Assembly (NCBI RefSeq): GCF_021917145.1
Contig: NC_061065.1
Location: forward strand, 2,252,767-2,316,766
Direction of reading: 5' to 3'
DNA: 64,000 nucleotides
DNA from: Hypomesus transpacificus
Lineage: Eukaryota; Chordata; Actinopteri; Osmeriformes; Osmeridae
Positions 1 to 64,000 of this stretch are shown here, piece by piece (position 1 is the first letter of the stretch; every line of letters starts with the position of its first letter). The translations under genes and the position numbers were made by a program. A model generated the notes under the pieces. It saw nothing but the letters and a program-made list of their open reading frames with translations. It was not told the DNA's origin and did not search any database.

Positions 1-947
1 ATTTTGGAAAAAGACGTTTTAAGAACATTTTGGAAAAAAAGTTAAAAAAAATGTTTGCATCATTGAAAAGTACTTGATCAGGCCTCTACTATATACATTC
101 CTCTACTCTACTATATACATTCCTCTACTCTGCTATATACTGAGAAATATTAACGGTGTAATGTTGCTTTTTATATTTGGATTCACAGACTACCAAGGAC
201 ATACTGGAAAAGTAAGTCAAGTTAAAAGTAAGGGTGTGAATAGCATGATCTGTAACAAGAACTAAAACATTCACATAAGTTAAGGTTGGGCATGGGACTA
301 AAGGTGGATAGGGTCCTGTCAGCCCTAACCCCAGGATAGGCCCCTGTCCTAACCCTAACCCCAGGATAGGCCCCTGTTCTAGCCCTAACCCCAGATGACC
401 CTATATGAGCGTGTAACCTCCCGTGCCCCAGTCCCAATCCTACTCAACCCTTTCTCTAGCTCCAGTCCTAGCCCCACCTAGCTCCCACAGCAAAGAAACC
501 CAGCCCCAGCCTCTATCCCCAGCCCCGAGCCTTAGCCCCAGCCCCAAGCCCCAGCCTCAGCCTCTATCCCCAGCCCCAGCCTCTATCCCCAGCCCCAAAC
601 CTTAGCCCCAGCCCCAAGCCTTAGCCCCAGCCCCAGCCTCTATCCCCAGCCCCAAACCTTAGCCCCAGCCCCAAGCCCCAGCCCCAAGCCTTAGCCCCAG
701 CCCCAGCCTCTATCCCCAGCCCCAAACCTTAGCCCCAGCCCCAGCCTCTCTCCCCAGCCCCGAGCCTTAGCCCCAGCCTCTATCCCCATCCCCGAGCCTA
801 AGCCCCAGCCTCAGATCCTAGACCCAGTCTCCAGCCCCTAGCCCCAACCCCAGCTTCTAGTTCCAGCCGTTAGCCTCCAGCCCAGAGCCCCAGCCTCCAT
901 CCCCCAGCCGTGCACAGAGGGGACAGTAACGTTCTGTGTGCTGGCAG
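1..947 (+). other. trim54: trim54 intron with CCCCAG-rich tandem repeat
   Basis: This stretch lies upstream of the first visible trim54 exon and contains no exon that I can support. Bases 1-290 are AT-rich. Bases about 320-400 carry short telomere-like CCTAACCCC words in about three irregular units. Bases about 425-900 are a degenerate minisatellite built from AGCCCC and CCAAGCCTT words. It ends about 50 bases before the splice acceptor at 947. Short open frames here are repeat shadows. Confidence 0.6.
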
Positions 948-1243
948 GATGTCGGCCTCGGTCAGGGCGTCGACCCTGGAGCGTCCAGCGCCGGGCTACG
1001 AGAGCCTGGTCCACCTCACCGTCAACACCCGGGCCCTGGAACACCTGCTCACGACCATGGACTTCTGCTCAGGTACCGCATACTGTGTGTATATATGTAT
1101 GTGTGTGTGTGTGTGTGTGTGTGTACATATCTATAAGTGTGTGTGTGTTGCTGCCAGGTCCCCCTGGGGAGGAGGAGGGCTTCGTCCGGGAGGAGGGGGC
1201 TGAGGACCCTGTTGCCATGGAGCTAGACATCAGGAACCTGTAG
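948..1243 (+). CDS. trim54: trim54 (MURF3), last two coding exons, partial
   Basis: This is the C-terminal end of a muscle-specific RING finger/TRIM protein, a sarcomere- and microtubule-associated E3 ligase. Exon 948-1072 follows a CTGGCAG acceptor and reads from ATG at 949 through PAPGYESLVHLTV, the COS-box-region motif that is PEPGYESMEQFTV in human TRIM54. It ends at CTCAG|GTACCG. The last exon, 1158-1243, follows TGCTGCCAG, begins GPPGEEEGF and stops at TAG 1241-1243. The acidic, glutamate-rich tail is typical of MURF3. Phase is preserved: one base carries over from the first exon. RING, B-box and coiled coil lie outside the window. The next gene is urotensin I and then mpv17, the same order and orientation as human TRIM54-UCN-MPV17, which supports trim54 over trim55 or trim63. 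Confidence 0.88.
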
Positions 1244-1747
1244 TCTCTCTACAGGTACTGCCCCAGACCGCCCCCGCCCCTGTACATGTTGTCCTTTCAC
1301 CAGGTGAACTGGGACAGACTCAGAGTGCATGGAGAAGGTTCAGCAGCAGATGGGGGATCTGAAGTGTGTCGCTCTAACAGTGTTCCAGTGGTCAGAGTCC
1401 AGGAACAGTGGGCTGGGCTGTAAGGCTGTAAGGAGTAAGGAGTCAGATGACTGAGCGGTGAGGGAGTCGGGCGTGTAATGCTGTAGGGGGGGGGGGGGGG
1501 GGCTGTACCACAGGCCTGTCCACTCACTGATTGATTCAGACAGGGAGGGGTGTGTTTGTGAGACTGACATGGGTGTCATTCTAATAGGATAGGAGTGTGT
1601 GATGTGACTTGGAGAGTTAGTCAACAACCCACACCAAGATCCTGGCTGTGACTGGAGATGGGTCATTATCTGGATTGGAGTGTGTGTGTTTGTGCTAGTC
1701 CATGTATCATCATGTTGATGCATGCCTTTTTTCAGCGACAAGCTAGA

Positions 1748-1784
1748 CACGCAGACAGACACGCAGACAGACACGCAGACACGC

Positions 1785-1841
<57 letters not shown>

Positions 1842-1845
1842 GGCA

Positions 1846-1890
<45 letters not shown>
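1748..1890. repeat. (CAGA)n / (GCAG)n microsatellite
   Basis: Tetranucleotide tract, first CAGA with ACGC interruptions, then pure GCAG, in the probable 3' UTR of trim54. The Arg/Gln/Thr and Cys/Leu open frames that cross it on both strands are repeat translations. Confidence 0.95.
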
Positions 1891-2421
1891 ACAGACATGG
1901 ACCCTGGGAGATGTTAGGTCTGACTGAGGGAGGGTCCACACTCACTGGCTCGGCAGGCCTGGTGGGCCATCGTCTCCAGGCACTGGGATCTCAGTCACTG
2001 TGAGATAGTACTGTACTGTTGGACTTTACATAACTGTGAAAACAAAACTAATCTTTCATCACAGAAATATTCTGGTGTAGGAGAATACAGCCCCTCCACA
2101 CACAGAAACAATGCAGACAGGGTAAGATCTGTGAGCCCAATATATATTACTATTTCTCTTTTTTTTCAAGGTTCTTCCTGTGAAGACAAGAGAAAGGAAG
2201 AAGAGAGAGATGGAGAGGGAGAGAGATTATCATAATCCTCTTCAGAACAACCACAGCAGTGTAGTTTCTCTGCTCTGTGCTCCTGTGAGTGGATGCTTTG
2301 TGAAACAAGAAGATAAATTCTTCCTGCTTAATCTCTCCCACACCTCCCTTCTCTCCCTTTTCTCCCACACCAAGCTGTTTCAGCTCCCGTTTACACCATG
2401 AACACTGTTATGTATGGCTGA

Positions 2422-2427
2422 ATTAAA
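2422..2427 (+). promoter_or_regulatory. trim54: candidate poly(A) signal of trim54 (ATTAAA)
   Basis: ATTAAA 1.18 kb after the trim54 stop, followed by a GT/CT-rich stretch. It is the first good signal on the + strand, but assignment rests on position only. Confidence 0.4.
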
Positions 2428-3980
2428 GGTCTGCTGTCACAGCTGACTCCTCTTTCATGTTTGGGAGGCTGGAACAAAACCGAAGTTTACGATGCGTACC
2501 GTTTCACAAGTATCTTTCACAGAGACAAGCATGAGTCATACCGGGCAGAGGCTGCCGTGAGCCTGTTCAGCGGGAGAGGGCAGAAATTAAAGGCGATCTG
2601 GGCTTTTATAAACAACTCTGCTGTTACTTCCTCAGTTTGATATAAATAAACCTACATGGCATTTCTGTGGACGCCTCGGTTCTACTTAATCGGGCCTATT
2701 GCTCTATTTATCTCGCCTTTCCTCTCAGGACTGTCTGGGAGATCTGTGACAGCAATAGTGCAACAGCAGAACTTCCAGTCTGGCAGTCTACGCTACGTTC
2801 CCACGGTTTTTACAGATTGCGGTGGGTCTCAATGCAGTCCCTATGTAGGGTATTTTTTTTACATTTTATACATACATTTTATATTCCCGTCCGTAATACG
2901 GCCTCCGTTGAGAAAAGCTCACATTTGAGTGTGCAAATGGATGTTTAAGACCAGCAACCTATGGGTATGTGGCACAGTAGCCTACCGTGGAGCGCGACCT
3001 TCCCGGTCAGTAAAACACCGTGGACCTTCCCGGTCAGTAAAACACCGTGGACCTTCCCGGTCAGTAAAACACCGTAGTGAGAAAGTGGAGCTCTGACAGC
3101 CACATTCTGGGAGACGCTCATGCACACACGCTTCCATACAATCCCACCCGAAGCAACAGTGTTATGTTATGTTATGTGTTAGTGTTATGAAAATATAAAC
3201 ACAACACTGCATTCTTATGCATTTGTATGTGGATTTTATGCACAACAAATGCTTTAAATGATCAAGAGTAACCTAATTAATCGTGAACAAAATATTTATA
3301 CAGCAAACATTTTTATATCGTTTTTATTTTAATTTAAGGTAAACCCTACGGGAGGAGTGAAAAAGATGAGTTGAACCCTGAAGTCAGCAATACGTTTCTT
3401 TATTAACCTATGTCCGCTAATTAACCTAGAGACTACATCCACGAGTCTATAGACATGTTCGTCAGGATTTTCTTTTTATTACAAAATATAAATGGCAAAA
3501 AGCTTTTATTTACTTCTAAACCCATATGCATCCAGGCAATATGAGAATCCGACAAACAGTAAACAACACAAGGTAGGCATTAGAATTATTATTTTTTCGT
3601 TTTTGTTCTCTAAAGTTGTAAGCATGCGCGGTACAGTACAGATGATTTGTTGTATGTTGGTTTGTTAATATTCAATGTTGAGCTTTCTGTATTCAATCTT
3701 TTCTAATTACATTTATAGAGGCTATTAGTAAACTGTGATCTACTACTTGCAATATCGCATTCCTGTTACACATTTGAACATAACTTCCAACTGTGGTGAA
3801 AACAAACATACGAAGCACGTTTCCAGTTTAATTCAAATTCCTGACATAGAAAGGCGATAAAACATGACGTAAGCCACAGTCCTAGCAGAAGACACGCGCT
3901 TCAGAATTTCCCCGGGAAAAAAATCCAGCGTGAGTGCTCTTCTAACGGGGCCTCAGTAAAAAAAACAGTCTTGGAAACGG

Positions 3981-3986
3981 TTTATT
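3981..3986 (-). promoter_or_regulatory. uts1: candidate poly(A) signal of uts1 (AATAAA)
   Basis: Plus-strand TTTATT, so AATAAA on the gene strand, about 200 bases after the uts1 stop. No other good candidate lies closer to the stop. Confidence 0.45.
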
Positions 3987-4181
3987 CTAAAACATTTTGG
4001 GTCCATACAGATGATCCATTAATTCACATAGGGCACCAAAAAATGAATAAAATAACAGGCAAATAAACAGTTTAAAGCATTTCAGTGTGAACTATGGAGC
4101 TACTGGGGTCTGAGAGGGCCTGGGGTTAGGAATACTCTGAGATCATGTTAGTCTACTCCTTTCTCAACGAACTTTGCCGCA

Positions 4182-4694
4182 TTATTTTCCAACTTCATCT
4201 AGATATATGCGGTTCAACTCTGCTTGCTCTTTTTGGTTCTCGATCCTCGCCATCTCGATCATATTTCTCAGCAGGTGGAAAGTGAGATCGATGGAGATCG
4301 GAGGATCGTCGTTCCTCTTGTTCAGCCCCATGAGCTCGTCCAGACTGTTTCCCTCTTCCTCCGGCGCGCGGTCGACAGCCAACGGCTGCTGCAAGCTGCG
4401 CGCCAGCTGATCAAGATCTCTCGAGCCCATCGCAGTCACGGCATCCTCGAACGGAAACTGTGGGAGCACGAGACTTCTCTGCAGTCGCGGGTTTCTCTGC
4501 AGGGACCTCAGCAGCTTCTCCCCGATGAGGTAGGACACTGCGTTGTCGCGCGCGCTCAGCAACACCTCATCCAGCTGGTTCTTGTGGTCGTGGCCGGTGA
4601 ACATGCCCCGGTCCCGCGGTCGGCAGACGCTGGATGGCACGTGCAAAGTTAGGAGGACAGTAGCAAGAAGTAGGACGTGGGGTACAGGCTTCAT
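4182..4694 (-). CDS. uts1: uts1: urotensin I / urocortin precursor
   Basis: A 170-residue prepro-hormone of the CRH family. The product acts through CRH receptors; in fish it is made by the caudal neurosecretory system and brain. The ATG at 4694 starts a typical signal peptide ([19 protein letters not shown], about 25 residues). A cryptic, leucine-rich prosegment follows, then a dibasic KR cleavage site and a 41-residue mature peptide beginning [15 protein letters not shown] and ending IYLDEV. A final Gly-Lys supplies the C-terminal amide. The whole coding region is one exon, as in CRH-family genes. A splice acceptor (TTCAACAG) lies about 20 bases upstream of the ATG, so the longer frame starting at 4772 is intronic. 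The mature sequence is urotensin-I type (NDDPPIS start, versus SEEPPIS in CRH). Gene order trim54-uts1-mpv17 matches human UCN. Confidence 0.96.
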
Positions 4695-5127
4695 TTTGGG
4701 CGGACGGATACGGTGTCCTGTTGAAGAGAAGGACTGGATATTACTGACCGAAGTGAACAATCCCATGTTCAAGTAATAGAAACCAAGTTGCCTGCTTTAA
4801 GATGAGCAAAAACGTTAGGCCTATTAATATTGGCAACAACTTTGTATTTGCCCACTGACAAGACTAAGCAGGGCCTCGACAGATGTTAAGATTTTTTTGA
4901 GCGGTGTAAAAAAAAAAAAAAAAAGGTTACATATTGGTAAAAGCACACGAAAATATGAGATGGCAGCATGAATAAACAATCACAATATTGAAAGGTCAAC
5001 ATCAGGCAAAGCATTAAGATGACAAAGAAAATACATGCAGCCTGCATGTATGCTGCATGCTTTCTAGTCCCAGTATTATCTGAACAGATTGCAACATTTC
5101 AAACAAACTGAAGCATCAACTACCTAC

Positions 5128-5212
5128 TCTTTCGTCTCCTGATGCAAAAAAAAGTTTGTCTCCGGTATGTCAAAAATGCCCCGGTCCGGAAAGTCCCGTT
5201 CAGTGACGACTG
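5128..5212 (-). other. uts1: uts1 putative non-coding exon 1
   Basis: CRH-family genes have a non-coding first exon and an intron in the 5' UTR. Here a donor (AAAGA|GTAGGT, GT at 5127-5126) sits about 80 bases downstream of the expected start site set by the TATA box at 5238-5244. The start coordinate is inferred from that spacing and is approximate. Confidence 0.5.
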
Positions 5213-5237
5213 GAGTGGAACGCCTCGCTCAGGACGG

Positions 5238-5270
5238 TTATATACATCCAGAAAAGCTCCACTGACGTCA
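5238..5270 (-). promoter_or_regulatory. uts1: uts1 core promoter: TATA box and CRE
   Basis: Read on the gene strand, a palindromic TGACGTCA (5263-5270) is followed 18 bases later by TATATAA (5238-5244), about 0.5 kb upstream of the coding exon. A consensus CRE close to the TATA box is a hallmark of CRH-family promoters driven by cAMP/PKA. The sites are seen; their function is inferred. Confidence 0.7.
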
Positions 5271-5299
5271 GCGCGAGAGCATAACTGCCTGTAAATTAG

Positions 5300-6322
5300 G
5301 CGTCTCTGTTGGAACTGAAGGGAAACGAGTTTGAGTGGCTGTCGTCTGCTGGACAGAGCAGAGGACATGTTCTCCCGTCCCACCCGCCACCGGTTTACCG
5401 ACAACCGGGCTAATTACCCTAATTGAGTCTGCGAGGTAAATTGTAAACTATACTTGACAACTATTGGTAGCCTAGACTTAGTGAACATAAAATGTCCCAA
5501 ACATAATGCATCTAATTTATACCCCAAATCCTGGAACTTGTAGTTATGTTGAGGAGTGTTGGTGTAATTGATCTTGACTGTATTAGCTCGTACAGGCGCA
5601 GTTTTTTACGTCGTGATGAGTTCATGCACGGTTTCACATCGTGGAGATGATGAGCAGAGGCACGCAACAGGAGAAGCGCGCGGCTCAGAGCAGGGAACTG
5701 TCCGTGGTGCTGAACTGGCTAGTGCGAGCGGGGATGGAAAACGCTGTGAAAAATCATTTGATGAAGTGATACATTAATCGAACTCTTATGGTCCTCCGGA
5801 TAAAGACTTGAATCCATTGGTTGCAGGTTGTGTACGTGCAGGTTGTGTGCGTGCGTGACAGTTAATGAAATATCTTTGACCAATTGGGCTGATAGGCTGC
5901 ACATAGGAGTCCTCGCGACTGTGTTAAGTAGCATCCAAGTCAACATTGATGATAAATTACAACTTTATTATTGAAAAGGATTTGTACATTTCAAAGTACT
6001 AGTTTCATGTACATTATTTATGCAATTGACTATATATAAAAACATTTAGCCTACTGTTATATACAGTAACCTACATTTAAGACAATATTGTTGGTAGGCC
6101 TATTCACTTATTTGAGTAAACAGCTCTCAAACATCCAGAATGTGATTTATTAGCAACACATATGATGATAGACTAAATGAACAAGAGAAATGTAGTCGAA
6201 CTGCTCAAAGTTTGAGTTTGAATGCTTCATTACTAACTTCACATATTTCAGGACAAGTGAATGGTACACTTCTCCTCAACTGTCCTATGAGGGCGAGGTA
6301 GGGCGGGACCTGTGGCGATCCA
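5300..6322. other. uts1 upstream / mpv17 3' flank
   Basis: No exon recognised. Contains uts1 upstream DNA and the mpv17 3' UTR, which probably ends just after the AATAAA (plus-strand TTTATT) at 6146-6151, about 175 bases beyond the mpv17 stop. A second possible signal lies at 5964-5969. Confidence 0.5.
6146..6151 (-). promoter_or_regulatory. mpv17: candidate poly(A) signal of mpv17 (AATAAA)
   Basis: AATAAA on the gene strand, about 175 bases after the stop codon at 6323-6325. Confidence 0.45.
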
Positions 6323-7557
6323 TCAGATCTTATTGGCTTTCCAGGATAGGTAGGAATTCCAGGCCACGGCTACAATCTGAACGACAGCCAGTCTGTGAAC
6401 AGGAGAACAGTACGTCACAACTCTTCCAGAAGAGGGGTCTACTTTTCAGCCCCACACACAACAGCAGAGGACGTTTACTCATCAAGTACAGATCAGTGGT
6501 TAGAGCAGATCAAGGGTGTGAAGGAGAGAGCAGGGTGTGGAGGAGAGAGCAGGGTGTGGAGGAGAGAGCAGGGTGTGGAGGAGAGAGCAGGGTGTGGAGG
6601 AGAGAGCAGGGTGTGGAGGGTGTGGAGGAGAGAGCAGGGTGTGGAGGGTGTGGAGGAGAGAGCAGGGTGTGGAGGAGAGAGCAGGGTGTGGAGGAGAGCA
6701 GGGTGTGGAGGGTGTGGAGGACAGAGCAGGGTGTGCAGGTCAACCTGTGCTGCAGTGGAATGAAGTAGAAGTTGGCGATCTGCACGGGAGGCCACAGCTG
6801 AAAACACAACACGCACGTCATGTCTAATACTAAGAAACATGATCATTGCAATAAACGTTTATAGTTTATACAGTTTATAGGCACTAACTTACGTAGTAGT
6901 TGGAGATCAAGGCATCTGTGTAATCCTGTTGAACATGAGAAAGAAGTACAAACATGACATGAATATTGTGTTCATTTGGCACATGTCCATCTAAACCGAG
7001 GTACGGGGGATTCGAAACTGAGACTTCTAGATCTGCATGACGAGCTCATTTCTCAATCAGAACATACAGACAACCAGAAACATTTAGTTTCTAACAGACT
7101 TCTACATAAACCATCCATACACCCCTCACATCTCTCCTGTCAGAAGAACAGTCCAGCTGTTCCAAGGTTTGTATTAAGTGTAAGGTTCCACCCTTGATCT
7201 GTTCCTGTTCATGTGTAGACACCAGCCCCCTGGTCTGAAACGTGTCACATGTGGCTGTCCCTAGACGAGGTGACGATGACACGTTAACAACCACGGGTCA
7301 AGGAGTGCCCACCCGGTGACACCCCGCCCCCCCCACCCCTAACCTCTCCAGACCATATAAACCCTGTCTCCTGCTGGGCCTGAACAAGCCCACAGCTGTT
7401 AACAAGCCTTCCTCCCATCACCTTAAAGGTCACCAGACGGAGTCAAACACACACAATGTTCCTGAAACTGCGTATTTTCCAATCTTTTGTTTGTTTTCTG
7501 GTGCGTGACCGGGTCTGATGACGAGTCCCAGGCTACCTTGTGGCGCGTCGCAGCTCA

Positions 7558-7588
<31 letters not shown>

Positions 7589-10500
7589 GCCCCTTCCCGT
7601 TTTGAAATATATATTTTTGGGCATTTATTTATACATGCCCAAATATATGAATAATTACTTATTAAAACTGGAATGTTGAGAGCTCTGTTCATCTCTGCTG
7701 TCCTGCGGAGACACCGGTCCTCTGAACGCCAAGTTCAGCTGAACCACCAGCACCTAAACTAGGTCTACCTGACCCAAACTAGGTTCCACCTGGACTCAAG
7801 CTTTTTATATGCTCTATTCGTACGTCACTTTGGATAAAAGTGTCAGCTAAACGTATAAAATGTGAAAAAGGTTCCATCTGACCTAACCCAGGTTCCCCTG
7901 GTATGAACGGTTATTAGTAAATTAGTAAATTAGTAAATTGGTAAATTAGTTAGTCCTGTACTGTACTGTTGTAGCCCCAGGTTAGTCCTGTACTGTTGTA
8001 GCCCCAGGTTAGTCCTGTACTGTAGTAGCCCCAGGTTAGTCCTGTACTATACTGTTGTAGCCCCAGGTTAGTCCTGTACTATAATGTTGTAGCCCCAGGT
8101 TAGTCCTGTACTGTACTGTTGTAGCCCCAGGTTAGTCCTGTACTGTACTGTTATAGCCCCAGGTTAGTCCTGTACTATACTCACCCTCTCCAGCTTGTGG
8201 ATGTTGTCCTCCAGGCTCAGCCCGTTCAGACTCCCTGAGATCCCCAGGAACGATGCCAGGAAGCAGGGAGCAAAACATACCTGCACGCACACGCGCACAC
8301 ACACGCGCACACACACGCACAGACAGATTTAGAACACCAGGATGAAACAGGAGGTGGTCTGGACACTGCTGAGCATGGTGGCTTCATCACAGTACATGAT
8401 TTTACACATCTCCTCCTCTGACAGGTGATTGGCTGTTACACATCTCCTCCTCTCACAGGATTGGCTAAGTGGATGACTAACGAGCCTTTACACTACTAAC
8501 AATAACCCCCCAAGTTCCACTGGAACTAAAGGTTTGAAACAGAAATTTCTAACCTTTAAATCCACCCTGACTCAAGCAGAGCATGTACGTTTTTGTTCCA
8601 GCGTTTATTAAACAACCACTTTCATGGCCAGGGACAATGCTGCACGTTTACATACTTTGTTGTTTACTTTTTCCTGCATTAAGTGGCCTTTGCCCAGCGT
8701 TTCAGAAAGACCCAGGAGAGCGTGTTCAAACGCTGCTTTCTATGGGGCTCCGTTTGTAAAAGGTTGCATGTCCGTTATTCCTGCTCAGTTTTCGCACATT
8801 TAGCACAAATAAATGCAGCAGAATGTTCAACGGTCTCTTTTTTTTACATTTAGAGGGATATTCATCTAAATACATGTCATAACTTATTCAGAGCAATGTT
8901 CTGCAGTATGCAAAATAATAAAATAATATTTTACAGAACTGTTAAATGTAAATGTTAAATGCAAATGTTAAATCTAAATGTTAAATCTAAATGTTAAATG
9001 TGTAATTCACACATTTAGCTAGACACGCCCCCCTAATGTTTTCTGGATTTTTCTGGAAACCACGTGATTTTTCTCAGCCTCCCCGGGTCATCTTCAGCCA
9101 CGCCCCCAAACAAGAGGCGGGTGGCCTCTGCTATATTGGCCAATAGGCATCAACTTGCTAAGTTTGATGAGAAGAAGGAGGCTCGTGATTTTCAAAACTG
9201 ATTTTAGGTGAAGTGTCACCTCGCCATTTCGATATTAGGAAAACATGCGGTTCAAACATTCCTACATAAATATAGCGGTGGTACACCTTTTTGAAATCGA
9301 GCTAAACGGCTCACTAAGACCTGGGTGAACCCCATGTCAATATTTTTTTTACAGTTAAAGCATAGCCACTGGTAGATCATCAAAAATGTCTCTCTTCTCA
9401 TCAAACTTAGCAAGTTGATGCCTATTGGCCAATATAGCAGAGGCCACGCGCCTCTTGATTGGGGGCGTGGCTGAAGATGTAGACCCGGGGAGGCTGAGAA
9501 AAATCACGTAGTTTCCAAAAAAATCCAGAAAACACTATGGGGGCGTGGCTAGCTAAATGTGTGAATTACACATTTAACATTTACATTTAGATTTAACGTT
9601 TAGATATAACATTTATATATAACATTTAGATTTAAAATGCACATTTACATTTAACATTTACATTTAACATTTATATTTAATATTTACATTTAACATTTAC
9701 ATTTAACATTTAAATGTCAATAGGCCTCGACTCCTCCCACCCTGGACACTCCGTTTCAGTCACTCCCCTCCGGCAGAAGGCTGCGGTCCATCAGGACCAA
9801 ACCCGCACGCCACACAAACAGTTTCTTCCCTTGCGCTGTTGGCCTCCTCAACAAGACCAAGAGTTCACACTGACTTTAATGACTTCATGTCTTGAAACAA
9901 TTGCATTTGCACTACTTCACAATTCGTGTAATATTTGTATTTTAAATTGTATTTTATGCTGTAAATTGGCAACTTATATTTTATTTGAATTTTATGGCAA
10001 CTTATATTTCATTTTATTGTATATTTTATTTTAATTGTATTCCACTTAGTATTGCTAGTTTATGTATCCTTGGTATAGTTAGACCATATATCTAAATTTA
10101 AGATTCCTATATGTTTATTGTATGCACCTTCCTGCCAAAGCAAATTCCTTGTCTGTGCAAACTTTCGTGGCGAATAAATCCCTTTCTGATTCTGATTCAC
10201 ATTTACATTTAACAGTTTTATAAAATATTTATTTTATCATTTTGTAAACTGAAGAACATTGCTCTGAATAAGTTATGACATGTATTTAGATTAATTTCCC
10301 TCTAAATGTTTAAAAAAGTGACCACTCGAAATTCTGCTGCATTTCTTTGTGCTAAATGTGCAAAAACTAAGCAGGAATAACGGACGTGCAACCTTTTACA
10401 AACGGAGCCCCATAGGTTTCAGAATGCCCCAGGAGAGTGTGTTCAAACGCTGGTTTAAACCATCTCCACCCAGTGAACCTGGAGCAGGTTGGTCACCAGG

Positions 10501-12671
10501 GAATGTCTCGACAACCTTAAAGGTTTGAGTGAATGAACAGCATGAATGTCAAATGTATTTAGTGATTCCAGAATGTAAGTGATTTTTGTTGATTGAAAGT
10601 GATGCCAGAGAAACAATTGGATGGACAAAAATAATGTATTTTCTTCTATTCTAATACTTTGTTGATGCTTTGTTAGATTTGAAATACTTGAACTGGGTAA
10701 CCTACAGCCCTATTCTAGACGTTATTACATGGAAGAGGACCGAGGCTCTGGAGAGAGCGGCGCTTCAGTGGAACTCAGAGTGATCAGGCTCCAGTCAGCG
10801 CTGCTAATGAAGCCAGTTTACAGTTTAGACAGAACACACCATCATCACAGCCGCCCTCCCCCCCACACACACATCCCCAGTCAGCCAGTGTGTGTGTGGC
10901 TGTAGGGGGGTGGACACCATCAAACTGGGGCTCTATTATAAGCCATGGAATCCCTGTAAGGAGAAAATTATGTTCAAAAATAGAAAACTGGAAATCTCTG
11001 TGAAAGAGCTTGCTGTCCTGCTCCTGGCTTTATCCCCCCTGCAGGGGGGGGGGCAGTATTGTCCTCAGGCTATTCAGATGCCCCAACATTAGCCAACAAC
11101 GTTAGCTTCCTGTTTCAGACAGGATTACCACACACACTCGCACCCGTGGCCAGTGCTAACACACACCTACTGTAACACACACACATGAACCCCCCCACCT
11201 GGTCCAGCAGCATCTTCTGCAGGGCAGCAGTCTTGGTTGTCCCGGTGACGAGCCGGTCTAGAACCTTGTACCACCCTCCAATGACAGGGCCCTGGACACA
11301 CACACACACACACAGTGTTCAGACTGCATGGGAATGAATCCCAGATGATAAAGTGTGTAAAGATGTAAATATAAACGTGGTCAGGAATGCTGCCCTCTCT
11401 GGTCGCTCATGGTATCACACCCCGCTACAGCAACATCACAGACAATAGAGCTGTATGAAGTTAAGGAGATTACAAGTATAAATAAACTTTGTCTACGCAA
11501 CTCTGACGGAACACAGCCCAGTAGAATACAGGAGTGTTCCTCCAGGGTGTACAGTAGAGGACACACAGATCCCCTCTCTCGCTCTCGCTCTCTATCCTCT
11601 CTCTCTCTCTCTCTCCTCTCTCTCCTCTCTCTCTATCCTCTCTCTCCTCTCTCTCTCTCCTCTCTCTCTCTCCTCTCTCTCTCTCCTCTCTCTCTCTATC
11701 CTCTCTCTCTCTTTCTCGTCAAACTGGGTGATCTGGGATGGTGCCAAAAGCCTAAGCCCCAGGGGTAGGAGGGAAGGGATGGGGGGAGGAGGGGAGGGAT
11801 GGTGGGAGGAGGGGGAGGAGGGGAGGTATGGGGGGAGGAGGGGAGAGATGGGGGGAGGAGGGGAGGGATGGGGGGAGGAGGGGGAGGAGGGGAGGGATGG
11901 GGGAGGAGGGGAGGGATGGGGGGAGGAGGGGAGAGATGGGGGGAGGAGGGGAGGGATGGAGGAGGGATGGGGGGAGGAGGGGAGAGGAGGGATGGGGGGA
12001 TGAGGGAGGAAGACTCACCACAAAGAAGAAACCTATGCTCATCATCCTTGCTGTCCGGGCTACGTTGTGATTGGCCAATCCTCGCCTCTCAATCACCTGC
12101 TGCGAGATAACATCACCAGCCCCAACCAGAGAGCCTGGAGGAGAGAGGGAGGAGAGAGGGAGGAGCAAGGGGGAGGAGAGGAGGAGAATGTTCCCACACG
12201 GTTACATGTCCACTCAAGGCCTTGAGGACCTAAGGTGAATATCAGGAGGAGATGAACAGGTGAGCTGCCATCTTTGCTGCGTAACGTACATCAGAGTTTA
12301 TAAGACTTATAAACAGCATCGCCAAAATGCCATCCAGTGTTTCAGAATCAGAAAGGGATTTATTCGCCATGAAAGTTTGCACAGACAAGGAATTTGCATA
12401 CAATAAACATATAGGAATCTTACATTTAGATATATGGTCTAACTATACTAAGGATACATTATACTGAGGATAATGGTGTGTGTGAGTCTCCAGTATAAAG
12501 TGGATGTGTGTTTAGATTCAAACACACAACCTTATCCCCTCCAACCTGGAAGTCAGGTTTGAATAACATCCAGGAACCTCTACTGGTCTACGATGCAGAT
12601 CAAGTGTAGCCCTGCACAATATGATGCAGACTGTTATAAAACAACTGCGATATGAATCTCAATGGAAGGCA

Positions 12672-12704
<33 letters not shown>

Positions 12705-15258
12705 CTGTGTGTGTGTGTGTCTGTGTGTGTGTCCATCATGTTGACAGAGCTGTTCCTCCTCTCTGAAGTAAATGTCAGTCTCCTTCCCTGTGCTGGTCAT
12801 CGATCTGCTCTGCCTCAAACTAGCTCAGGGAGCCCCTTCCTCTGCCTCCCCTTCATCTGCCTCTCCCTGTGTGTGTGTGTGTGTGTGTGTGTAGGGACTT
12901 CCTAAGGTCATGCAGGTCTTCTCCAGCCAGAGAAGCAGCTCTTTAGAAGGAGCATCTTAACGACACACTGCAGCTCCTGTCTAGAAATGTCACCAGAACT
13001 CAAGACTGCTGGAAGACAGACATCTGATGTATGCTTTCATTCTCCCTCTATCTCCTACCGGAACACACACACACACAAAGAGCATGCACTTAGTACATTC
13101 GAAGAATAATCATCTTTCCTGTCTTAAGTTCATGTCAGTGTTTACAGCTTTCAAGTGTTCAGAGACTGAAGTCAGGCCCTGGGTCTGGTGAGGGACTCTG
13201 TCCTCAACACACACCTTCAACACTGTAAATATCACAGAAACACACACACTGTAAATGTTCTTTCTGAGAAATTGTCTTTCAACCTGTCTGGCGGACAGCC
13301 CCCTTACTCCAGGTAACCTTTACAAAACCTTAACAACACCACATAAGACCGGGGCTCCGCCCAAACGACCTTCTAGCACCTACTCATAAACCCAGGAAAT
13401 AGAGCACAGTGGTTAGAGCATCTGACAACAGATTAAGAGGTTGCAAGTTCAAATCCCACTGTTCCTTGTTTTGGATCAAATCAACTGCTTCATGACTAAG
13501 TGCTTGGTTCAGAGCGAGGCAGCCAAGGACTCTGCCCTTGGAGGCCGGAGAGCCATGGAGAGGCAGGGGAGGCTGGAGGCAGGCTGGACGCAGCCCAGGC
13601 TAAGTGCTGCGGTCTGGGGAGAAGTTGGCAGCTGTCCCCCTGCTGTCCTGGCTGGTCCAAAGGGGAGGGAGAAATGGAGGAGAAAGAGAGGGGGACAGAG
13701 AGAGGAGGAGAGATGGAGGAGGGAGAGAGGAGGAGAGATGGAGGAGGGAGAGAGGGGGACAGAGAGAGGAGAGATGGAGGTGGGAGAGAGGCGGAGAGAT
13801 GGAGGAGGGAGAGATGGATCCAGAGCGTTTAGCTGATGATGATGATGGCCTGACCTGGTCCTGACCTCGCTACACTGTGACTTTGAGATGCGTACTGACA
13901 CTGGACTCTTCCTTCAGTCATCCCTCGCTCCCCCCCTCCCTCATCCCCCCCTGCACAATCTGGATGGAAAGCCTTCCAGAACATTTATGGAAGCTTTCCA
14001 GAATGTCCGCAGCAGAAATAACTAACTGGATTATCACACACACACGTCCATTTGCAACAAACAAGACTACAGCAGTAAACAGACTTCGAAACAAAATGAC
14101 GTTAGTGCTCATGGGCTAATGGGTATGTCTGTGACTAAGTTATTGGGCGGAGCCTATGCTCAAGGAACCAATCGTCCCTTCACAACAAGCCAGAGTGTCG
14201 CCTGATGTGAGACATGCCACAAAGACAGTTCCTGTGTGTGTGTGTGTGTGTGTGGGGGGGGGGGGGGCAGAGTGGGTTTGTGGTTGTGTGTGTTGGAGGG
14301 GGGGGGGAGTGTGTGTATAGGGGGGTAAGGTAAACTATCCCATAATAGCATCCAGCCTTCACAGGAACCACATTGGGCCTGGCATCTCACCAGGGTTTGT
14401 CACTGCGGTAACGCAACACTAAAACATGACATGCTGTTGACATTCTCTAAGTGAATCATTTCCGGTCACACACACACACACTTGTCATCTAGGAGGAGCC
14501 CCTCCAGAGAGACCGAGTGAGGGGGGGGGGGGGAGACTGTGTGTGATGGAGGAGGACAAGTGATGCAGGGTGCAGGGTGAGTCAGGGTGAAGTAGCAAAG
14601 TTATTAAAGATCAGAGGGTTTAACCAGCACCAACACTAGACAGCATGTCACTGTTCAGCTCTCCAGTGGCCAGACACTGATGGGTCAGGTGACCTGTGAC
14701 CCCAGACACTGATGGGTCAGGTGACTTGTGACCCCAGACACTGATGGGTCAGGTGACCTGTGACCCCAGACACTGATCGGTCAGGTGACTTGTGACCCCA
14801 GACACTGATGGGTCAGGTGACCTGTGACCCCAGACACTGATGGGTCACAGACATCTACAAATATATACATGAAGATTTGATTGGATGTCCTGCCTTGCCC
14901 TGGATTCCTCCTCTGACCAATCACAGCCTTAGCAGGGCGCCACGGAAACATAAGTGGTACAAGTTACACCGTCACTGAGTCAACAGGAAGTAGAATGAGG
15001 TGATGTTTACATACCGGCCGGCCAGCCCGTTTAGATTCACCCCCCCTCTCCCCCTCCTCAGAGGGGTAAACACTGGGAATAGTCTCTGAGATGGAGTTGA
15101 CCTCGCTGTTCTGGGTTTCAGCCCAGAGAGCGTTGAAGGGAATCTCAGGGAGTTGGCCAGAGAGGTGTGTGTGTGTGTGTACCTGCTGTGATGATCTGGA
15201 CAGACCAGGGGTGTGTGTGTGTGTGTGTGTACCTGCTGTGATGATCTGGACAAACCAG

Positions 15259-15292
<34 letters not shown>

Positions 15293-15365
15293 CTGCTGTG
15301 ATGATCTGGACAGACCAGGGGTGCCTGATCATCAGGGCCTGGTAGGATCTCCACAGGACAGACAT
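6323..15365 (-). CDS. mpv17: mpv17: inner mitochondrial membrane protein MPV17
   Basis: Complete 177-aa MPV17/PMP22-family channel-like protein of the mitochondrial inner membrane, needed for mtDNA maintenance; loss gives the transparent/roy orbison zebrafish phenotype. Human MPV17 is 176 aa. Coding exons on the minus strand: 15293-15365 ([17 protein letters not shown]), 12019-12134 ([17 protein letters not shown]), 11199-11291 ([14 protein letters not shown]), 8185-8280 ([13 protein letters not shown]), 6893-6925 ([11 protein letters not shown]), 6745-6797 ([16 protein letters not shown]) and 6323-6392 ([17 protein letters not shown], stop TGA). All have GT-AG borders and matching phases. 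An extra ATG sits one codon upstream (15368). The exon 6745-6797 donor is weak (GTTGAC). Five of the six introns carry a tandem array or CA repeat close to the donor. An upstream non-coding exon is likely. Confidence 0.96.
6515..6736. repeat. minisatellite in mpv17 last intron
   Basis: Tandem units of GAGAGCAGGGTGTGGAG (17 bases, some shortened) on the plus strand, about 13 copies. It begins fewer than 10 bases downstream of the mpv17 donor at 6744-6743. Open frames on both strands here are repeat shadows. Confidence 0.95.
7561..7588. repeat. poly(C) run of about 28
   Basis: Nearly uninterrupted C homopolymer in an mpv17 intron. Its length is likely to be unstable and error-prone in sequencing. 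Confidence 0.95.
7810..7845. repeat. teleost SINE-type 3' tail (TTTGGATAAAAG motif)
   Basis: Carries CACTTTGGATAAAAGTGTC, a variant of the motif (usually GCTTTGGATAAAAGCGTCTG) that ends many teleost SINEs. Related copies lie near 32628, 36849, 37590 (reverse), 58593 (reverse), 59430 and 60804. Confidence 0.6.
7930..8178. repeat. about 33-base minisatellite at mpv17 exon donor
   Basis: Seven or so copies of a unit containing GGTTAGTCCTGTACTGTA and TTGTAGCCCCA. It starts about six bases into the intron after the donor at 8184-8183. On the gene strand each unit carries GGACTAACC, resembling a branch-point core (CTAAC). Confidence 0.92.
8695..10453. mobile_element. long inverted-repeat (foldback) element in mpv17 intron
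   Basis: Two arms in opposite orientation, about 8695-9210 and 9388-10453, share the same blocks in mirror order: TATGGGGCTCCGTTTGTAAA, a TAACTTATTCAGAGCAATGT block, ATTTAACATTTAC simple repeats, GGGGCGTGGCT blocks and TATTGGCCAATA. A unique loop of about 175 bases separates them. The right arm is interrupted by a LINE 3' end (about 9715-10198). No coding capacity is seen, so it is a non-autonomous palindromic element of unidentified family. Confidence 0.8.
9715..10198 (+). mobile_element. 5'-truncated LINE 3' end inserted in the foldback element
   Basis: Begins with a degraded reading frame that has the SHPGHS...[17 protein letters not shown] pattern typical of the C-terminus of CR1/L2-type reverse transcriptase ORFs (LPSGRR-R-I-T pattern). 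It continues through an AT-rich 3' UTR and ends in a TTCTGATTCTGATTC tail. Partial copies of the same 3' end lie at about 12343-12475 and 57960-58020. The assignment to an L2/CR1-like clade is by pattern only. Confidence 0.6.
11575..11716. repeat. (CT)n microsatellite
   Basis: CTCTCTCC-rich tract with occasional ATC interruptions, in the mpv17 intron upstream of the exon at 11199-11291. Confidence 0.95.
11770..12008. repeat. GGGAGGAGGGGAGGGAT minisatellite in mpv17 intron
   Basis: G-rich on the plus strand and C/T-rich in the mpv17 transcript. It begins about ten bases into the intron after the donor at 12018-12017. Rich in G runs and therefore G-quadruplex capable. Confidence 0.93.
12343..12475 (-). 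mobile_element. LINE 3'-end fragment (reverse copy)
   Basis: Starts GAATCAGAAAGGGATTTATT and contains TTTGCACAGACAAGGAATTT, the reverse complement of the tail at 10100-10198. A 5'-truncated copy of the same family in an mpv17 intron. Confidence 0.7.
12676..12735. repeat. (TG)n microsatellite
   Basis: TG dinucleotide tract with a few TCTG interruptions in an mpv17 intron. A second, shorter TG tract lies at 12868-12893. Confidence 0.9.
13390..13460 (+). mobile_element. tRNA-derived SINE fragment
   Basis: Has an A-box-like stretch (CACAGTGGTTAGAGCATC) and a B-box (AGTTCAAATCCC) at the right spacing, but no cloverleaf ends, so a SINE head rather than a tRNA gene. Confidence 0.5.
13670..13815. 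repeat. GA-rich minisatellite
   Basis: GGAGAGATGGAGGAGGGAGA-type units in an mpv17 intron. Overlapping open frames are repeat shadows. Confidence 0.9.
14671..14850. repeat. 33-base minisatellite, about 5 copies
   Basis: Contiguous units start CAGACACTGATGGGTCAGGT and end TGTGACCCC, with a C/T alternation between units, in an mpv17 intron. Confidence 0.93.
15162..15330 (-). repeat. mpv17: tandem copies of mpv17 exon end + donor + CA repeat
   Basis: The last about 30 bases of the first mpv17 coding exon, its donor (GCAG|GTACAC) and a CA tract occur three times in tandem. The genuine copy is at 15291-15320; intronic copies are at about 15231-15260 and 15181-15210. The intronic copies keep the exon 3'-end sequence and a consensus donor but lack the start codon and an acceptor. 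Confidence 0.93.
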
Positions 15366-15837
15366 CATTACCCACTTCTGCAACACACACACACATCTTA
15401 TTAGATAAGCATGAAAAAAGCAACAATGCATTGGCTTTTTTAGAATGCTTAAATTTTGGTCAAATGCCATACTTTTTTTACTCGTTACGCAAGTCCCAAC
15501 ATGCAATGCCCTGCGCGAGAGACGTGCTCTATCTCGAGGATGCTGTTAACTAATAACAGGCACGTGTTCAACTCCACAACGCTACGCATTAGCGAAATGT
15601 TAGAACATTTATACATTAAAAACAAATACTACCAAATATTTCTATACTATGAGATATAAAGCCATGTCGGCGTGTTAGAGTCCTGTCAGGCCAACACAGC
15701 AGGACAGTTTCTGGCTCTACTTCTTAGTTCTTACACTTATGCAACAGCAAGTACGATTTTGAAATAAAATAGTTCGTATTTAGTTACACAACAAGAACCT
15801 ATCGTAAGATGAATAGTAACATTCCTAAAGGGCTCAC

Positions 15838-15960
15838 CCGGTTGTACTGACACCGATACAAAGAGACAGTAGAATAAAAGTGTTACATGCCTGTTTCCTC
15901 CGGTCCAAACGAGAGGCAGAGGAACACCGGGCAACACGTCACTTCCACTATAAACACGCA
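15838..15960 (-). other. mpv17: mpv17 putative non-coding first exon
   Basis: The ATG-bearing exon has an acceptor (TTGCAG at about 15378) 9 to 12 bases before the ATG, so a 5' UTR exon must lie upstream. A strong donor, CAACCGG|GTGAGC (GT at 15837-15836), follows GC-richer sequence. The 5' limit is a guess. Confidence 0.4.
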
Positions 15961-17528
15961 GTAAGGTGGAGTATGTCGCCCTTTGGTGGTGCAAAAGTGC
16001 ATCAGTCACTTGCGTCCTTGAGTATTGTTGAAGGCCGACTCTGTTTACCGGAGTTTTGTAGCGTGATGAAGGACGCTGATAAGAAACTGACGAAGGCCAT
16101 ACGGCAACGCGTTCAAGAAAAACTAACAAAACATTTCAGTTTATATTATTTTATTGTTTCAACATAAAATAGTAACATAGAATGTGTATGTATTGTGTTT
16201 GTAAAGTTGCATTTGGGAATAAGGGTTATAAACGGATCCTTTTTAATACCATCTTGCCCAACCACACCGACACAACACAACTTTTTAGTTTTGAGACAAA
16301 TCCTAAATGTAACTGAGCCGTTTTAGACAATGTAACCACATGATCACGTGCAGTTCCAGTAAGAAACAAAATACAGTTCTACAGTCTGACGATGCCGAAG
16401 GGCAGCCCCGTACTTTACCGACAAGGAACTAAGAAAAATTCCAATAACGCGGTTTTTCTACCGGGTCTAAACTAAACCAATAGTCTGGAACCAATATGTT
16501 GTAAACGTTAAGTTATTTTTAAAAGTACCGGTCGTCACATTTTCATTTACATTTGAAGACTTTAATAAACATTTACTCTTTAGACATTGGCAAGGAAATA
16601 ATTTACAATGGAAATAAAAGCATTCAAGTATATCATCCAGAGAAATGTGAGCAAGGTCATTCTACATGGAGGCACCTCATGTCATCGCCCAGATTCAAGT
16701 CTACATTATTTTACCACACAAAGATGGCAAAGATATCCCTTTATTAGTAAATACTGCCTGAGTCTTTCCCCCTCAGCTAAGACACCTTAGAATCAGTGAA
16801 ACCCTGTGGGCCTGTTTCAATACTCCACACTGCTCTGTGGCCCAGTCTCAATACTCCACACTCCTCTGTGGCCCAGTCTCAATACTCCACACTCCTCTGT
16901 GGCCCAGTCTCAATACTACACACTGCTCTGGGTGGTTTTCAGTGATCACTTGAGCTGACAGATGGACGCTTTGCAGCGGCAAACTACTGATGGTGTCAAA
17001 AGCAGTGAGATAATAAGGAAGCTTATTTATATATTTGAAAAAGGTCTAGTATTGATGATGTCGATGTTAAACTACCAACCTAAAACCACACCATCACACC
17101 AGACTGGAGCTAGACCACATGTTTAGTGATGAACAGCCTTCAATCTCCCTGCGTTTTACCATGGTAAGACCTGGTCACCATGGTTGCAGTGCTTAACACT
17201 GTATGACCTGGTTGGTTATCATGGTTACCTTGTTTACGACCTCGTCACCGTGGTCTCACACATGGGAAAACTGGCAACAAACAGTATCAGAGACGCTCCT
17301 ACACACATTTGTAATCTCTTTCTCTGTCTCTCTCTGCAGGTGTCACTGATGGGGCAGGAGGGCGAGGGGGGCAGGAGGGCGAGGGGGGCAGGAGGGCGAG
17401 GGGGGGGGGGGGTAGAAAAGGTTTCAGTAGCAGACATGGCAAAGTGCTTGGATAGTGAAACACCCTTTTTTCTTCCATCCCTCCATCTTTCCTGTCCTCC
17501 ATCCTTCAGTAGTCCATCCCTTCATCCT
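15961..17528. other. mpv17 upstream / uckl1 3' UTR
   Basis: No exon recognised. Contains the mpv17 promoter region, four tandem copies of a 31-base unit with CAGTCTCAATACTCCACACT at about 16815-16935, and the uckl1 3' UTR. The latter carries three copies of GGCGAGGGGGGCAGGAGG at about 17355-17405. A candidate uckl1 poly(A) signal is at 16740-16745. Confidence 0.5.
16740..16745 (-). promoter_or_regulatory. uckl1: candidate poly(A) signal of uckl1 (AATAAA)
   Basis: AATAAA on the gene strand, about 0.8 kb after the uckl1 stop at 17529-17531. Chosen by position only. Confidence 0.3.
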
Positions 17529-20500
17529 TCAGTAGTCCATCCCTTCATCACTCTCGTACCAGTCTGAGGGTGCGTCCGTGCCAAAGTAGCGGTCCCCAAA
17601 ATTACCTTGAAGGAGAGAGCAGAGCAGTCAGTCAGTCATGTTGTCATGGTTACTGCTTCCCTGTAAGTGACAAACAGATGACCTGCAGTGAAATAGATGA
17701 CCCAACACCCCAGTCAAAATCCCTGCTGATTCATTTCACAGGCTGTCCTGAACGGCTCACAAGATGGAACACGTCCCCTCCTGATGAGGTCATCAGCCAA
17801 TGACACTTCTTCAATGATCATTCATCACAATAACAAAGAGAGAGGGAGAGAGAGAGAAGGGGGTAGAGAGGGAAAGATGAATAGATACAGAGAGGGGAGG
17901 AGTACAGAGAGGAGAGGGAGGTAGGCTGTCCTCACCGATGCCAGGGATGATGTGGAACTGGTCGTTGACCTTCTTGTCGACGGCCGTGGTGATGATGCGG
18001 ACCCTGGGGAAGGCATAGGCCACGGAGTGGACTCCCATCTCAGCCATGAGCAGAGACAGCAGGAAGATCTGCTCCTCCTCGACATCATGGTCCTGGGAGG
18101 GAGAGGGGGCAGAGAGGGGGCAGGGAGAGGGGGCAGGGAGAGGGGGCAGGGAGAGGGGGCAGGGAGAGGGGACAGGGAGAGGGGGCAGAGAGAGGGGGCA
18201 GAGAGAGGGGGCAGGGAGAGGGGGCAGAGAGAGGGGGCAGGGAGGGGGCAGGGAGAGGGGGCAGGGAGAGGGGGCAGGGAGAGGGGACAGGGAGAGGGGG
18301 CAGAGAGAGGGGGCAGGGAGAGGGGGCAGGGAGAGGGGGCAGGGAGAGGGGGCAGAGAGAGGGGGCAGGGAGAGGGGGCAGAGAGAGGGGGCAGGGAGAG
18401 GGGGCAGGGAGAGGGGACAGGGAGAGGGGGCAGAGAGAGGGGGCAGGGAGAGGGGGCAGAGAGAGGGGGCAGGGAGGGGGCAGGGAGAGGGGGCAGGGAG
18501 AGGGGGCAGGGAGAGGGGGCAGGGAGAGGGGGCAGGGAGAGGGGGCAGGGAGAGGGGGCAGAGAGAGGGGGCAGGGAGAGGGGGCAGAGAGAGGGGGCAG
18601 GGAGAGGGGGCAGGGAGAGGGGGCAGGGAGAGGGGGCAGGGAGAGGGGACAGGGAGAGGGGGCAGAGAGAGGGGGCAGGGAGAGGGGGCAGAGAGAGGGG
18701 GCAGGGAGGGGGCAGGGAGAGGGGGCAGAGAGAGGGGGCAGGGAGAGGGGGCAGAGAGAGGGGGCAGGGAGAGGGGGCAGGGAGAGGGGGCAGGGAGAGG
18801 GGGCAGGGAGAGGGGGCAGGGAGAGGGGGCAGGGAGGGGGCAGGGAGAGGGGGCAGGGAGAGGGGGCAGGGAGGGGGCAGGGAGAGGGGGCAGGGAGAGG
18901 GGGCAGGGAGAGGGGGCAGGGAGAGGGGGCAGGGAGAGGGGGCAGGGAGAGGGGGCAGAGAGAGGGGGCAGGGAGAGAGGGGGCAGGGAGAGGGGGCAGG
19001 GAGAGGGGGCAGGGAGAGGGGGCAGAGAGAGGGGGCAGAGAGAGGGGGCAGGAGAGAGGGGGCAGAGAGAGGGGGCAGGGAGAGGGGGCAGGGAGGGGGG
19101 GCAGGGAGAGGGGGCAGGGAGAGGGGGCAGGGAGGGGGGGCAGGGAGAGGGGGCAGGGAGAGGGGGCAGGGAGAGGGGGTAGGGAGAGGGGGCAGGGAGA
19201 GGGGGCAGGGAGAGGGGGCAGGGAGAGGGGGCAGGGAGAGGGGGCAGAGAGAGGGGGCAAAGAGAGGGGGCAGGGAGAGGGGGCAGAGAGAGGGGGCAGG
19301 GAGAGGGGGCAGGGAGAGGGGGCAGAGAGAGGGGGCAGGGAGAGGGGGCAGGGAGAGGGGGTAGGGAGAGGGGGTAGGGAGAGGGGGGTAGGGAGAGGGG
19401 GCAGGGAGAGGGGGCAGGGAGAGGGGGCAGGGAGAGGGGGCAGAGAGAGGGGGCAGAGAGAGGGGGCAGGGAGAGGGGGCAGAGAGAGGGGGCAGGGAGA
19501 GGGGGCAGGGAGGGGGCAGGGAGAGGGGGCAGGGAGAGGGGGCAGGGAGAGGGGGCAGGGAGGGGGGGCAGGGAGAGGGGGCAGGGAGGGGGGGCAGGGA
19601 GAGGGGGCAGGGAGAGGGGGTAGGGAGAGGGGGCAGGGAGAGGGGGCAGGGAGAGGGGGCAGGGAGAGGGGGCAGAGAGAGGGGGAGGGAGAGGGGGCAG
19701 GGAGGGGGCAGGGAGAGGGGGCAGGGAGAGGGGGCAGGGAGAGGGGGCAGGGAGAGGGGGGGCAGGGAGAGGGGGCAGGGAGAGGGAGAGGGGGGAGGGA
19801 GAGGGGGCAGGGAGAGGGGGCAGGGAGAGGGGGCAGGGAGAGGGGGCAGGGAGAGGGGGCAGGGAGAGGGGACAGGGAGGGGGCAGGGAGTGGGGGCAGG
19901 GAGAGGGGGCAGGGAGAGGGGGTAGGGAGAGGGGGCAGGGAGAGGGGGCAGAGAGAGGGGGCAGAGAGAGGGGGCAGAGAGAGGGGGCAGAGAGAGGGGG
20001 CAGGGAGAGGGGGCAGGGAGAGGGGGCAGGGAGAGGGGGCAGAGAGAGGGGGCAGGGAGAGGGGGCAGGGAGAGGGGGCAGAGAGAGGGGGCAGAGAGAG
20101 GGGGCAGGGAGAGGGGGCAGAGAGGGGCTGTGAAGTTGAACATTACCTACAGGTAAGACACCATGGACCTTGTCCACTGTTGACTATGTGAACTTCCCTC
20201 TATTTACATTTGGTAAGAGGTTAGGGGAGAGGCCCTGTGGGTGCCTGTGTGTGTGTGTGTGTGTGTGTGTGCAGAAGGACTGGTGTGTTCCAGGACCCAC
20301 CAGCAGCACCCTGACAGCCATGAGAGCAGCTGCTCCAGTGGACACGGTGCTGTCCATCAGGATCACATAGTCCTCACTGATGTCCCGGGGCAGCCGGAGG
20401 TAGTGCAGCTGGGGGGACAAGCACACGTCATCAGGGATGTGTGTCTGTGTGTGTGGACCTCTGGTTCTCCACTGTGTGTGTGTGTGTGTACCTCTGGTTC

Positions 20501-23500
20501 TCCACTGTGTGTGTGTGTGTGTGTACCTCTGGTTCTCCAGTATCGTGGTTGGTCTGGATGAGGATCTTCCCCAGCCGGATGTCTTTACATACAGCCATGA
20601 GAGCCTGCTCCATGGTCTCCCCCGCCCTGAGGATGGACACACCTGTGATCTACACACACACACACACTTTTACATGAGTTCAACTGTTTTCTAAACTGAC
20701 ATTTCCCGAGCAGCTCACGAGCCAGGGCGAGTGGTGGGACTTACTCTCTGGCCACTCAGCCTCTTCCCCTCGTAGAAGGAACCCTGGGGGGTCTCCACCG
20801 ACACGGCCTGGAGGGGGCAGGAGGAGGAGGGGGCAGGAGGAGGAGGGGGCAGGAGAAGGAGGGGGCAGGAGGAGGAGGGGCAGGAGGAGGAGGGGGCAGG
20901 AGGAGGAGGAGGGGGCAGGAGGAGGAGGGGGCAGGAGGAGGAGGAGGCAGGAGGAGGAGGAGGGGGCAGGAGGAGGAGGGGGCAGGAGGAGGGGGCAGGA
21001 GGAGGAGGGGGCAGGAGGAGGAGGAGGGGGCAGACAGGAGGAGGGGGCAGGAGGAGGAGGGGGCAGGAGGAGGAGGAGGGGGCAGGAGGAGGAGGAGGCA
21101 GGAGGAGGAGGCAGGAGGAGGAGGGGGCAGGAGGAGGAGGGGGCAGACAGAAGGAGGGGGCAGGCGGAGGAGGGGGCAGGAGGAGGAGGGGGCAGGAGGA
21201 GGAGGAGGGGGCAGGAGGAAGAGGGGGCAGGAGGAGGAGGCAGGAGGAGGAGGGGGCAGGAGGAGGAGGAGGCAGGAGGAGGAGGAGGGGGCAGGAGGAG
21301 GAGGGGGCAAGAGGAGGAGGAGGCAGGAGGAGGAGGAGGGGGCAGGAGGAGGAGGGGGCAGGAGGAGGAGGCAGGAGGAGGAGGAGGGGGCAGGAGGAGG
21401 AGGCGGCAGGAGGAGGAGGAGGGGGCAGGAGGAGGAGGAGGGGGCAGGAGGAAGAGGGGGCAGGAGGAGGAGGCAGGAGGAGGAGGGGGCAGGAGGAGGA
21501 GGAGGCAGGAGGAGGAGGAGGGGGCAGGAGGAGGAGGGGGCAAGAGGAGGAGGAGGGGGCAGGAGGAAGAGGGGGCAGGAGGAGGAGGCAGGAGGAGGAG
21601 GGGGCAGGAGGAGGAGGAGGCAGGAGGAGGAGGAGGGGGCAGGAGGAGGAGGGGGCAAGAGGAGGAGGAGGCAGGAGGAGGAGGAGGGGGCAGGAGGAGG
21701 AGGGGGCAGGAGGAGGAGGCAGGAGGAGGAGGAGGGGGCAGGAGGAGGAGGCGGCAGGAGGAGGAGGAGGGGGCAGACAGAAGGAGGGGGCAGGAGGAGG
21801 AGGGGGGAGGAGGAGGAGGGGGCAGGAGGAGGAGGGGGCAGGAGGAGGAGGGGGCAGGAGGAGGAGGGGGCAGGAGGAGGAGGAGGCAGGAGGAGGGGGC
21901 AGGAGGAGGAGGGGGCAGGAGGAGGAGGAGGCAGGAGGAGGAGGAGGGGGCAGGAGGAGGAGGGGGCAGGAGGAGGAGGGGGCAGGAGGAAGAGGGGGCA
22001 GGAGGAGGAGGAGGGGGCAGACAGGAGGAGGGGGCAGACAGGAGGAGGGGGCAGGAGGAGGAGGAGGGGGCAGGAGGAGGAGGGGGCAGACAGGAGGAGG
22101 GGGCAGGAGGAGGAGGAGGGGGCAGGAGGAGGAGGGGGCAGGAGGAGGAGGGGGCAGGAGGAGGAGGGGGCAGGAGGAGGAGGAGGGGGCAGGAGGAGGA
22201 GGGGGCAGGAGGAGGAGGAGGGGGCAGGAGGAGGAGGGGGCAGACAGGAGGAGGGGGCAGACAGGAGGAGGGGGCAGGAGGAGGAGGGGGCAGGAGGAGG
22301 AGGGGGCAGGAGGAGGAGGAGGGGGCAGGAGGAGGAGGGGGCAGGAGGAGGAGGAGGCAGGAGGAGGAGGAGGGGGCAGGAGGAGGAGGAGGCAGGAGGA
22401 GGAGGAGGGGGCAGGAGGAGGAGGAGGGGGCAGGAGGAGGAGGGGGCAGGAGGAGGAGGAGGGAGGAGGAGGGGGCAGGAGGAGGAGGGGGCAGGAGGAG
22501 GGGGCAGGAGGAGGAGGGGGCAGGAGGAGGAGGAGGGGGCAGACAGGAGGAGGGGGCAGGAGGAGGAGGGGGCAGACAGGAGGAGGGGGCAGGAGGAGGA
22601 GGGGGCAGGAGGAGGAGGGGGCAGGAGGAGGAGGAGGCAGGAGGAGGAGGAGGGGGCAGGAGGAGGAGGGGGCAGGAGGAGGAGGAGGAGGCAGGAGGAG
22701 GGGGCAGGAGGAGGAGGGGGCAGGAGGAGGGGGCAGGAGGAGGAGGGGGCAGGAGGAGGAGGAGGGGGCAGACAGGAGGAGGGGGCAGGAGGAGGAGGGG
22801 GCAGGAGGAGGAGGGGGCAGGAGGAGGAGGGGGCAGGAGGAGGAGGAGGGGGCAGGAGGAGGAGGGGGCAGGAGGAGGAGGAGGCAGGAGGAGGAAGAGG
22901 CAGGAGGAGGAGGAGGGGGCAGGAGGAGGAGGGGGCAGGAGGAGGAGGAGGCAGGAGGAGGAGGCAGGAGGAGGAGGGGGCAGGAGGAGGAGGAGGGGGC
23001 AGGAGGAGGAGGGGGCAGACAGGAGGAGGGGGCAGGAGGAGGAGGAGGGGGCAGGAGGAGGGGGCAGGAGGAGGAGGAGGGGGCAGGAGGAGGAGGGGGC
23101 AGGAGGAGGAGGGGGCAGGAGGAGGAGGAGGGGGCAGGAGGAGGAGGGGGCAGGAGGAGGAGGGGGCAGACAGGAGGAGGGGGCAGGAGGAGGAGGGGGC
23201 AGGAGGAGGAGGGGGCAGGAGGAGGAGGAGGGGGCAGGAGGAGGAGGGGGCAGGAGGAGGAGGGGGCAGACAGGAGGAGGGGGCAGGAGGAGGAGGAGGG
23301 GGCAGGAGGAGGAGGGGGCAGGAGGAGGAGGGGGCAGACAGGAGGAGGAGGGGGCAGACAGGAGGAGGAGGGGGCAGACAGGAGGAGGGGGCAGACAGGA
23401 GGAGGAGGGGGCAGACAGGAGGAGGGGGCAGACAGGAGGAGGAGGGGGCAGGAGGAGGAGGGGGCAGACAGGAGGAGGGGGCAGACAGGAGGAGGGGGCA

Positions 23501-26500
23501 GGAGGAGGAGGGGGCAGAAAGGAGGAGGGGGCAGACAGGAGGAGGGGGCAGGAGGAGGAGGGGGCAGGAGGAGGAGGGGGCAGGAGGAGGAGGGGGCAGA
23601 CAGGAGGAGGGGGCAGGAGGAGGAGGGGGCAGGAGGAGGAGGGGGCAGGAGGAGGAGGGGGCAGGAGGAGGAGGGGGCAGACAGGAGGAGGGGGCAGGAG
23701 GAGGGGGCAGACAGGAGGAGGAGGGGGCAGACAGGAGGAGGAGGGGGCAGACAGGAGGAGGAGGGGGCAGACAGGAGGAGGAGGGGGCAGACAGGAGGAG
23801 GAGGCAGACAGGAGGAGGAGGCAGACAGGAGGAGGGGGCAGACAGGAGGAGGAGGGGGCAGGAGGAGGGGGCAGAAAGGAGGAGGGGGCAGGAGGAGGAG
23901 GAGGCAGACAGGAGGAGGAGGGGGCAGGAGGAGGAGGAGGCAGACAGGAGGAGGAGGGGGCAGGAGGAGGAGGGGGCAGGAGAGAGAAGACACCTGTAAG
24001 TTTAACTAAGATTTTGTGAAGCTGTAGCAGGTGATCTTATAAAATAATTTAACAATTAGTTGTCAGAATGCTCCAGATCGAGTTTGATTGACGGGTTTCA
24101 CAAAATAAGCCAAGGAGGATAGCCCGTCTCCCTGAACTTGATTGGCTGGAACAGAAGTGCTGGAACATAATTGGCTGAAAAGTAGCGGGCTGTTAGTTGA
24201 CATTCCACTGGCTCTGAGCTGTCTGTGTTGCTGAACCTCTCTCAAAGAACCTCATGATCTTACACCTGTTTACAGAGAACAAAACTATTTACAGAAAAAA
24301 GTCCTACCTATTGTAAGTGTGTGTTGTTAATCTGTGTGTGTGTGTGCAGGGCTAGCACACCTTGAGGGGCAGGAAAGAGAGAGCATGTTCAATCAGGAGT
24401 CTCATCAGTCTCTTGGAGTAAAAGATGAACTCGTCACGATTCGTATCCTTGTTCCTGTCAGAGGCAGTTATTCACACATCGTTAGAGGGTATGACAGACA
24501 TATAGACAGATATATACAGAGACAGACAGAGAGAAAGAGAGATGGAGAGACAAAGAGAGATAGATAGAGAGCTGTTCACCTGATGATGGTGTGCATCCCC
24601 CGGACCTGAGGTGTGCTCTCCATGACACTGAGAGTCTCTGGAAGGGGCTGCCCCTGGTGGGCCGAGGCCAGGGCCGACCTGCCATACACACACAGTCAAA
24701 TTACTGCCCCCCGGTGGACAGACTGCCGTACTGCAGACCTGCCATACACAGTCACAATACTGACCCCTGTTGCCAGACTGCAGTACTGTAGCCTACCAAT
24801 ACAGCCTGCAAATGTGGGGTTTTGGTGTCGTTTGATAAAAGGGAGCCACAGAGCACACAGAAGGTCTTTTTGTCCAACACAGTGTTGATATCTGATCCTA
24901 CGTTCCCTGTCTATCACCCCCCCCCCTCTGATCTAACATGACTGGCTGGCTGAAAGCTGTGAGCTCCACATAGCTGCTCCCCCCAGCCCAGCCCAGCCCT
25001 GGGGGGTTCTGGAGGCTGCATTGGCTGCGTTGCCACAGGGTAGTTGAGATGACCTCACAGGTGAAGGACAAGCACCTGTGGCCCCCAGGCACCAGACTGA
25101 CCCAGAGGAAAACACACTGATATTTGACTGTTGTTGGGATGAGACATTAGTGGCTGTGTGGACACTGAGCAGGACGGTGGAAGGAGGTTATTCTGGCAAC
25201 AACAGCATGGTGTCGTCTGGTGTGTTCCAGATGCTCATCACACTAGAATCCAGTATCACTGGAAAATTATTTAAAAAAAATATGTATAACATTTATATTA
25301 AAAATATTAAATTGTATACATTTTAATCTATAATTGTATTATATTTTTATACAATTAACATTTTTATAATCTGTACAATTGTATTAATGTTGACATTTAT
25401 GTTCATTTCAATCTATTAAAATGTATGAATTTGAAAGTATACAATTGTATTCATTTGAATGTGGATGTGTTATTAATGTGGATATGTTGCATGCAGGCCT
25501 AAATATCTGCTGACCTGGTGTGTGTCAGGAAGTCATATGACATGTTATTACAATGAAAGACACTGTTATAACATGTTATGAGCGTGGGTATGACACACTG
25601 TTGTTGCCAGTAGAGGAGTAAGATATGCACACTGCCTCACTACAAAGCACTGCAGCTGTTCTGAACCAACACAACGTGAAGCAGCTAGTCAACACCACAG
25701 GGATGCACCACAAACAAGCAATCTGTTACAAAAATATAAAGTATCAAAAGATAAAGAAAACAGGCCGTCAGCAGACACGTTAGGTTCTGAGGTTAACAAC
25801 ATAACGCTAGAAATTCAACCAAAGAGGGATTCTTGGTCTAAACTAAGGTAGGAAGATGCAGGATGGTATCCTCACATGTCCCAGCGCTGCTTCCTCTGCA
25901 CAACACAAGGAGGCAGACGCCAAGGAAGAGGAGAGAGGAGGAAGAGAGAGAAGAAGATCGCCATTAGAGAGCAGCACAGCCCCTATCCCTGGTGTAGCTG
26001 AGGGGGAGGAGGAGGGAGGGGGCGTCCAAAGCTCTGTGCTCCAGGGGGAACAGTCCAAATCTGTGTGTGTGTGTGTGTGTGTGTTACAGCCCGACCAATA
26101 AAGGATTTCTTAGGCCGATACGAATATTTGGTGATTAAAAAATCTGATATTCCGATATATCAATTAAAAACAATAAATAAAAAACAATCTGAAATGCGTA
26201 ACAAAACCAACTGATTTCCTGACATTAGTTATTTGTAGTTGTAGCGCAGACTATACACAGTATAAAAGGTGTGTCTGATTTATGACGGCTGGCGGCAGAG
26301 CTGGGTGGAGCCGCAGACACCCCCCCCCCCCGGGGACAGCACCCTGAACACGTGGAGGTTAAGGCAGAGGAGGCGTGGCCAGTCTTGTAGCTCTGCACAT
26401 GCAGGACTTATTCTTGGATGTATGAATCACAAGGTGATCGTACTGCCCTCGTGGAAACGTGTTGAACGCGTTCACGTCATCGAATATATGGGACATAAGA

Positions 26501-27205
26501 TTCCAAAGTGAAGTCTGTGTGACGGATGTGCTACTGACAGACTGAACACTCTCCTTCTGTCACTCCTGCTGCCTCAGCTCTGGGTGAGATAAGGGAAACC
26601 AGAGGCAGAACAAAGGGTAGAGGAGAGAGAGGGAGAAGGGAGAGGAGAGAGGAGAAAGGGAGAGGAGAGAGGGAGAGGAGAGAGGGAGAGGAGAGAGGGA
26701 GAGGAGAGGGAGAGGAGAGAGGGAGAGGAGAGAGGGAGAGGAGAGAGGGAAAGGGAGAGGAGAGAGGAGAGAGGGAGAGGAGAGAGGGAGAGGAGAGAGG
26801 GAGAGGAGAGAGGGAGAGGAGAGAGGGAGAGGCGGGGGGGGGGTGGGCAGTCATACCTTACTGTGATCTCACGCTGGGATGGTTAAAGGGGTTCAGGGTA
26901 CAGCAAGTATTTCATTACACACACACACATACAAACACACGGGAGAGAAATAAAAACCATGAAATGAGACAAGCATTCAATGCCTTTTTCCACCCCACCC
27001 CCTTCTCCCGCCCCAAACACACACAACCCTTTAATGAAGGGAGTCCACACAGACCCATCAAGCAGTGGTATTCATGCTGCAACTCAAGATCCCATTAATC
27101 ACTCACACACACACACACACACAACGCCACTGGCTGTGAGAAGCACTTCTATTCTTCCTTTCCATTATCTCAGATGAGCCATGGGCCAGTAGCCTTATAT
27201 TATGT

Positions 27206-27245
<40 letters not shown>

Positions 27246-30200
27246 TGTGTGGTGTGTGTGTATGGCCAGTGCTCAGATTCAATAACAGGGATGAGTGCAC
27301 ACATGGGTATTCAACTCGATGTCTCTGAGGCTGTGAACATAGTGCTGAGATGTCTCCTTATACATTGTATTCATTCAGCAGATGCCTTCATCCACAACGA
27401 CGTAGAAATAGTAAAGGTAGAAGGTACAGCAGAACATCAAGGATCAGGAGGAGGAGGTTCCGTCCTGTCGCTAGCCACCCTACCTGGGGGTCGTCTTGAG
27501 ACACAAAGCATTCCATCTGATCTTCTTTGTAAGGGCTGTGTCTGGAGGGGGCGTGGCTATGCCTGGAGGGGCGTGGTCATGTATGGAGGGGGTGTGGTCA
27601 TGTATGGAGGGGGCGTGGCCATGTCTGGATGGGGCATGGCTGTGTTGTCACCTACCTTCTCCAGCTGGCTGTGGACATGCTGCACAATCAGGTCCAACGC
27701 TACAAAGTTCTCTCCCCCTTACAAAAACACACACATGAGTACACACACACACACAACACAAGTACACACTCACTTATTTTCTATCCTAGTGTTCTCCCCT
27801 CACCTCTGGGCACCACGATGTCTGCCACTGGTACTGTGGGTTCTATGTACTGCTCAAACGCCGGCTTCACAAACTTGTTGTACTGCTTGATGACCCCGTT
27901 GATGTCGCGGCCGCGCTCCGAGATGTCCCTCTTCAGACGCCGTACTAGACGGATGTCTGAGTCTGTGTCCACAAACACCTTCATGTCCAGCAGCTGTGGA
28001 CCGCAGGAGAAACGTCACTGATATGCTTCTACAGAGAGTTGGGTGTTAGACAGACAGGCAGCCTGGCAGGCAGACAAAACAAATGTGAAACGAAAAGGAG
28101 ACAGGTAACTAAAACCCAGTTGACATCACTGCTCCAGTACTGAGCTCAACATGCCTTCATCACAGTCAGGGGACAGGCAGCGCTAACATGCTTCAGCAGA
28201 GCTAGTTATACAGAGAGCAGGAGAGGGAAAACAGGAGACTCAATATTACTCAGGAGGAGAGAGAGAGGACAGCATTGTGTGTGTGACTAGATATTACTCA
28301 AGAATGCCAACGAGCCAGTCAGGATGCTGTAAATTTACTCGTTAACAACCGACCAACCAGACAAAGCGGTGCTGGGTCAGCAGAGCTGTCAGCCTATAGG
28401 AGGAGGCGGATGAGGAGTGTGATATGCATGACAGCCTCTGATAGGTCACAGACCTCAGCTCTACATCACAAGCTAAAACGCCATTCTGGGAAGGTGTGTG
28501 TGCTTGCTGGACCCTTGGTATTAGGGCTGGGCGATATATTGAATATTAGTGATAATATCGCAATAATTTTGATGACAATGTAAAATTTGGAGAAACAAAT
28601 TGTTGCTGGTCCTTGTGTTGCTTGGGTTTTAAGATCACCGTCTGTCTCTTCTGTGTTCACACACACACAATGCTCACAAAGAGCATGTGTACAAACTGAA
28701 AATTGAATTGTTTCATGTGAGGTCCATTTTGTCAAGTCGCAAGTACCACATTATGGCAACTGTTTAAATTTGCACTGCACATTTGTTCTATCTTTGTATT
28801 TGTTTTATCTTGTATTTGTCTGTCTTTTGCTATGTTTTGTATTGTGCTATGGACAGTTTTGTGTGTGTCTGGAATAAAGAAAAAAGAATTATAATAATAT
28901 TTAAATTGTTTTTGTTGTTTTCTAATCGGGACAAAATCTTTATTTTTATGCAAATGAAAACATGTCGAGATATATATCAAATATCGAAAACATTTTGACA
29001 ATATCGAGAATTTTGACAATATCGAGATTTCTTTTTTTTCTTTTTTATATATGGCCCAGCCCTACTTGGTACCTAGCCTATGTACAGTGTATAACCTGTT
29101 TGAGGGCCAAGGGCCCTACTTGGTATATAGCCTATGTACAGTGTATAACCTGTTTGAGGGCCAAGGGCCCTACTTGGTATATAGCCTATGTACAGTGTAT
29201 AACCTGTTTGAGGGCCAAGGGCCCTACTTGGTATATAGCCTATGTACAGTGTATAACCTGTTTGAGGGCCAAGGGCCCTACTTGGTATATAGCCTATGTA
29301 CAGTGTATAACCTGTTTGAGGGCCAAGGGCCCTACTTGGTATATAGCCTATGTACAGTGTATAACCTGTTTGAGGGCCAAGGGCCCTACTTGGTATATAG
29401 CCTATGTACAGTGTATAACCTGTTTGAGGGCCAAGGGCCCTACTTGGTATATAGCCTATGTACAGTGTATAACCTGTTTGAGGGCCAAGGGCCCTACTTG
29501 GTATATAGCCTATGTACAGTGTATAACCTGTTTGAGGGCCAAGGGCCCTACTTGGTATATAGCCTATGTACAGTGTATAACCTGTTTGAGGGCCAAGGGC
29601 CCTACTTGGTATATAGCCTATGTACAGTGTATAACCTGTTTGAGGGCCAAGGGCCCTACTTGGTATATAGCCTATGTACAGTGTATAACCTGTTTGAGGG
29701 CCAAGGGCCCTACTTGGTATATAGCCTATGTACAGTGTATAACCTGTTTGAGGGCCAAGGGCCCTACTTGGTATATAGCCTATGTACAGTGTATAACCTG
29801 TTTGAGGGCCAAGGGCCCTACTTGGTATATAGCCTATGTACAGTGCTTAATAACCCTCTTTATAGAAAAACAAGTCCGCCAGCAAGCCACAACTAAAGTG
29901 ATTTATAAATTAAACTACAAATTAAATCAAACTAGATCCTGGTACCTTAAATAAAGGGGATGTTCATGTTATGCTCATGTGAGAATCATGTTTATTAAAA
30001 ACAGCAGATTAAACTGTGTCCTGAGAGGCTGGTTGTCGAGGGTTACTCAGCAGATTGAGAGAGAGAGAGACGTGCCAAAAGATACCATGTTTAGATTAAA
30101 GAGCAAATTGAAGCCTCAATGGAGTCCAGACTTCAATAGATCCTGGTGAAACACACCAGGTCTCACCCACCTGGTAAAACACTCCAGGTCTCACCCACCT

Positions 30201-33200
30201 GGTAAAACACTCCAGGTCTCACCCACCTGGTAAAACACTCCAGGTCTCACCCACCTGGTAAAACACTCCAGGTCTCACCCACCTGGTAAAACACTCCAGG
30301 TCTCACCCACCTGGTAAAACACTCCAGGTCTCACCCACCTGGTAAAACACTCCAGGTCTCACCCACCTGGTAAAACACTCCAGGTCTCACCCACCTGGTG
30401 AAACACTCCAGGTCTCACCCACCTTCAGAAGCTCTTTGTTGGCAAAAGCCAGAATCCCCTCAAAGATGACCACATTGGCTCCATACACAGTTTTCTGGAG
30501 AGAGAACACACACATCATTCCTACAGGATGCAGAGTTTGGTGTCTGTGTGTGTCTGTGGCAGTGTGTAGTTTGGGGTGTACCCCCCTCCCCACACACACG
30601 CGTGCGGCGCTCACCCAGTCCTTGCGCCGGCAGTGGGAGGTGAAGTCGTAGACGGGAACTTTGACGCTCTTGCCCTTCTTCAGCTTCCTCAACACTGTCA
30701 CCAGCAGCTCAAAGTCAAACGCCTCCGGGTGGTCAAAGTTATACTCGTTCCTGGAGGCCAACTCCTGCTCCTCTCTGGTTAGGACCTGGCGGGGGAGGAA
30801 GGGAGAGGAGGGGAGAGGAGGAGGAGAGAGGAGGAGGAGAGGAGGAAGGGTGGAGGAGGAGTGGAATGAACATAGGAGATAGAGGCAGAGTAAAGTAAGG
30901 TTGTTTCTCTATATAACAGAAAACATTGACTCCTGGGCCCAACCCAGTTAAGGACAGAATTCATAGTTATTTCATTAGTTCACTTATCTGCAAGGGCGTT
31001 GAAGCAACCTCAGATTAGGATTAGTGACCAGTCTCTTGGGAACACAGATTATTCCACAGACTACAGCACTGTCTCAAGGATCAACTCACCTGAAGATAAT
31101 TTACTGCTAAATATCTCATAATTCATGCTAATATGATTGATATTGTGAAAACAACCATCTGAAAAGGCTGCAGAGTTGAATATATGAAGTTTAAGGCAGG
31201 CAGAGTCAGTGTAGGTGACATGTAAGGCAGGCAGAGTCAGTGTAGGTGACGTGTACGGCAGGCAGAGTCAGTGTAGGTGACGTGTAAGGCAGGCAGAGTC
31301 AGTGTAGGTGACATGTAAGGCAGGCAGAGTCAGTGTAGGTGACGTGTAAGGCAGGCAGAGTCAGTGTAGGTGACGTGTAAGGCAGGCAGAGTCAGTGTAG
31401 GTGACGTGTAAGGCAGGCAGAGTCAGTGTAGGTGACGTGTAAGGCAGGCAGAGTCAGTGTAGGTGACATGTAAGGCAGGCAGAGTCAGTGTAGGTGACGT
31501 GTAAGGCAGGCAGAGTCAGTGTAGGTGACGTGTAAGGCAGGCAGAGTCAGTGTAGGTGACGTGTAAGGCAGGCAGAGTCAGTGTAGGTGACGTGTAAGGC
31601 AGGCAGAGTCAGTGTAGGTGACGTGTAAGGCAGGCAGAGTCAGTGTAGGTGACGTGTAAGGCAGGCAGAGTCAGTGTAGGTGACGTGTAAGGCAGGCAGA
31701 GTCAGTGTAGGTGACGTGTAAGGCAGGCAGAGTCAGTGTAGGTGACGTGTAAGGCAGGCAGAGTCAGTGTAGGTGACGTGTAAGGCAGGCAGAGTCAGTG
31801 TAGGTGACGTGTAAGGCAGGCAGAGTCAGTGTAGGTGACGTGTAAGGCAGGCAGAGTCAGTGTAGGTGACGTGTAAGGCAGGCAGAGTCAGTGTAGGTGA
31901 CGTGTAAGGCAGGCAGAGTCAGTGTAGGTGACGTGTAAGGCAGGCAGAGTCAGTGTAGGTGACGTGTAAGGCAGGCAGAGTCAGTGTAGATGACGTGTAA
32001 GGCAGGCAGAGTCAGTGTAGGTGACGTGTAAGGCAGGCAGAGTCAGTGTAGGTGACGTGTAAGGCAGGCAGAGTCAGTGTAGGTGACGTGTAAGGCAGGC
32101 AGAGTCAGTGTAGGTGTGTGGTCGGCCATGTTCTGCATCAACTGAAACCCCCTTCAGTACGGCCTCGTTCACCACACACCCAAACGCTTCTTGTTAGAAC
32201 ACATTTCATGAACTCTACTTGAGGTACGATCAACAGTTTCTGTATTATTCTACTGGTCCTGGAAAGACCCTCCCATCACAGCTACCCCGGGCTGTAAAAC
32301 CAGTACACCCAGAGCTACTGTACCTTGTAGAAGGAGTCCATGGAGAGTAGAACCACCCAGGGAACATCGAGGGCTTCTATGATCTTATTGGCTACGGTGG
32401 TCTTCCCAGAAGCACTTCCTCCACACAAGCCTGCAACAGGAAACATGTTTTTAGAACCTTTTATCCAGTGTCTCCATGTCGACCCACTGAAAAAGAGAGG
32501 GCTGATGCAACACATCAAACTGATTAGATTCAAGACTGCTGACTACACAACTCCTTATGAGCAGTCTATATACACTAGAGACTACAGCAGATCCTTGACA
32601 CCCTGCTGTTCTTCCTACATGCACTCTTTGTATGTCGCTTTGGATAAAAGCGACTGATAAATGAAAAACTCTCTTTCTCTCTCTCTCTCCCTCATCCCTC
32701 TTCTCTCTCTCCCCCTCCACCTCCCTCGCCATATCCTCTACCTCCACTAGTTAATCAAACTTGTGTTTTGGGGGACAAATAGAGTCCGTGGAGACAGATC
32801 GAAAATGTGTCACCGATGACGAAGGCCTCTTTGAAGGTGGTGCCGGTGACGTTGTACCAGGGTGGGCGCCCGGCCGTGTAGATCGTCCTCTTATTGGTCC
32901 TCAGCAGGGGGGGCTCGGTCTTGCTCTGGCTGGTTGTCCGTTTCCGCGGCGACAGAGAAGATGTCAAAGGGCAGTTGAGAAGGCTGTCCAGGGAATCGTC
33001 TCCGCTTCCGCTGCCACGACGTGTGACACGGAGGAGCAGAGAAAACAGACACAGATTACCTCAAGAAACGAATCACTGTTATCAAAGTTGGTACTGTGCG
33101 TCAAGCAGTCAGATAGAAGTGATTTCATACAGGTTTAATCACTGATGGCTCGCAGTGACCTCGACAATCATATTCACCATCAGAAATGCCCTTTTAGCTC

Positions 33201-33997
33201 ACGCCCGTCCCACTGTGCGAGATGAGCAGTTTAAATGTACTAAACATGTTCTGAGGAGAGAAAAGAGGACGTCCATAAACTTTTGGACGCCTCTTACTTA
33301 AATGTCTCCACAGTGTAGCAACTGCTGTCCGTGTGAGCGAGGGAGAGACGGCAAACCTCGGCACATCTCCCCAGGAAATCACACGGCTGCCCGGCCAATA
33401 ATGGGGATAGAACTCGCATGAGTAAGGCTGTCATCATTTGGTCGAAAAGAAGTCTGACTTGAGTGACACAGTCAATAATAATAAGAACAACTGGGAAACG
33501 ATTGTCAAGAAAGTCTGAGTAACACATGGTCTCGTTCCCACCATCAATGCCACGTCTATCGGCATTTAATCAGCAAGGCATAGACTAGCTAGCTGTCACA
33601 TATCATAGCTGTTTAAGTAGTATCTGGTCAAATTGATTCATTGTTCCGCACTGCCATTTAGTGACTCAATTTAGAGAACTGGAACTTATCCTTGTATCAC
33701 TAACTTAAAAGGATGACTATATAGCTGGTTTAATTGCTCAAATCCGTTTTTGTCAATGATGCCACCTACCAACATAGGCAGCCTAGCTATACAATACTGG
33801 CTAGCAAGCTACTTGGCTATCTAACGGCGCTACCTAGCCACCCGTCTCATCCGTTGCTTTCTCATTTAGTCAGAAACCTTTTCAAACTCCCCAGATAAAT
33901 ACCTGTCTGATCTGGGCACAGATCTGTCGTCTTCATCAGCTTTCTCTGTAGGCTGAGTGCCGACATCGACGGCAGCTTGGTTCATTGTCAGAGCCAT
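17529..33997 (-). CDS. uckl1: uckl1: uridine-cytidine kinase-like 1
   Basis: Complete 543-aa protein (human UCKL1: 548 aa) with an N-terminal uridine kinase domain and a C-terminal UPRT-like domain, for pyrimidine salvage. Minus-strand exons: 33903-33997, 32814-33010 ([20 protein letters not shown]), 32324-32430 (P-loop GGSASGKTT, then DSFYK), 30615-30785 ([12 protein letters not shown]), 30423-30494 ([11 protein letters not shown]), 27804-27993 ([18 protein letters not shown]), 27656-27717, 26857-26873 (17-nt microexon), 24580-24678 ([17 protein letters not shown]), 24361-24454 ([20 protein letters not shown]), 20745-20807, 20527-20649 ([15 protein letters not shown]), 20301-20408 (PRPP-loop-like [11 protein letters not shown], residues about 448-458), 17936-18092 ([20 protein letters not shown]) and 17529-17605 ([15 protein letters not shown], stop TGA). 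All phases agree. An in-frame ATG 63 bases upstream could extend the N-terminus. Introns hold arrays of up to 3.2 kb. Confidence 0.97.
18100..20128. repeat. 2-kb GGGGGCAGGGAGA minisatellite in uckl1 intron
   Basis: About 155 copies of the 13-base unit GGGGGCAGGGAGA or GGGGGCAGAGAGA with occasional short units. It runs to within about six bases of the acceptor of uckl1 exon 17936-18092, so in the transcript it forms the pyrimidine tract of that 3' splice site. Almost pure purine on the plus strand, and open in several frames on both strands (up to 788 codons). None of these is a gene. Confidence 0.97.
20440..20560 (-). repeat. uckl1: tandem copies of uckl1 exon end + donor + CA repeat
   Basis: The end of exon 20527-20649 (ACTGGAGAACCAGAG), its donor GTACAC and a CA tract occur three times. 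The genuine copy is at about 20520-20540; intronic copies are at about 20484-20507 and 20450-20475. The furthest copy has lost the donor (GTCCAC in place of GTACAC). Confidence 0.92.
20815..23983. repeat. 3.2-kb GGAGGAGGGGGCAGGA minisatellite in uckl1 intron
   Basis: The largest array in the window, made of AGGAGG, AGGGGGCAGG and AGGGGGCAGACAGG words in variable order. It lies directly upstream (in transcript sense) of the acceptor of exon 20745-20807; the CCTCCAG acceptor reads as part of the array. GCAGACAGG variants cluster at the far end (22000-23980). The 1092-codon Ser/Pro/Leu frame is a repeat translation. Confidence 0.97.
24490..24568. repeat. GACAGA/TAGA microsatellite near uckl1 donor
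   Basis: ATAGACAGATATATACAGAG-type purine/AT repeat starting about ten bases into the intron after the donor of exon 24580-24678. Confidence 0.8.
26095..26270. mobile_element. DNA-transposon-like terminal fragment
   Basis: Sequence around CAGCCCGACCAAT and GGCCGATACGAATATTTGG resembles the ends of widespread teleost non-autonomous DNA elements that contain cgatatatcggcc-like motifs. The opposite end is not identified, so boundaries are uncertain. Confidence 0.35.
26618..26836. repeat. GAGAGGGAGAGGA minisatellite in uckl1 intron
   Basis: About 16 copies of a GAGAGGGAGAGGA-type unit followed by a GGCGGGGGGGGGGTGGGC segment that sits about 10 bases inside the intron after the donor of the 17-nt microexon (GT at 26856-26855). 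Confidence 0.93.
26857..26873 (-). other. uckl1: uckl1 17-nt microexon
   Basis: Bases CGTGAGATCACAGTAAG on the gene strand, between CATCCCAG and GTATGA, encode R-E-I-T-V plus two bases of Arg. This fills exactly the gap left between exons 27656-27717 (ending SQLEK, phase 0) and 24580-24678 (needing two preceding bases). Human UCKL1 reads RELSVR at the same place. Confidence 0.85.
28522..29064. mobile_element. hAT-like MITE with GGGCTGGGCGATAT ends
   Basis: Non-coding 543-bp element. The left end TAGGGCTGGGCGATATATTG is mirrored by the right end ATATATGGCCCAGCCCTA. It is flanked by a near-perfect 8-bp duplication, CTTGGTAT (28514-28521) and CTTGGTAC (29065-29072). GGGCTGGGCGATAT-ended elements are common in teleosts. 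No transposase. It lies in the uckl1 intron between exons 27804-27993 and 30423-30494. Confidence 0.75.
29062..29845. repeat. 54-base minisatellite, about 14 copies
   Basis: Nearly identical head-to-tail units containing CTACTTGGTATATAGCCTAT and GTATAACCTGTTTGAGGGCC. Because 54 is a multiple of three and no stop falls in two frames, frames of 281 and 330 codons with an 18-residue period result. There is no conservation or codon structure to support a gene. The array starts at the right end of the MITE at 28522-29064. Confidence 0.97.
30148..30422 (-). repeat. uckl1: 28-base minisatellite of repeated splice donors
   Basis: About ten units, each carrying on the gene strand CAGGTGGGTGAGACCTGG, a match to the 5' splice-site consensus. 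The array is continuous with the true donor of uckl1 exon 30423-30494 (GAAG|GTGGGTGAGACC), so the authentic donor is the first of a series of about ten similar ones. Confidence 0.95.
31185..32118. repeat. 31-base minisatellite, about 30 copies
   Basis: Units contain AAGGCAGGCAGAGTCAGTGT and AGGTGACGTGT with very few variants (GACAT for GACGT at the edges, one GTAGATGACG). Very homogeneous, so recently amplified. It lies in the uckl1 intron between exons 32324-32430 and 30615-30785. Confidence 0.97.
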
Positions 33998-35514
33998 GTC
34001 TCCATCTCGTACTACAGCGGCGCGGTTCACATGTGAGAAGAGACAGCGTGCTGACGTCACCTTGTTGTGTATGGAAACTTCTAAAGCGGGTTACCGCTGC
34101 GTGCAACGGACGCATAACGTCAACTTTTAGTCTGATGTCGAATCAAGAGTTTAGCTGGGGTCGAAATTTGAAATGCATGTTAGGATACGTACACTTGATG
34201 TGATTGTACGTAGACTATAGGGTAATTTGAAGATGCACCTCTTCAACTCCTTGGATTAAATTCCTAAATGCACCTGACGCAGATCTTGCATTACTGTGAA
34301 ATTGACCATTTTTGTGTCTCTGTTGTATTGAAATCTTGTTGTACGACGTTGAAGGTTAGGCTTACTTGGATGTGATTGATGTGATCATGTTCCAATATTG
34401 CATAACTCTGCGCAACAATATGAACAACAACATAATTTATTGGCGCCCCCTGTGTTAAAATAATACAGCACGAGCAGTGTCTGCTGCACCTAGGCTACTA
34501 TGCATTGTATAGGCTCTTTAATGTAAATACTACTATGCATGGAATAGGCCCTTTATGTAAATACGTTGCAAGTCATATACGTCGCCTTTGATATAGGTGT
34601 CTGCTTTATGAATAACTGTTTATAGTAAACCAGGGTCCATCACAATAAGCTGACCTCCCATTTAGTGTACCTACCTTGTGGATACTATACTTTCTACTCC
34701 AATAATCTAACGTTTTTATAAGGCTATAGGGTTTTAAGCAAGCAATTCTAGTGATTTTGATTTCATAACTTCCGTTCATGTCATAGAAATCAAAGGCATG
34801 CAGTTTAGCCAATCATTAATGTTAACAAAATAGATTAGGTGGAAGATTCTTTTTTTTTCAACGGCCAATATTTCATCGATTGTTTTCATTTTCTTTTCTT
34901 TTACACTCATAATAGTGTAGGCTAGATAAAAACATTAAGTTACAATACAGAATTATATTTGAGATATTAAAGAAGAGGTCTGGTATCATTATGTTTAATG
35001 ATGTTGCTGTGCAGTTTTCGGATTGGAGGTTTTTGGAATGAGGATGCAACTAAATAAAAAAAAGACCAGATCTGTCCCTCTTGATCTGATACATGGAATT
35101 GGAATGTATAAATGTGCCCTTTCCTTCGTCTCAATATGCCAAGGAATTCCTTGTAGAAATATCCCAACTCTCTACTTCTCTCCAGCCCATGCAAGCTGTC
35201 GATTCCGCTAAAGGGCTGAACTGTCTCCATGCTTTGTGACTAACACCTGCACCAAAGCAAAGCACGCGGACCAGAAGCCAAGTTCGCCAGTGACGGCGGG
35301 CAATTGTCGCAACCACATCTCTCCGCGCGCCTGACCGAAACCGGCTATTAGAGATGAAGGAATTTATTATTTTGGTGAATACTATCGGAATGGCCTAGGC
35401 AACTGTGTTTTGAAATATATAAATCGGATTTATTGTCTTCACAAACTCTTCGCTGCGTTTTGATATTGCTTTTGGCTCTATAGAGATAACAGACTATAAG
35501 CGCCTCTCAGAAAC
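33998..35514. promoter_or_regulatory. head-to-head uckl1 / slc30a3 intergenic region
   Basis: About 1.5 kb between the two start codons, which face away from each other. GC-richer DNA around 34000-34120 is the likely uckl1 promoter and 5' UTR. The remainder is AT-rich, and the 5' UTR of slc30a3 probably lies in the last few hundred bases. No TATA box is convincing. Confidence 0.45.
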
Positions 35515-38500
35515 ATGGATAGTACCACAGTGAATTCGGAGAAATCGCAGCTTATACACGAGAAGAACGCGAAAATGTATTCTCAAAAAATGAAAAGGTA
35601 TGCGTATATTCATTATATTTTTTTATATAGTCCTTGTTTCTCTGCAATCACGCCATAGCCTCATTGTTTTTATTGTGAAGTTAATATAGCCTTTTGTGCG
35701 GTCATTTTATTTCCATTATTATTTTGTCATTTACAATTATATAACAGGCTATAGTAACGTGAGATAATTTGGCCACAGAAGCTAACTTGTTACAAATTTA
35801 GCAAACAAAGTTTCATCTGTATTTCCAAGTGACCAATAGTAGGCTATCTCGCAATTTATGAATAATTCGATATTAAAATGTATCTTATAAAATGATATGC
35901 ATATGGATATTTGGGGACAAAACCCATCAAGTGCACCTAACGATAGCAACAGTGCTGTTCACGCAGAAGCTCTCTTGCAATCCCTACTCTGCCATTGAGT
36001 AAACGGCGACATGCGAAGTGTTTTATGTGAATGAACAAATTCATTTCCACGCCTCGGTTCGTTTTGGACAGTGGTTGACGAATGGCCTGTGGTGGGTTCA
36101 CTGCGCGCTGCTTAAAATCATCATGTCTCTTAACCACGTAGAGCCGAAGACATAAGGATGCGACGCACGCTTCATCCGTCTTGCAACAGGGTTTCAGGAA
36201 ATCTATAACACAAAACAGTGTATTAACACAACATTTATTTTTACCTTCATTGAGCTAAAAAGACAAATCAACTGCTTTAATGCAACAATCAATAATTACA
36301 AATTAGGCCTATTCAAAATATCTACATCTCAAATACTATATTGTCTGTTTAAGATAAAAAAAGATCCCAGTGACATAGTAATAATGTTTTTTTAAAGTGA
36401 TATCATTCGAAGTAGGCTATTGCCTTATTAGCCTTTTCAAGTTTATTTAGTTCTAAAGAACATATTAAAATAGGAAATGTCAATATGCTTATAAATTGCA
36501 TTATTTTTTATGATTTGTAAGAAATCCTTGTTTAGTTGTTTCGACAGACTGTAAATCATGATAGCCTATCAGGTCCACATCATCCTCAATTAGGACAGTA
36601 AAGAATCATTCCCAAATAAGTTAAACTCAGAATACCACAATTCACCATAGAACACTATTCTTGCTGCACTGTAGGCATACTATGTATTATTGCAGTTGAG
36701 ATGTTATTGTTGCTCTGTCTATTAGAGTGTAAGTTTAAGGCCTATTCTTGTTCGCCGTGTCTGGTGGAGATGTGGGTATTTTGCACTGTGCCTGCTGGCG
36801 CTGACCACCGGAATAGGCTGTAGAAAAATATCCACTTCTGATTTTCGTTTGTTGCTTTGGATAAAAGCGTCTGCTAAATGAATACAATGTAGGTTTGCCA
36901 AACACATAGGCCTATTCATTATATGATCAAAAGTTAGATTTAAGTTAGATTAATAGGCCTGTCGACCAATTTCATTAATAGGGCGAGAAAGTTCCTGTTT
37001 GGATACTAAACAAACACCGTAACTTGCTCCAGACACGTACAATGCATTGCAGTTAGATTTTTTTTATTGCATTTTTATATCAATTTATTTTGACATTTAC
37101 AAACAAATTCAGATTGAGATAAAGTGACAAACCCTGAGCAGACGATGCGCCTGGTGTGGTTTTAATAAGATCGCTGCATGTAGGCCTATTCAAGAGTGGC
37201 AGGGTCAGTTACGGGTATGGGTTGACAAACCGAGTTTAGGATACTAGACTTACGGTAGCCAAGGCCTGTGCAATGCTAACATATGAACCGGATAATGGGG
37301 AAGTTGATGACCGAAGACGTCAGAACCCACTTTGTCCAAAACGGTAGCTTAGATCAGGAGGGACTTCGTCGGGTTAGCTAGGCTACGTGCTGTTTGTTGG
37401 TTTGCGTGTGAAAGGGAGCATATGGCAGGTTAGACTATTTGGATAAGGGTGCGTCACGCACCATTTATTCCCTAACGAGAGTGGGCGACGCGTCTCTAAA
37501 AGATGCTCAATGCAGCAAATGTTACAGTTTTGCAAGGCGAGCGCTTTTGGGAGTTGTTGGGTGAGGTTTAAACACGACGTTACGTTTTATTCAGTCAGGT
37601 TTTATCCAAAGCGACATACAGACTACTGCAAATGCCTATACAAACTAGGCTACAGCAGAAAAGAAAAATCCTATTAAACCCATAGGAAACGATTTCGATT
37701 AATCAACATTGAAAGGGAGTGTTATAGCAGTTTTATCTGCTAAGGCCTCGAGACGGCCCTCTACATAAGAGCCACGCATGCAATTACACCAGCACATCAC
37801 ATTTCAGATCGCTGTCAAGATCCTTCCCTCCATCGAATTACACTCCGGTTCCCACCCTATCACCGTTAACCTCGTCTCTTATCTGCGCGGGACTGACGGG
37901 GGTCTTTTGAACAAGAACTCGTTCCATCATCTAGCTTGACGTTCTTCTTGGTCATGTGAATTTGAATGGTGAACACACCGCATTGATTCTAAGGGACAAT
38001 GCTGGATAATCATTGAATACAAAAATTTCCAATTGTCTACGTAAAATTACAGATGATTCTGTAGAAAACATAGTGAGTTCATGGTAGTCCAAATGTTTTT
38101 CCGGAGGAATTTTTAAAAGATCAGTAACAAAAATTGTGTTTGCTCGGAGCAGATTGCATGTCCCCACCATAAACGGTTGTGCAATTCTTGGATGGGAGAA
38201 AACTTTAATATCATAGTTTCATGCTCTGATGAATCTTGCCTCAGGTCACCCAGGAATCCTCAGCAGGATGTAAAGTCTGGTTTCACAAAAACAAAAGAAT
38301 GAACGATATAAAGAAACCCAACATAGAATCTTTTTGCTGTTCAGTTTTCTGCAAATTTCAAAACCACTTGCTTTGACAAAAACAGCATCCATTGATGAAC
38401 ACCGTTTACAGCTTTGCATTATAGACTTTTGATTTCACTTTTATAATCATATAATTTGTTGTTTTGTTTTTTAATATGGAATCTCAGATGGTTACAGATA

Positions 38501-39050
38501 CTCATTTTGTGAGTCAAGACCTCAGTTAGTTGAAGTGAACTGCAGTAGACAGCGAGGTGAACGGAGCCACGCTCCCTGGTTCTGCTGCGTGTCTGGACGT
38601 GTGGGGGGGGTGTAAGGGTGTGTACGTGCTTGTGTGTGTATGCATATCTATGTGTGTGTATCTGTGTGTATGGACAGTATGTGTGTATCTGTATGCATGT
38701 TTGTACAACCTTATGTGTGTGTCAGCGTGTTTGTGTCTGTGTGTGTATGTTGTCGTATGTTGATGTGTGTGTATGTGTGTGTGAGCCTACATGGTGGACG
38801 TCCAGGCAGGTTGCGTCCAGGCGGTGTGTGTGTCTCCCCTCCCGGAGGTGTGATTAAACAGAAGGTGTTTTCCGCTCCGACGCGTCCTTTCAGCCAGGCA
38901 TGCCCTCGGGACTCCAGACAGACCCACGACTGGAGAGCACTCGCTTATCTACCAGAGCCCAAATGACCTTCTCACAGATCATTAGTCACATCACACAGAT
39001 CCTCCTCAATGAACACAGAAAGAGAGAGGGAGAGAGACAGAGAGAGAGAG

Positions 39051-39133
<83 letters not shown>

Positions 39134-39176
39134 AAAGAGCAGAGAGAGAGGGAGAGGAGAGAGATAGAGAGGAGAG

Positions 39177-39234
<58 letters not shown>

Positions 39235-39289
39235 AGAGAGACGAGAGAGGAGAGAGAGAGAGAGAGAGAGAAAAAGAGAGAGAGAGAGG

Positions 39290-39353
<64 letters not shown>

Positions 39354-42300
39354 AGAGTGTGATGGACCAAGTCAGCAGTTGCTTCAGTGATTGGATTCTA
39401 ATAATATGTGTTAGTGTGTCTCAAGGGAGAGGGTCCATGCTGGTTCTCAGGAGATGCATGTATACAATACAAGTCTTGCTTTATGTCCCGACAAGGCTCA
39501 CTGCTTCTAAGCTAAATAAATGGTCATTTAAGACGTAAATGTTAAAATGTCATTATTCACCTTGAAACACCAAGTCAATATGTCTGATCAAATCCTCTCC
39601 CCTCTCCTCTCCCCCTCTCCCCCCCTTCCCTTCCCTTCCCTTCCCACCCCCCCCTCTCCCCCTCTCTCTCCCCCTCCCCTCTCTCCCCCCTCCCCTTTCC
39701 CCCTCCTCCAGCACGTTCTCAGACCCTAAGGAGGGAGTATCCCAACATGCCGTTGGGGAACGGGGATGTGGGAGGGGCCATCGAGCTCAAGGCGTCCAGT
39801 GGGTGCTCATTGTCACGGCAACAAGGCGGTGTGCGAGGAGAGCCGGGACAAGGCGCTGGCCAAGAGGAAGCTGTACATGGCCTCTGTCATCTGCCTCTTC
39901 TTCATGATAGGAGAGGTCATAGGTGAGCACAGGTGGGACAGGTCACAGGTGGATCTGCAGTCTTAACCACTAAGATGAACTTCATTCAAGTTGAGAGCGG
40001 CGAGGGCTCTTGTCAGCAGTACTAGCACGGGATGCTGTCTAGATCAGGACACTCACCTTAGAGGACGTAGAAGTGATCAGAGCATGACAGAACCTTCCTT
40101 ATATTCAGTATAATGATAGTCTCCTTGCCATTTCTCTGCAAGTCATAAATTCTAGTCAGACAGCAGATAAAAAAGATCAAGTTGTCCTGAACCTTTAACT
40201 CTGCAGGGAGAATTCCTGATGTCCTTCTCCTCTTACTTCCACATCTACTTCCTAAATCCCTGACGTCCTTCTCTTACTTCCACCTCTACTTCCTAAATCC
40301 CTGACGTCCTTCTCTTACTTCCACCTCTACTTCCATTAAGGAAGAGTCCGAAACTTGAGAGTCTCTCCTTTTTGTAGTTCCCCCATCCTTCCCCCTCCTC
40401 CCCCCTCCTCCCTCCTCCTGCCCCTACCCCTCACCTGTCAGTCTCTCCCCTCCCTTCCCCTCCCCCCCCAGGTCTCTCTGAGATATCTCTGTCTCCCCCC
40501 CCCCCCCCCCCCCCAGGGGGCTACCTGGCCCACAGCCTGGCCATCATGACGGACGCAGCCCACCTGCTGACAGACCTGGGCAGCATGCTGGTCAGCCTCT
40601 TCTCCCTCTGGGTCTCCTCCAGGCCCCCCACCAAGACCATGACCCTGGGCTGGCATCGCTCAGGTAGGCCCCTGTCTTCGTCCTCCGGGACAGCCAGGGA
40701 GAACAGGTCACACAGGGCTGTTCTGGTGTGTCCTGTTCATCATGTTTTGTTCTGTTATACCAGTGGTTCTCAACCCTGGTCCTCAGGGACCCCTGGTTTA
40801 AGATGTTTCGCTCCTCCAACACACTTGATTTAGATGAACGGGTCGTTGACGAAACATCTAGAACATGCAAGGCAGGATGGAGAACCATTGTGATTGAGAT
40901 GAACAGGGTCTCTCTATGCACCGAACAGTTCTGCTGTAACTTGCTGCATCTGCCCCCCCTTCCCCCGCAGAGATCCTGGGGGCACTGGTGTCAGTGCTGT
41001 CTATCTGGATGGTGACCGGGGTGCTGGTCTACCTGGCTGTTGAGAGGATCGTCAGGGACGACTACGAGATAGATGGTCACGTGATGCTCATCACCTCCGG
41101 CTGTGCTGTCATCGTCAACATTGTGTGAGTGGGGGGGGAGGGAGGGAAGGGGGAGGGAGGGAGGAGGGGAGGGAGGGGGGGGGGAGGCAGGGAGGCGGGG
41201 GGGGGAGGGGTTGGAGGACGAGGGAGGGGAAAGGAAGGCAGTGAGGCAGTACTTCCCCCCGTCCTGTGTCCAGCATGGCGTACATCCTGCACCACTCCAC
41301 CAGCCTGCACGCCCACGGGGAGGGCTACCAGCAGATAGACGAGGGTGGGCGGAGCCCCGTGGCCCATGGCCACACCCACAGCCTTCTGGGTGGCCATGGC
41401 AACACCAGCGTGCGTGCGGCCTTCATCCACGTGGTGGGAGACCTGCTGCAGAGTGTGGGGGTCATGATTGCCGCCATCATCATCTACTTCCGGGTCAGTC
41501 ACACGCCAACATGATGAATCAGAGTTAAACAGGAGGAACAGAGAGTTATTTGTTGTTGATGTTGTATGGGCTCATGTGGGTGTGAGATAGGCAGGTCTGG
41601 AGTTGGAGGGTTAGTTCCCTTTGCTTCCCTTAACCCTCCCTGGTGTGTGTGTGTGGTGTGTGTGTGTGTGTGTGTAACCCTCCCTGGTGTGTGGTGTGTG
41701 TGGTGTGTGTGTGTGGTGTGTGTGTGTGTGTGTATGTAACCCTCCCTGGTGTGTGGTGTGTGTGGTGTGTGTGTGTGTATGTAACCCTCCCTGGTGTGTG
41801 GTGTGTGTGGTGTGTGTGTGTGGTGTGTGTGTGTGTGTATGTAACCCTCCCTGGTGTGTGGTGTGTGTGGTGTGTGTGGTGTGTGTGTGGTGTGTGTGTG
41901 TGTGGTGTGTGTGTGTGTGTGTGTATGTAACCCTCCCTGGTGTTGCAGCCAGAGTACAAGGTAGCCGACCCCATCTGCACCTTCCTGTTCTCTGTGTTCG
42001 TCCTCTGCACCACCCTCACCATCCTCAGGGATGTGTTCCGCATCCTGATGGAAGGTAACCAGGCCAGGATTAGGGTTACTCCAGGGATTATATCTAGAAT
42101 ATGTCTTATTATGATGGAAACTAAGGCAGCGTACGGATTCAAAAAATTTGAATCCTGACATTAATAGTGTACATTTTGATTCTGTACATGTGGTGTGTGT
42201 GTGTTCCTGTGTGAGTGTGTGTTCCTGTGTGTGTGTGTTCTTGTGTGTGTGTGTGTTCCTGTGTGTGTGTGTTCCTGCTTGTGCATCAGGAGCTCCTAAG

Positions 42301-42938
42301 GGGATAGAGTTTAACTCTGTGAAGGAGGTGCTGCTGTCCCTGCAGGCTGTGAAGGGGCTGCACTGCCTGCACCTGTGGGCCCTAACCCTGGGACAGACAC
42401 TTGTGTCTGTACACCTGGCCGTAGGTGAGAACACACACACACACAACAGAACACACGTAGAAGTCAGAGCATTGAGGGCATCCTGGTGAATCAACAGCTA
42501 GGTACCACAAAGGCTAGAGCCTTACCACAAGGTTCCAGGTTTGAATCCAGCCCGGGCCAATCCCTACTTGCCTCCCTTCTCTCTCTCTCCCTTGCATTTC
42601 CTGTTGCGTCCTGTCACAATAAAAGCAGAAATTACTTTAAAAAGTACACATAAAAAAACACACATGAAACCTCTGTAACCACTGAAGAAGAATCAACTTC
42701 CATACTTCCTCATAACAAGCTGCTGCTCAGCCGTCCTCCTGGTCGTCATGGTTTTCCTCCTGGTCGTCATGGTTTTGTTCTTCGTTCCTCAGAGGAGAAT
42801 GCTGACGGGCAGAACGTTCTGAAGGAGGCCACGGAGATCCTGCAGACCAAGTTTGGCTTCACCAACACCACGATCCAGGTGGAGCACTACTCTGAAGACA
42901 TGGCTTACTGCCCTCACTGCCAGGACCCCCTGGACTAG
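35515..42938 (+). CDS. slc30a3: slc30a3-like: vesicular zinc transporter ZnT3
   Basis: Six-transmembrane cation-diffusion-facilitator that loads Zn2+ into vesicles in exchange for protons. Exons: 35515-35597 ([16 protein letters not shown], like the ZnT8 N-terminus), 39712-39922 (HCHGNK motif, then [20 protein letters not shown]), 40517-40663 ([18 protein letters not shown], with TM2 zinc ligands His/Asp), 40971-41124, 41274-41493 (His-rich loop, then [18 protein letters not shown] with TM5 ligands HVVGD), 41949-42054, 42290-42424 and 42793-42938 ([19 protein letters not shown], CxxC tail, stop TAG). From 39766 onward the frame is intact, giving 354 aa. Exon 1 does not join exon 2 in the HCH frame (see findings). 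The sequence is also close to ZnT2. ZnT3 is chosen for [21 protein letters not shown] and the 2p23-type neighbourhood. Confidence 0.86.
35598..39711 (+). other. slc30a3: slc30a3 intron 1
   Basis: A 4.1-kb intron with no further exon I can support. Contains SINE-type tail motifs at about 36849-36880 and 37585-37625 (reverse), TG-rich DNA at 38625-38790, a GA tract at 39005-39354 and a C/T-rich stretch at 39595-39711 that forms the acceptor's pyrimidine tract. Confidence 0.55.
39005..39354. repeat. (GA)n microsatellite, about 350 bp
   Basis: GAGAGA tract with occasional GGAGAG, AAAAG and ATAG interruptions. The Arg/Glu and Ser/Leu open frames are repeat shadows. Confidence 0.97.
40757..40900. 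mobile_element. hAT-like MITE (AGTGGTTCTCAACCCTGG ends)
   Basis: Starts CAGTGGTTCTCAACCCTGGT and ends AGGATGGAGAACCATTG, a degraded inverted copy of the start. This family of short non-autonomous elements is very common in fish. It lies in the slc30a3 intron between 40664 and 40970. Confidence 0.65.
41125..41273 (+). other. slc30a3: slc30a3 short G-rich intron
   Basis: A 149-base intron whose first about 110 bases, directly after the donor GTGAGT, are G runs broken by A or C (GGGGGGGGAGGGAGGGAAGG and similar). It is strongly G-quadruplex capable in the transcript, the opposite of the C/T-rich introns of the minus-strand genes. Confidence 0.8.
41640..41940. repeat. TG / AACCCTCCCTGGTG minisatellite
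   Basis: Five copies of AACCCTCCCTGGTGTGTG followed by variable GTGTGTGTGG runs, reaching to about eight bases before the acceptor (GTTGCAG) of slc30a3 exon 41949-42054. Confidence 0.93.
42535..42645 (+). mobile_element. tRNA-derived SINE fragment
   Basis: GGTTCCAGGTTTGAATCCAG is a B-box, preceded by a degraded A-box region and followed by a CTCTCTCCC / CACAATAAAAGCAGAAAT tail resembling HE1-type fish SINEs. It lies in an slc30a3 intron. Confidence 0.5.
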
Positions 42939-43779
42939 CACACACCACCAAACAGCACACACGCCATCGCTCAGTCAACACAGACTACAGCACAGTTCAG
43001 TCCGTGTGTGGTACATGCATGTCCTCAACCTACACGAGACTCCCTGACTCATCCGATTTACTAGGACCCAACCGAACCCACCACAGTGTCTGCATCATCA
43101 TACCAAAGATTTCCTCAAACTCTGCTACACGCCTTTCACATAGGTACGCAATGCACTACTATGTCCCAAGAAAACGTTACATTTCACAACAAATTGCTTA
43201 TCGATTCTGTCTCATTTGAAAGCTAGCTGGTCAGATTTGGGTCAGATGTTTCTGGTGGTGTTTCTAATGACTCTGACCGCCCAGTTGTTGTAACATGGAC
43301 GTTTTACAATTTTTACAAGTTTCTGGGTTTGGCGTTTCTCGCCAGGAGAGACAGCAGTCTTCACCTGCTGACTCCCTCAAACATCCACACAGATATCGAC
43401 GTAAGATTCCCGAAGGCAATTTGTTTTCTCTTTTTATTCCGACGGACACAGGCATTTAATGTTGACTTCAGCACGGGGCCTGCCAAATGAGTTATATTGT
43501 TAAGGGCTTGATAGAGAGCCGTAGAGAAAGAGAAAAAGAGCGAGTGAATGGATTGTGTCTGGGTGAGGGAAAGGGAGAGAAAGACGCGGACAGGGAATTG
43601 ATTATGTCGGGGTGAGAGAGGGAAACGGAGATAAAGAGTAAGACAGAGAGAGGGTAGTGTCAGGGTGAGGGAGAGCTTCTGGAGAAACACTTGTCTAATT
43701 CTGAGGAAAGATGGAGCGATTCACTGTGCTGGCCGGTCAATGAGCCTGGATGTTGATCCTCACCTGAACCCTCTGTCCC

Positions 43780-43912
43780 TCTATAACATCCATATGCCCC
43801 TCTAGAACATCCATATGCCCCTCTAGAACATCCCTATGTTCCTCTAGATCATCCCTCTGCCCCTCTAGAACATCCCTCTGTTCCTCTAGAACATCCCTCT
43901 GTTCCTCTAGAA
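43780..43912. repeat. CCCCTCTAGAACATCCATATG short tandem repeat
   Basis: About seven degenerate copies of a 20-base unit with core CCTCTAGAACATCC. A further unit continues at 44768-44785 on the far side of the hAT element, showing the element landed inside the array. Confidence 0.85.
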
Positions 43913-44767
43913 CAGCCATTCCAAATATTTTTTTGGCTGCCCAACACATCCGTTCACTTAATTCGCGCTTATCACAAGTTTAACAACACCACGGAAGCCA
44001 AACAATTTACTTTCAAGGCAAGATTTATTTGAGCGATCAGAAAAGACAAAGTGTCCATCAGTGCCACAGTAAGCACACATTGTAAAGAGAGGTAACCTGT
44101 AACTACCACGGCCAGGCCAGGTCTAGAACTTCCAGTGAAGTTAGAAACATGATTTTTAATAACCAGAACAGGTTGTTAACCCTTGGCTCTCTTATTAACC
44201 CTACACTCAGATTGTGCGGCTTCTCGCTTTTTGTATCCACCGATAGTTGCCCTCACAGAGAAATCTCCCATTTCCAGCTGGCAGAATTGAGTTTTAAACT
44301 GAGAAAGACATGTTTCATCACCCATAGGGAACAAATATGACAGACCAATTATTTATGTGAGTTAACATTAACGACTAGCAAGCTGACAGATAATTGAGTA
44401 CATTATAATTTAGCTAAAAAATTGTTAGCTAGCTAGCCTAGCTAGTAATGTTACTGCTCAAATCCTAGATAGCTAGAGATAGCTAGCACTAGAATCCTAT
44501 GTACATCGTTGATTGTCATTTTGGTAAGACAACCCGAACTCCTCCAAAACCGACATTTTGTGTGAGAGAACTTACGTAAATGCCAGCTACCGGAAGTTGT
44601 TGACCAGGCTTATGCAAGATGCGGAAGTGATGCGTGCATTGTGGATTGAAGTGGGCGTATGGAAGTTAAAGTGGAAATGTCAGTTGGTCTTTCGTCAAAG
44701 TGAAGCGTAACTATTGGCGTTTCGGTCAGCGGACCACTAGCGGCTGCCCACAGGTTGGGAATCGCTG
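43913..44767. mobile_element. hAT-like non-autonomous element with 8-bp TSD
   Basis: 855 bp bounded by CTCTAGAA on both sides (43905-43912 and 44768-44775), matching the nTCTAGAn target preference of many hAT transposons. The left end is CAGCCATTCC then GGCTGCCC after a T run; the right end read inward is CAGCGATTCCCAACCTGTGG then GCAGCC. No intact transposase. The core motif recurs in the host repeat, which slightly weakens the TSD evidence. Confidence 0.8.
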
Positions 44768-45939
44768 CTCTAGAACATCCACCTGTTTCTCTCTCTAGAT
44801 TCTAGGGTGACACACACACAAACACAACACACAGACATTCACACACCCCTCCCCCATCCTTCAGCCCCACAGAAACACATCCAGGAACATTTAGACCCAG
44901 TGGGAGGTGAAAGAAACAGGACAGTGAACTGTATCATCCAGTCCAGTTTGCAGGAGATTCTTGAGAACATTTTAAGACTGCTTGCCTTTGTTGTTGTTCG
45001 TTGATTGTTGCCTGTTGTGAAGTATCCAGTAGCAACCAGCTCTGAACCATAGTGTGGAATACTAACGGGAAAAAAGTGACCATAATAACTGGAATTTACG
45101 TTTTTTGTACAAATTCTAGAAATGATTGTGTCTTTCTGGTAAAAATGACCTGAACCAAATCACTGCATGGATGCCATTAGACTGCCAGTTAGATTGTCTG
45201 ACATGTTGAACAAATCACTTGATGTTAATGTTAACTAAATGAAAATCCAGGCTCTATTTCAAACATTTTGATATCGAAAGAGTATCTACTTTTATTTTTG
45301 AGTTTGCAAGTATGTGTAAAAGGATTGAGAAGTGTGATAACGTTTAGTAGGAAAACCATTGTGTTCCCTCGGATGTAAACAACTTGTGAGAGTTGAAAGG
45401 GATATTTTGGACACTGTGAATAGCCTACTTATCATGAGTAGAAGTTACAATTCCACCTCTATAACTATAATTATGCAAGCAAATGAAATTTGTGACACAG
45501 TAATTTACATTATCTGTATTAACCTATAACACTGTTGTTGGGAGGAATAACAAACCAAAGACACAACTAAGAATCTAAAGCAAGCTGTATGTGTATGAGT
45601 GTATATAATTCATCTACAAGAATCACATATATATAAAACACATCTAACATGTCTTAATTTGTTCAACTGTGTTCAATATGTTGTTATGTCCTGTCTGTGA
45701 CAATTGTATGTGTGACGATTGTAAATATGCCAGATATCTGTATTTTCTCGGCATGATTTTTGTGTAAAGATGTAAATACATTTGTTTTATTGTATAAAAT
45801 GTGTGTATGAAGTCGTGTGTGTAAATGTTTCGTGATGAATCTGCTTATTCAGTCAATTGTCATATATTGTATTTACAGTTTGATATTTCATTTATAAATA
45901 TATAAAGACAAATTACATGTGCCAAGATTTATTTTATAA

Positions 45940-45949
45940 AATAAATAAA
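45940..45949 (+). promoter_or_regulatory. slc30a3: candidate poly(A) signals of slc30a3
   Basis: Two overlapping AATAAA hexamers about 3 kb after the stop. The 3' UTR would then include the hAT element; an earlier, weaker signal cannot be excluded. Confidence 0.35.
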
Positions 45950-46255
45950 CGCATGTGGTCAGATGTTCATTTTCTTTAAATATTCTATAACCTAGAATTC
46001 CTGCCTTTGTAGTTAAAGACTACTAAGAAAATCACAAGATTGATGATCATATGGAGTCAGAGGAGGGAAAGAAAACAGTTGGTCATTTAGCCCTTTCAGC
46101 AGCCAAATCCATCTCCCAGGCAGTTCTCCAATCAGAACCAAGCTCAGCTAATGACTTCCTGTAAACCAGGAAATATGTCAGCAGCACAGGCTTAAGTCCC
46201 AAGACTAACGATACGCTCACACAATCCTCCGAGGCGCAGATTGACCAAATATGAT

Positions 46256-46261
46256 TTTATT
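46256..46261 (-). promoter_or_regulatory. gtf3c2: candidate poly(A) signal of gtf3c2 (AATAAA)
   Basis: AATAAA on the gene strand about 570 bases after the gtf3c2 stop and about 300 bases from the convergent slc30a3 signal. Confidence 0.4.
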
Positions 46262-46829
46262 CCTGATGCAAAATTACTCAGTGGGAGTAAAGAAGTAGAA
46301 AACAAACAGCAGGACGATGAGAACGTGTCTAAAGTGCTGTTTCTGTAACCTCTGTGAACAAGCCAGATTCTCTAAAAAAAAGCTTCTTGTTACCATAACA
46401 ACCTGAGATACAAACTTCCTACATGGTTAAATAGGAGGAGAAGATAAAAAAAGACAAAACTGTTTACAACATATCAGCAAAGCAGCATTTCTTTTAAGTT
46501 ATTGATTAAAAAAGACATTGCAAATGATAAAAACAACACTACCAGGGTGATACATATTTAGATAAAAATAAGTTGACCCTTTATATTTAACGTAACTAAA
46601 CTCTTTCATCTTGTGTTGCAGCTGAACCCTCAAAGTCCACAGGAAGGCAGTCCATGTATATCTCTCACGGAACTTTGTAGGTGAAGAGTTCTGGAACACC
46701 TACCAGAGTTCTCAAGTTGTTCTGAGGATAGAAGCTCCAGAAAGGCCCAGGTTTGTTTTAGAATGTTCTAGAAAATCTCAGGAAGATTCTAGAGTGATTC
46801 TGAATGTTCCGGAACATCTTGGGAAGGTT

Positions 46830-47896
46830 CTAGAGCGGTTCTGTGAAGTGGCGGACTGTGTCGGCAGGGCACTCTGAGGGGTCTGGGGAGAACATGGTGC
46901 GGAACTGGTTCTGGCTCTCCTTGACCACCTTGTTGACGTTGGGGCTAGTCATGACCCCCAGACAGTGGGCCCGCACCAAGCCAGCCTGGCCGGCAGACAG
47001 GATCCAGGTCTGAGCAGTCAGGTTGGGGTTGAATCGGATCTGAAGGAGGGGGGGGGGGGGGGGGAGGGGAGGAGGAAAGGTTCATTCTTTAATGCAGTCA
47101 ATACCCCTCCTTGGTCAGGTGAGTGCTCAACGCTAAACTAGAGAGACAGGTTTTTTAGTTTAGTAGCACCAGTCTGAACTCAGATCAATGACCTACCCCC
47201 TCCCCCTTTTTCTGCCTGGACACAATCACTGATCTCTCCCTCACAGCCAGATGTATCTGGGTTCTACACTACCCTGGGTGATAGATCCAGCACAGCCAGA
47301 TGTATCTGGGTTCTACACTACCCTGGGTGATAGATCCAGGTCAAGATGACAACAGATATGTCAGATGCTCACTGTTCAATCTCATCAGTTGGCCTGCCTT
47401 TCACCATGCAGCTCCTCTCTCCATCCCTCCTTAATGACACTGCTCTTTCTCTCTCTTCTTAACTGTACACCTCATGTCTCTCTCTCTTCTCCTCCTCCCT
47501 TCCCCTCTCTCCTATCCAAGGACATGTCTCTCTCTCTCTCTTCTCCCTCCCTCCCTCTCTCCTCTCTAGGGACATCTTTCTCAGCCTCCTCTCCTCTCTC
47601 ATCCCTACATCATTCCTCCTATTAAGACCCTGGGTGACATTTTCCTAATTTTACACTTCATTAATTCCTGTCTGTCTTTATGGCCATCAGGGAGGCTTGG
47701 ACACCCTTTCTCTGCCACCTCCGTTTCTGCCTCCCCTCCCCCTGTGCTCTCTCTGCCCCTGGTGGGGGGGGGGGGGGGTCACCCCTAATGTGTGTGTGTG
47801 TGTTCCTGTCAATAGCTCCATATGAGCACACTCATGATCAGATCTGTTGTTACAGGGGTCTGGGGGAGTTCCTGAGGAGAAGCCCCGAGACAACAG

Positions 47897-47952
<56 letters not shown>

Positions 47953-50900
47953 CTTGTGCAGGGCTCCCAGGGTAAGCAGGTCCAGGTCCAGGGGTCTCTT
48001 CAGCTCTGTCACCTGCATGCGCTTCCACAGGCCGCGCTTCTGGAAGTTGTGTAATGACCGCTGAACACAGGAGACATGAATTAGATACACACACACACAT
48101 GGACACACACACATGCAGATACATTGGCAGGCTGTACACATTATGGTATGTGTGTGTGTGAAGGTTAAGGAAGCGGAAAGCTAGGGAACAGATGGAGAAC
48201 CCTTGGGGGAATCAAGCCCCAATGCTGGGAAATGGAAACCACTGCAGACTTGTCATGGAAACAGTGGTACATGTTATAGAGGTGCATGTTATACTGATGC
48301 ATGTTACGCGGATGCATGTTACGGTGATGAATGTTACAATGATGCATGTTACGATGATGCATGTTATGGTGATGCATGTTACGATGAAGCATGTTACGAT
48401 GATGCATGTTATGGTGATGCATGGTATGGTGATGCATGTTATAGAGGTGCATGTTATACTGATGCATGTTACGGTGATGCATGTTACAATGATGCATGTT
48501 ACAATGATGCATGTTACAGTTATGCATGTTACGGTGATGCATGTTACGATGAAGCATGTTACGATGTTGCATGTTATGGTGATGCAAGGTATGGTGATGC
48601 ATGTTACGGTGATGCATGTTATGGTGATGCATGTTACGGTGATGCATGTTATGGTGATGACTTCAATAGCGATAGATGTTACAACTTGGCTCCAGCCCAC
48701 CATGTCCAGGTCGCTGTAGTGGAGGTAGTAGATCTGGGCGGTTTCTCTGAACGTTGCAGGTTTATAAAGCAGACCATTGCTCTCCTCTCCTCCTTCCTTC
48801 CCCTCCTCCTCTCCTCCCTCCTTCCCCTCCTCTCCTCTCTCTTTCCCCTCCTGCTCCTCCTGTCCTCTGGAGGGCAGATTGTCTAGCAGCACCATGTCTG
48901 TAAAGTAGACCGGCTGGCAGGAGAGAAGAGAGAAGAGGGGGGAGAGGAGAGGGGGGAGAAGAGAGGGGGAGAAGAGAGGGGGGAGAGGAAAGGGGGAGAA
49001 GAGAGGGGGGAGAAGAGAGGGGGGAGAGGAGAGGGGGGAGAAGAGAGGGGGGAGAGGGGGGAGAGGAGAGGGGGGGGGGAGAGAGGGGTGAGAAGAGAGA
49101 TAAGCATAATCAGTTCAAAAAAGAGAAAATAAGAAATGCATGGCATGGGAGAGGAGGAGAGCAGAGAGAGGAAGAGAACAGAAAGGAGGAGAGCAGAGAG
49201 AGGAGGAGGAGAGCAGAGAGGAGGATGAGGAGGAGAGCAGAGAGGAGGATGAGGAGGAGAGCAGAGAGGAGGATGAGGAGGAGAGCAGAGGAGGATGAAG
49301 AGGAGAACAGAGAGGAGGATGAGGAGAGCAGAGAGAGGAGGAGGATAGCAGAGAGAGGAGGAGAGCAGAGAGAGGAGGAGGAGAGCAGAGAGAGGAGGAG
49401 GAGAGCAGGAGAGCAGAGAGGAGGAGGAGAGCAGAGAGAGGAGGAGAGCAGAGAGAGGAGGAGGAGAGCAGAGAGAGGAGGAGAGCAGAGAGGAGGAGAG
49501 CAGAGAGAGGAGGAGGAGAGCAGAGAGGAGGAGAGCAGAGAGAGGAAGAGGAGAGCAGAGAGAGGAGGAGGAGAGCAGAGAGAGGAGGAGAGCAGAGAGA
49601 GGAGGAGGAGAGCAGAGAGAGGAGGAGGAGAGCAGAGAGAGGAGGAGAGCAGAGAGAGGAGGAGAGCAGAGAGAGGAGGAGGAGAGCAGAGAGGAGGAGA
49701 GCAGAGAGAGGCTGGCCAACGTACGTATCGTCTGTCGACGGTGCGTTTGATGTAGACTGTGGTGTCCAGCCTAGGCATGGCGGACATGATCACCTCTCCA
49801 CACGCATCCGCCGTCACCAAGGTGTTCAGCCAATCAGACATGGATATGCTCTGACGGACAGAGACACAGACCAATCAAAAGCAGAATAGACCAGCGGGTA
49901 GACAATGAAAGTTCCCCATGTTCCAGTGTAGACCCCAGACTCACCCACAAGGTCCCTATTCGAGGGATCAAGAACAGGGGCTTCCAGCCCATGTAGCTCC
50001 CATCAAAGTAGTTCAGACCGTGATTCCCATAACTGAGAGAACAGGAGACACACTTAGAATGGGGAGGAGGAGTGTGGAGGGGAAGAGGAGAGGAGAGGAG
50101 GGGTGTGGAGGGGAAGAGGAGAGGAGAGGAGGGGAGGGGTGTGGAGGGGAAGAGGAGAGGAGGGGAGGAGTGTGGAGGGGAAGAGGAGAGGAGAGGAGGG
50201 GAGGAGTGTGGAGGGGAAGAGGAGAGGAGAGGAGGAGTGTGGAGGGGAAGAGGAGAGGAGAGGAGGGGAGGGGTGTGGAGGGGAAGAGGAGAGGAGGGGA
50301 GGAGTGTGGAGGGGAAGAGGAGAGGAGAGGAGGGGAGGAGTGTGGAGGGGAAGAGGAGAGGAGAGGAGGAGTGTGGAGGGGAAGAGGAGAGGAGGAGTGT
50401 GGAGGGGAAGAGGAGAGGAGGGGAGGAGTGTGGAGGGGAAGAGGAGAGGAGAGGAGGAGTGTGGAGGGGAAGAGGAGAGGAGAGGAGGGGAGGAGTGTGG
50501 AGGGGAAGAGGAGAGGAGAGGAGAGGAGGAGTGTGGAGGGGAAGAGGAGAGGAGGAGTGTGGAGGGGAAGAGGAGAGGAGGAGTGAGGAGGGGAAGAGGA
50601 GAGGAGGGGAGGGGTGTGGAGGGGAAGAGGAGAGGAGGAGTGTGGAGGGGAAGAGGAGAGGAGAGGAGGAGTGTGGAGGGGAAGAGGAGAGGAGAGAAGG
50701 GGAGGGGTGTGGAGGGGAAGAGGAGAGGAGGAGTGTGGAGAGGAAGAGGAGAGGAGGAGTGAGGAGGGGAAGAGGAGAGGAGAGGAGGGGAGGGGTGTGG
50801 AGGGGAAGAGGAGAGGAGGAGTGTGGAGGGGAAGAGGAGAGGAGAGGAGGAGTGTGGAGGGGAAGAGGAGAGGAGAGGAGGGGAGGAGTGTGGAGGGGAA

Positions 50901-53900
50901 GAGGAGAGGAGAGGAGGGGAGGAGTGTGGAGGGGAAGAGGAGAGGAGAGGAGGAGTGTGGAGGGGAAGAGGAGAGGAGGAGTGTGGAGGGGTGTGGAGGG
51001 GAAGAGGAGAGGAGGAGTGTGGAGGGGAAGAGGAGAGGAGGGGAGAGGAGGAGTGTGGAGGGGAAGAGGAGAGGAGGGGAGGAGTGTGGAGGGGAAGAGG
51101 AGAGGAGAGGAGGGGAGGAGTGTGGAGGGGAAGAGGAGAGGAGAGGAGGGGAGGAGTGTGGAGGGGAAGAGGAGAGGAGGGGAGGGGTGTGGAGGGGAAG
51201 AGGAGAGGAGGAGTGTGGAGGGGAAGAGGAGAGGAGGGGAGAGGAGGAGTGTGGAGGGGAAGAGGAGAGGAGAGGAGGGGAGGAATGTGGAGGGGAAGAG
51301 GAGAGGAGGAGTGTGGAGGGGAAGAGGAGAGGAGAGGAGGGGAGGAGTGTGGAGGGGAAGAGGAGAGGAGGGGAGGAATGTGGAGGGGAAGAGGAGAGGA
51401 GAGGAGGGGAGGAGTGTGGAGGGGAAGAGGAGAGGAGAGGGGAGGGGAGGAATGTGGAGGGGAAGAGGAGAGGAGAGGAGGGGAGGAGTGTGGAGGGGAA
51501 GAGGAGAGGAGAGGAGGGGAGGAATGTGGAGGGGAAGAGGAGAGGAGGGGAGGAGTGTGGAGGGGAAGAGGAGAGGAGGGGAGGGGAGGAATGTGGAGGG
51601 GAAGAGGAGAGGAGGGGAGGAGTGTGGAGGGGAAGAGGAGGGGAGGAGTGTGGAGGGGAAGAGGAGAGGAGAGGAGGGGAGAGGAGGGGAAGAGGAGAGG
51701 AGAGGAGAGGAGGGGAGGGGAGGAGTGTGGAGGGGAAGAGGAGAGGAGGAGTGTGGAGGGGAAGAGGAAAGGAGGGGAGGAGTGTGGAGGGGAAGAGGAG
51801 AGGAGGAGGACTAACGTGGCGTAGGCGTTCTCCTGGGCCAGAAAGACTCCCGGCCAGAGCAGCGGCCATGACACTTCAGTGGATAGAAAGCGCTTCAGAC
51901 AGCTGATGGGTTCAGAGGTCATCTTCAGGTCCCAGGTTTTCACCATCCTGTCATCCCCCGCTGTCACCAGCAGACCACTGGAGGGGGGGAGGTGTCAGAA
52001 AAGACATGCAAGATTGAAGAGTCATATACAAAATGACAGACAAGAAGAGGAGGGGATAGGAGAGGGGGAAGAGAGGAGGATGAAAGGAGAGGTGTGCTGG
52101 AGGAGACAATGGAGGAGGGCGAGGAGGGCGGTCACATGGAGCTAGAGAGAAAGAGACACAGACCCCCCCGTTACCTGGAGGCGGGGCAGAAGCTGAGGGC
52201 ACGGATGGCGTTGTCGTGGGCGAGGAAGGCGTGGCAGGGCAGCAGGGTGAGGGAGCAGTCAGGTGATTTCACTCTCAGCAGCACCGACCTGCTGGACAGG
52301 TCCCACAACCCCACCATGCCTGCGACACGACCAGGAGGTCGACCAGGAGGTCACCAACAGGAAGAGCCAACCCCGATATGTGGTGGTGTGTGTGTGGCGT
52401 TGTGGTGGTGTGTGTGTGGCGTTGTGGTGGTGTGTTTGAGGTCTGGTACCGTCATAGAAGCCAGCTGCTATCCGGTTGTACGGAGCAACAGGAAGCCAGT
52501 CCAGAGATAGAACCTGACCACTCCTGTCCTCATGGCTGGCCTTGACCGAACCCAGCCTCAAAGTGATCACAGCCTTGGCCTGGACACACACACACACACA
52601 CAGTGTGAGGGAGAGCGTGGGAGGTGGGGGAAAGAGAAAATGAAAGATATTGAGGGGGGGGGGGGGGGGTGAGCTATTTGCCTACCTGGCATATCAGTGG
52701 TGCTTGGCTTGGGTTTCCTGCAGTAGCAGACATAAAACATGTTTATTAACTTCTGATCTGTATTGATTGGACGATTCAAAGTCCTTATTACTGAAGACAG
52801 GGTTTAGGGCTAACCTATATCACCTTATATCAGCAAACACACACACTTCCCTGATGTCAAGATGGCATACAAGAGGAATGTCTGACAAGGGGGGGGGGGG
52901 GGGTGAGGGGGGGTGAAAGAAAGACCTTAGGACTAGACCCAGACCCCAGGCCTGAGTCCTGGGTGTCTAATAAGATCACCCACAATACCACACACAAATA
53001 CACCCCCCCCCCCCAGTGTGCCAGGCTCCAGGGTGAGGGAGGGAGAGGCTCCAGGGTGAGGGAGGGAGAGGCTCCAGGGTGAGGGAGGGAGGGAGGGAGG
53101 GAGGGAAGGAGAGAGGGAGAGGCTCCAGGCTCTGTCTGTCCCCCAGCAGGCTGGCTGTGTGTCTTCTCTGTCACTTCAATTACAGGCTCTGTCTGGGGGA
53201 ACTAGGCCATACATCATCCCCTGACCACACCACACCACCAGCCCCCACCTCCCCATCTCCCACCTTTCCTTTCTCTCCTTATTCATGTTTAACAGGATCA
53301 CACTCACTCACTCTCAACACAAGAGGTTTAGAATTACCCGTACTGAACACACCCCCCCTCCCCTGGACACCTCCCCCCCTCCCCTGGACACCTCCCCCCC
53401 TCCCCTGGACTCCTCCCCCCCTCCCCTGGACACCTCCCCCTCTCCCCTGGACACCTCCCCCTCTCCCCTGGACACCTCCCCCTCTCCCCTGGACACCTCC
53501 CCCCCCCCTCCTCCTCATCTTTAACCCCTCCTGACAGGTGCTCAGATCATGCTGACATCAGTACAGGAAGCACTTTGGAGGGGTGAGCTCATTTGCAATT
53601 CATTAGTTATTCATTAGTTTTGGGTCCATTTCAATTACCACTATCATATTATATAATAAAGGGGAAAAAAGCTAGTTTTTATCAATACAGGATAATGTAT
53701 TTCTGTCTATACCAAATCTCAGTGGACTCCTCTCCCCAGCCTGGTTACAGAGGTACATAAAACACTAGAGCAGAGTTCAGGAGATGGAGGGCGAAAGAGA
53801 GACAGGTACCTCAGGATTACACCACAGGTACCTCAGGGATTACACCACAGGTACCTCAGGGATTACACCACAGGTACCTCAGGGATTACACCACAGGTAC

Positions 53901-56900
53901 CTCAGGGATTACACCACAGGCGTTTGAACGGTGCCCCCTTCTGGGATAATACATGAACTGCAGTTTTATCCACACAACACACCAGTTTTATCCACACAAC
54001 ACACCAGTTTTATCCACACAACACACCAGTTTTATCCACACAACACACACCAGAGATTGTGTGCACACTCATGTTTAAATAGACTCTGGTAAAAGTTGAC
54101 TGACTACACCTTTTCACTCAAGTTAGAGTAAAGAAGTGTGGTCTCTGACATATACTGAAGTAAAAAGTAGCCATTCCTACGACCTGTTTTAGTGTCACGC
54201 CGGTAACTGGACCTCACATCATATTAATACGTTAATACATAAGTACACTACAGACACACAGTGTATTTGCCAGAAATCCTTTTTGACACTGATAATCTCC
54301 CTCACATATGGCCATGGGTGATCAGGAATGTCTCTATTCTCAGTCATGTCCACATCACTAACTCCCCCTGCCTCATCCATAACATTTGTTTAAACTGTTT
54401 CTTCAACCTATCTTTTTTTGTAATCTTTTTTTTCTCATCTTTTTTTTCAGAATCTTTTTTTTTCACACACATAGTGAAAGAAAAAAGAAAGGACATTTTT
54501 CAAAACTTTTGTTGAAAATATATTTTCAACCTTTTCAGGCTGTTTTTCAGAAAAAATATTATTTCTACTTCTAGGACTTTAAATGTCCTAAAAACTTTCA
54601 ATTTATTTGGCTAGTTCACTGGCTAGTTCACCCCTACGACACTAGCCTAACCTACTGAATGAATGAATGAATGATCTAACAAAACAATATCAATCTCGAA
54701 GGAGGAAATGTGGAAATTAGGTTACACTGAAACAAGGAATGTGGTGTATAATTGTATGAAATCTATGGTGAAAATTGGTTAGCAATTTCGCCAAGGAAAT
54801 ACCAAGAAATAGGCTGCAGTTTGTCTTTCAACTAAGTTTGCAAAATCCGCGATGGGACTGAGCTTGAATAGCTTCGACTACTTTTTATAGTACAAAATCG
54901 CTGTCAATCAAAAGGAGATGCAGTCTTTCGACAGACCCTCCAATCATCACACGGAAGCCCAGCGTCCAGGCCAGCTGGACGCTCAGCGTCTCTGGGCGGG
55001 ACATAAGCGCAGCATTTATCCAATGACCGTTTAGTTTCGAAGCATAAAAAAAACTGTTCAAAGCAGCCCCATTGAAGTCCATGGAAGCTGAGCTTCAACA
55101 GGGAAATGCACTGTGACGCTACGGGCATGTATGAGAAGGAAATCAGTCAGTCGACCTGCTAATATATGTAGCTGATTCTGAACGAACTCGTCTTTGATAT
55201 GAACGTGTTCTAACGCATTTCAAATGTTAACACAATAGTAAATATTTGACCATGAATTTTTTTTTATGTTAGGGAAAGCTGAGCTTCCCTTGCAGTCTTA
55301 AAGAAATCCCCACTGGTAGAGAGTATAGTCCACCTACACACCCACCTACCTGCGGAGGAGGGTCTGAGGGCGCTGGGGTGAGGCAGGCTGTAGATGGAGA
55401 TCAGTCCGCTGGAGGAGGCTGCAGCCAGCAGGCCCAGCCTGGGCAGCAGGAGAGCCTGGAGGGGAGACACTCAGCTGGGGCCAGGACTAACTTGTGTGTG
55501 AGTGGGTGTGTGTGAGGGTGGGGGTGTGTGTGTGAGTGGGTGTGTGTGAGGGTGGGGGTGTGTGGGTGTGAGGGTGGGGGTGTGTGTGAGTGGGTGTGTG
55601 TGTGAGTGTGTGTGTGTGAGGGTGGGGGTGGGTGTGTGTGTGTGAGGGTGGGGGTGTGTGTGTGAGGGTGGGGGTGGGTGTGTGAGGGTGAGGGTGGGGG
55701 TGGGTGTGTGAGGGTGAGGGTGGGGGTGGGTGTGTGAGGGTGGGGGTGTGTGTGGGTGTGTGTGTGTGAGGGTGGGGGTGGGTGTGTGTGTGGGTGTGTG
55801 TGTGAGGGTGGGGGTGGGTGTGTGTGAGGGTGTGTGTGTGTGAGGGTGGGGGTGGGTGTGTGTTACCTTCCTGGCTGTGCTGGGCATCTCCCAGGCCCCC
55901 GCAGGGCACCACTTGAGGATCGACACACAGCCCTTCTCCTGAGCCAGGCCATAGGCCAGCCTTGGGGGAGAGGAGGGGCTGGGGGGGGGGGGGGGGGGGA
56001 GAGGGAGGGGGGAGGGAGGGATGGGGGCGGGGAGAGGGAGGGAGGGGGGAGGAGGGAGGGGGGCGGGGGGTCGGAGAGGAAGGGGGGGGGGAGAGGGAGG
56101 GGTGTTGCAGTCCAGATCTTAGAGATAAATATGTATTGTATGTATGTATGTATGTATGTATGTATGTATGTATGTATGTATGTATGTATGTATTTGTATG
56201 TATGTAACTATGTATTTATATCTTCAGTCTACAGCCGATACGCACACATAGCACACATATTTAATGTGTAAGTGATCCAGGATTGTGTGTGTGTGAGTAC
56301 CGGGTGTTGTAGTCCAGGATTGTGTGTGTGTGTGTACCGGGTGTTGTAGTCCAGGATTGTGTGTGTGTGTGTACCGGGTGTTGTAGTCCAGGATTGTGTG
56401 TGTGTGAGTACCGGGTGTTGTAGTCCAGGCAGCCCAGGTCCCAGAGCTGGATGAGGCTGGGCTGGGTGTGGGTCTGGCTGAAGTGGTGCTGCTCGTCCTG
56501 GTCTCCATGGCAGTAGAGGGCAGCGTACTGGTTGGCACGCGCTCCGTCTGGGGTGGGACACCAGTCCAGGGCCCAGACTGGACCCCCCGCGTAGAACAGC
56601 ATGTCCCAGCGCTCTGGGTGGGGAGGTAGACTCTCAAACCTGGGTGCAGGAGGGAGAGTAGGGGGCAGGAGAGATATTTCACTTTGGAACAAAAGGTTGG
56701 AGGTTCAAATCCACCCCTGTACATTGCTATAGATAACAATGTTATGATCATAGTATGAATGTGAGAGTGAGACCTGTTGAGACTGCGAAGGGGAGCGTCC
56801 TCTTTGATGCCCTCTCTGGACACCCTGAAGGCTGGAGACTGCTGCTGTCTGGGGAGGTACCTTTCACACTCCCTGACACACACACACACACACACACCTT

Positions 56901-59900
56901 AGTTAACACACACTTCACTTTAGTTACTTCCTGGAACAAGAATACACCACACACACACTTTAGTACAAAGAGGTTGTTGTCATAGCGGCCCCACCAGGAC
57001 ACAAACAGACACAACCACTGAACGACAGGTCTTTGATTCCAAAAGGATTCCTTGTTAGAGCAGGAAAGTACCAGCTTACTTCAAGTGTGATGATGTTTAC
57101 CTTTCTGGGAGGACGGGCCAGTCCTTCTCAGAAGGAATCCACTCAGGGAACACCCAGGAAGACGAGTGCTGATCACGACTGCAAAACAGCAGCAAGTGTC
57201 TCTCAGACTGGTTTCACACTGCCCCCTACTGGCCCAACACCAGTACTTCATCCTGACTTCAGCTGGCAGGGGGGTGGGGGCACAGAAAGGGGGGGTGGGG
57301 ACACAGAAAGGGGGGGGTGGGGGCACAGAAAGGGGGGGTGGGGGCACAGAAAGGGGGGGGTGGGGGCATAGAAAGGGGGGGTGGGGGCATAGAAAGGAAA
57401 GGGTGGGGGCACAGAAAGGGGGGGGTGGGGGCACACTAAAGGGGGGGGGTGGGGGCACAGAAAGGGGGGGGTGGGGGCAGAAAGTGGGGGGTGGGGGCAC
57501 AGAAAGGGGGGGGGTGGGGGCAGAAAGGGGGGGTGGGGGCACAGAAAGGGGGGGGTGGGGGCAGAAAGGGGGGGGTGGGGGCACAGAAAGGGGGGGTGGG
57601 GGCACAGAAAGGGGGGGGTGGGGGCACAGAAAGGGGGGGGTGGGGGCAGAAAGGGGGGGGTGGGGGCAGAAAGGGGGGGGTGGGGGCACAGAAAGGGGGG
57701 GTGGGGGCACAGAAAGGGGGGGTGGGGGCATAGAAAGGGGGGGTGGGGGCATAGAAAGGGGGGGTGGGGGCACAGAAAGGGGCCAGGTGTTTGGTACTCA
57801 CTGGTTCTTGGTGGCCTTGTTGGCGTCCCACACAGCCTTCATCAGACAGTTGGGAAGCCCATTGGAAGCTTTACCTTGTAACTGAAGGGACTTCAGCAAG
57901 ATCAAACACAAACAGCAGGATGTTAATGAAGGGACTTCTTCAGCAAGATAATCAGAATGGGTTTTAGAATGGGTTTTATTCACCATGAAAGTTTGCACAG
58001 ACAAGGAATTTGCTTTGGTAGGGAAGACACTAGCGGTGTTTAGCTCACGATTCAATACTGGGTGTACGATACAATATGTATCACGATATTTTGAACAACA
58101 GTTTTAATTAAACCAATTCAATTAACAGATTTATTTGCAAAACATTTTCAATAATTTTCTTTGTTGTACATCCAATTTAGTTAACTCAGTTCAAGCGATT
58201 TCTGTGAATGCAATGAATGCACACATGACGCAGGTGCAGAGTAGGTTGCGTGCTGGTAGCTCAACCAATAGGATCAAACGGATGTCATACTGTAAAAATG
58301 TTACCATACCTCTACGATACATATTGTAAAGATGTTGTATTGTGATATCTTGTTCCACGATATATTGCTCCACCTCTATAAGACACTAACAGCAGGACAT
58401 GAAAGAAGGCTTGACGGGTTTGGTACAAAGCAGAAACCACCTCTGTGTTTCAGTCACAGAGGTGTGTTGGATTCTAGATAATGTGGGAAGGACGTGTTGT
58501 ATATTTGGATCCTTTGGGAGCTTGCCTAGGATAAAAGCATCTGTTACACGTGTCCACGGGCACTCTTCCATGGTTCCCCATTTTCTTTTTAATTTAGCAG
58601 ACACTCTTATCCAGAGCGACTTACAGTAAGTACAGGGACATTCCCCCGAGGCAAGTAGGGTGAATTGCCTTGCCTAAGGAGACAACAACACTTTTGGCAT
58701 GAACGGGTATCGAACTGGCAACCCTCTGAGTAGTAGCCCGATTCCTTAACTGCTCAGCCACCTGACTAGCCTGGTCCTAACCAGACCCTCGTACATTTCA
58801 TTTGTACAGAGGGTCTGGGATGTCTCGATTGACAAACGTTAACTTCCTTGAAGGCGGGTCCTCTGTTGAAGTTTAAAACTATTGGATCCACCCAGAGCCA
58901 CTCTGATTAGCCATAGCCAATCGCAAGCGTTCGCCTTAGCCAACTCCTTCACCACTACTGTAACGGAGCTAGCTGCGTAGCTGGAAAATCAAACTTTTCC
59001 CGAACCCCGTGGGGAGGAGGGCCACAACATCATGGCCCCCAACAAAACTCAGCAAGGAATGTTCTTGCTCCGGCTTTAACCTATATTCGGCAGCGTTGCC
59101 ACAACCGCAGAATAGTTTCGCTCACATCTTTCTCCGCCGCCATTACTAAACTACTCAAACAAGTGCACGACATTAACGTCATCATTCGTAGCCACTCCCT
59201 CTGTTCGCTGATTGGACCTACAAAAAAATTGTTTCTGGAAACCGACTTCAGAACCGACATCCCAGACTTAGTACAGAAGCAAAATCCAAATTGAGCGGAA
59301 GTACGTAGGAGGGCAGAGCCAGGCTTCCACCTGACTCCCTTTGCTCCACAAAATAGCTATAAGGGTGGAACAGGATATTGCTCAGTGGTTAGAGCATTTG
59401 ACTGCAGGTCACCCTGTGCACATTGCTCTGGATAAAAGCCACTGCTAAATGAACATATTATTGTAAGGCGAAAGACACAATACTGTGAGGTAACTTGTAG
59501 GGGAACTCACCTGTGTCTTGGTTGAGTTTTTAAGCGCTGGGTTTTTGGATCTGGGTTCCATTGGTTCTGGTACTCCTTCATCCTCACTCTCCTCCTCTTC
59601 CTCCTCATCTATACCCAACGGGACAAAGTCTTCATCCTCCACAGTGCTGTCGCGATCCGAGGATGGGGTTCCCTTCTTCCTCCCCCGGCCGCACTGAGCA
59701 GCCTGCCGTGGCCCCTGCCTGGGGGCAGGGCTGGGGGCGGGGCTATCATCTGAACTGGGCTCACTCAAGACCTCTTTGGCCAAGTTGTGAAGGTACTTTA
59801 ACGCTCTGTAAGGCGGCAAACAAAACCGTGTTATCAAACATAATTTAATTTTTTTATTGCATGGTCTTAAACTCTAGCCGCCAGCATGGTCATAGGACTT

Positions 59901-61116
59901 ATCTGTCAGCAGCTTGCAATGCCATAGGCCCTAGCTGTTAGCTGCTAAAAATGCCACAGGACCTATCTGTTAACTGCTAAAAATGCCACAGGACCCAGCT
60001 GTTAGCATGGTCCCAGCTGTTAGCATGGTCCCAGCTGTTAGCATGGTCCTAGCTGTTAGCATGGTCCTAGCCGCTAGCTGCTACGTACGCTCTAGCTGCT
60101 CCTCTCCTGGGCCGGCCTCCAGGCGTGACCTCAGGCTGCTCCGGGGTTTCCCGCTGGCCCTCCTGAAACGCAGGGGCCGAGTCGGTCAGGAGGACGTCCT
60201 GCCCAGCGCCCACCGTCTTCTTCTTCCTCTGAGTCTTCTTCCTCGCTGGTTCCTCTTCTTCTGCGGCTGCTGCTTGCTGGTCCTGGGAGGTCTTCTTCTG
60301 GCTCGCAGGAGGCTTTTTCACTGGAGTTTTTTTTTTTGCAGGAGTATATCTTGCAAAAGCCTTTCTCTTGCGTTTCTTAGGAATTTCCTCTTCCTCTTCG
60401 TCCTCCCCCTCATCCTTAGCTTCACCGTTGACGCCTGCGTCCATCCTGCTGGCCTTCCTCTTTGCAGGAGCCTTCTTACCCAAGTCTTCCTCATGACACT
60501 TTTTGGCAGGAGTCCTTCTTGGGGTCTTTGGCTGGGAGCTCTTTCTAGCAGGCCCCGGGGTGACTGCGGTGGACTCTGGGTCTGAGACTTGGAACTTTAG
60601 AGGCCTCCTCCGCTGGCGTCCTGCAGAAGGGGGGGTCATCACCGGACCTGAGACACAACAGAACAAGGGAGTCACTCTCAGTTGTGTTTGCTGCTCCTAG
60701 TGCATCTTCATCTTTACTGATCCCTTAGGTGTTCTGCAATCTGCAGCATGGAAGTTTACCACCACATCCAGACAAAGACACTTTCTATAGGCACTAATTG
60801 TATTTCGCTTTGAATAAAAGCGTCTTCAAACTAAGTAAAATGTATAACAATGTAAATTACAAAATTGATAGAGTAAAAGTCCTCCTTTAATCTCAATCCT
60901 GTCTTGGTCTCATAGTACATGCATTACCTCAGTTCTCAGGAAACTGGGGTTCAATCCCCACTAAGTGGACTTACTCTTCTCGGTGTCGTCTGCCTCTTCA
61001 ACGTTGAACCGGGAGGCAGCATCCTGCGTGACGCCGTCAATCCTCTCCTCCGCATTCCGTGGCACTTCCACGATCTCGCTACCCTGTTCGGCCAACTTTT
61101 GCCCCTCTTCCGCCAT
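46830..61116 (-). CDS. gtf3c2: gtf3c2: general transcription factor IIIC subunit 2 (TFIIIC110)
   Basis: Complete 964-aa WD-repeat subunit of TFIIIC, which binds the B box of tRNA genes and recruits TFIIIB/Pol III (human: 911 aa). Minus-strand exons: 60975-61116, 60089-60647 (Lys/Arg-rich, basic), 59511-59805 (ALKYLHNLAKEVLS; acidic), 57802-57881 (NGLPNCLMKAVW), 57101-57178, 56774-56872, 56412-56639 ([20 protein letters not shown]), 55867-55960 (VSILKWCPAGAWEMP), 55350-55455 (LLLPRLGLLAAASSSGLISI), 52686-52717, 52450-52579 (LSLDWLPVAPYNRIAAGFYD), 52175-52319, 51816-51977 (VTAGDDRMVKTWDLKMTSEP), 49945-50032, 49725-49850 (WLNTLVTADACGEVI), 48701-48913 (Glu-rich insert), 47953-48060 and 46830-47039 (AGQAGLVRAHCLGV, stop TAG). 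Every phase matches. The WD domain spans about residues 385-900. An ATG at 61137 would add seven residues. Confidence 0.97.
47895..47950. repeat. (TG)n microsatellite at gtf3c2 donor
   Basis: About 27 TG units directly adjoining the donor of gtf3c2 exon 47953-48060, so the transcript reads AAG|GTACACACACA and on. Confidence 0.97.
48275..48656. repeat. 15-base GATGCATGTTACGGT minisatellite
   Basis: About 25 units of GATGCATGTTACGGT with substitutions in the last five bases (TACGAT, TACAAT, TATGGT, TATAGA). Mixed variant order suggests an older array. It lies in a gtf3c2 intron, about 40 bases from the donor of exon 48701-48913. The Met/His/Val and Cys/Ile/Thr frames are shadows. Confidence 0.96.
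48925..49085. repeat. GAGAGGGGGGAGAAGA minisatellite
   Basis: G/A array directly upstream, in transcript sense, of the acceptor of gtf3c2 exon 48701-48913. Supplies its pyrimidine tract. Confidence 0.92.
49148..49712. repeat. GAGGAGGAGAGCAGAGA minisatellite
   Basis: About 30 units of GGAGGAGAGCAGAGAGA with length variants filling most of the gtf3c2 intron that starts at 49724. The array begins about a dozen bases after the donor. Confidence 0.95.
50060..51810. repeat. 1.75-kb GTGTGGAGGGGAAGAGGAGA minisatellite filling a gtf3c2 intron
   Basis: About 50 units, each GTGTGGAGGGGAAGAGGAGA plus a variable number of GGAGA/GGGGA words. It starts about five bases after the donor of exon 51816-51977 and ends about 30 bases before the acceptor of exon 49945-50032, so essentially the whole intron is the array. 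It gives frames of 430 to 637 codons in several phases, none of them a gene. Confidence 0.97.
52880..53110. repeat. G-run, C-run and GGGAGGGAGAGGCTCCA repeat
   Basis: A G run at about 52890-52910, a C run at 53004-53014 and four copies of GGCTCCAGGGTGAGGGAGGG at about 53022-53100 in a gtf3c2 intron. Confidence 0.85.
53345..53505. repeat. 20-base CCCCTCCCCTGGACACCTCC minisatellite
   Basis: About eight contiguous units, the later ones with CCCCCTCTCCC. Pro/Leu/Asp and Gly-rich frames are shadows. It lies in the gtf3c2 intron between exons 55350-55455 and 52686-52717. Confidence 0.95.
53808..54050. repeat. two adjacent 22-base minisatellites
   Basis: Five copies of a unit with ACCTCAGGGATTACACCACA (to about 53920), then four copies of CAGTTTTATCCACACAACAC (about 53960-54050). 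Confidence 0.92.
54840..55300. mobile_element. probable non-autonomous DNA transposon remnant
   Basis: AT-rich, non-coding block containing GAAGCTGAGCTTCAACAGGG and ending GGAAAGCTGAGCTTCCCTTG, with GGGACTGAGCTTGAATAGC near the left edge. The repeated AGCTGAGCTTC motif suggests terminal or subterminal repeats. Boundaries and family not determined. Confidence 0.35.
55495..55862. repeat. GTGTGAGGGTGGGGGTG minisatellite at gtf3c2 donor
   Basis: TG and GGGTGGGGG words starting within about six bases of the donor of gtf3c2 exon 55867-55960 (AAG|GTAACACACACC). The array fills nearly all of the intron to the acceptor of exon 55350-55455. Confidence 0.93.
55980..56100. repeat. G-rich tract
   Basis: [23 protein letters not shown] sequence immediately upstream (in transcript sense) of the acceptor of gtf3c2 exon 55867-55960. 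Confidence 0.85.
56133..56205. repeat. (GTAT)n microsatellite
   Basis: About 17 tetranucleotide units in the same gtf3c2 intron. Confidence 0.95.
56277..56425 (-). repeat. gtf3c2: tandem copies of gtf3c2 exon end + donor + CA repeat
   Basis: The final 20 bases of exon 56412-56639 (TGGACTACAACACCCG), its donor GTACTC/GTACAC and a short CA tract are repeated. The genuine copy is at about 56406-56431, with intronic copies at about 56362-56386, 56331-56355 and 56295-56319 plus a partial one at 56275. All full intronic copies keep the GTAC donor. Confidence 0.93.
56685..56740 (+). mobile_element. SINE head fragment with B-box
   Basis: GGTTGGAGGTTCAAATCCAC is a B-box preceded by a degraded A-box-like stretch and followed by CCCCTGTACATTGC. 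Too short and divergent for a tRNA gene. Confidence 0.4.
57265..57780. repeat. GGGGGCACAGAAAGGGGGGGT minisatellite
   Basis: About 25 units of GTGGGGGCACAGAAAGGGGG with CA-lacking (GCAGAAAG) and GCATAGAAAG variants. It begins about 20 bases after the donor of gtf3c2 exon 57802-57881. Gly-rich and Pro/Phe/Cys-rich frames are shadows. Confidence 0.95.
57960..58020 (-). mobile_element. LINE 3'-end fragment (reverse copy)
   Basis: Contains TTTATTCACCATGAAAGTTT and GCACAGACAAGGAATTTGCT, the same 3' end as at 10100-10198. Confidence 0.65.
58040..58380. mobile_element. possible MITE with CACGATAT ends
   Basis: Starts around GTTTAGCTCACGATTCAATAC and ends around CCACGATATATTGCTCC. The terminal CACGAT/ATCGTG words suggest a short inverted-repeat element. 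Non-coding; family not determined. Confidence 0.3.
58585..58775 (-). mobile_element. teleost SINE-like repeat (reverse)
   Basis: Runs from TTTAGCAGACACTCTTATCC (the reverse of the GGATAAGAGTGTCTGCTAAA tail) to a B-box-like GGGTATCGAACTGGCAACC and AACTGCTCAGCCACCTGACT, the inverted head of a tRNA-derived SINE. It lies in the gtf3c2 intron between exons 59511-59805 and 57802-57881. Confidence 0.65.
59365..59455 (+). mobile_element. short SINE copy lacking its B-box region
   Basis: TTGCTCAGTGGTTAGAGCAT (A-box) is followed almost directly by GCTCTGGATAAAAGCCACTG (tail), so the middle is deleted. Lies near gtf3c2 exon 59511-59805. Confidence 0.55.
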
Positions 61117-63378
61117 CGATACCCGCTGCGCTCTCATTAGTCACTGCGGTTACTGGATAACATTGGCAGGACTTTCCTACGGAGAAGCCTGAGACATAAA
61201 ACGACAGGTTGCTCTGTTATAGAGGGATGGCTGTAGTTCAGTGGTTAACGCTTTTGACTAGAGATGGAGCGGTCGCGGGTTCAAATACACCTGTACCCCT
61301 TTGGTAATCCCGTCATCAACATTTTATCTCTCGTTGCCCGTCTTGGGTCTAGCAAACTTACGAATGTGCAGTCAGACAGTTATACTTTGTGTATAGATAA
61401 CTGAGGGATGTACTGCTGGATAAAAGTACCGCTATTCACCGAAATTAAAATTATACATTTGCTGGTAAAATGATCATTTCCACTGGGAGGCAATAGTTCC
61501 CAGAGTCGCTAGCTCCGGTTGGTTTGCGCCCATTGACAAGCTGTCAAAGCAGGTTCGAAGTTAAGCTTGGTCATTGCTTTAGCACTAGTATCATGCTAGC
61601 TAACTGCTAGCTGTTAGCTAGCAAGACAATTCGAGTTTCACTGTGGTCTTTAGCTTCCAACTGTAATTTTATCGTAATAAAACATATAAATGAACGACTT
61701 CAAATGAAGAACACCGTGTTACAATATGTTAGATATATTGGAAATATCACCCTCCCTATCTTGGTCTCCGGTGGCAAACGGTTATGGACCTCGTTCTAAG
61801 GAAAAGTCAGCTAGCGTTCTTGTCCAACGCGGTATCGAATCCCAGTCCATGCATATGAATGTCTCCATTGCATTGAAATCTTCACCTCTAATAACCGAGC
61901 AGACACTTACCCGCTGGATAACAATTTAAATGTCCAAATAAGACCCGACAGCCAGAACAATATCTCTTCCGCAATATTATTTCATCTGACTACATGCGAA
62001 TGTTACCTCGGCTGAAAACCGCCATAATGTAACGTGACCAAAGAAACTGATGAAAGCCGCTGCCGTTCCCTCCCGTCAGAAAGTGGGTACTGCATCCGCG
62101 TGTAGGGGTTATATATATTTCGGCCAGGAGGGGTGCTGTGTCAAACATGAAAGAAAAACAACATTTCATTGAAGTTCAAAATGACGATGAGGTTTATTAC
62201 TTGTCACCTGTTATAACACTGCTGGAACTTTAAAGTTGCAGCACGATACTTCTAAAAAGTTATAATGCATTCAATATAGGTAATGCATGTTTTTTTTCTT
62301 CTTCCTAATCTTTTAGACGATACATATATTCACAAAATGCTGTCACAAGGTGCTTTCTAATCCCTTTAAAAATTATAAAATTAACCGTCTCACTCAAATT
62401 ACATCTTAGGGCACAGCTGTTACTAGGTCTAGTCTTGGGTAGTGTTGGACATGGAAACTCAGGTCGTTCTAGTGATAACAGTGCATGCATCTTCTCCCTT
62501 GTTTGGTCACAAGAATCAGAAACTTCTGGACAAAAACAACAACTTGTGTTTCAAAAGGCAATCAATGTTACATTGTTCATGGGACTCAATTCATCCATCA
62601 CTTAAAAAAACCATACTTAAAATAAGTGTTTCTTGGGGCTTCAACAGAAGTACAGACACAACAACAAGAGGGAGTACAAACCAAAAATAAACGCACATTC
62701 TGAGCAGGTAAGAAGATTAAGGACATGACTGAATCTACTGTGTTTCCATTTTGACAAAACAAAATCCCTAATAACACAGTTGACACCACTGACACAAGAC
62801 CACCATCCTGCACTACAGTACAGCATATCACTATCCAAGATATCAAATGCAGGCTACTGTACAGAAACCACATGCTATTGGTTAAATACTTTGTGTATTT
62901 AAAGAAGAGGTCTAACATATAAGATACAAGGATGATATTATAGATCCACAAGTGAGGCACAGTCTTTTCATAGAAGGGGGAAGTCAAAAGCTAAACAACT
63001 CCAGACCCACTCTTTAAGGTTAGAAACGATTATTGAATCCTAAAGTTAGAATACAAGACAACTTCAAAAGAAACGGAAAAAGGAGTTAACGAAGTACTGG
63101 AATACAAAGAATAAGACCCATTATAGGATAACAATGACCTCCGTGTTCAACAGTTGTAACGGACGAAACGCTCGCTTCGTTCTGCATGGTCTCCCGGATG
63201 GCTGGAGCTCGTCAACGCCCCGAGCCGTGAGGAGCAGTGTCTGTGTCTCCCTCACCACCCCATCGGCAGGAACATTCTCACCAGCACCACGGTTCAAATC
63301 CCCCCGCCCCGGTGCCCCGCAGGGCAGCCTTCCAGAGCAGGGGGAGGATGCCACAGCGGATCTTCCCAGACGGTCCCC
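61117..63378. other. gtf3c2 5' region and 3' UTR of the next gene
   Basis: Contains the gtf3c2 5' UTR and promoter (GC-richer DNA at about 62030-62110 is the best start-site candidate), a tRNA-derived SINE at 61222-61440, and AT-rich sequence at 62150-63378 that is probably the long 3' UTR of the His/Gln-rich gene. No exon recognised. Confidence 0.45.
61222..61440 (+). mobile_element. tRNA-derived SINE
   Basis: A-box GGCTGTAGTTCAGTGGTTAA and B-box GCGGGTTCAAATACACC are 35-40 bases apart as in tRNA-derived SINEs. A tRNA-unrelated body follows, ending in the tail TGCTGGATAAAAGTACCGCT. The cloverleaf does not close, so not a tRNA gene. TFIIIC, whose subunit is encoded next door, is the factor that would bind this B-box. 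Confidence 0.65.
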
Positions 63379-64000
63379 TTAATTGTTGTTCCTGTGTCGC
63401 TTAGAAACCTCGGGCCCCGCGTCCATGACGACAGGCCTCTTCAGAGCCCATTGGTCGTGATGTCTCTGTCCGCCGGGCACCTCAGTCTCTGATTCGCTGC
63501 TGGAGCTGCCGCTGCTGCTGCTGCTGTGGCTGTCTCCGCCGTTGAACTTGCCCCCTCCCCCCCCCCGCTCCCTCCTCTTCCCCTCCGCCTCCCCCGGCGC
63601 CTCCCTCTGAGCGTGGGGGGGTTCGGGCCTGCGCTCCAGCCAGGACTCCAGGGGGGTGTACTGGAGGACCGGGGGCTGGGGCTGGGGGGGGTGGAGCTGG
63701 GGTTGCAGCTGTTGGAGCAGGGGCTGGTTCTGGTCGTGGAGGTGGGGGTGTTGATACTGCAGGTGGTGCTCGTGGTGGGGCAGGAACTGCTGCTGGTGGT
63801 GTGGCTGCTCCACCAGCTGCTGCTGGAGATGCTGCTGCTGAAGATGATGCTGCTGTTGATGGTGCTGATGTTGTTGATGGTGGTGGTGCATCTCTGGGAG
63901 GTGCTGGTGCTGCTGGTGGTGGAGCAGGTCCAGGTGGTGGAGGTGGTGGAGATGGAGATGGTGGTGGTGGTTGCTGGATTCATCAGGACTGTGTTTGGGT
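63379..64000 (-). CDS. unrecognised His/Gln-rich protein, C-terminal end (partial)
   Basis: An open frame of 206 codons plus TAA (63379-63381) runs to the window edge, so the protein starts outside. It reads SPDESSN, then a long His/Leu and His/Gln low-complexity region (about 110 residues), a Pro/Gln segment, YTPLESWLERRPEPPH, an Arg/Glu/Gly stretch, a Ser-rich acidic patch (SSSSSGSSSSESETE) and a basic tail (ALKRPVVMDAGPEVSKRHR). KRHR and KRP look like nuclear-localisation elements, so a nuclear or transcription-linked protein is plausible. Frame choice is supported by the ordered change in composition and non-repetitive stretches near the C-terminus; the overlapping Thr/Ser-rich frame is a shadow. 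I do not recognise the family. Confidence 0.65.
   Translation of the reverse strand, partial: PKHSPDESSNHHHHLHLHHLHHLDLLHHQQHQHLPEMHHHHQQHQHHQQQHHLQQQHLQQQLVEQPHHQQQFLPHHEHHLQYQHPHLHDQNQPLLQQLQPQLHPPQPQPPVLQYTPLESWLERRPEPPHAQREAPGEAEGKRRERGGGGGKFNGGDSHSSSSSGSSSSESETEVPGGQRHHDQWALKRPVVMDAGPEVSKRHRNNN

Follow-up and report, generated by a model that had tools for sequence, protein, structure and literature searches.

Tandem arrays in the introns of one fish genome adjoin exons about twice as often as expected by chance, on both sides of the intron

Intronic tandem arrays in Hypomesus transpacificus adjoin exons about twice as often as expected by chance, and this holds on both sides of the intron. 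In a pooled sample of 240 introns carrying 155 arrays, array edges come within 20 bp of 37 donors, compared to 16.1 expected (2.3-fold, 0/20000 shuffles), and within 20 bp of 32 acceptors, compared to 16.1 (2.0-fold, P=5e-5); these and all other P-values are nominal, several thresholds having been used. A previous sequence-only reading of this DNA had proposed that minisatellites systematically start at 5′ splice sites. The within-intron shuffle leaves the donor enrichment standing but, because acceptors are also enriched, the enrichment belongs to exon edges and not to donors alone.

The window, the stretch of 64,000 nucleotides that was analysed, is annotated with 44 introns in four genes: mpv17 (6 introns), uckl1 (14) and gtf3c2 (17) on the minus strand and a slc30a-type zinc transporter gene (7) on the plus strand. 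After splicing, the minus-strand genes have reading frames that are stop-free throughout and match their families. TRF was applied separately to each intron and the donor distance was measured to the first array base; window minisatellites were defined by a period of at least 10 and a score of at least 100. As chance model, arrays were shuffled inside their own introns, which preserves both intron length and array load.

The window introns were pooled with an independent sample from other parts of the genome, 196 introns in 20 segments of myosin genes. Myosin splice sites are homology-caller predictions with manual fixes and drops: 44 exons or introns were dropped, the criteria being dispersed-element matches, exons above 480 bp, named misfits, a donor score below 1, an acceptor score below 0, introns below 60 bp and non-GT-AG ends. 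The myosin pieces were picked by family matches and not by their arrays, with one exception: among the first 30 loci (L009-L038) the main analysis retained only L014, where a donor array had already been seen.

In the window, 19/44 donors and 18/44 acceptors have some array, whatever its kind, no more than 40 bp away. Of the 27 array-bearing introns, 15 have a minisatellite starting no more than 20 bp from the donor, compared to 4.5 expected (0/4000 shuffles), and 6 have one that reaches within 20 bp of the acceptor, compared to 4.5. All eleven donors named by the sequence-only reading do carry arrays, ten of them within 40 bp and the one at 48700 at 41 bp, and its four CA or exon-end cases (15292, 20526, 47952, 56411) are present. 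At least four further donors with arrays had escaped it (27655, 60088, 52449, 41125). Nonetheless, 25/44 annotated donors lack any array at up to 40 bp, and therefore the word 'systematically' is not confirmed. The arrays in mpv17 and uckl1 are as follows.

15165..15323, minus strand: exon end, donor and AC run in about 2.8 copies of a 50-bp unit, mpv17 intron 1, donor 15292; spans the exon/intron junction
11762..12006, minus strand: CT/C-rich array, 8-12 bp past mpv17 donor 12018 (+8 bp by TRF)
7949..8181, minus strand: 32-bp minisatellite, +3 bp from mpv17 donor 8184 (TRF)
6513..6739, minus strand: 19/28-bp minisatellite, +5 bp from mpv17 donor 6744 (TRF)
12137..12187, minus strand: pyrimidine array, 2 bp upstream of mpv17 acceptor 12135; an acceptor-side counterexample
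30142..30424, minus strand: 28-bp minisatellite, about 10 copies, at offset 0 from uckl1 donor 30422 (TRF); its units contain the donor-like CAGGTGGGTGAG
27539..27640, minus strand: 21/41-bp array, 10-15 bp past uckl1 donor 27655 (+10 bp by TRF)
26625..26832, minus strand: 13-bp pyrimidine minisatellite, +24 bp from uckl1 donor 26856 (TRF)
24528..24570, minus strand: 18-bp few-copy array, +9 bp from uckl1 donor 24579 (TRF)
20438..20539, minus strand: exon end, donor and AC run three times in a 33-bp unit, uckl1 donor 20526; occupies most of the 118-bp intron
20810..23982, minus strand: 3.2-kb CT-rich array ending at uckl1 acceptor 20808, 378 bp from the donor; an acceptor-side counterexample
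18098..20124, minus strand: 2-kb minisatellite with a 13-bp unit that stops 5 bp short of uckl1 acceptor 18093; an acceptor-side counterexample

The arrays in gtf3c2 and in the slc30a-type gene are listed below; the latter has arrays within 20 bp of 1/7 donors and 3/7 acceptors.

59994..60071, minus strand: 18-bp minisatellite, +17 bp from gtf3c2 donor 60088
57269..57782, minus strand: 21-bp minisatellite, +19 bp from gtf3c2 donor 57801; 83% of the intron
56276..56429, minus strand: exon end, donor and AC run in about 4 copies of a 37-bp unit, gtf3c2 donor 56411
55493..55863, minus strand: 20/26-bp AC/C-rich array, +3 bp from gtf3c2 donor 55866 (TRF)
52379..52435, minus strand: 22-bp array, +14 bp from gtf3c2 donor 52449
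50064..51810, minus strand: 31/67-bp CT-rich minisatellite, +5 bp from gtf3c2 donor 51815; 98% of the intron
49149..49711, minus strand: 17/37-bp CT-rich minisatellite, +13 bp from gtf3c2 donor 49724 (TRF)
48270..48659, minus strand: 15-bp minisatellite, +41 bp from gtf3c2 donor 48700 (TRF)
47898..47950, minus strand: (AC)26, first base 2 bp past gtf3c2 donor 47952
41131..41229, plus strand: G-rich array with a purine-rich sense strand, 6-10 bp past slc30a-type donor 41125 (+6 bp by TRF)
39593..39709, plus strand: CT-rich array, 21 bp upstream of slc30a-type acceptor 39730 (TRF)
41641..41928, plus strand: 60-bp GT-rich array, 20 bp upstream of slc30a-type acceptor 41948 (TRF)
42193..42277, plus strand: 34-bp GT-rich array, 12 bp upstream of slc30a-type acceptor 42289 (TRF)

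The enrichment is repeated in the independent genes. In the myosin sample alone, array edges adjoin 20 donors compared to 9.7 expected (P=1.5e-4) and 19 acceptors compared to 9.7 (P=5e-4), so the claim that arrays of unrelated units recur beside donors beyond chance also holds outside the window; a smaller myosin set of 142 introns gives 12 donors compared to 5.1. Removing L014 leaves 19 donors (9.2 expected) and 19 acceptors (9.3), and removing both L014 and L067 (VI1b) leaves 18 donors compared to 9.2, with many-copy arrays at 7 compared to 3.7 (P=0.026). As a check we used the left-out myosin loci, a partly overlapping set of 25 without L015, L016, L020 and L029, which are overlaps or copies of others. 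Alone, their 166 introns, 4 of them array-bearing, give 1 donor and 2 acceptors compared to 0.9 expected each; added to the main sample (406 introns, some overlapping), they bring the counts to 38 donors and 34 acceptors, with 16.9 expected each, and the many-copy result is unchanged. Resampling the 240 introns by gene gives observed-to-expected ratios of 1.73-3.07 for donors and 1.52-2.65 for acceptors. Under a null in which the 40 bp next to the acceptor stay free of arrays, 37 donor edges compare to 20.4 expected; only the donor column of this null was used, since its zone is trimmed to what is observed and an acceptor P is therefore not a valid test.

An array-dense window with short introns could place arrays near many donors by chance. 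Arrays do make up 40% of the window's intron sequence and 16% of that of the myosin sample, and array coverage shows no fall with distance from the donor, near-donor coverage soon equalling that of mid-intron. With no donor peak in coverage, our claim therefore rests on array edges and not on array amount. We nonetheless consider chance very unlikely, since the shuffle preserving length and load leaves the 2.3-fold donor excess in the 240 introns, rising to 3.5-fold in introns of at least 500 bp (19 donor edges compared to 5.4), and since the gene pieces were chosen by family, except L014, whose removal changes little. Given the flat coverage and the many mid-intron arrays (65/155 are over 60 bp away from either end), the suggestion that arrays elsewhere are purged also finds no support.

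The two sides of the intron were further compared by copy number. Few-copy arrays (at most 3.5 copies), which come closest to newly arisen ones, adjoin 14 donors and 20 acceptors of the 240 introns, with 7.3 expected each; together with the near-equal totals (37 and 32), this leaves a specificity for donors unsupported. Taken by themselves, the myosin genes have a significant excess of few-copy arrays at acceptors (12 compared to 4.1) and no significant one at donors (7 compared to 4.1, P=0.09). Many-copy arrays (above 3.5 copies, period at least 7) adjoin 18 donors compared to 6.9 expected in the 240 introns (0/20000 shuffles), with 9 acceptors compared to 6.9 (P=0.20); the gene-bootstrap ratios are 1.67-4.15 and 0.60-2.96, and the same resampling puts the donor-minus-acceptor difference (18 vs 9) between -2 and +21. 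Other cut-offs find long arrays on both sides: many-copy arrays in introns of at least 500 bp adjoin 8 acceptors (P=0.006) and 11 donors compared to 3.5 each, and arrays with a period of at least 10 and a score of at least 100 adjoin 17 acceptors compared to 10.1 (P=0.007) and 26 donors in all 240 introns. A lean of many-copy arrays toward the donor side is suggested by the counts of 18 and 9 and is not statistically firm.

Donor-adjacent arrays are longer than internal ones (median 130 bp vs 67 bp, p=0.0025), and the median number of copies is 6.8 next to donors, 4.0 internally and 2.7 next to acceptors. Mean length is higher at acceptors (265 bp) than at donors (213 bp) because two uckl1 arrays of 2-3 kb abut acceptors; the difference in length between donor and acceptor arrays is not significant (p=0.18).

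We propose that slippage-prone DNA beside both splice sites seeds arrays and that splicing tolerance filters their growth, leaving long arrays mainly on the donor side, a reading whose chances we put slightly short of even. Seeding would be favoured in low-complexity, slippage-prone DNA just inside the intron, and splicing would then select which arrays may expand. On the donor side only about six intron bases would be required, and a tandem duplication covering the exon end and the donor would leave the first donor usable, so that arrays could start within about 25 bp of the donor and grow to hundreds of bases. On the acceptor side the branch point, pyrimidine tract and first AG would have to retain their spacing, so that acceptor arrays would be mostly few-copy and A-poor. 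The conserved exon would act as a wall, seldom crossed by array edges.

Composition is consistent with both steps. Array-free DNA is simpler near splice sites: in 186 introns, the low-complexity score is 0.66 at donors and 0.72 at acceptors compared to 0.50 in mid-intron (p=0.012 and 1e-4). Such low complexity could be decayed array instead of seed; we infer that it is the seed and not the remnant of old arrays. Acceptor-adjacent arrays are poor in A (5%) and in AG, with CT exceeding AG in 25/28 informative arrays. Arrays that span the junction with the exon likewise occur at donors only (5 compared to 0 at acceptors). On our reading the size lean, if real, would be due to splicing selection and not to mutation. 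Among the causes offered by the sequence-only reading, weak constraint fits best, as long arrays lean where splicing needs least intron sequence.

Pile-up at both exon edges could also arise by outward drift, in which an array may originate at any point of a short intron and, through new duplications, take in the unique sequence on its flanks until the constrained exon stops it; old arrays would therefore accumulate at both walls, with no special birthplace. The pile-up on both sides, including that of many-copy arrays at both ends of introns of at least 500 bp, agrees with drift, as do the 17/102 array-bearing introns that are at least 70% array and the compound units inside a single array, such as the 20/29/49-bp units at 11762-12006. 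We regard drift as rather unlikely, given that few-copy arrays, with little time to drift, are already edge-enriched when pooled (14 and 20 compared to 7.3) and that the highest ratio is found in introns of at least 500 bp, where the distance to cover is greatest (19 donors compared to 5.4).

Alternatively, donors may be a true mutational birthplace, with some property of the donor or of the DNA 3′ of it, for example R-loops or transcription-replication conflict, generating tandem duplications. Consistent with such an origin, window minisatellites favour donors (15/27 compared to 4.5) and, in the 240-intron sample, arrays extending at least 6 bp into the exon number five at donors and none at acceptors; these five duplicate the exon end plus the donor, and no array copies the acceptor. 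Genome-wide, perfect triplets of the donor motif CAGGTGAGT number 244 compared to 7 for the reversed motif, with 5596 and 3267 single sites. On raw triplet counts, 244 appears unexceptional beside a rotation control, with 171 for the rotated motif GTGAGTCAG and 295 for the reverse of that motif, and the 35-fold excess (about 20-fold after single-site counts) is therefore not taken as donor-specific.

R-loops require G-rich RNA. By base composition only, G4 motifs being a separate matter, donor-adjacent arrays have more C than G on the sense strand in 26 cases and more G than C in 13; the C bias is 15:3 in the window and absent in the myosin genes (11:10). The suggested R-loops thus gain no support, and neither does GT-rich slippage at donors, as AC exceeds GT in donor-adjacent arrays by 13:3 in the window with no bias in the myosin genes (10:9). 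Since acceptors are almost equally enriched, we consider a donor-specific birthplace distinctly unlikely. A decoy-donor filter, by which donor arrays would be GT-poor, was also dropped, the AC excess of the window being unrepeated in myosin.

Finally, arrays may have a function, those at the 5′ end pairing with complementary ones at the 3′ end and so drawing the splice sites close to each other, as in zebrafish (AC)m-(GU)n introns. AC runs are found at donors 15292, 20526, 47952 and 56411, and acceptor arrays favour GT (GT>AC 20:8). When the own 3′ end was ranked against the 3′ ends of 60 other introns (about 70 bases at each end), pairing was no stronger than with other introns' ends, either in the 33 introns with donor arrays (mean rank 0.507, KS p=0.73) or in 110 others (0.473, p=0.39). 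AC runs at the 5′ end and GT runs at the 3′ end, each of at least 4 units, occur together in 1/152 introns (first myosin set), other introns having only one of the two. With the donor AC bias also unrepeated in myosin genes (10:9), a pairing function appears the least likely of these explanations.

Arrays at exon edges are a variant of an already known splice-site repeat pattern. In human, PMC9065059 describes short tandem repeats as well as G4 and H-DNA motifs as enriched where exons meet introns, alongside relative G4 depletion in zebrafish. Here too, tandem-repeat and polypurine/polypyrimidine motifs concentrate beside splice sites, array edges adjoining 37 donors and 32 acceptors compared to 16.1 expected each in 240 introns. 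Unlike the short motifs of that account, the fish arrays include minisatellites with 10-70 bp units that reach kilobases, and unlike its G4 enrichment the donor sense strand is not G-rich. The zebrafish (AC)m-(GU)n class (Lin et al. 2016, Genome Res 26:12, as relayed in PMC9024468 and PMC9198270) is characterised by AC near the donor and GU near the acceptor, pairing of the ends and U2AF2-independent splicing. AC runs at some donors and GT runs at some acceptors resemble it, whereas most donor-adjacent arrays here are not pure AC repeats, and the introns show no excess of either end pairing or AC-GT co-occurrence.

Two further comparisons are the internal tandem repeats that duplicated human genes carry at exon-intron boundaries (PMC2812944) and the tandem splice sites of dual specificity (PMC10809524). 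With the present arrays they share repeats at these junctions and minisatellite units that include splice-site sequence; they alter exon content or create introns, whereas the three minus-strand reading frames here are intact. Sparid growth hormone and myostatin genes carry polymorphic intron minisatellites (PMC3045353). Like the present arrays, these are tandem arrays of varying copy number in fish introns; they concern single genes, and no donor-relative position was found stated in the portion available of that source. Our literature search found no study measuring minisatellite edges against donors.

A broader reading, in which exon edges are general minisatellite nucleation sites in this genome and the donor side, by tolerating duplications of exon end and 5′ splice site, gives rise to hypervariable introns, serial alternative donors and a continuing variation in splice sites and length that the acceptor side lacks, seems to us unlikely. 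A donor pattern spotted by eye requires the acceptor side as a control. If our proposal of seeding beside both splice sites followed by splicing-limited growth is true, the arrays would be a natural assay of the sequence that can change beside donor and acceptor, and runs of duplicated donors would be explained. Should whole-genome data agree, exon edges together with the splicing tolerance of each side would determine where genic minisatellites start.

We located tandem arrays with Tandem Repeats Finder (TRF) on the window and then on every intron separately, and worked out the exon-intron structure of four genes by reading the DNA, giving 44 introns (C6:2252767-2316766 of the 437-Mb assembly):

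Minus strand, 6 introns: mpv17 (Pfam Mpv17_PMP22)
Minus strand, 14 introns: uckl1, UPRTase plus uridine kinase (Pfam/PDB comparison)
Minus strand, 17 introns: gtf3c2, GTF3C2 (PDB 8cli_C, E = 3.5e-143)
Plus strand, 7 introns: slc30a-type zinc transporter (Pfam Cation_efflux)

Splice sites, both here and in the myosin genes described below, were derived from homology and reading frames; the spliced mpv17, uckl1 and gtf3c2 proteins are uninterrupted. The sequence-only reading had claimed that minisatellites systematically start at 5′ splice sites (donors). TRF finds the arrays at all eleven donors that it listed, ten of them starting no more than 40 bp away and one at 41 bp, mostly just past the donor consensus. 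The four AC or exon-end cases it named are also real, and further array-bearing donors lie at 27655, 60088, 52449 and 41125. The claim stands only in part, and not as a systematic rule specific to 5′ splice sites: 19 of the 44 donors have some array within 40 bp, but so do 18 of the 44 acceptors (3′ splice sites). The plus-strand slc30a-type gene leans to acceptors, with an array within 20 bp at three of seven compared to one of seven donors.

Expected counts were obtained by re-placing arrays at random inside their own intron, with array lengths kept; P values are uncorrected, and several score and size thresholds were tried. In the window, 17 introns have the edge of any array within 20 bp of the donor compared to 6.4 expected (0 of 20000 shuffles), and 13 within 20 bp of the acceptor compared to 6.4 (P = 0.0014). 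For minisatellites (period ≥10, score ≥100) the counts are 15 of the 27 array-bearing introns at donors and 6 at acceptors, with 4.5 expected at each.

Because the pattern was first noticed in the window, it could not be tested there, and myosin genes elsewhere in the genome were taken as an independent sample. A family search of the genome located them (163 kb in 30 pieces), exons were called by protein similarity among paralogues, and 196 introns from 20 gene segments made up the sample after removal of 44 exons or introns. Edge counts are 20 at donors (P = 1.5e-4) and 19 at acceptors (P = 5e-4), compared to 9.7 expected for each. Pooling all 240 introns, of which 102 bear arrays, gives 37 donors and 32 acceptors with an edge within 20 bp (16.1 expected each), and introns of at least 500 bp give 19 and 14 (5.4 expected each). 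Bootstrapping over genes places the observed/expected ratio at 1.73–3.07 for donors and 1.52–2.65 for acceptors. Of the 30 loci that the family search listed first, L014 alone was retained for the main analysis, once an array had been noticed there; leaving it out gives myosin counts of 19 versus 9.2 at donors and 19 versus 9.3 at acceptors. Adding 25 of the left-out loci, some overlapping, brings in 166 introns, 4 of them array-bearing, and the resulting 406 introns yield 38 donors and 34 acceptors compared to 16.9 expected each. Given this excess over shuffles at donors and acceptors, in the window and in the myosin genes, enrichment of array edges next to exons is two-sided, across a sampling of one window and one gene family.

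Array-free DNA is also simpler at donors (dust-like score 0.66) and acceptors (0.72) than in mid-intron (0.50; p = 0.012 and 1e-4). This fits a role of splice-proximal DNA as a slippage seed; decayed arrays could give the same values. Array coverage has no peak at the donor in the distance profiles of the window and the myosin genes: it climbs over the first 60 bp (window) or about 100 bp (myosin) and is then level. Nothing in this flat profile points to the purging of arrays away from donors that had been proposed. Arrays occupy 40% of window introns, 9.5% of intergenic and UTR sequence and 3% of coding exons, and 16% of myosin introns; these shares indicate that introns themselves are array-rich.

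Tandem arrays are scarce (0–1.6% of sequence per locus) in the clustered, mostly conventional myosin loci L017, L018 and L021-L038. Their share is 9% in introns of L042, L053, L055 and L056 and 17% in introns of the unconventional myosins; germline expression, base composition or compactness may lie behind these differences. A short dispersed element translating as WARHFTLLAS / LGKALHPTCL, excluded from exon calling, occurs in introns of L039, L042, L044, L047, L049, L050 and others. In the window, mpv17 intron 1 carries a 56–62 bp piece (12340-12397) with 94–100% identity to at least 39 other genomic places, among the 40 of 1580 candidates scored; it is likely to be the terminus of a dispersed element of recent origin, and by eye a resemblance recurs near 10140-10200 and 58000. 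Also by eye, a stretch of mpv17 intron 3 (8700-10500) looks like a large inverted repeat with TGTTAAATGTAAA arrays flanking its centre, and TRF reports arrays in this stretch at 8940-9001 and 9570-9713. A gtf3c2 coding exon holds a tandem array (48780-48868) coding for an acidic KERGEEGKEGGEEEGKEGGEE stretch. In the slc30a-type gene, coding exon 2 (39731-39922) apparently shifts frame once, which would reflect either an assembly error of one inserted or deleted base or damage to the gene itself.

The two sides differ in the arrays they carry. Few-copy arrays (≤3.5 copies) adjoin 14 donors and 20 acceptors in the pooled set compared to 7.3 expected; in myosin genes alone they adjoin 7 donors and 12 acceptors compared to 4.1, only the acceptor excess being significant. 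Many-copy arrays (period ≥7) adjoin 18 donors compared to 6.9 expected (0 of 20000 shuffles) and 9 acceptors compared to 6.9, no clear excess (P = 0.20). Arrays beside donors exceed internal arrays in length (median 130 versus 67 bp, p = 0.0025), and median copy numbers are 6.8 next to donors, 4.0 internally and 2.7 next to acceptors. The lean of long arrays to the donor side is nonetheless a suggestion and not a proof, since in introns of at least 500 bp many-copy arrays are enriched at donors (11, P = 5e-5) and acceptors (8, P = 0.006) alike, compared to 3.5 expected, and pooled arrays with period ≥10 and score ≥100 adjoin 17 acceptors compared to 10.1 (P = 0.007) as well as 26 donors. The bootstrap interval for the many-copy gap of 18 versus 9 runs from −2 to +21 introns. 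Donor- and acceptor-adjacent arrays do not differ significantly in length (p = 0.18), and those at acceptors, among them two uckl1 arrays of 2–3 kb, have the greater mean (265 versus 213 bp).

Five arrays repeat the exon end (≥6 bp) together with the donor (mpv17 15292, uckl1 20526, gtf3c2 56411, and myosin pieces L014 and L067), and none repeats an acceptor with the exon start. In L067, on the minus strand, with the donor at reverse-complement base 2144, the 28-bp unit, exon end plus donor GTAAGAGTC, stands in about 7–8 near-invariant copies, a recent-looking duplication. Arrays next to acceptors are 5% A and poor in AG, with CT exceeding AG in 25 of 28, the pattern expected if they must preserve a polypyrimidine tract and exclude AG.

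R-loops, suggested earlier as an origin, need G-rich RNA, and the idea fails because the sense strand of donor-adjacent arrays is C-rich in the window and has no bias in myosin genes. Triplets of the perfect donor CAGGTGAGT number 244 genome-wide versus 7 for the reversed string (single sites, 5596 and 3267), counts that take in overlapping matches within one array: the first hundred or so listed donor-triplet matches represent, as we read them, about 22 arrays on contigs C1-C14, and those of the rotated string GTGAGTCAG about 17 there. The rotated string has 171 triplets and its reverse 295 (raw counts), so donor-built arrays are unremarkable among same-letter strings. These counts speak against donor-driven array birth without settling the matter. 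Pairing of 5′ and 3′ arrays was rejected as a function, own-intron pairing ranking at 0.507 among the ends of other introns; AC and GT runs occur together in 1 of 152 introns. Zebrafish (AC)m-(GU)n introns, as described in PMC9024468 and PMC9198270, reportedly pair through their 5′ and 3′ repeats, whereas the introns here carry no such signal.

Splicing requires little donor-side sequence past the first six intron bases, and the acceptor side is bound by spacing and the first-AG rule. Most likely, arrays are seeded on both sides in simple DNA and their growth is filtered by splicing tolerance. Short tandem duplications would arise preferentially in the simple sequence flanking exons, and the exon would bar their inward spread. 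At donors, splicing may tolerate even duplicated donors, letting arrays grow long; at acceptors, spacing and the first-AG rule would tend to hold them short and A-poor. The seeding part draws on the counts here, and the splicing part on general splicing rules and the donor/acceptor asymmetries. The nearest rival, in which array edges drift outward until they meet an exon, could act jointly with seeding.

Our literature search, thin in subscription journals, found no measurement of minisatellite edges at exon edges. PMC9065059 describes human exon-intron junctions as enriched in G4 motifs, H-DNA motifs and short tandem repeats, and zebrafish G4s as relatively depleted there. In recently duplicated human genes, according to PMC2812944, minisatellites at exon-intron boundaries alter introns; here it is long fish minisatellites that meet exon edges. 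Across this fish genome, such long minisatellites are a variant of the known junction-repeat pattern.
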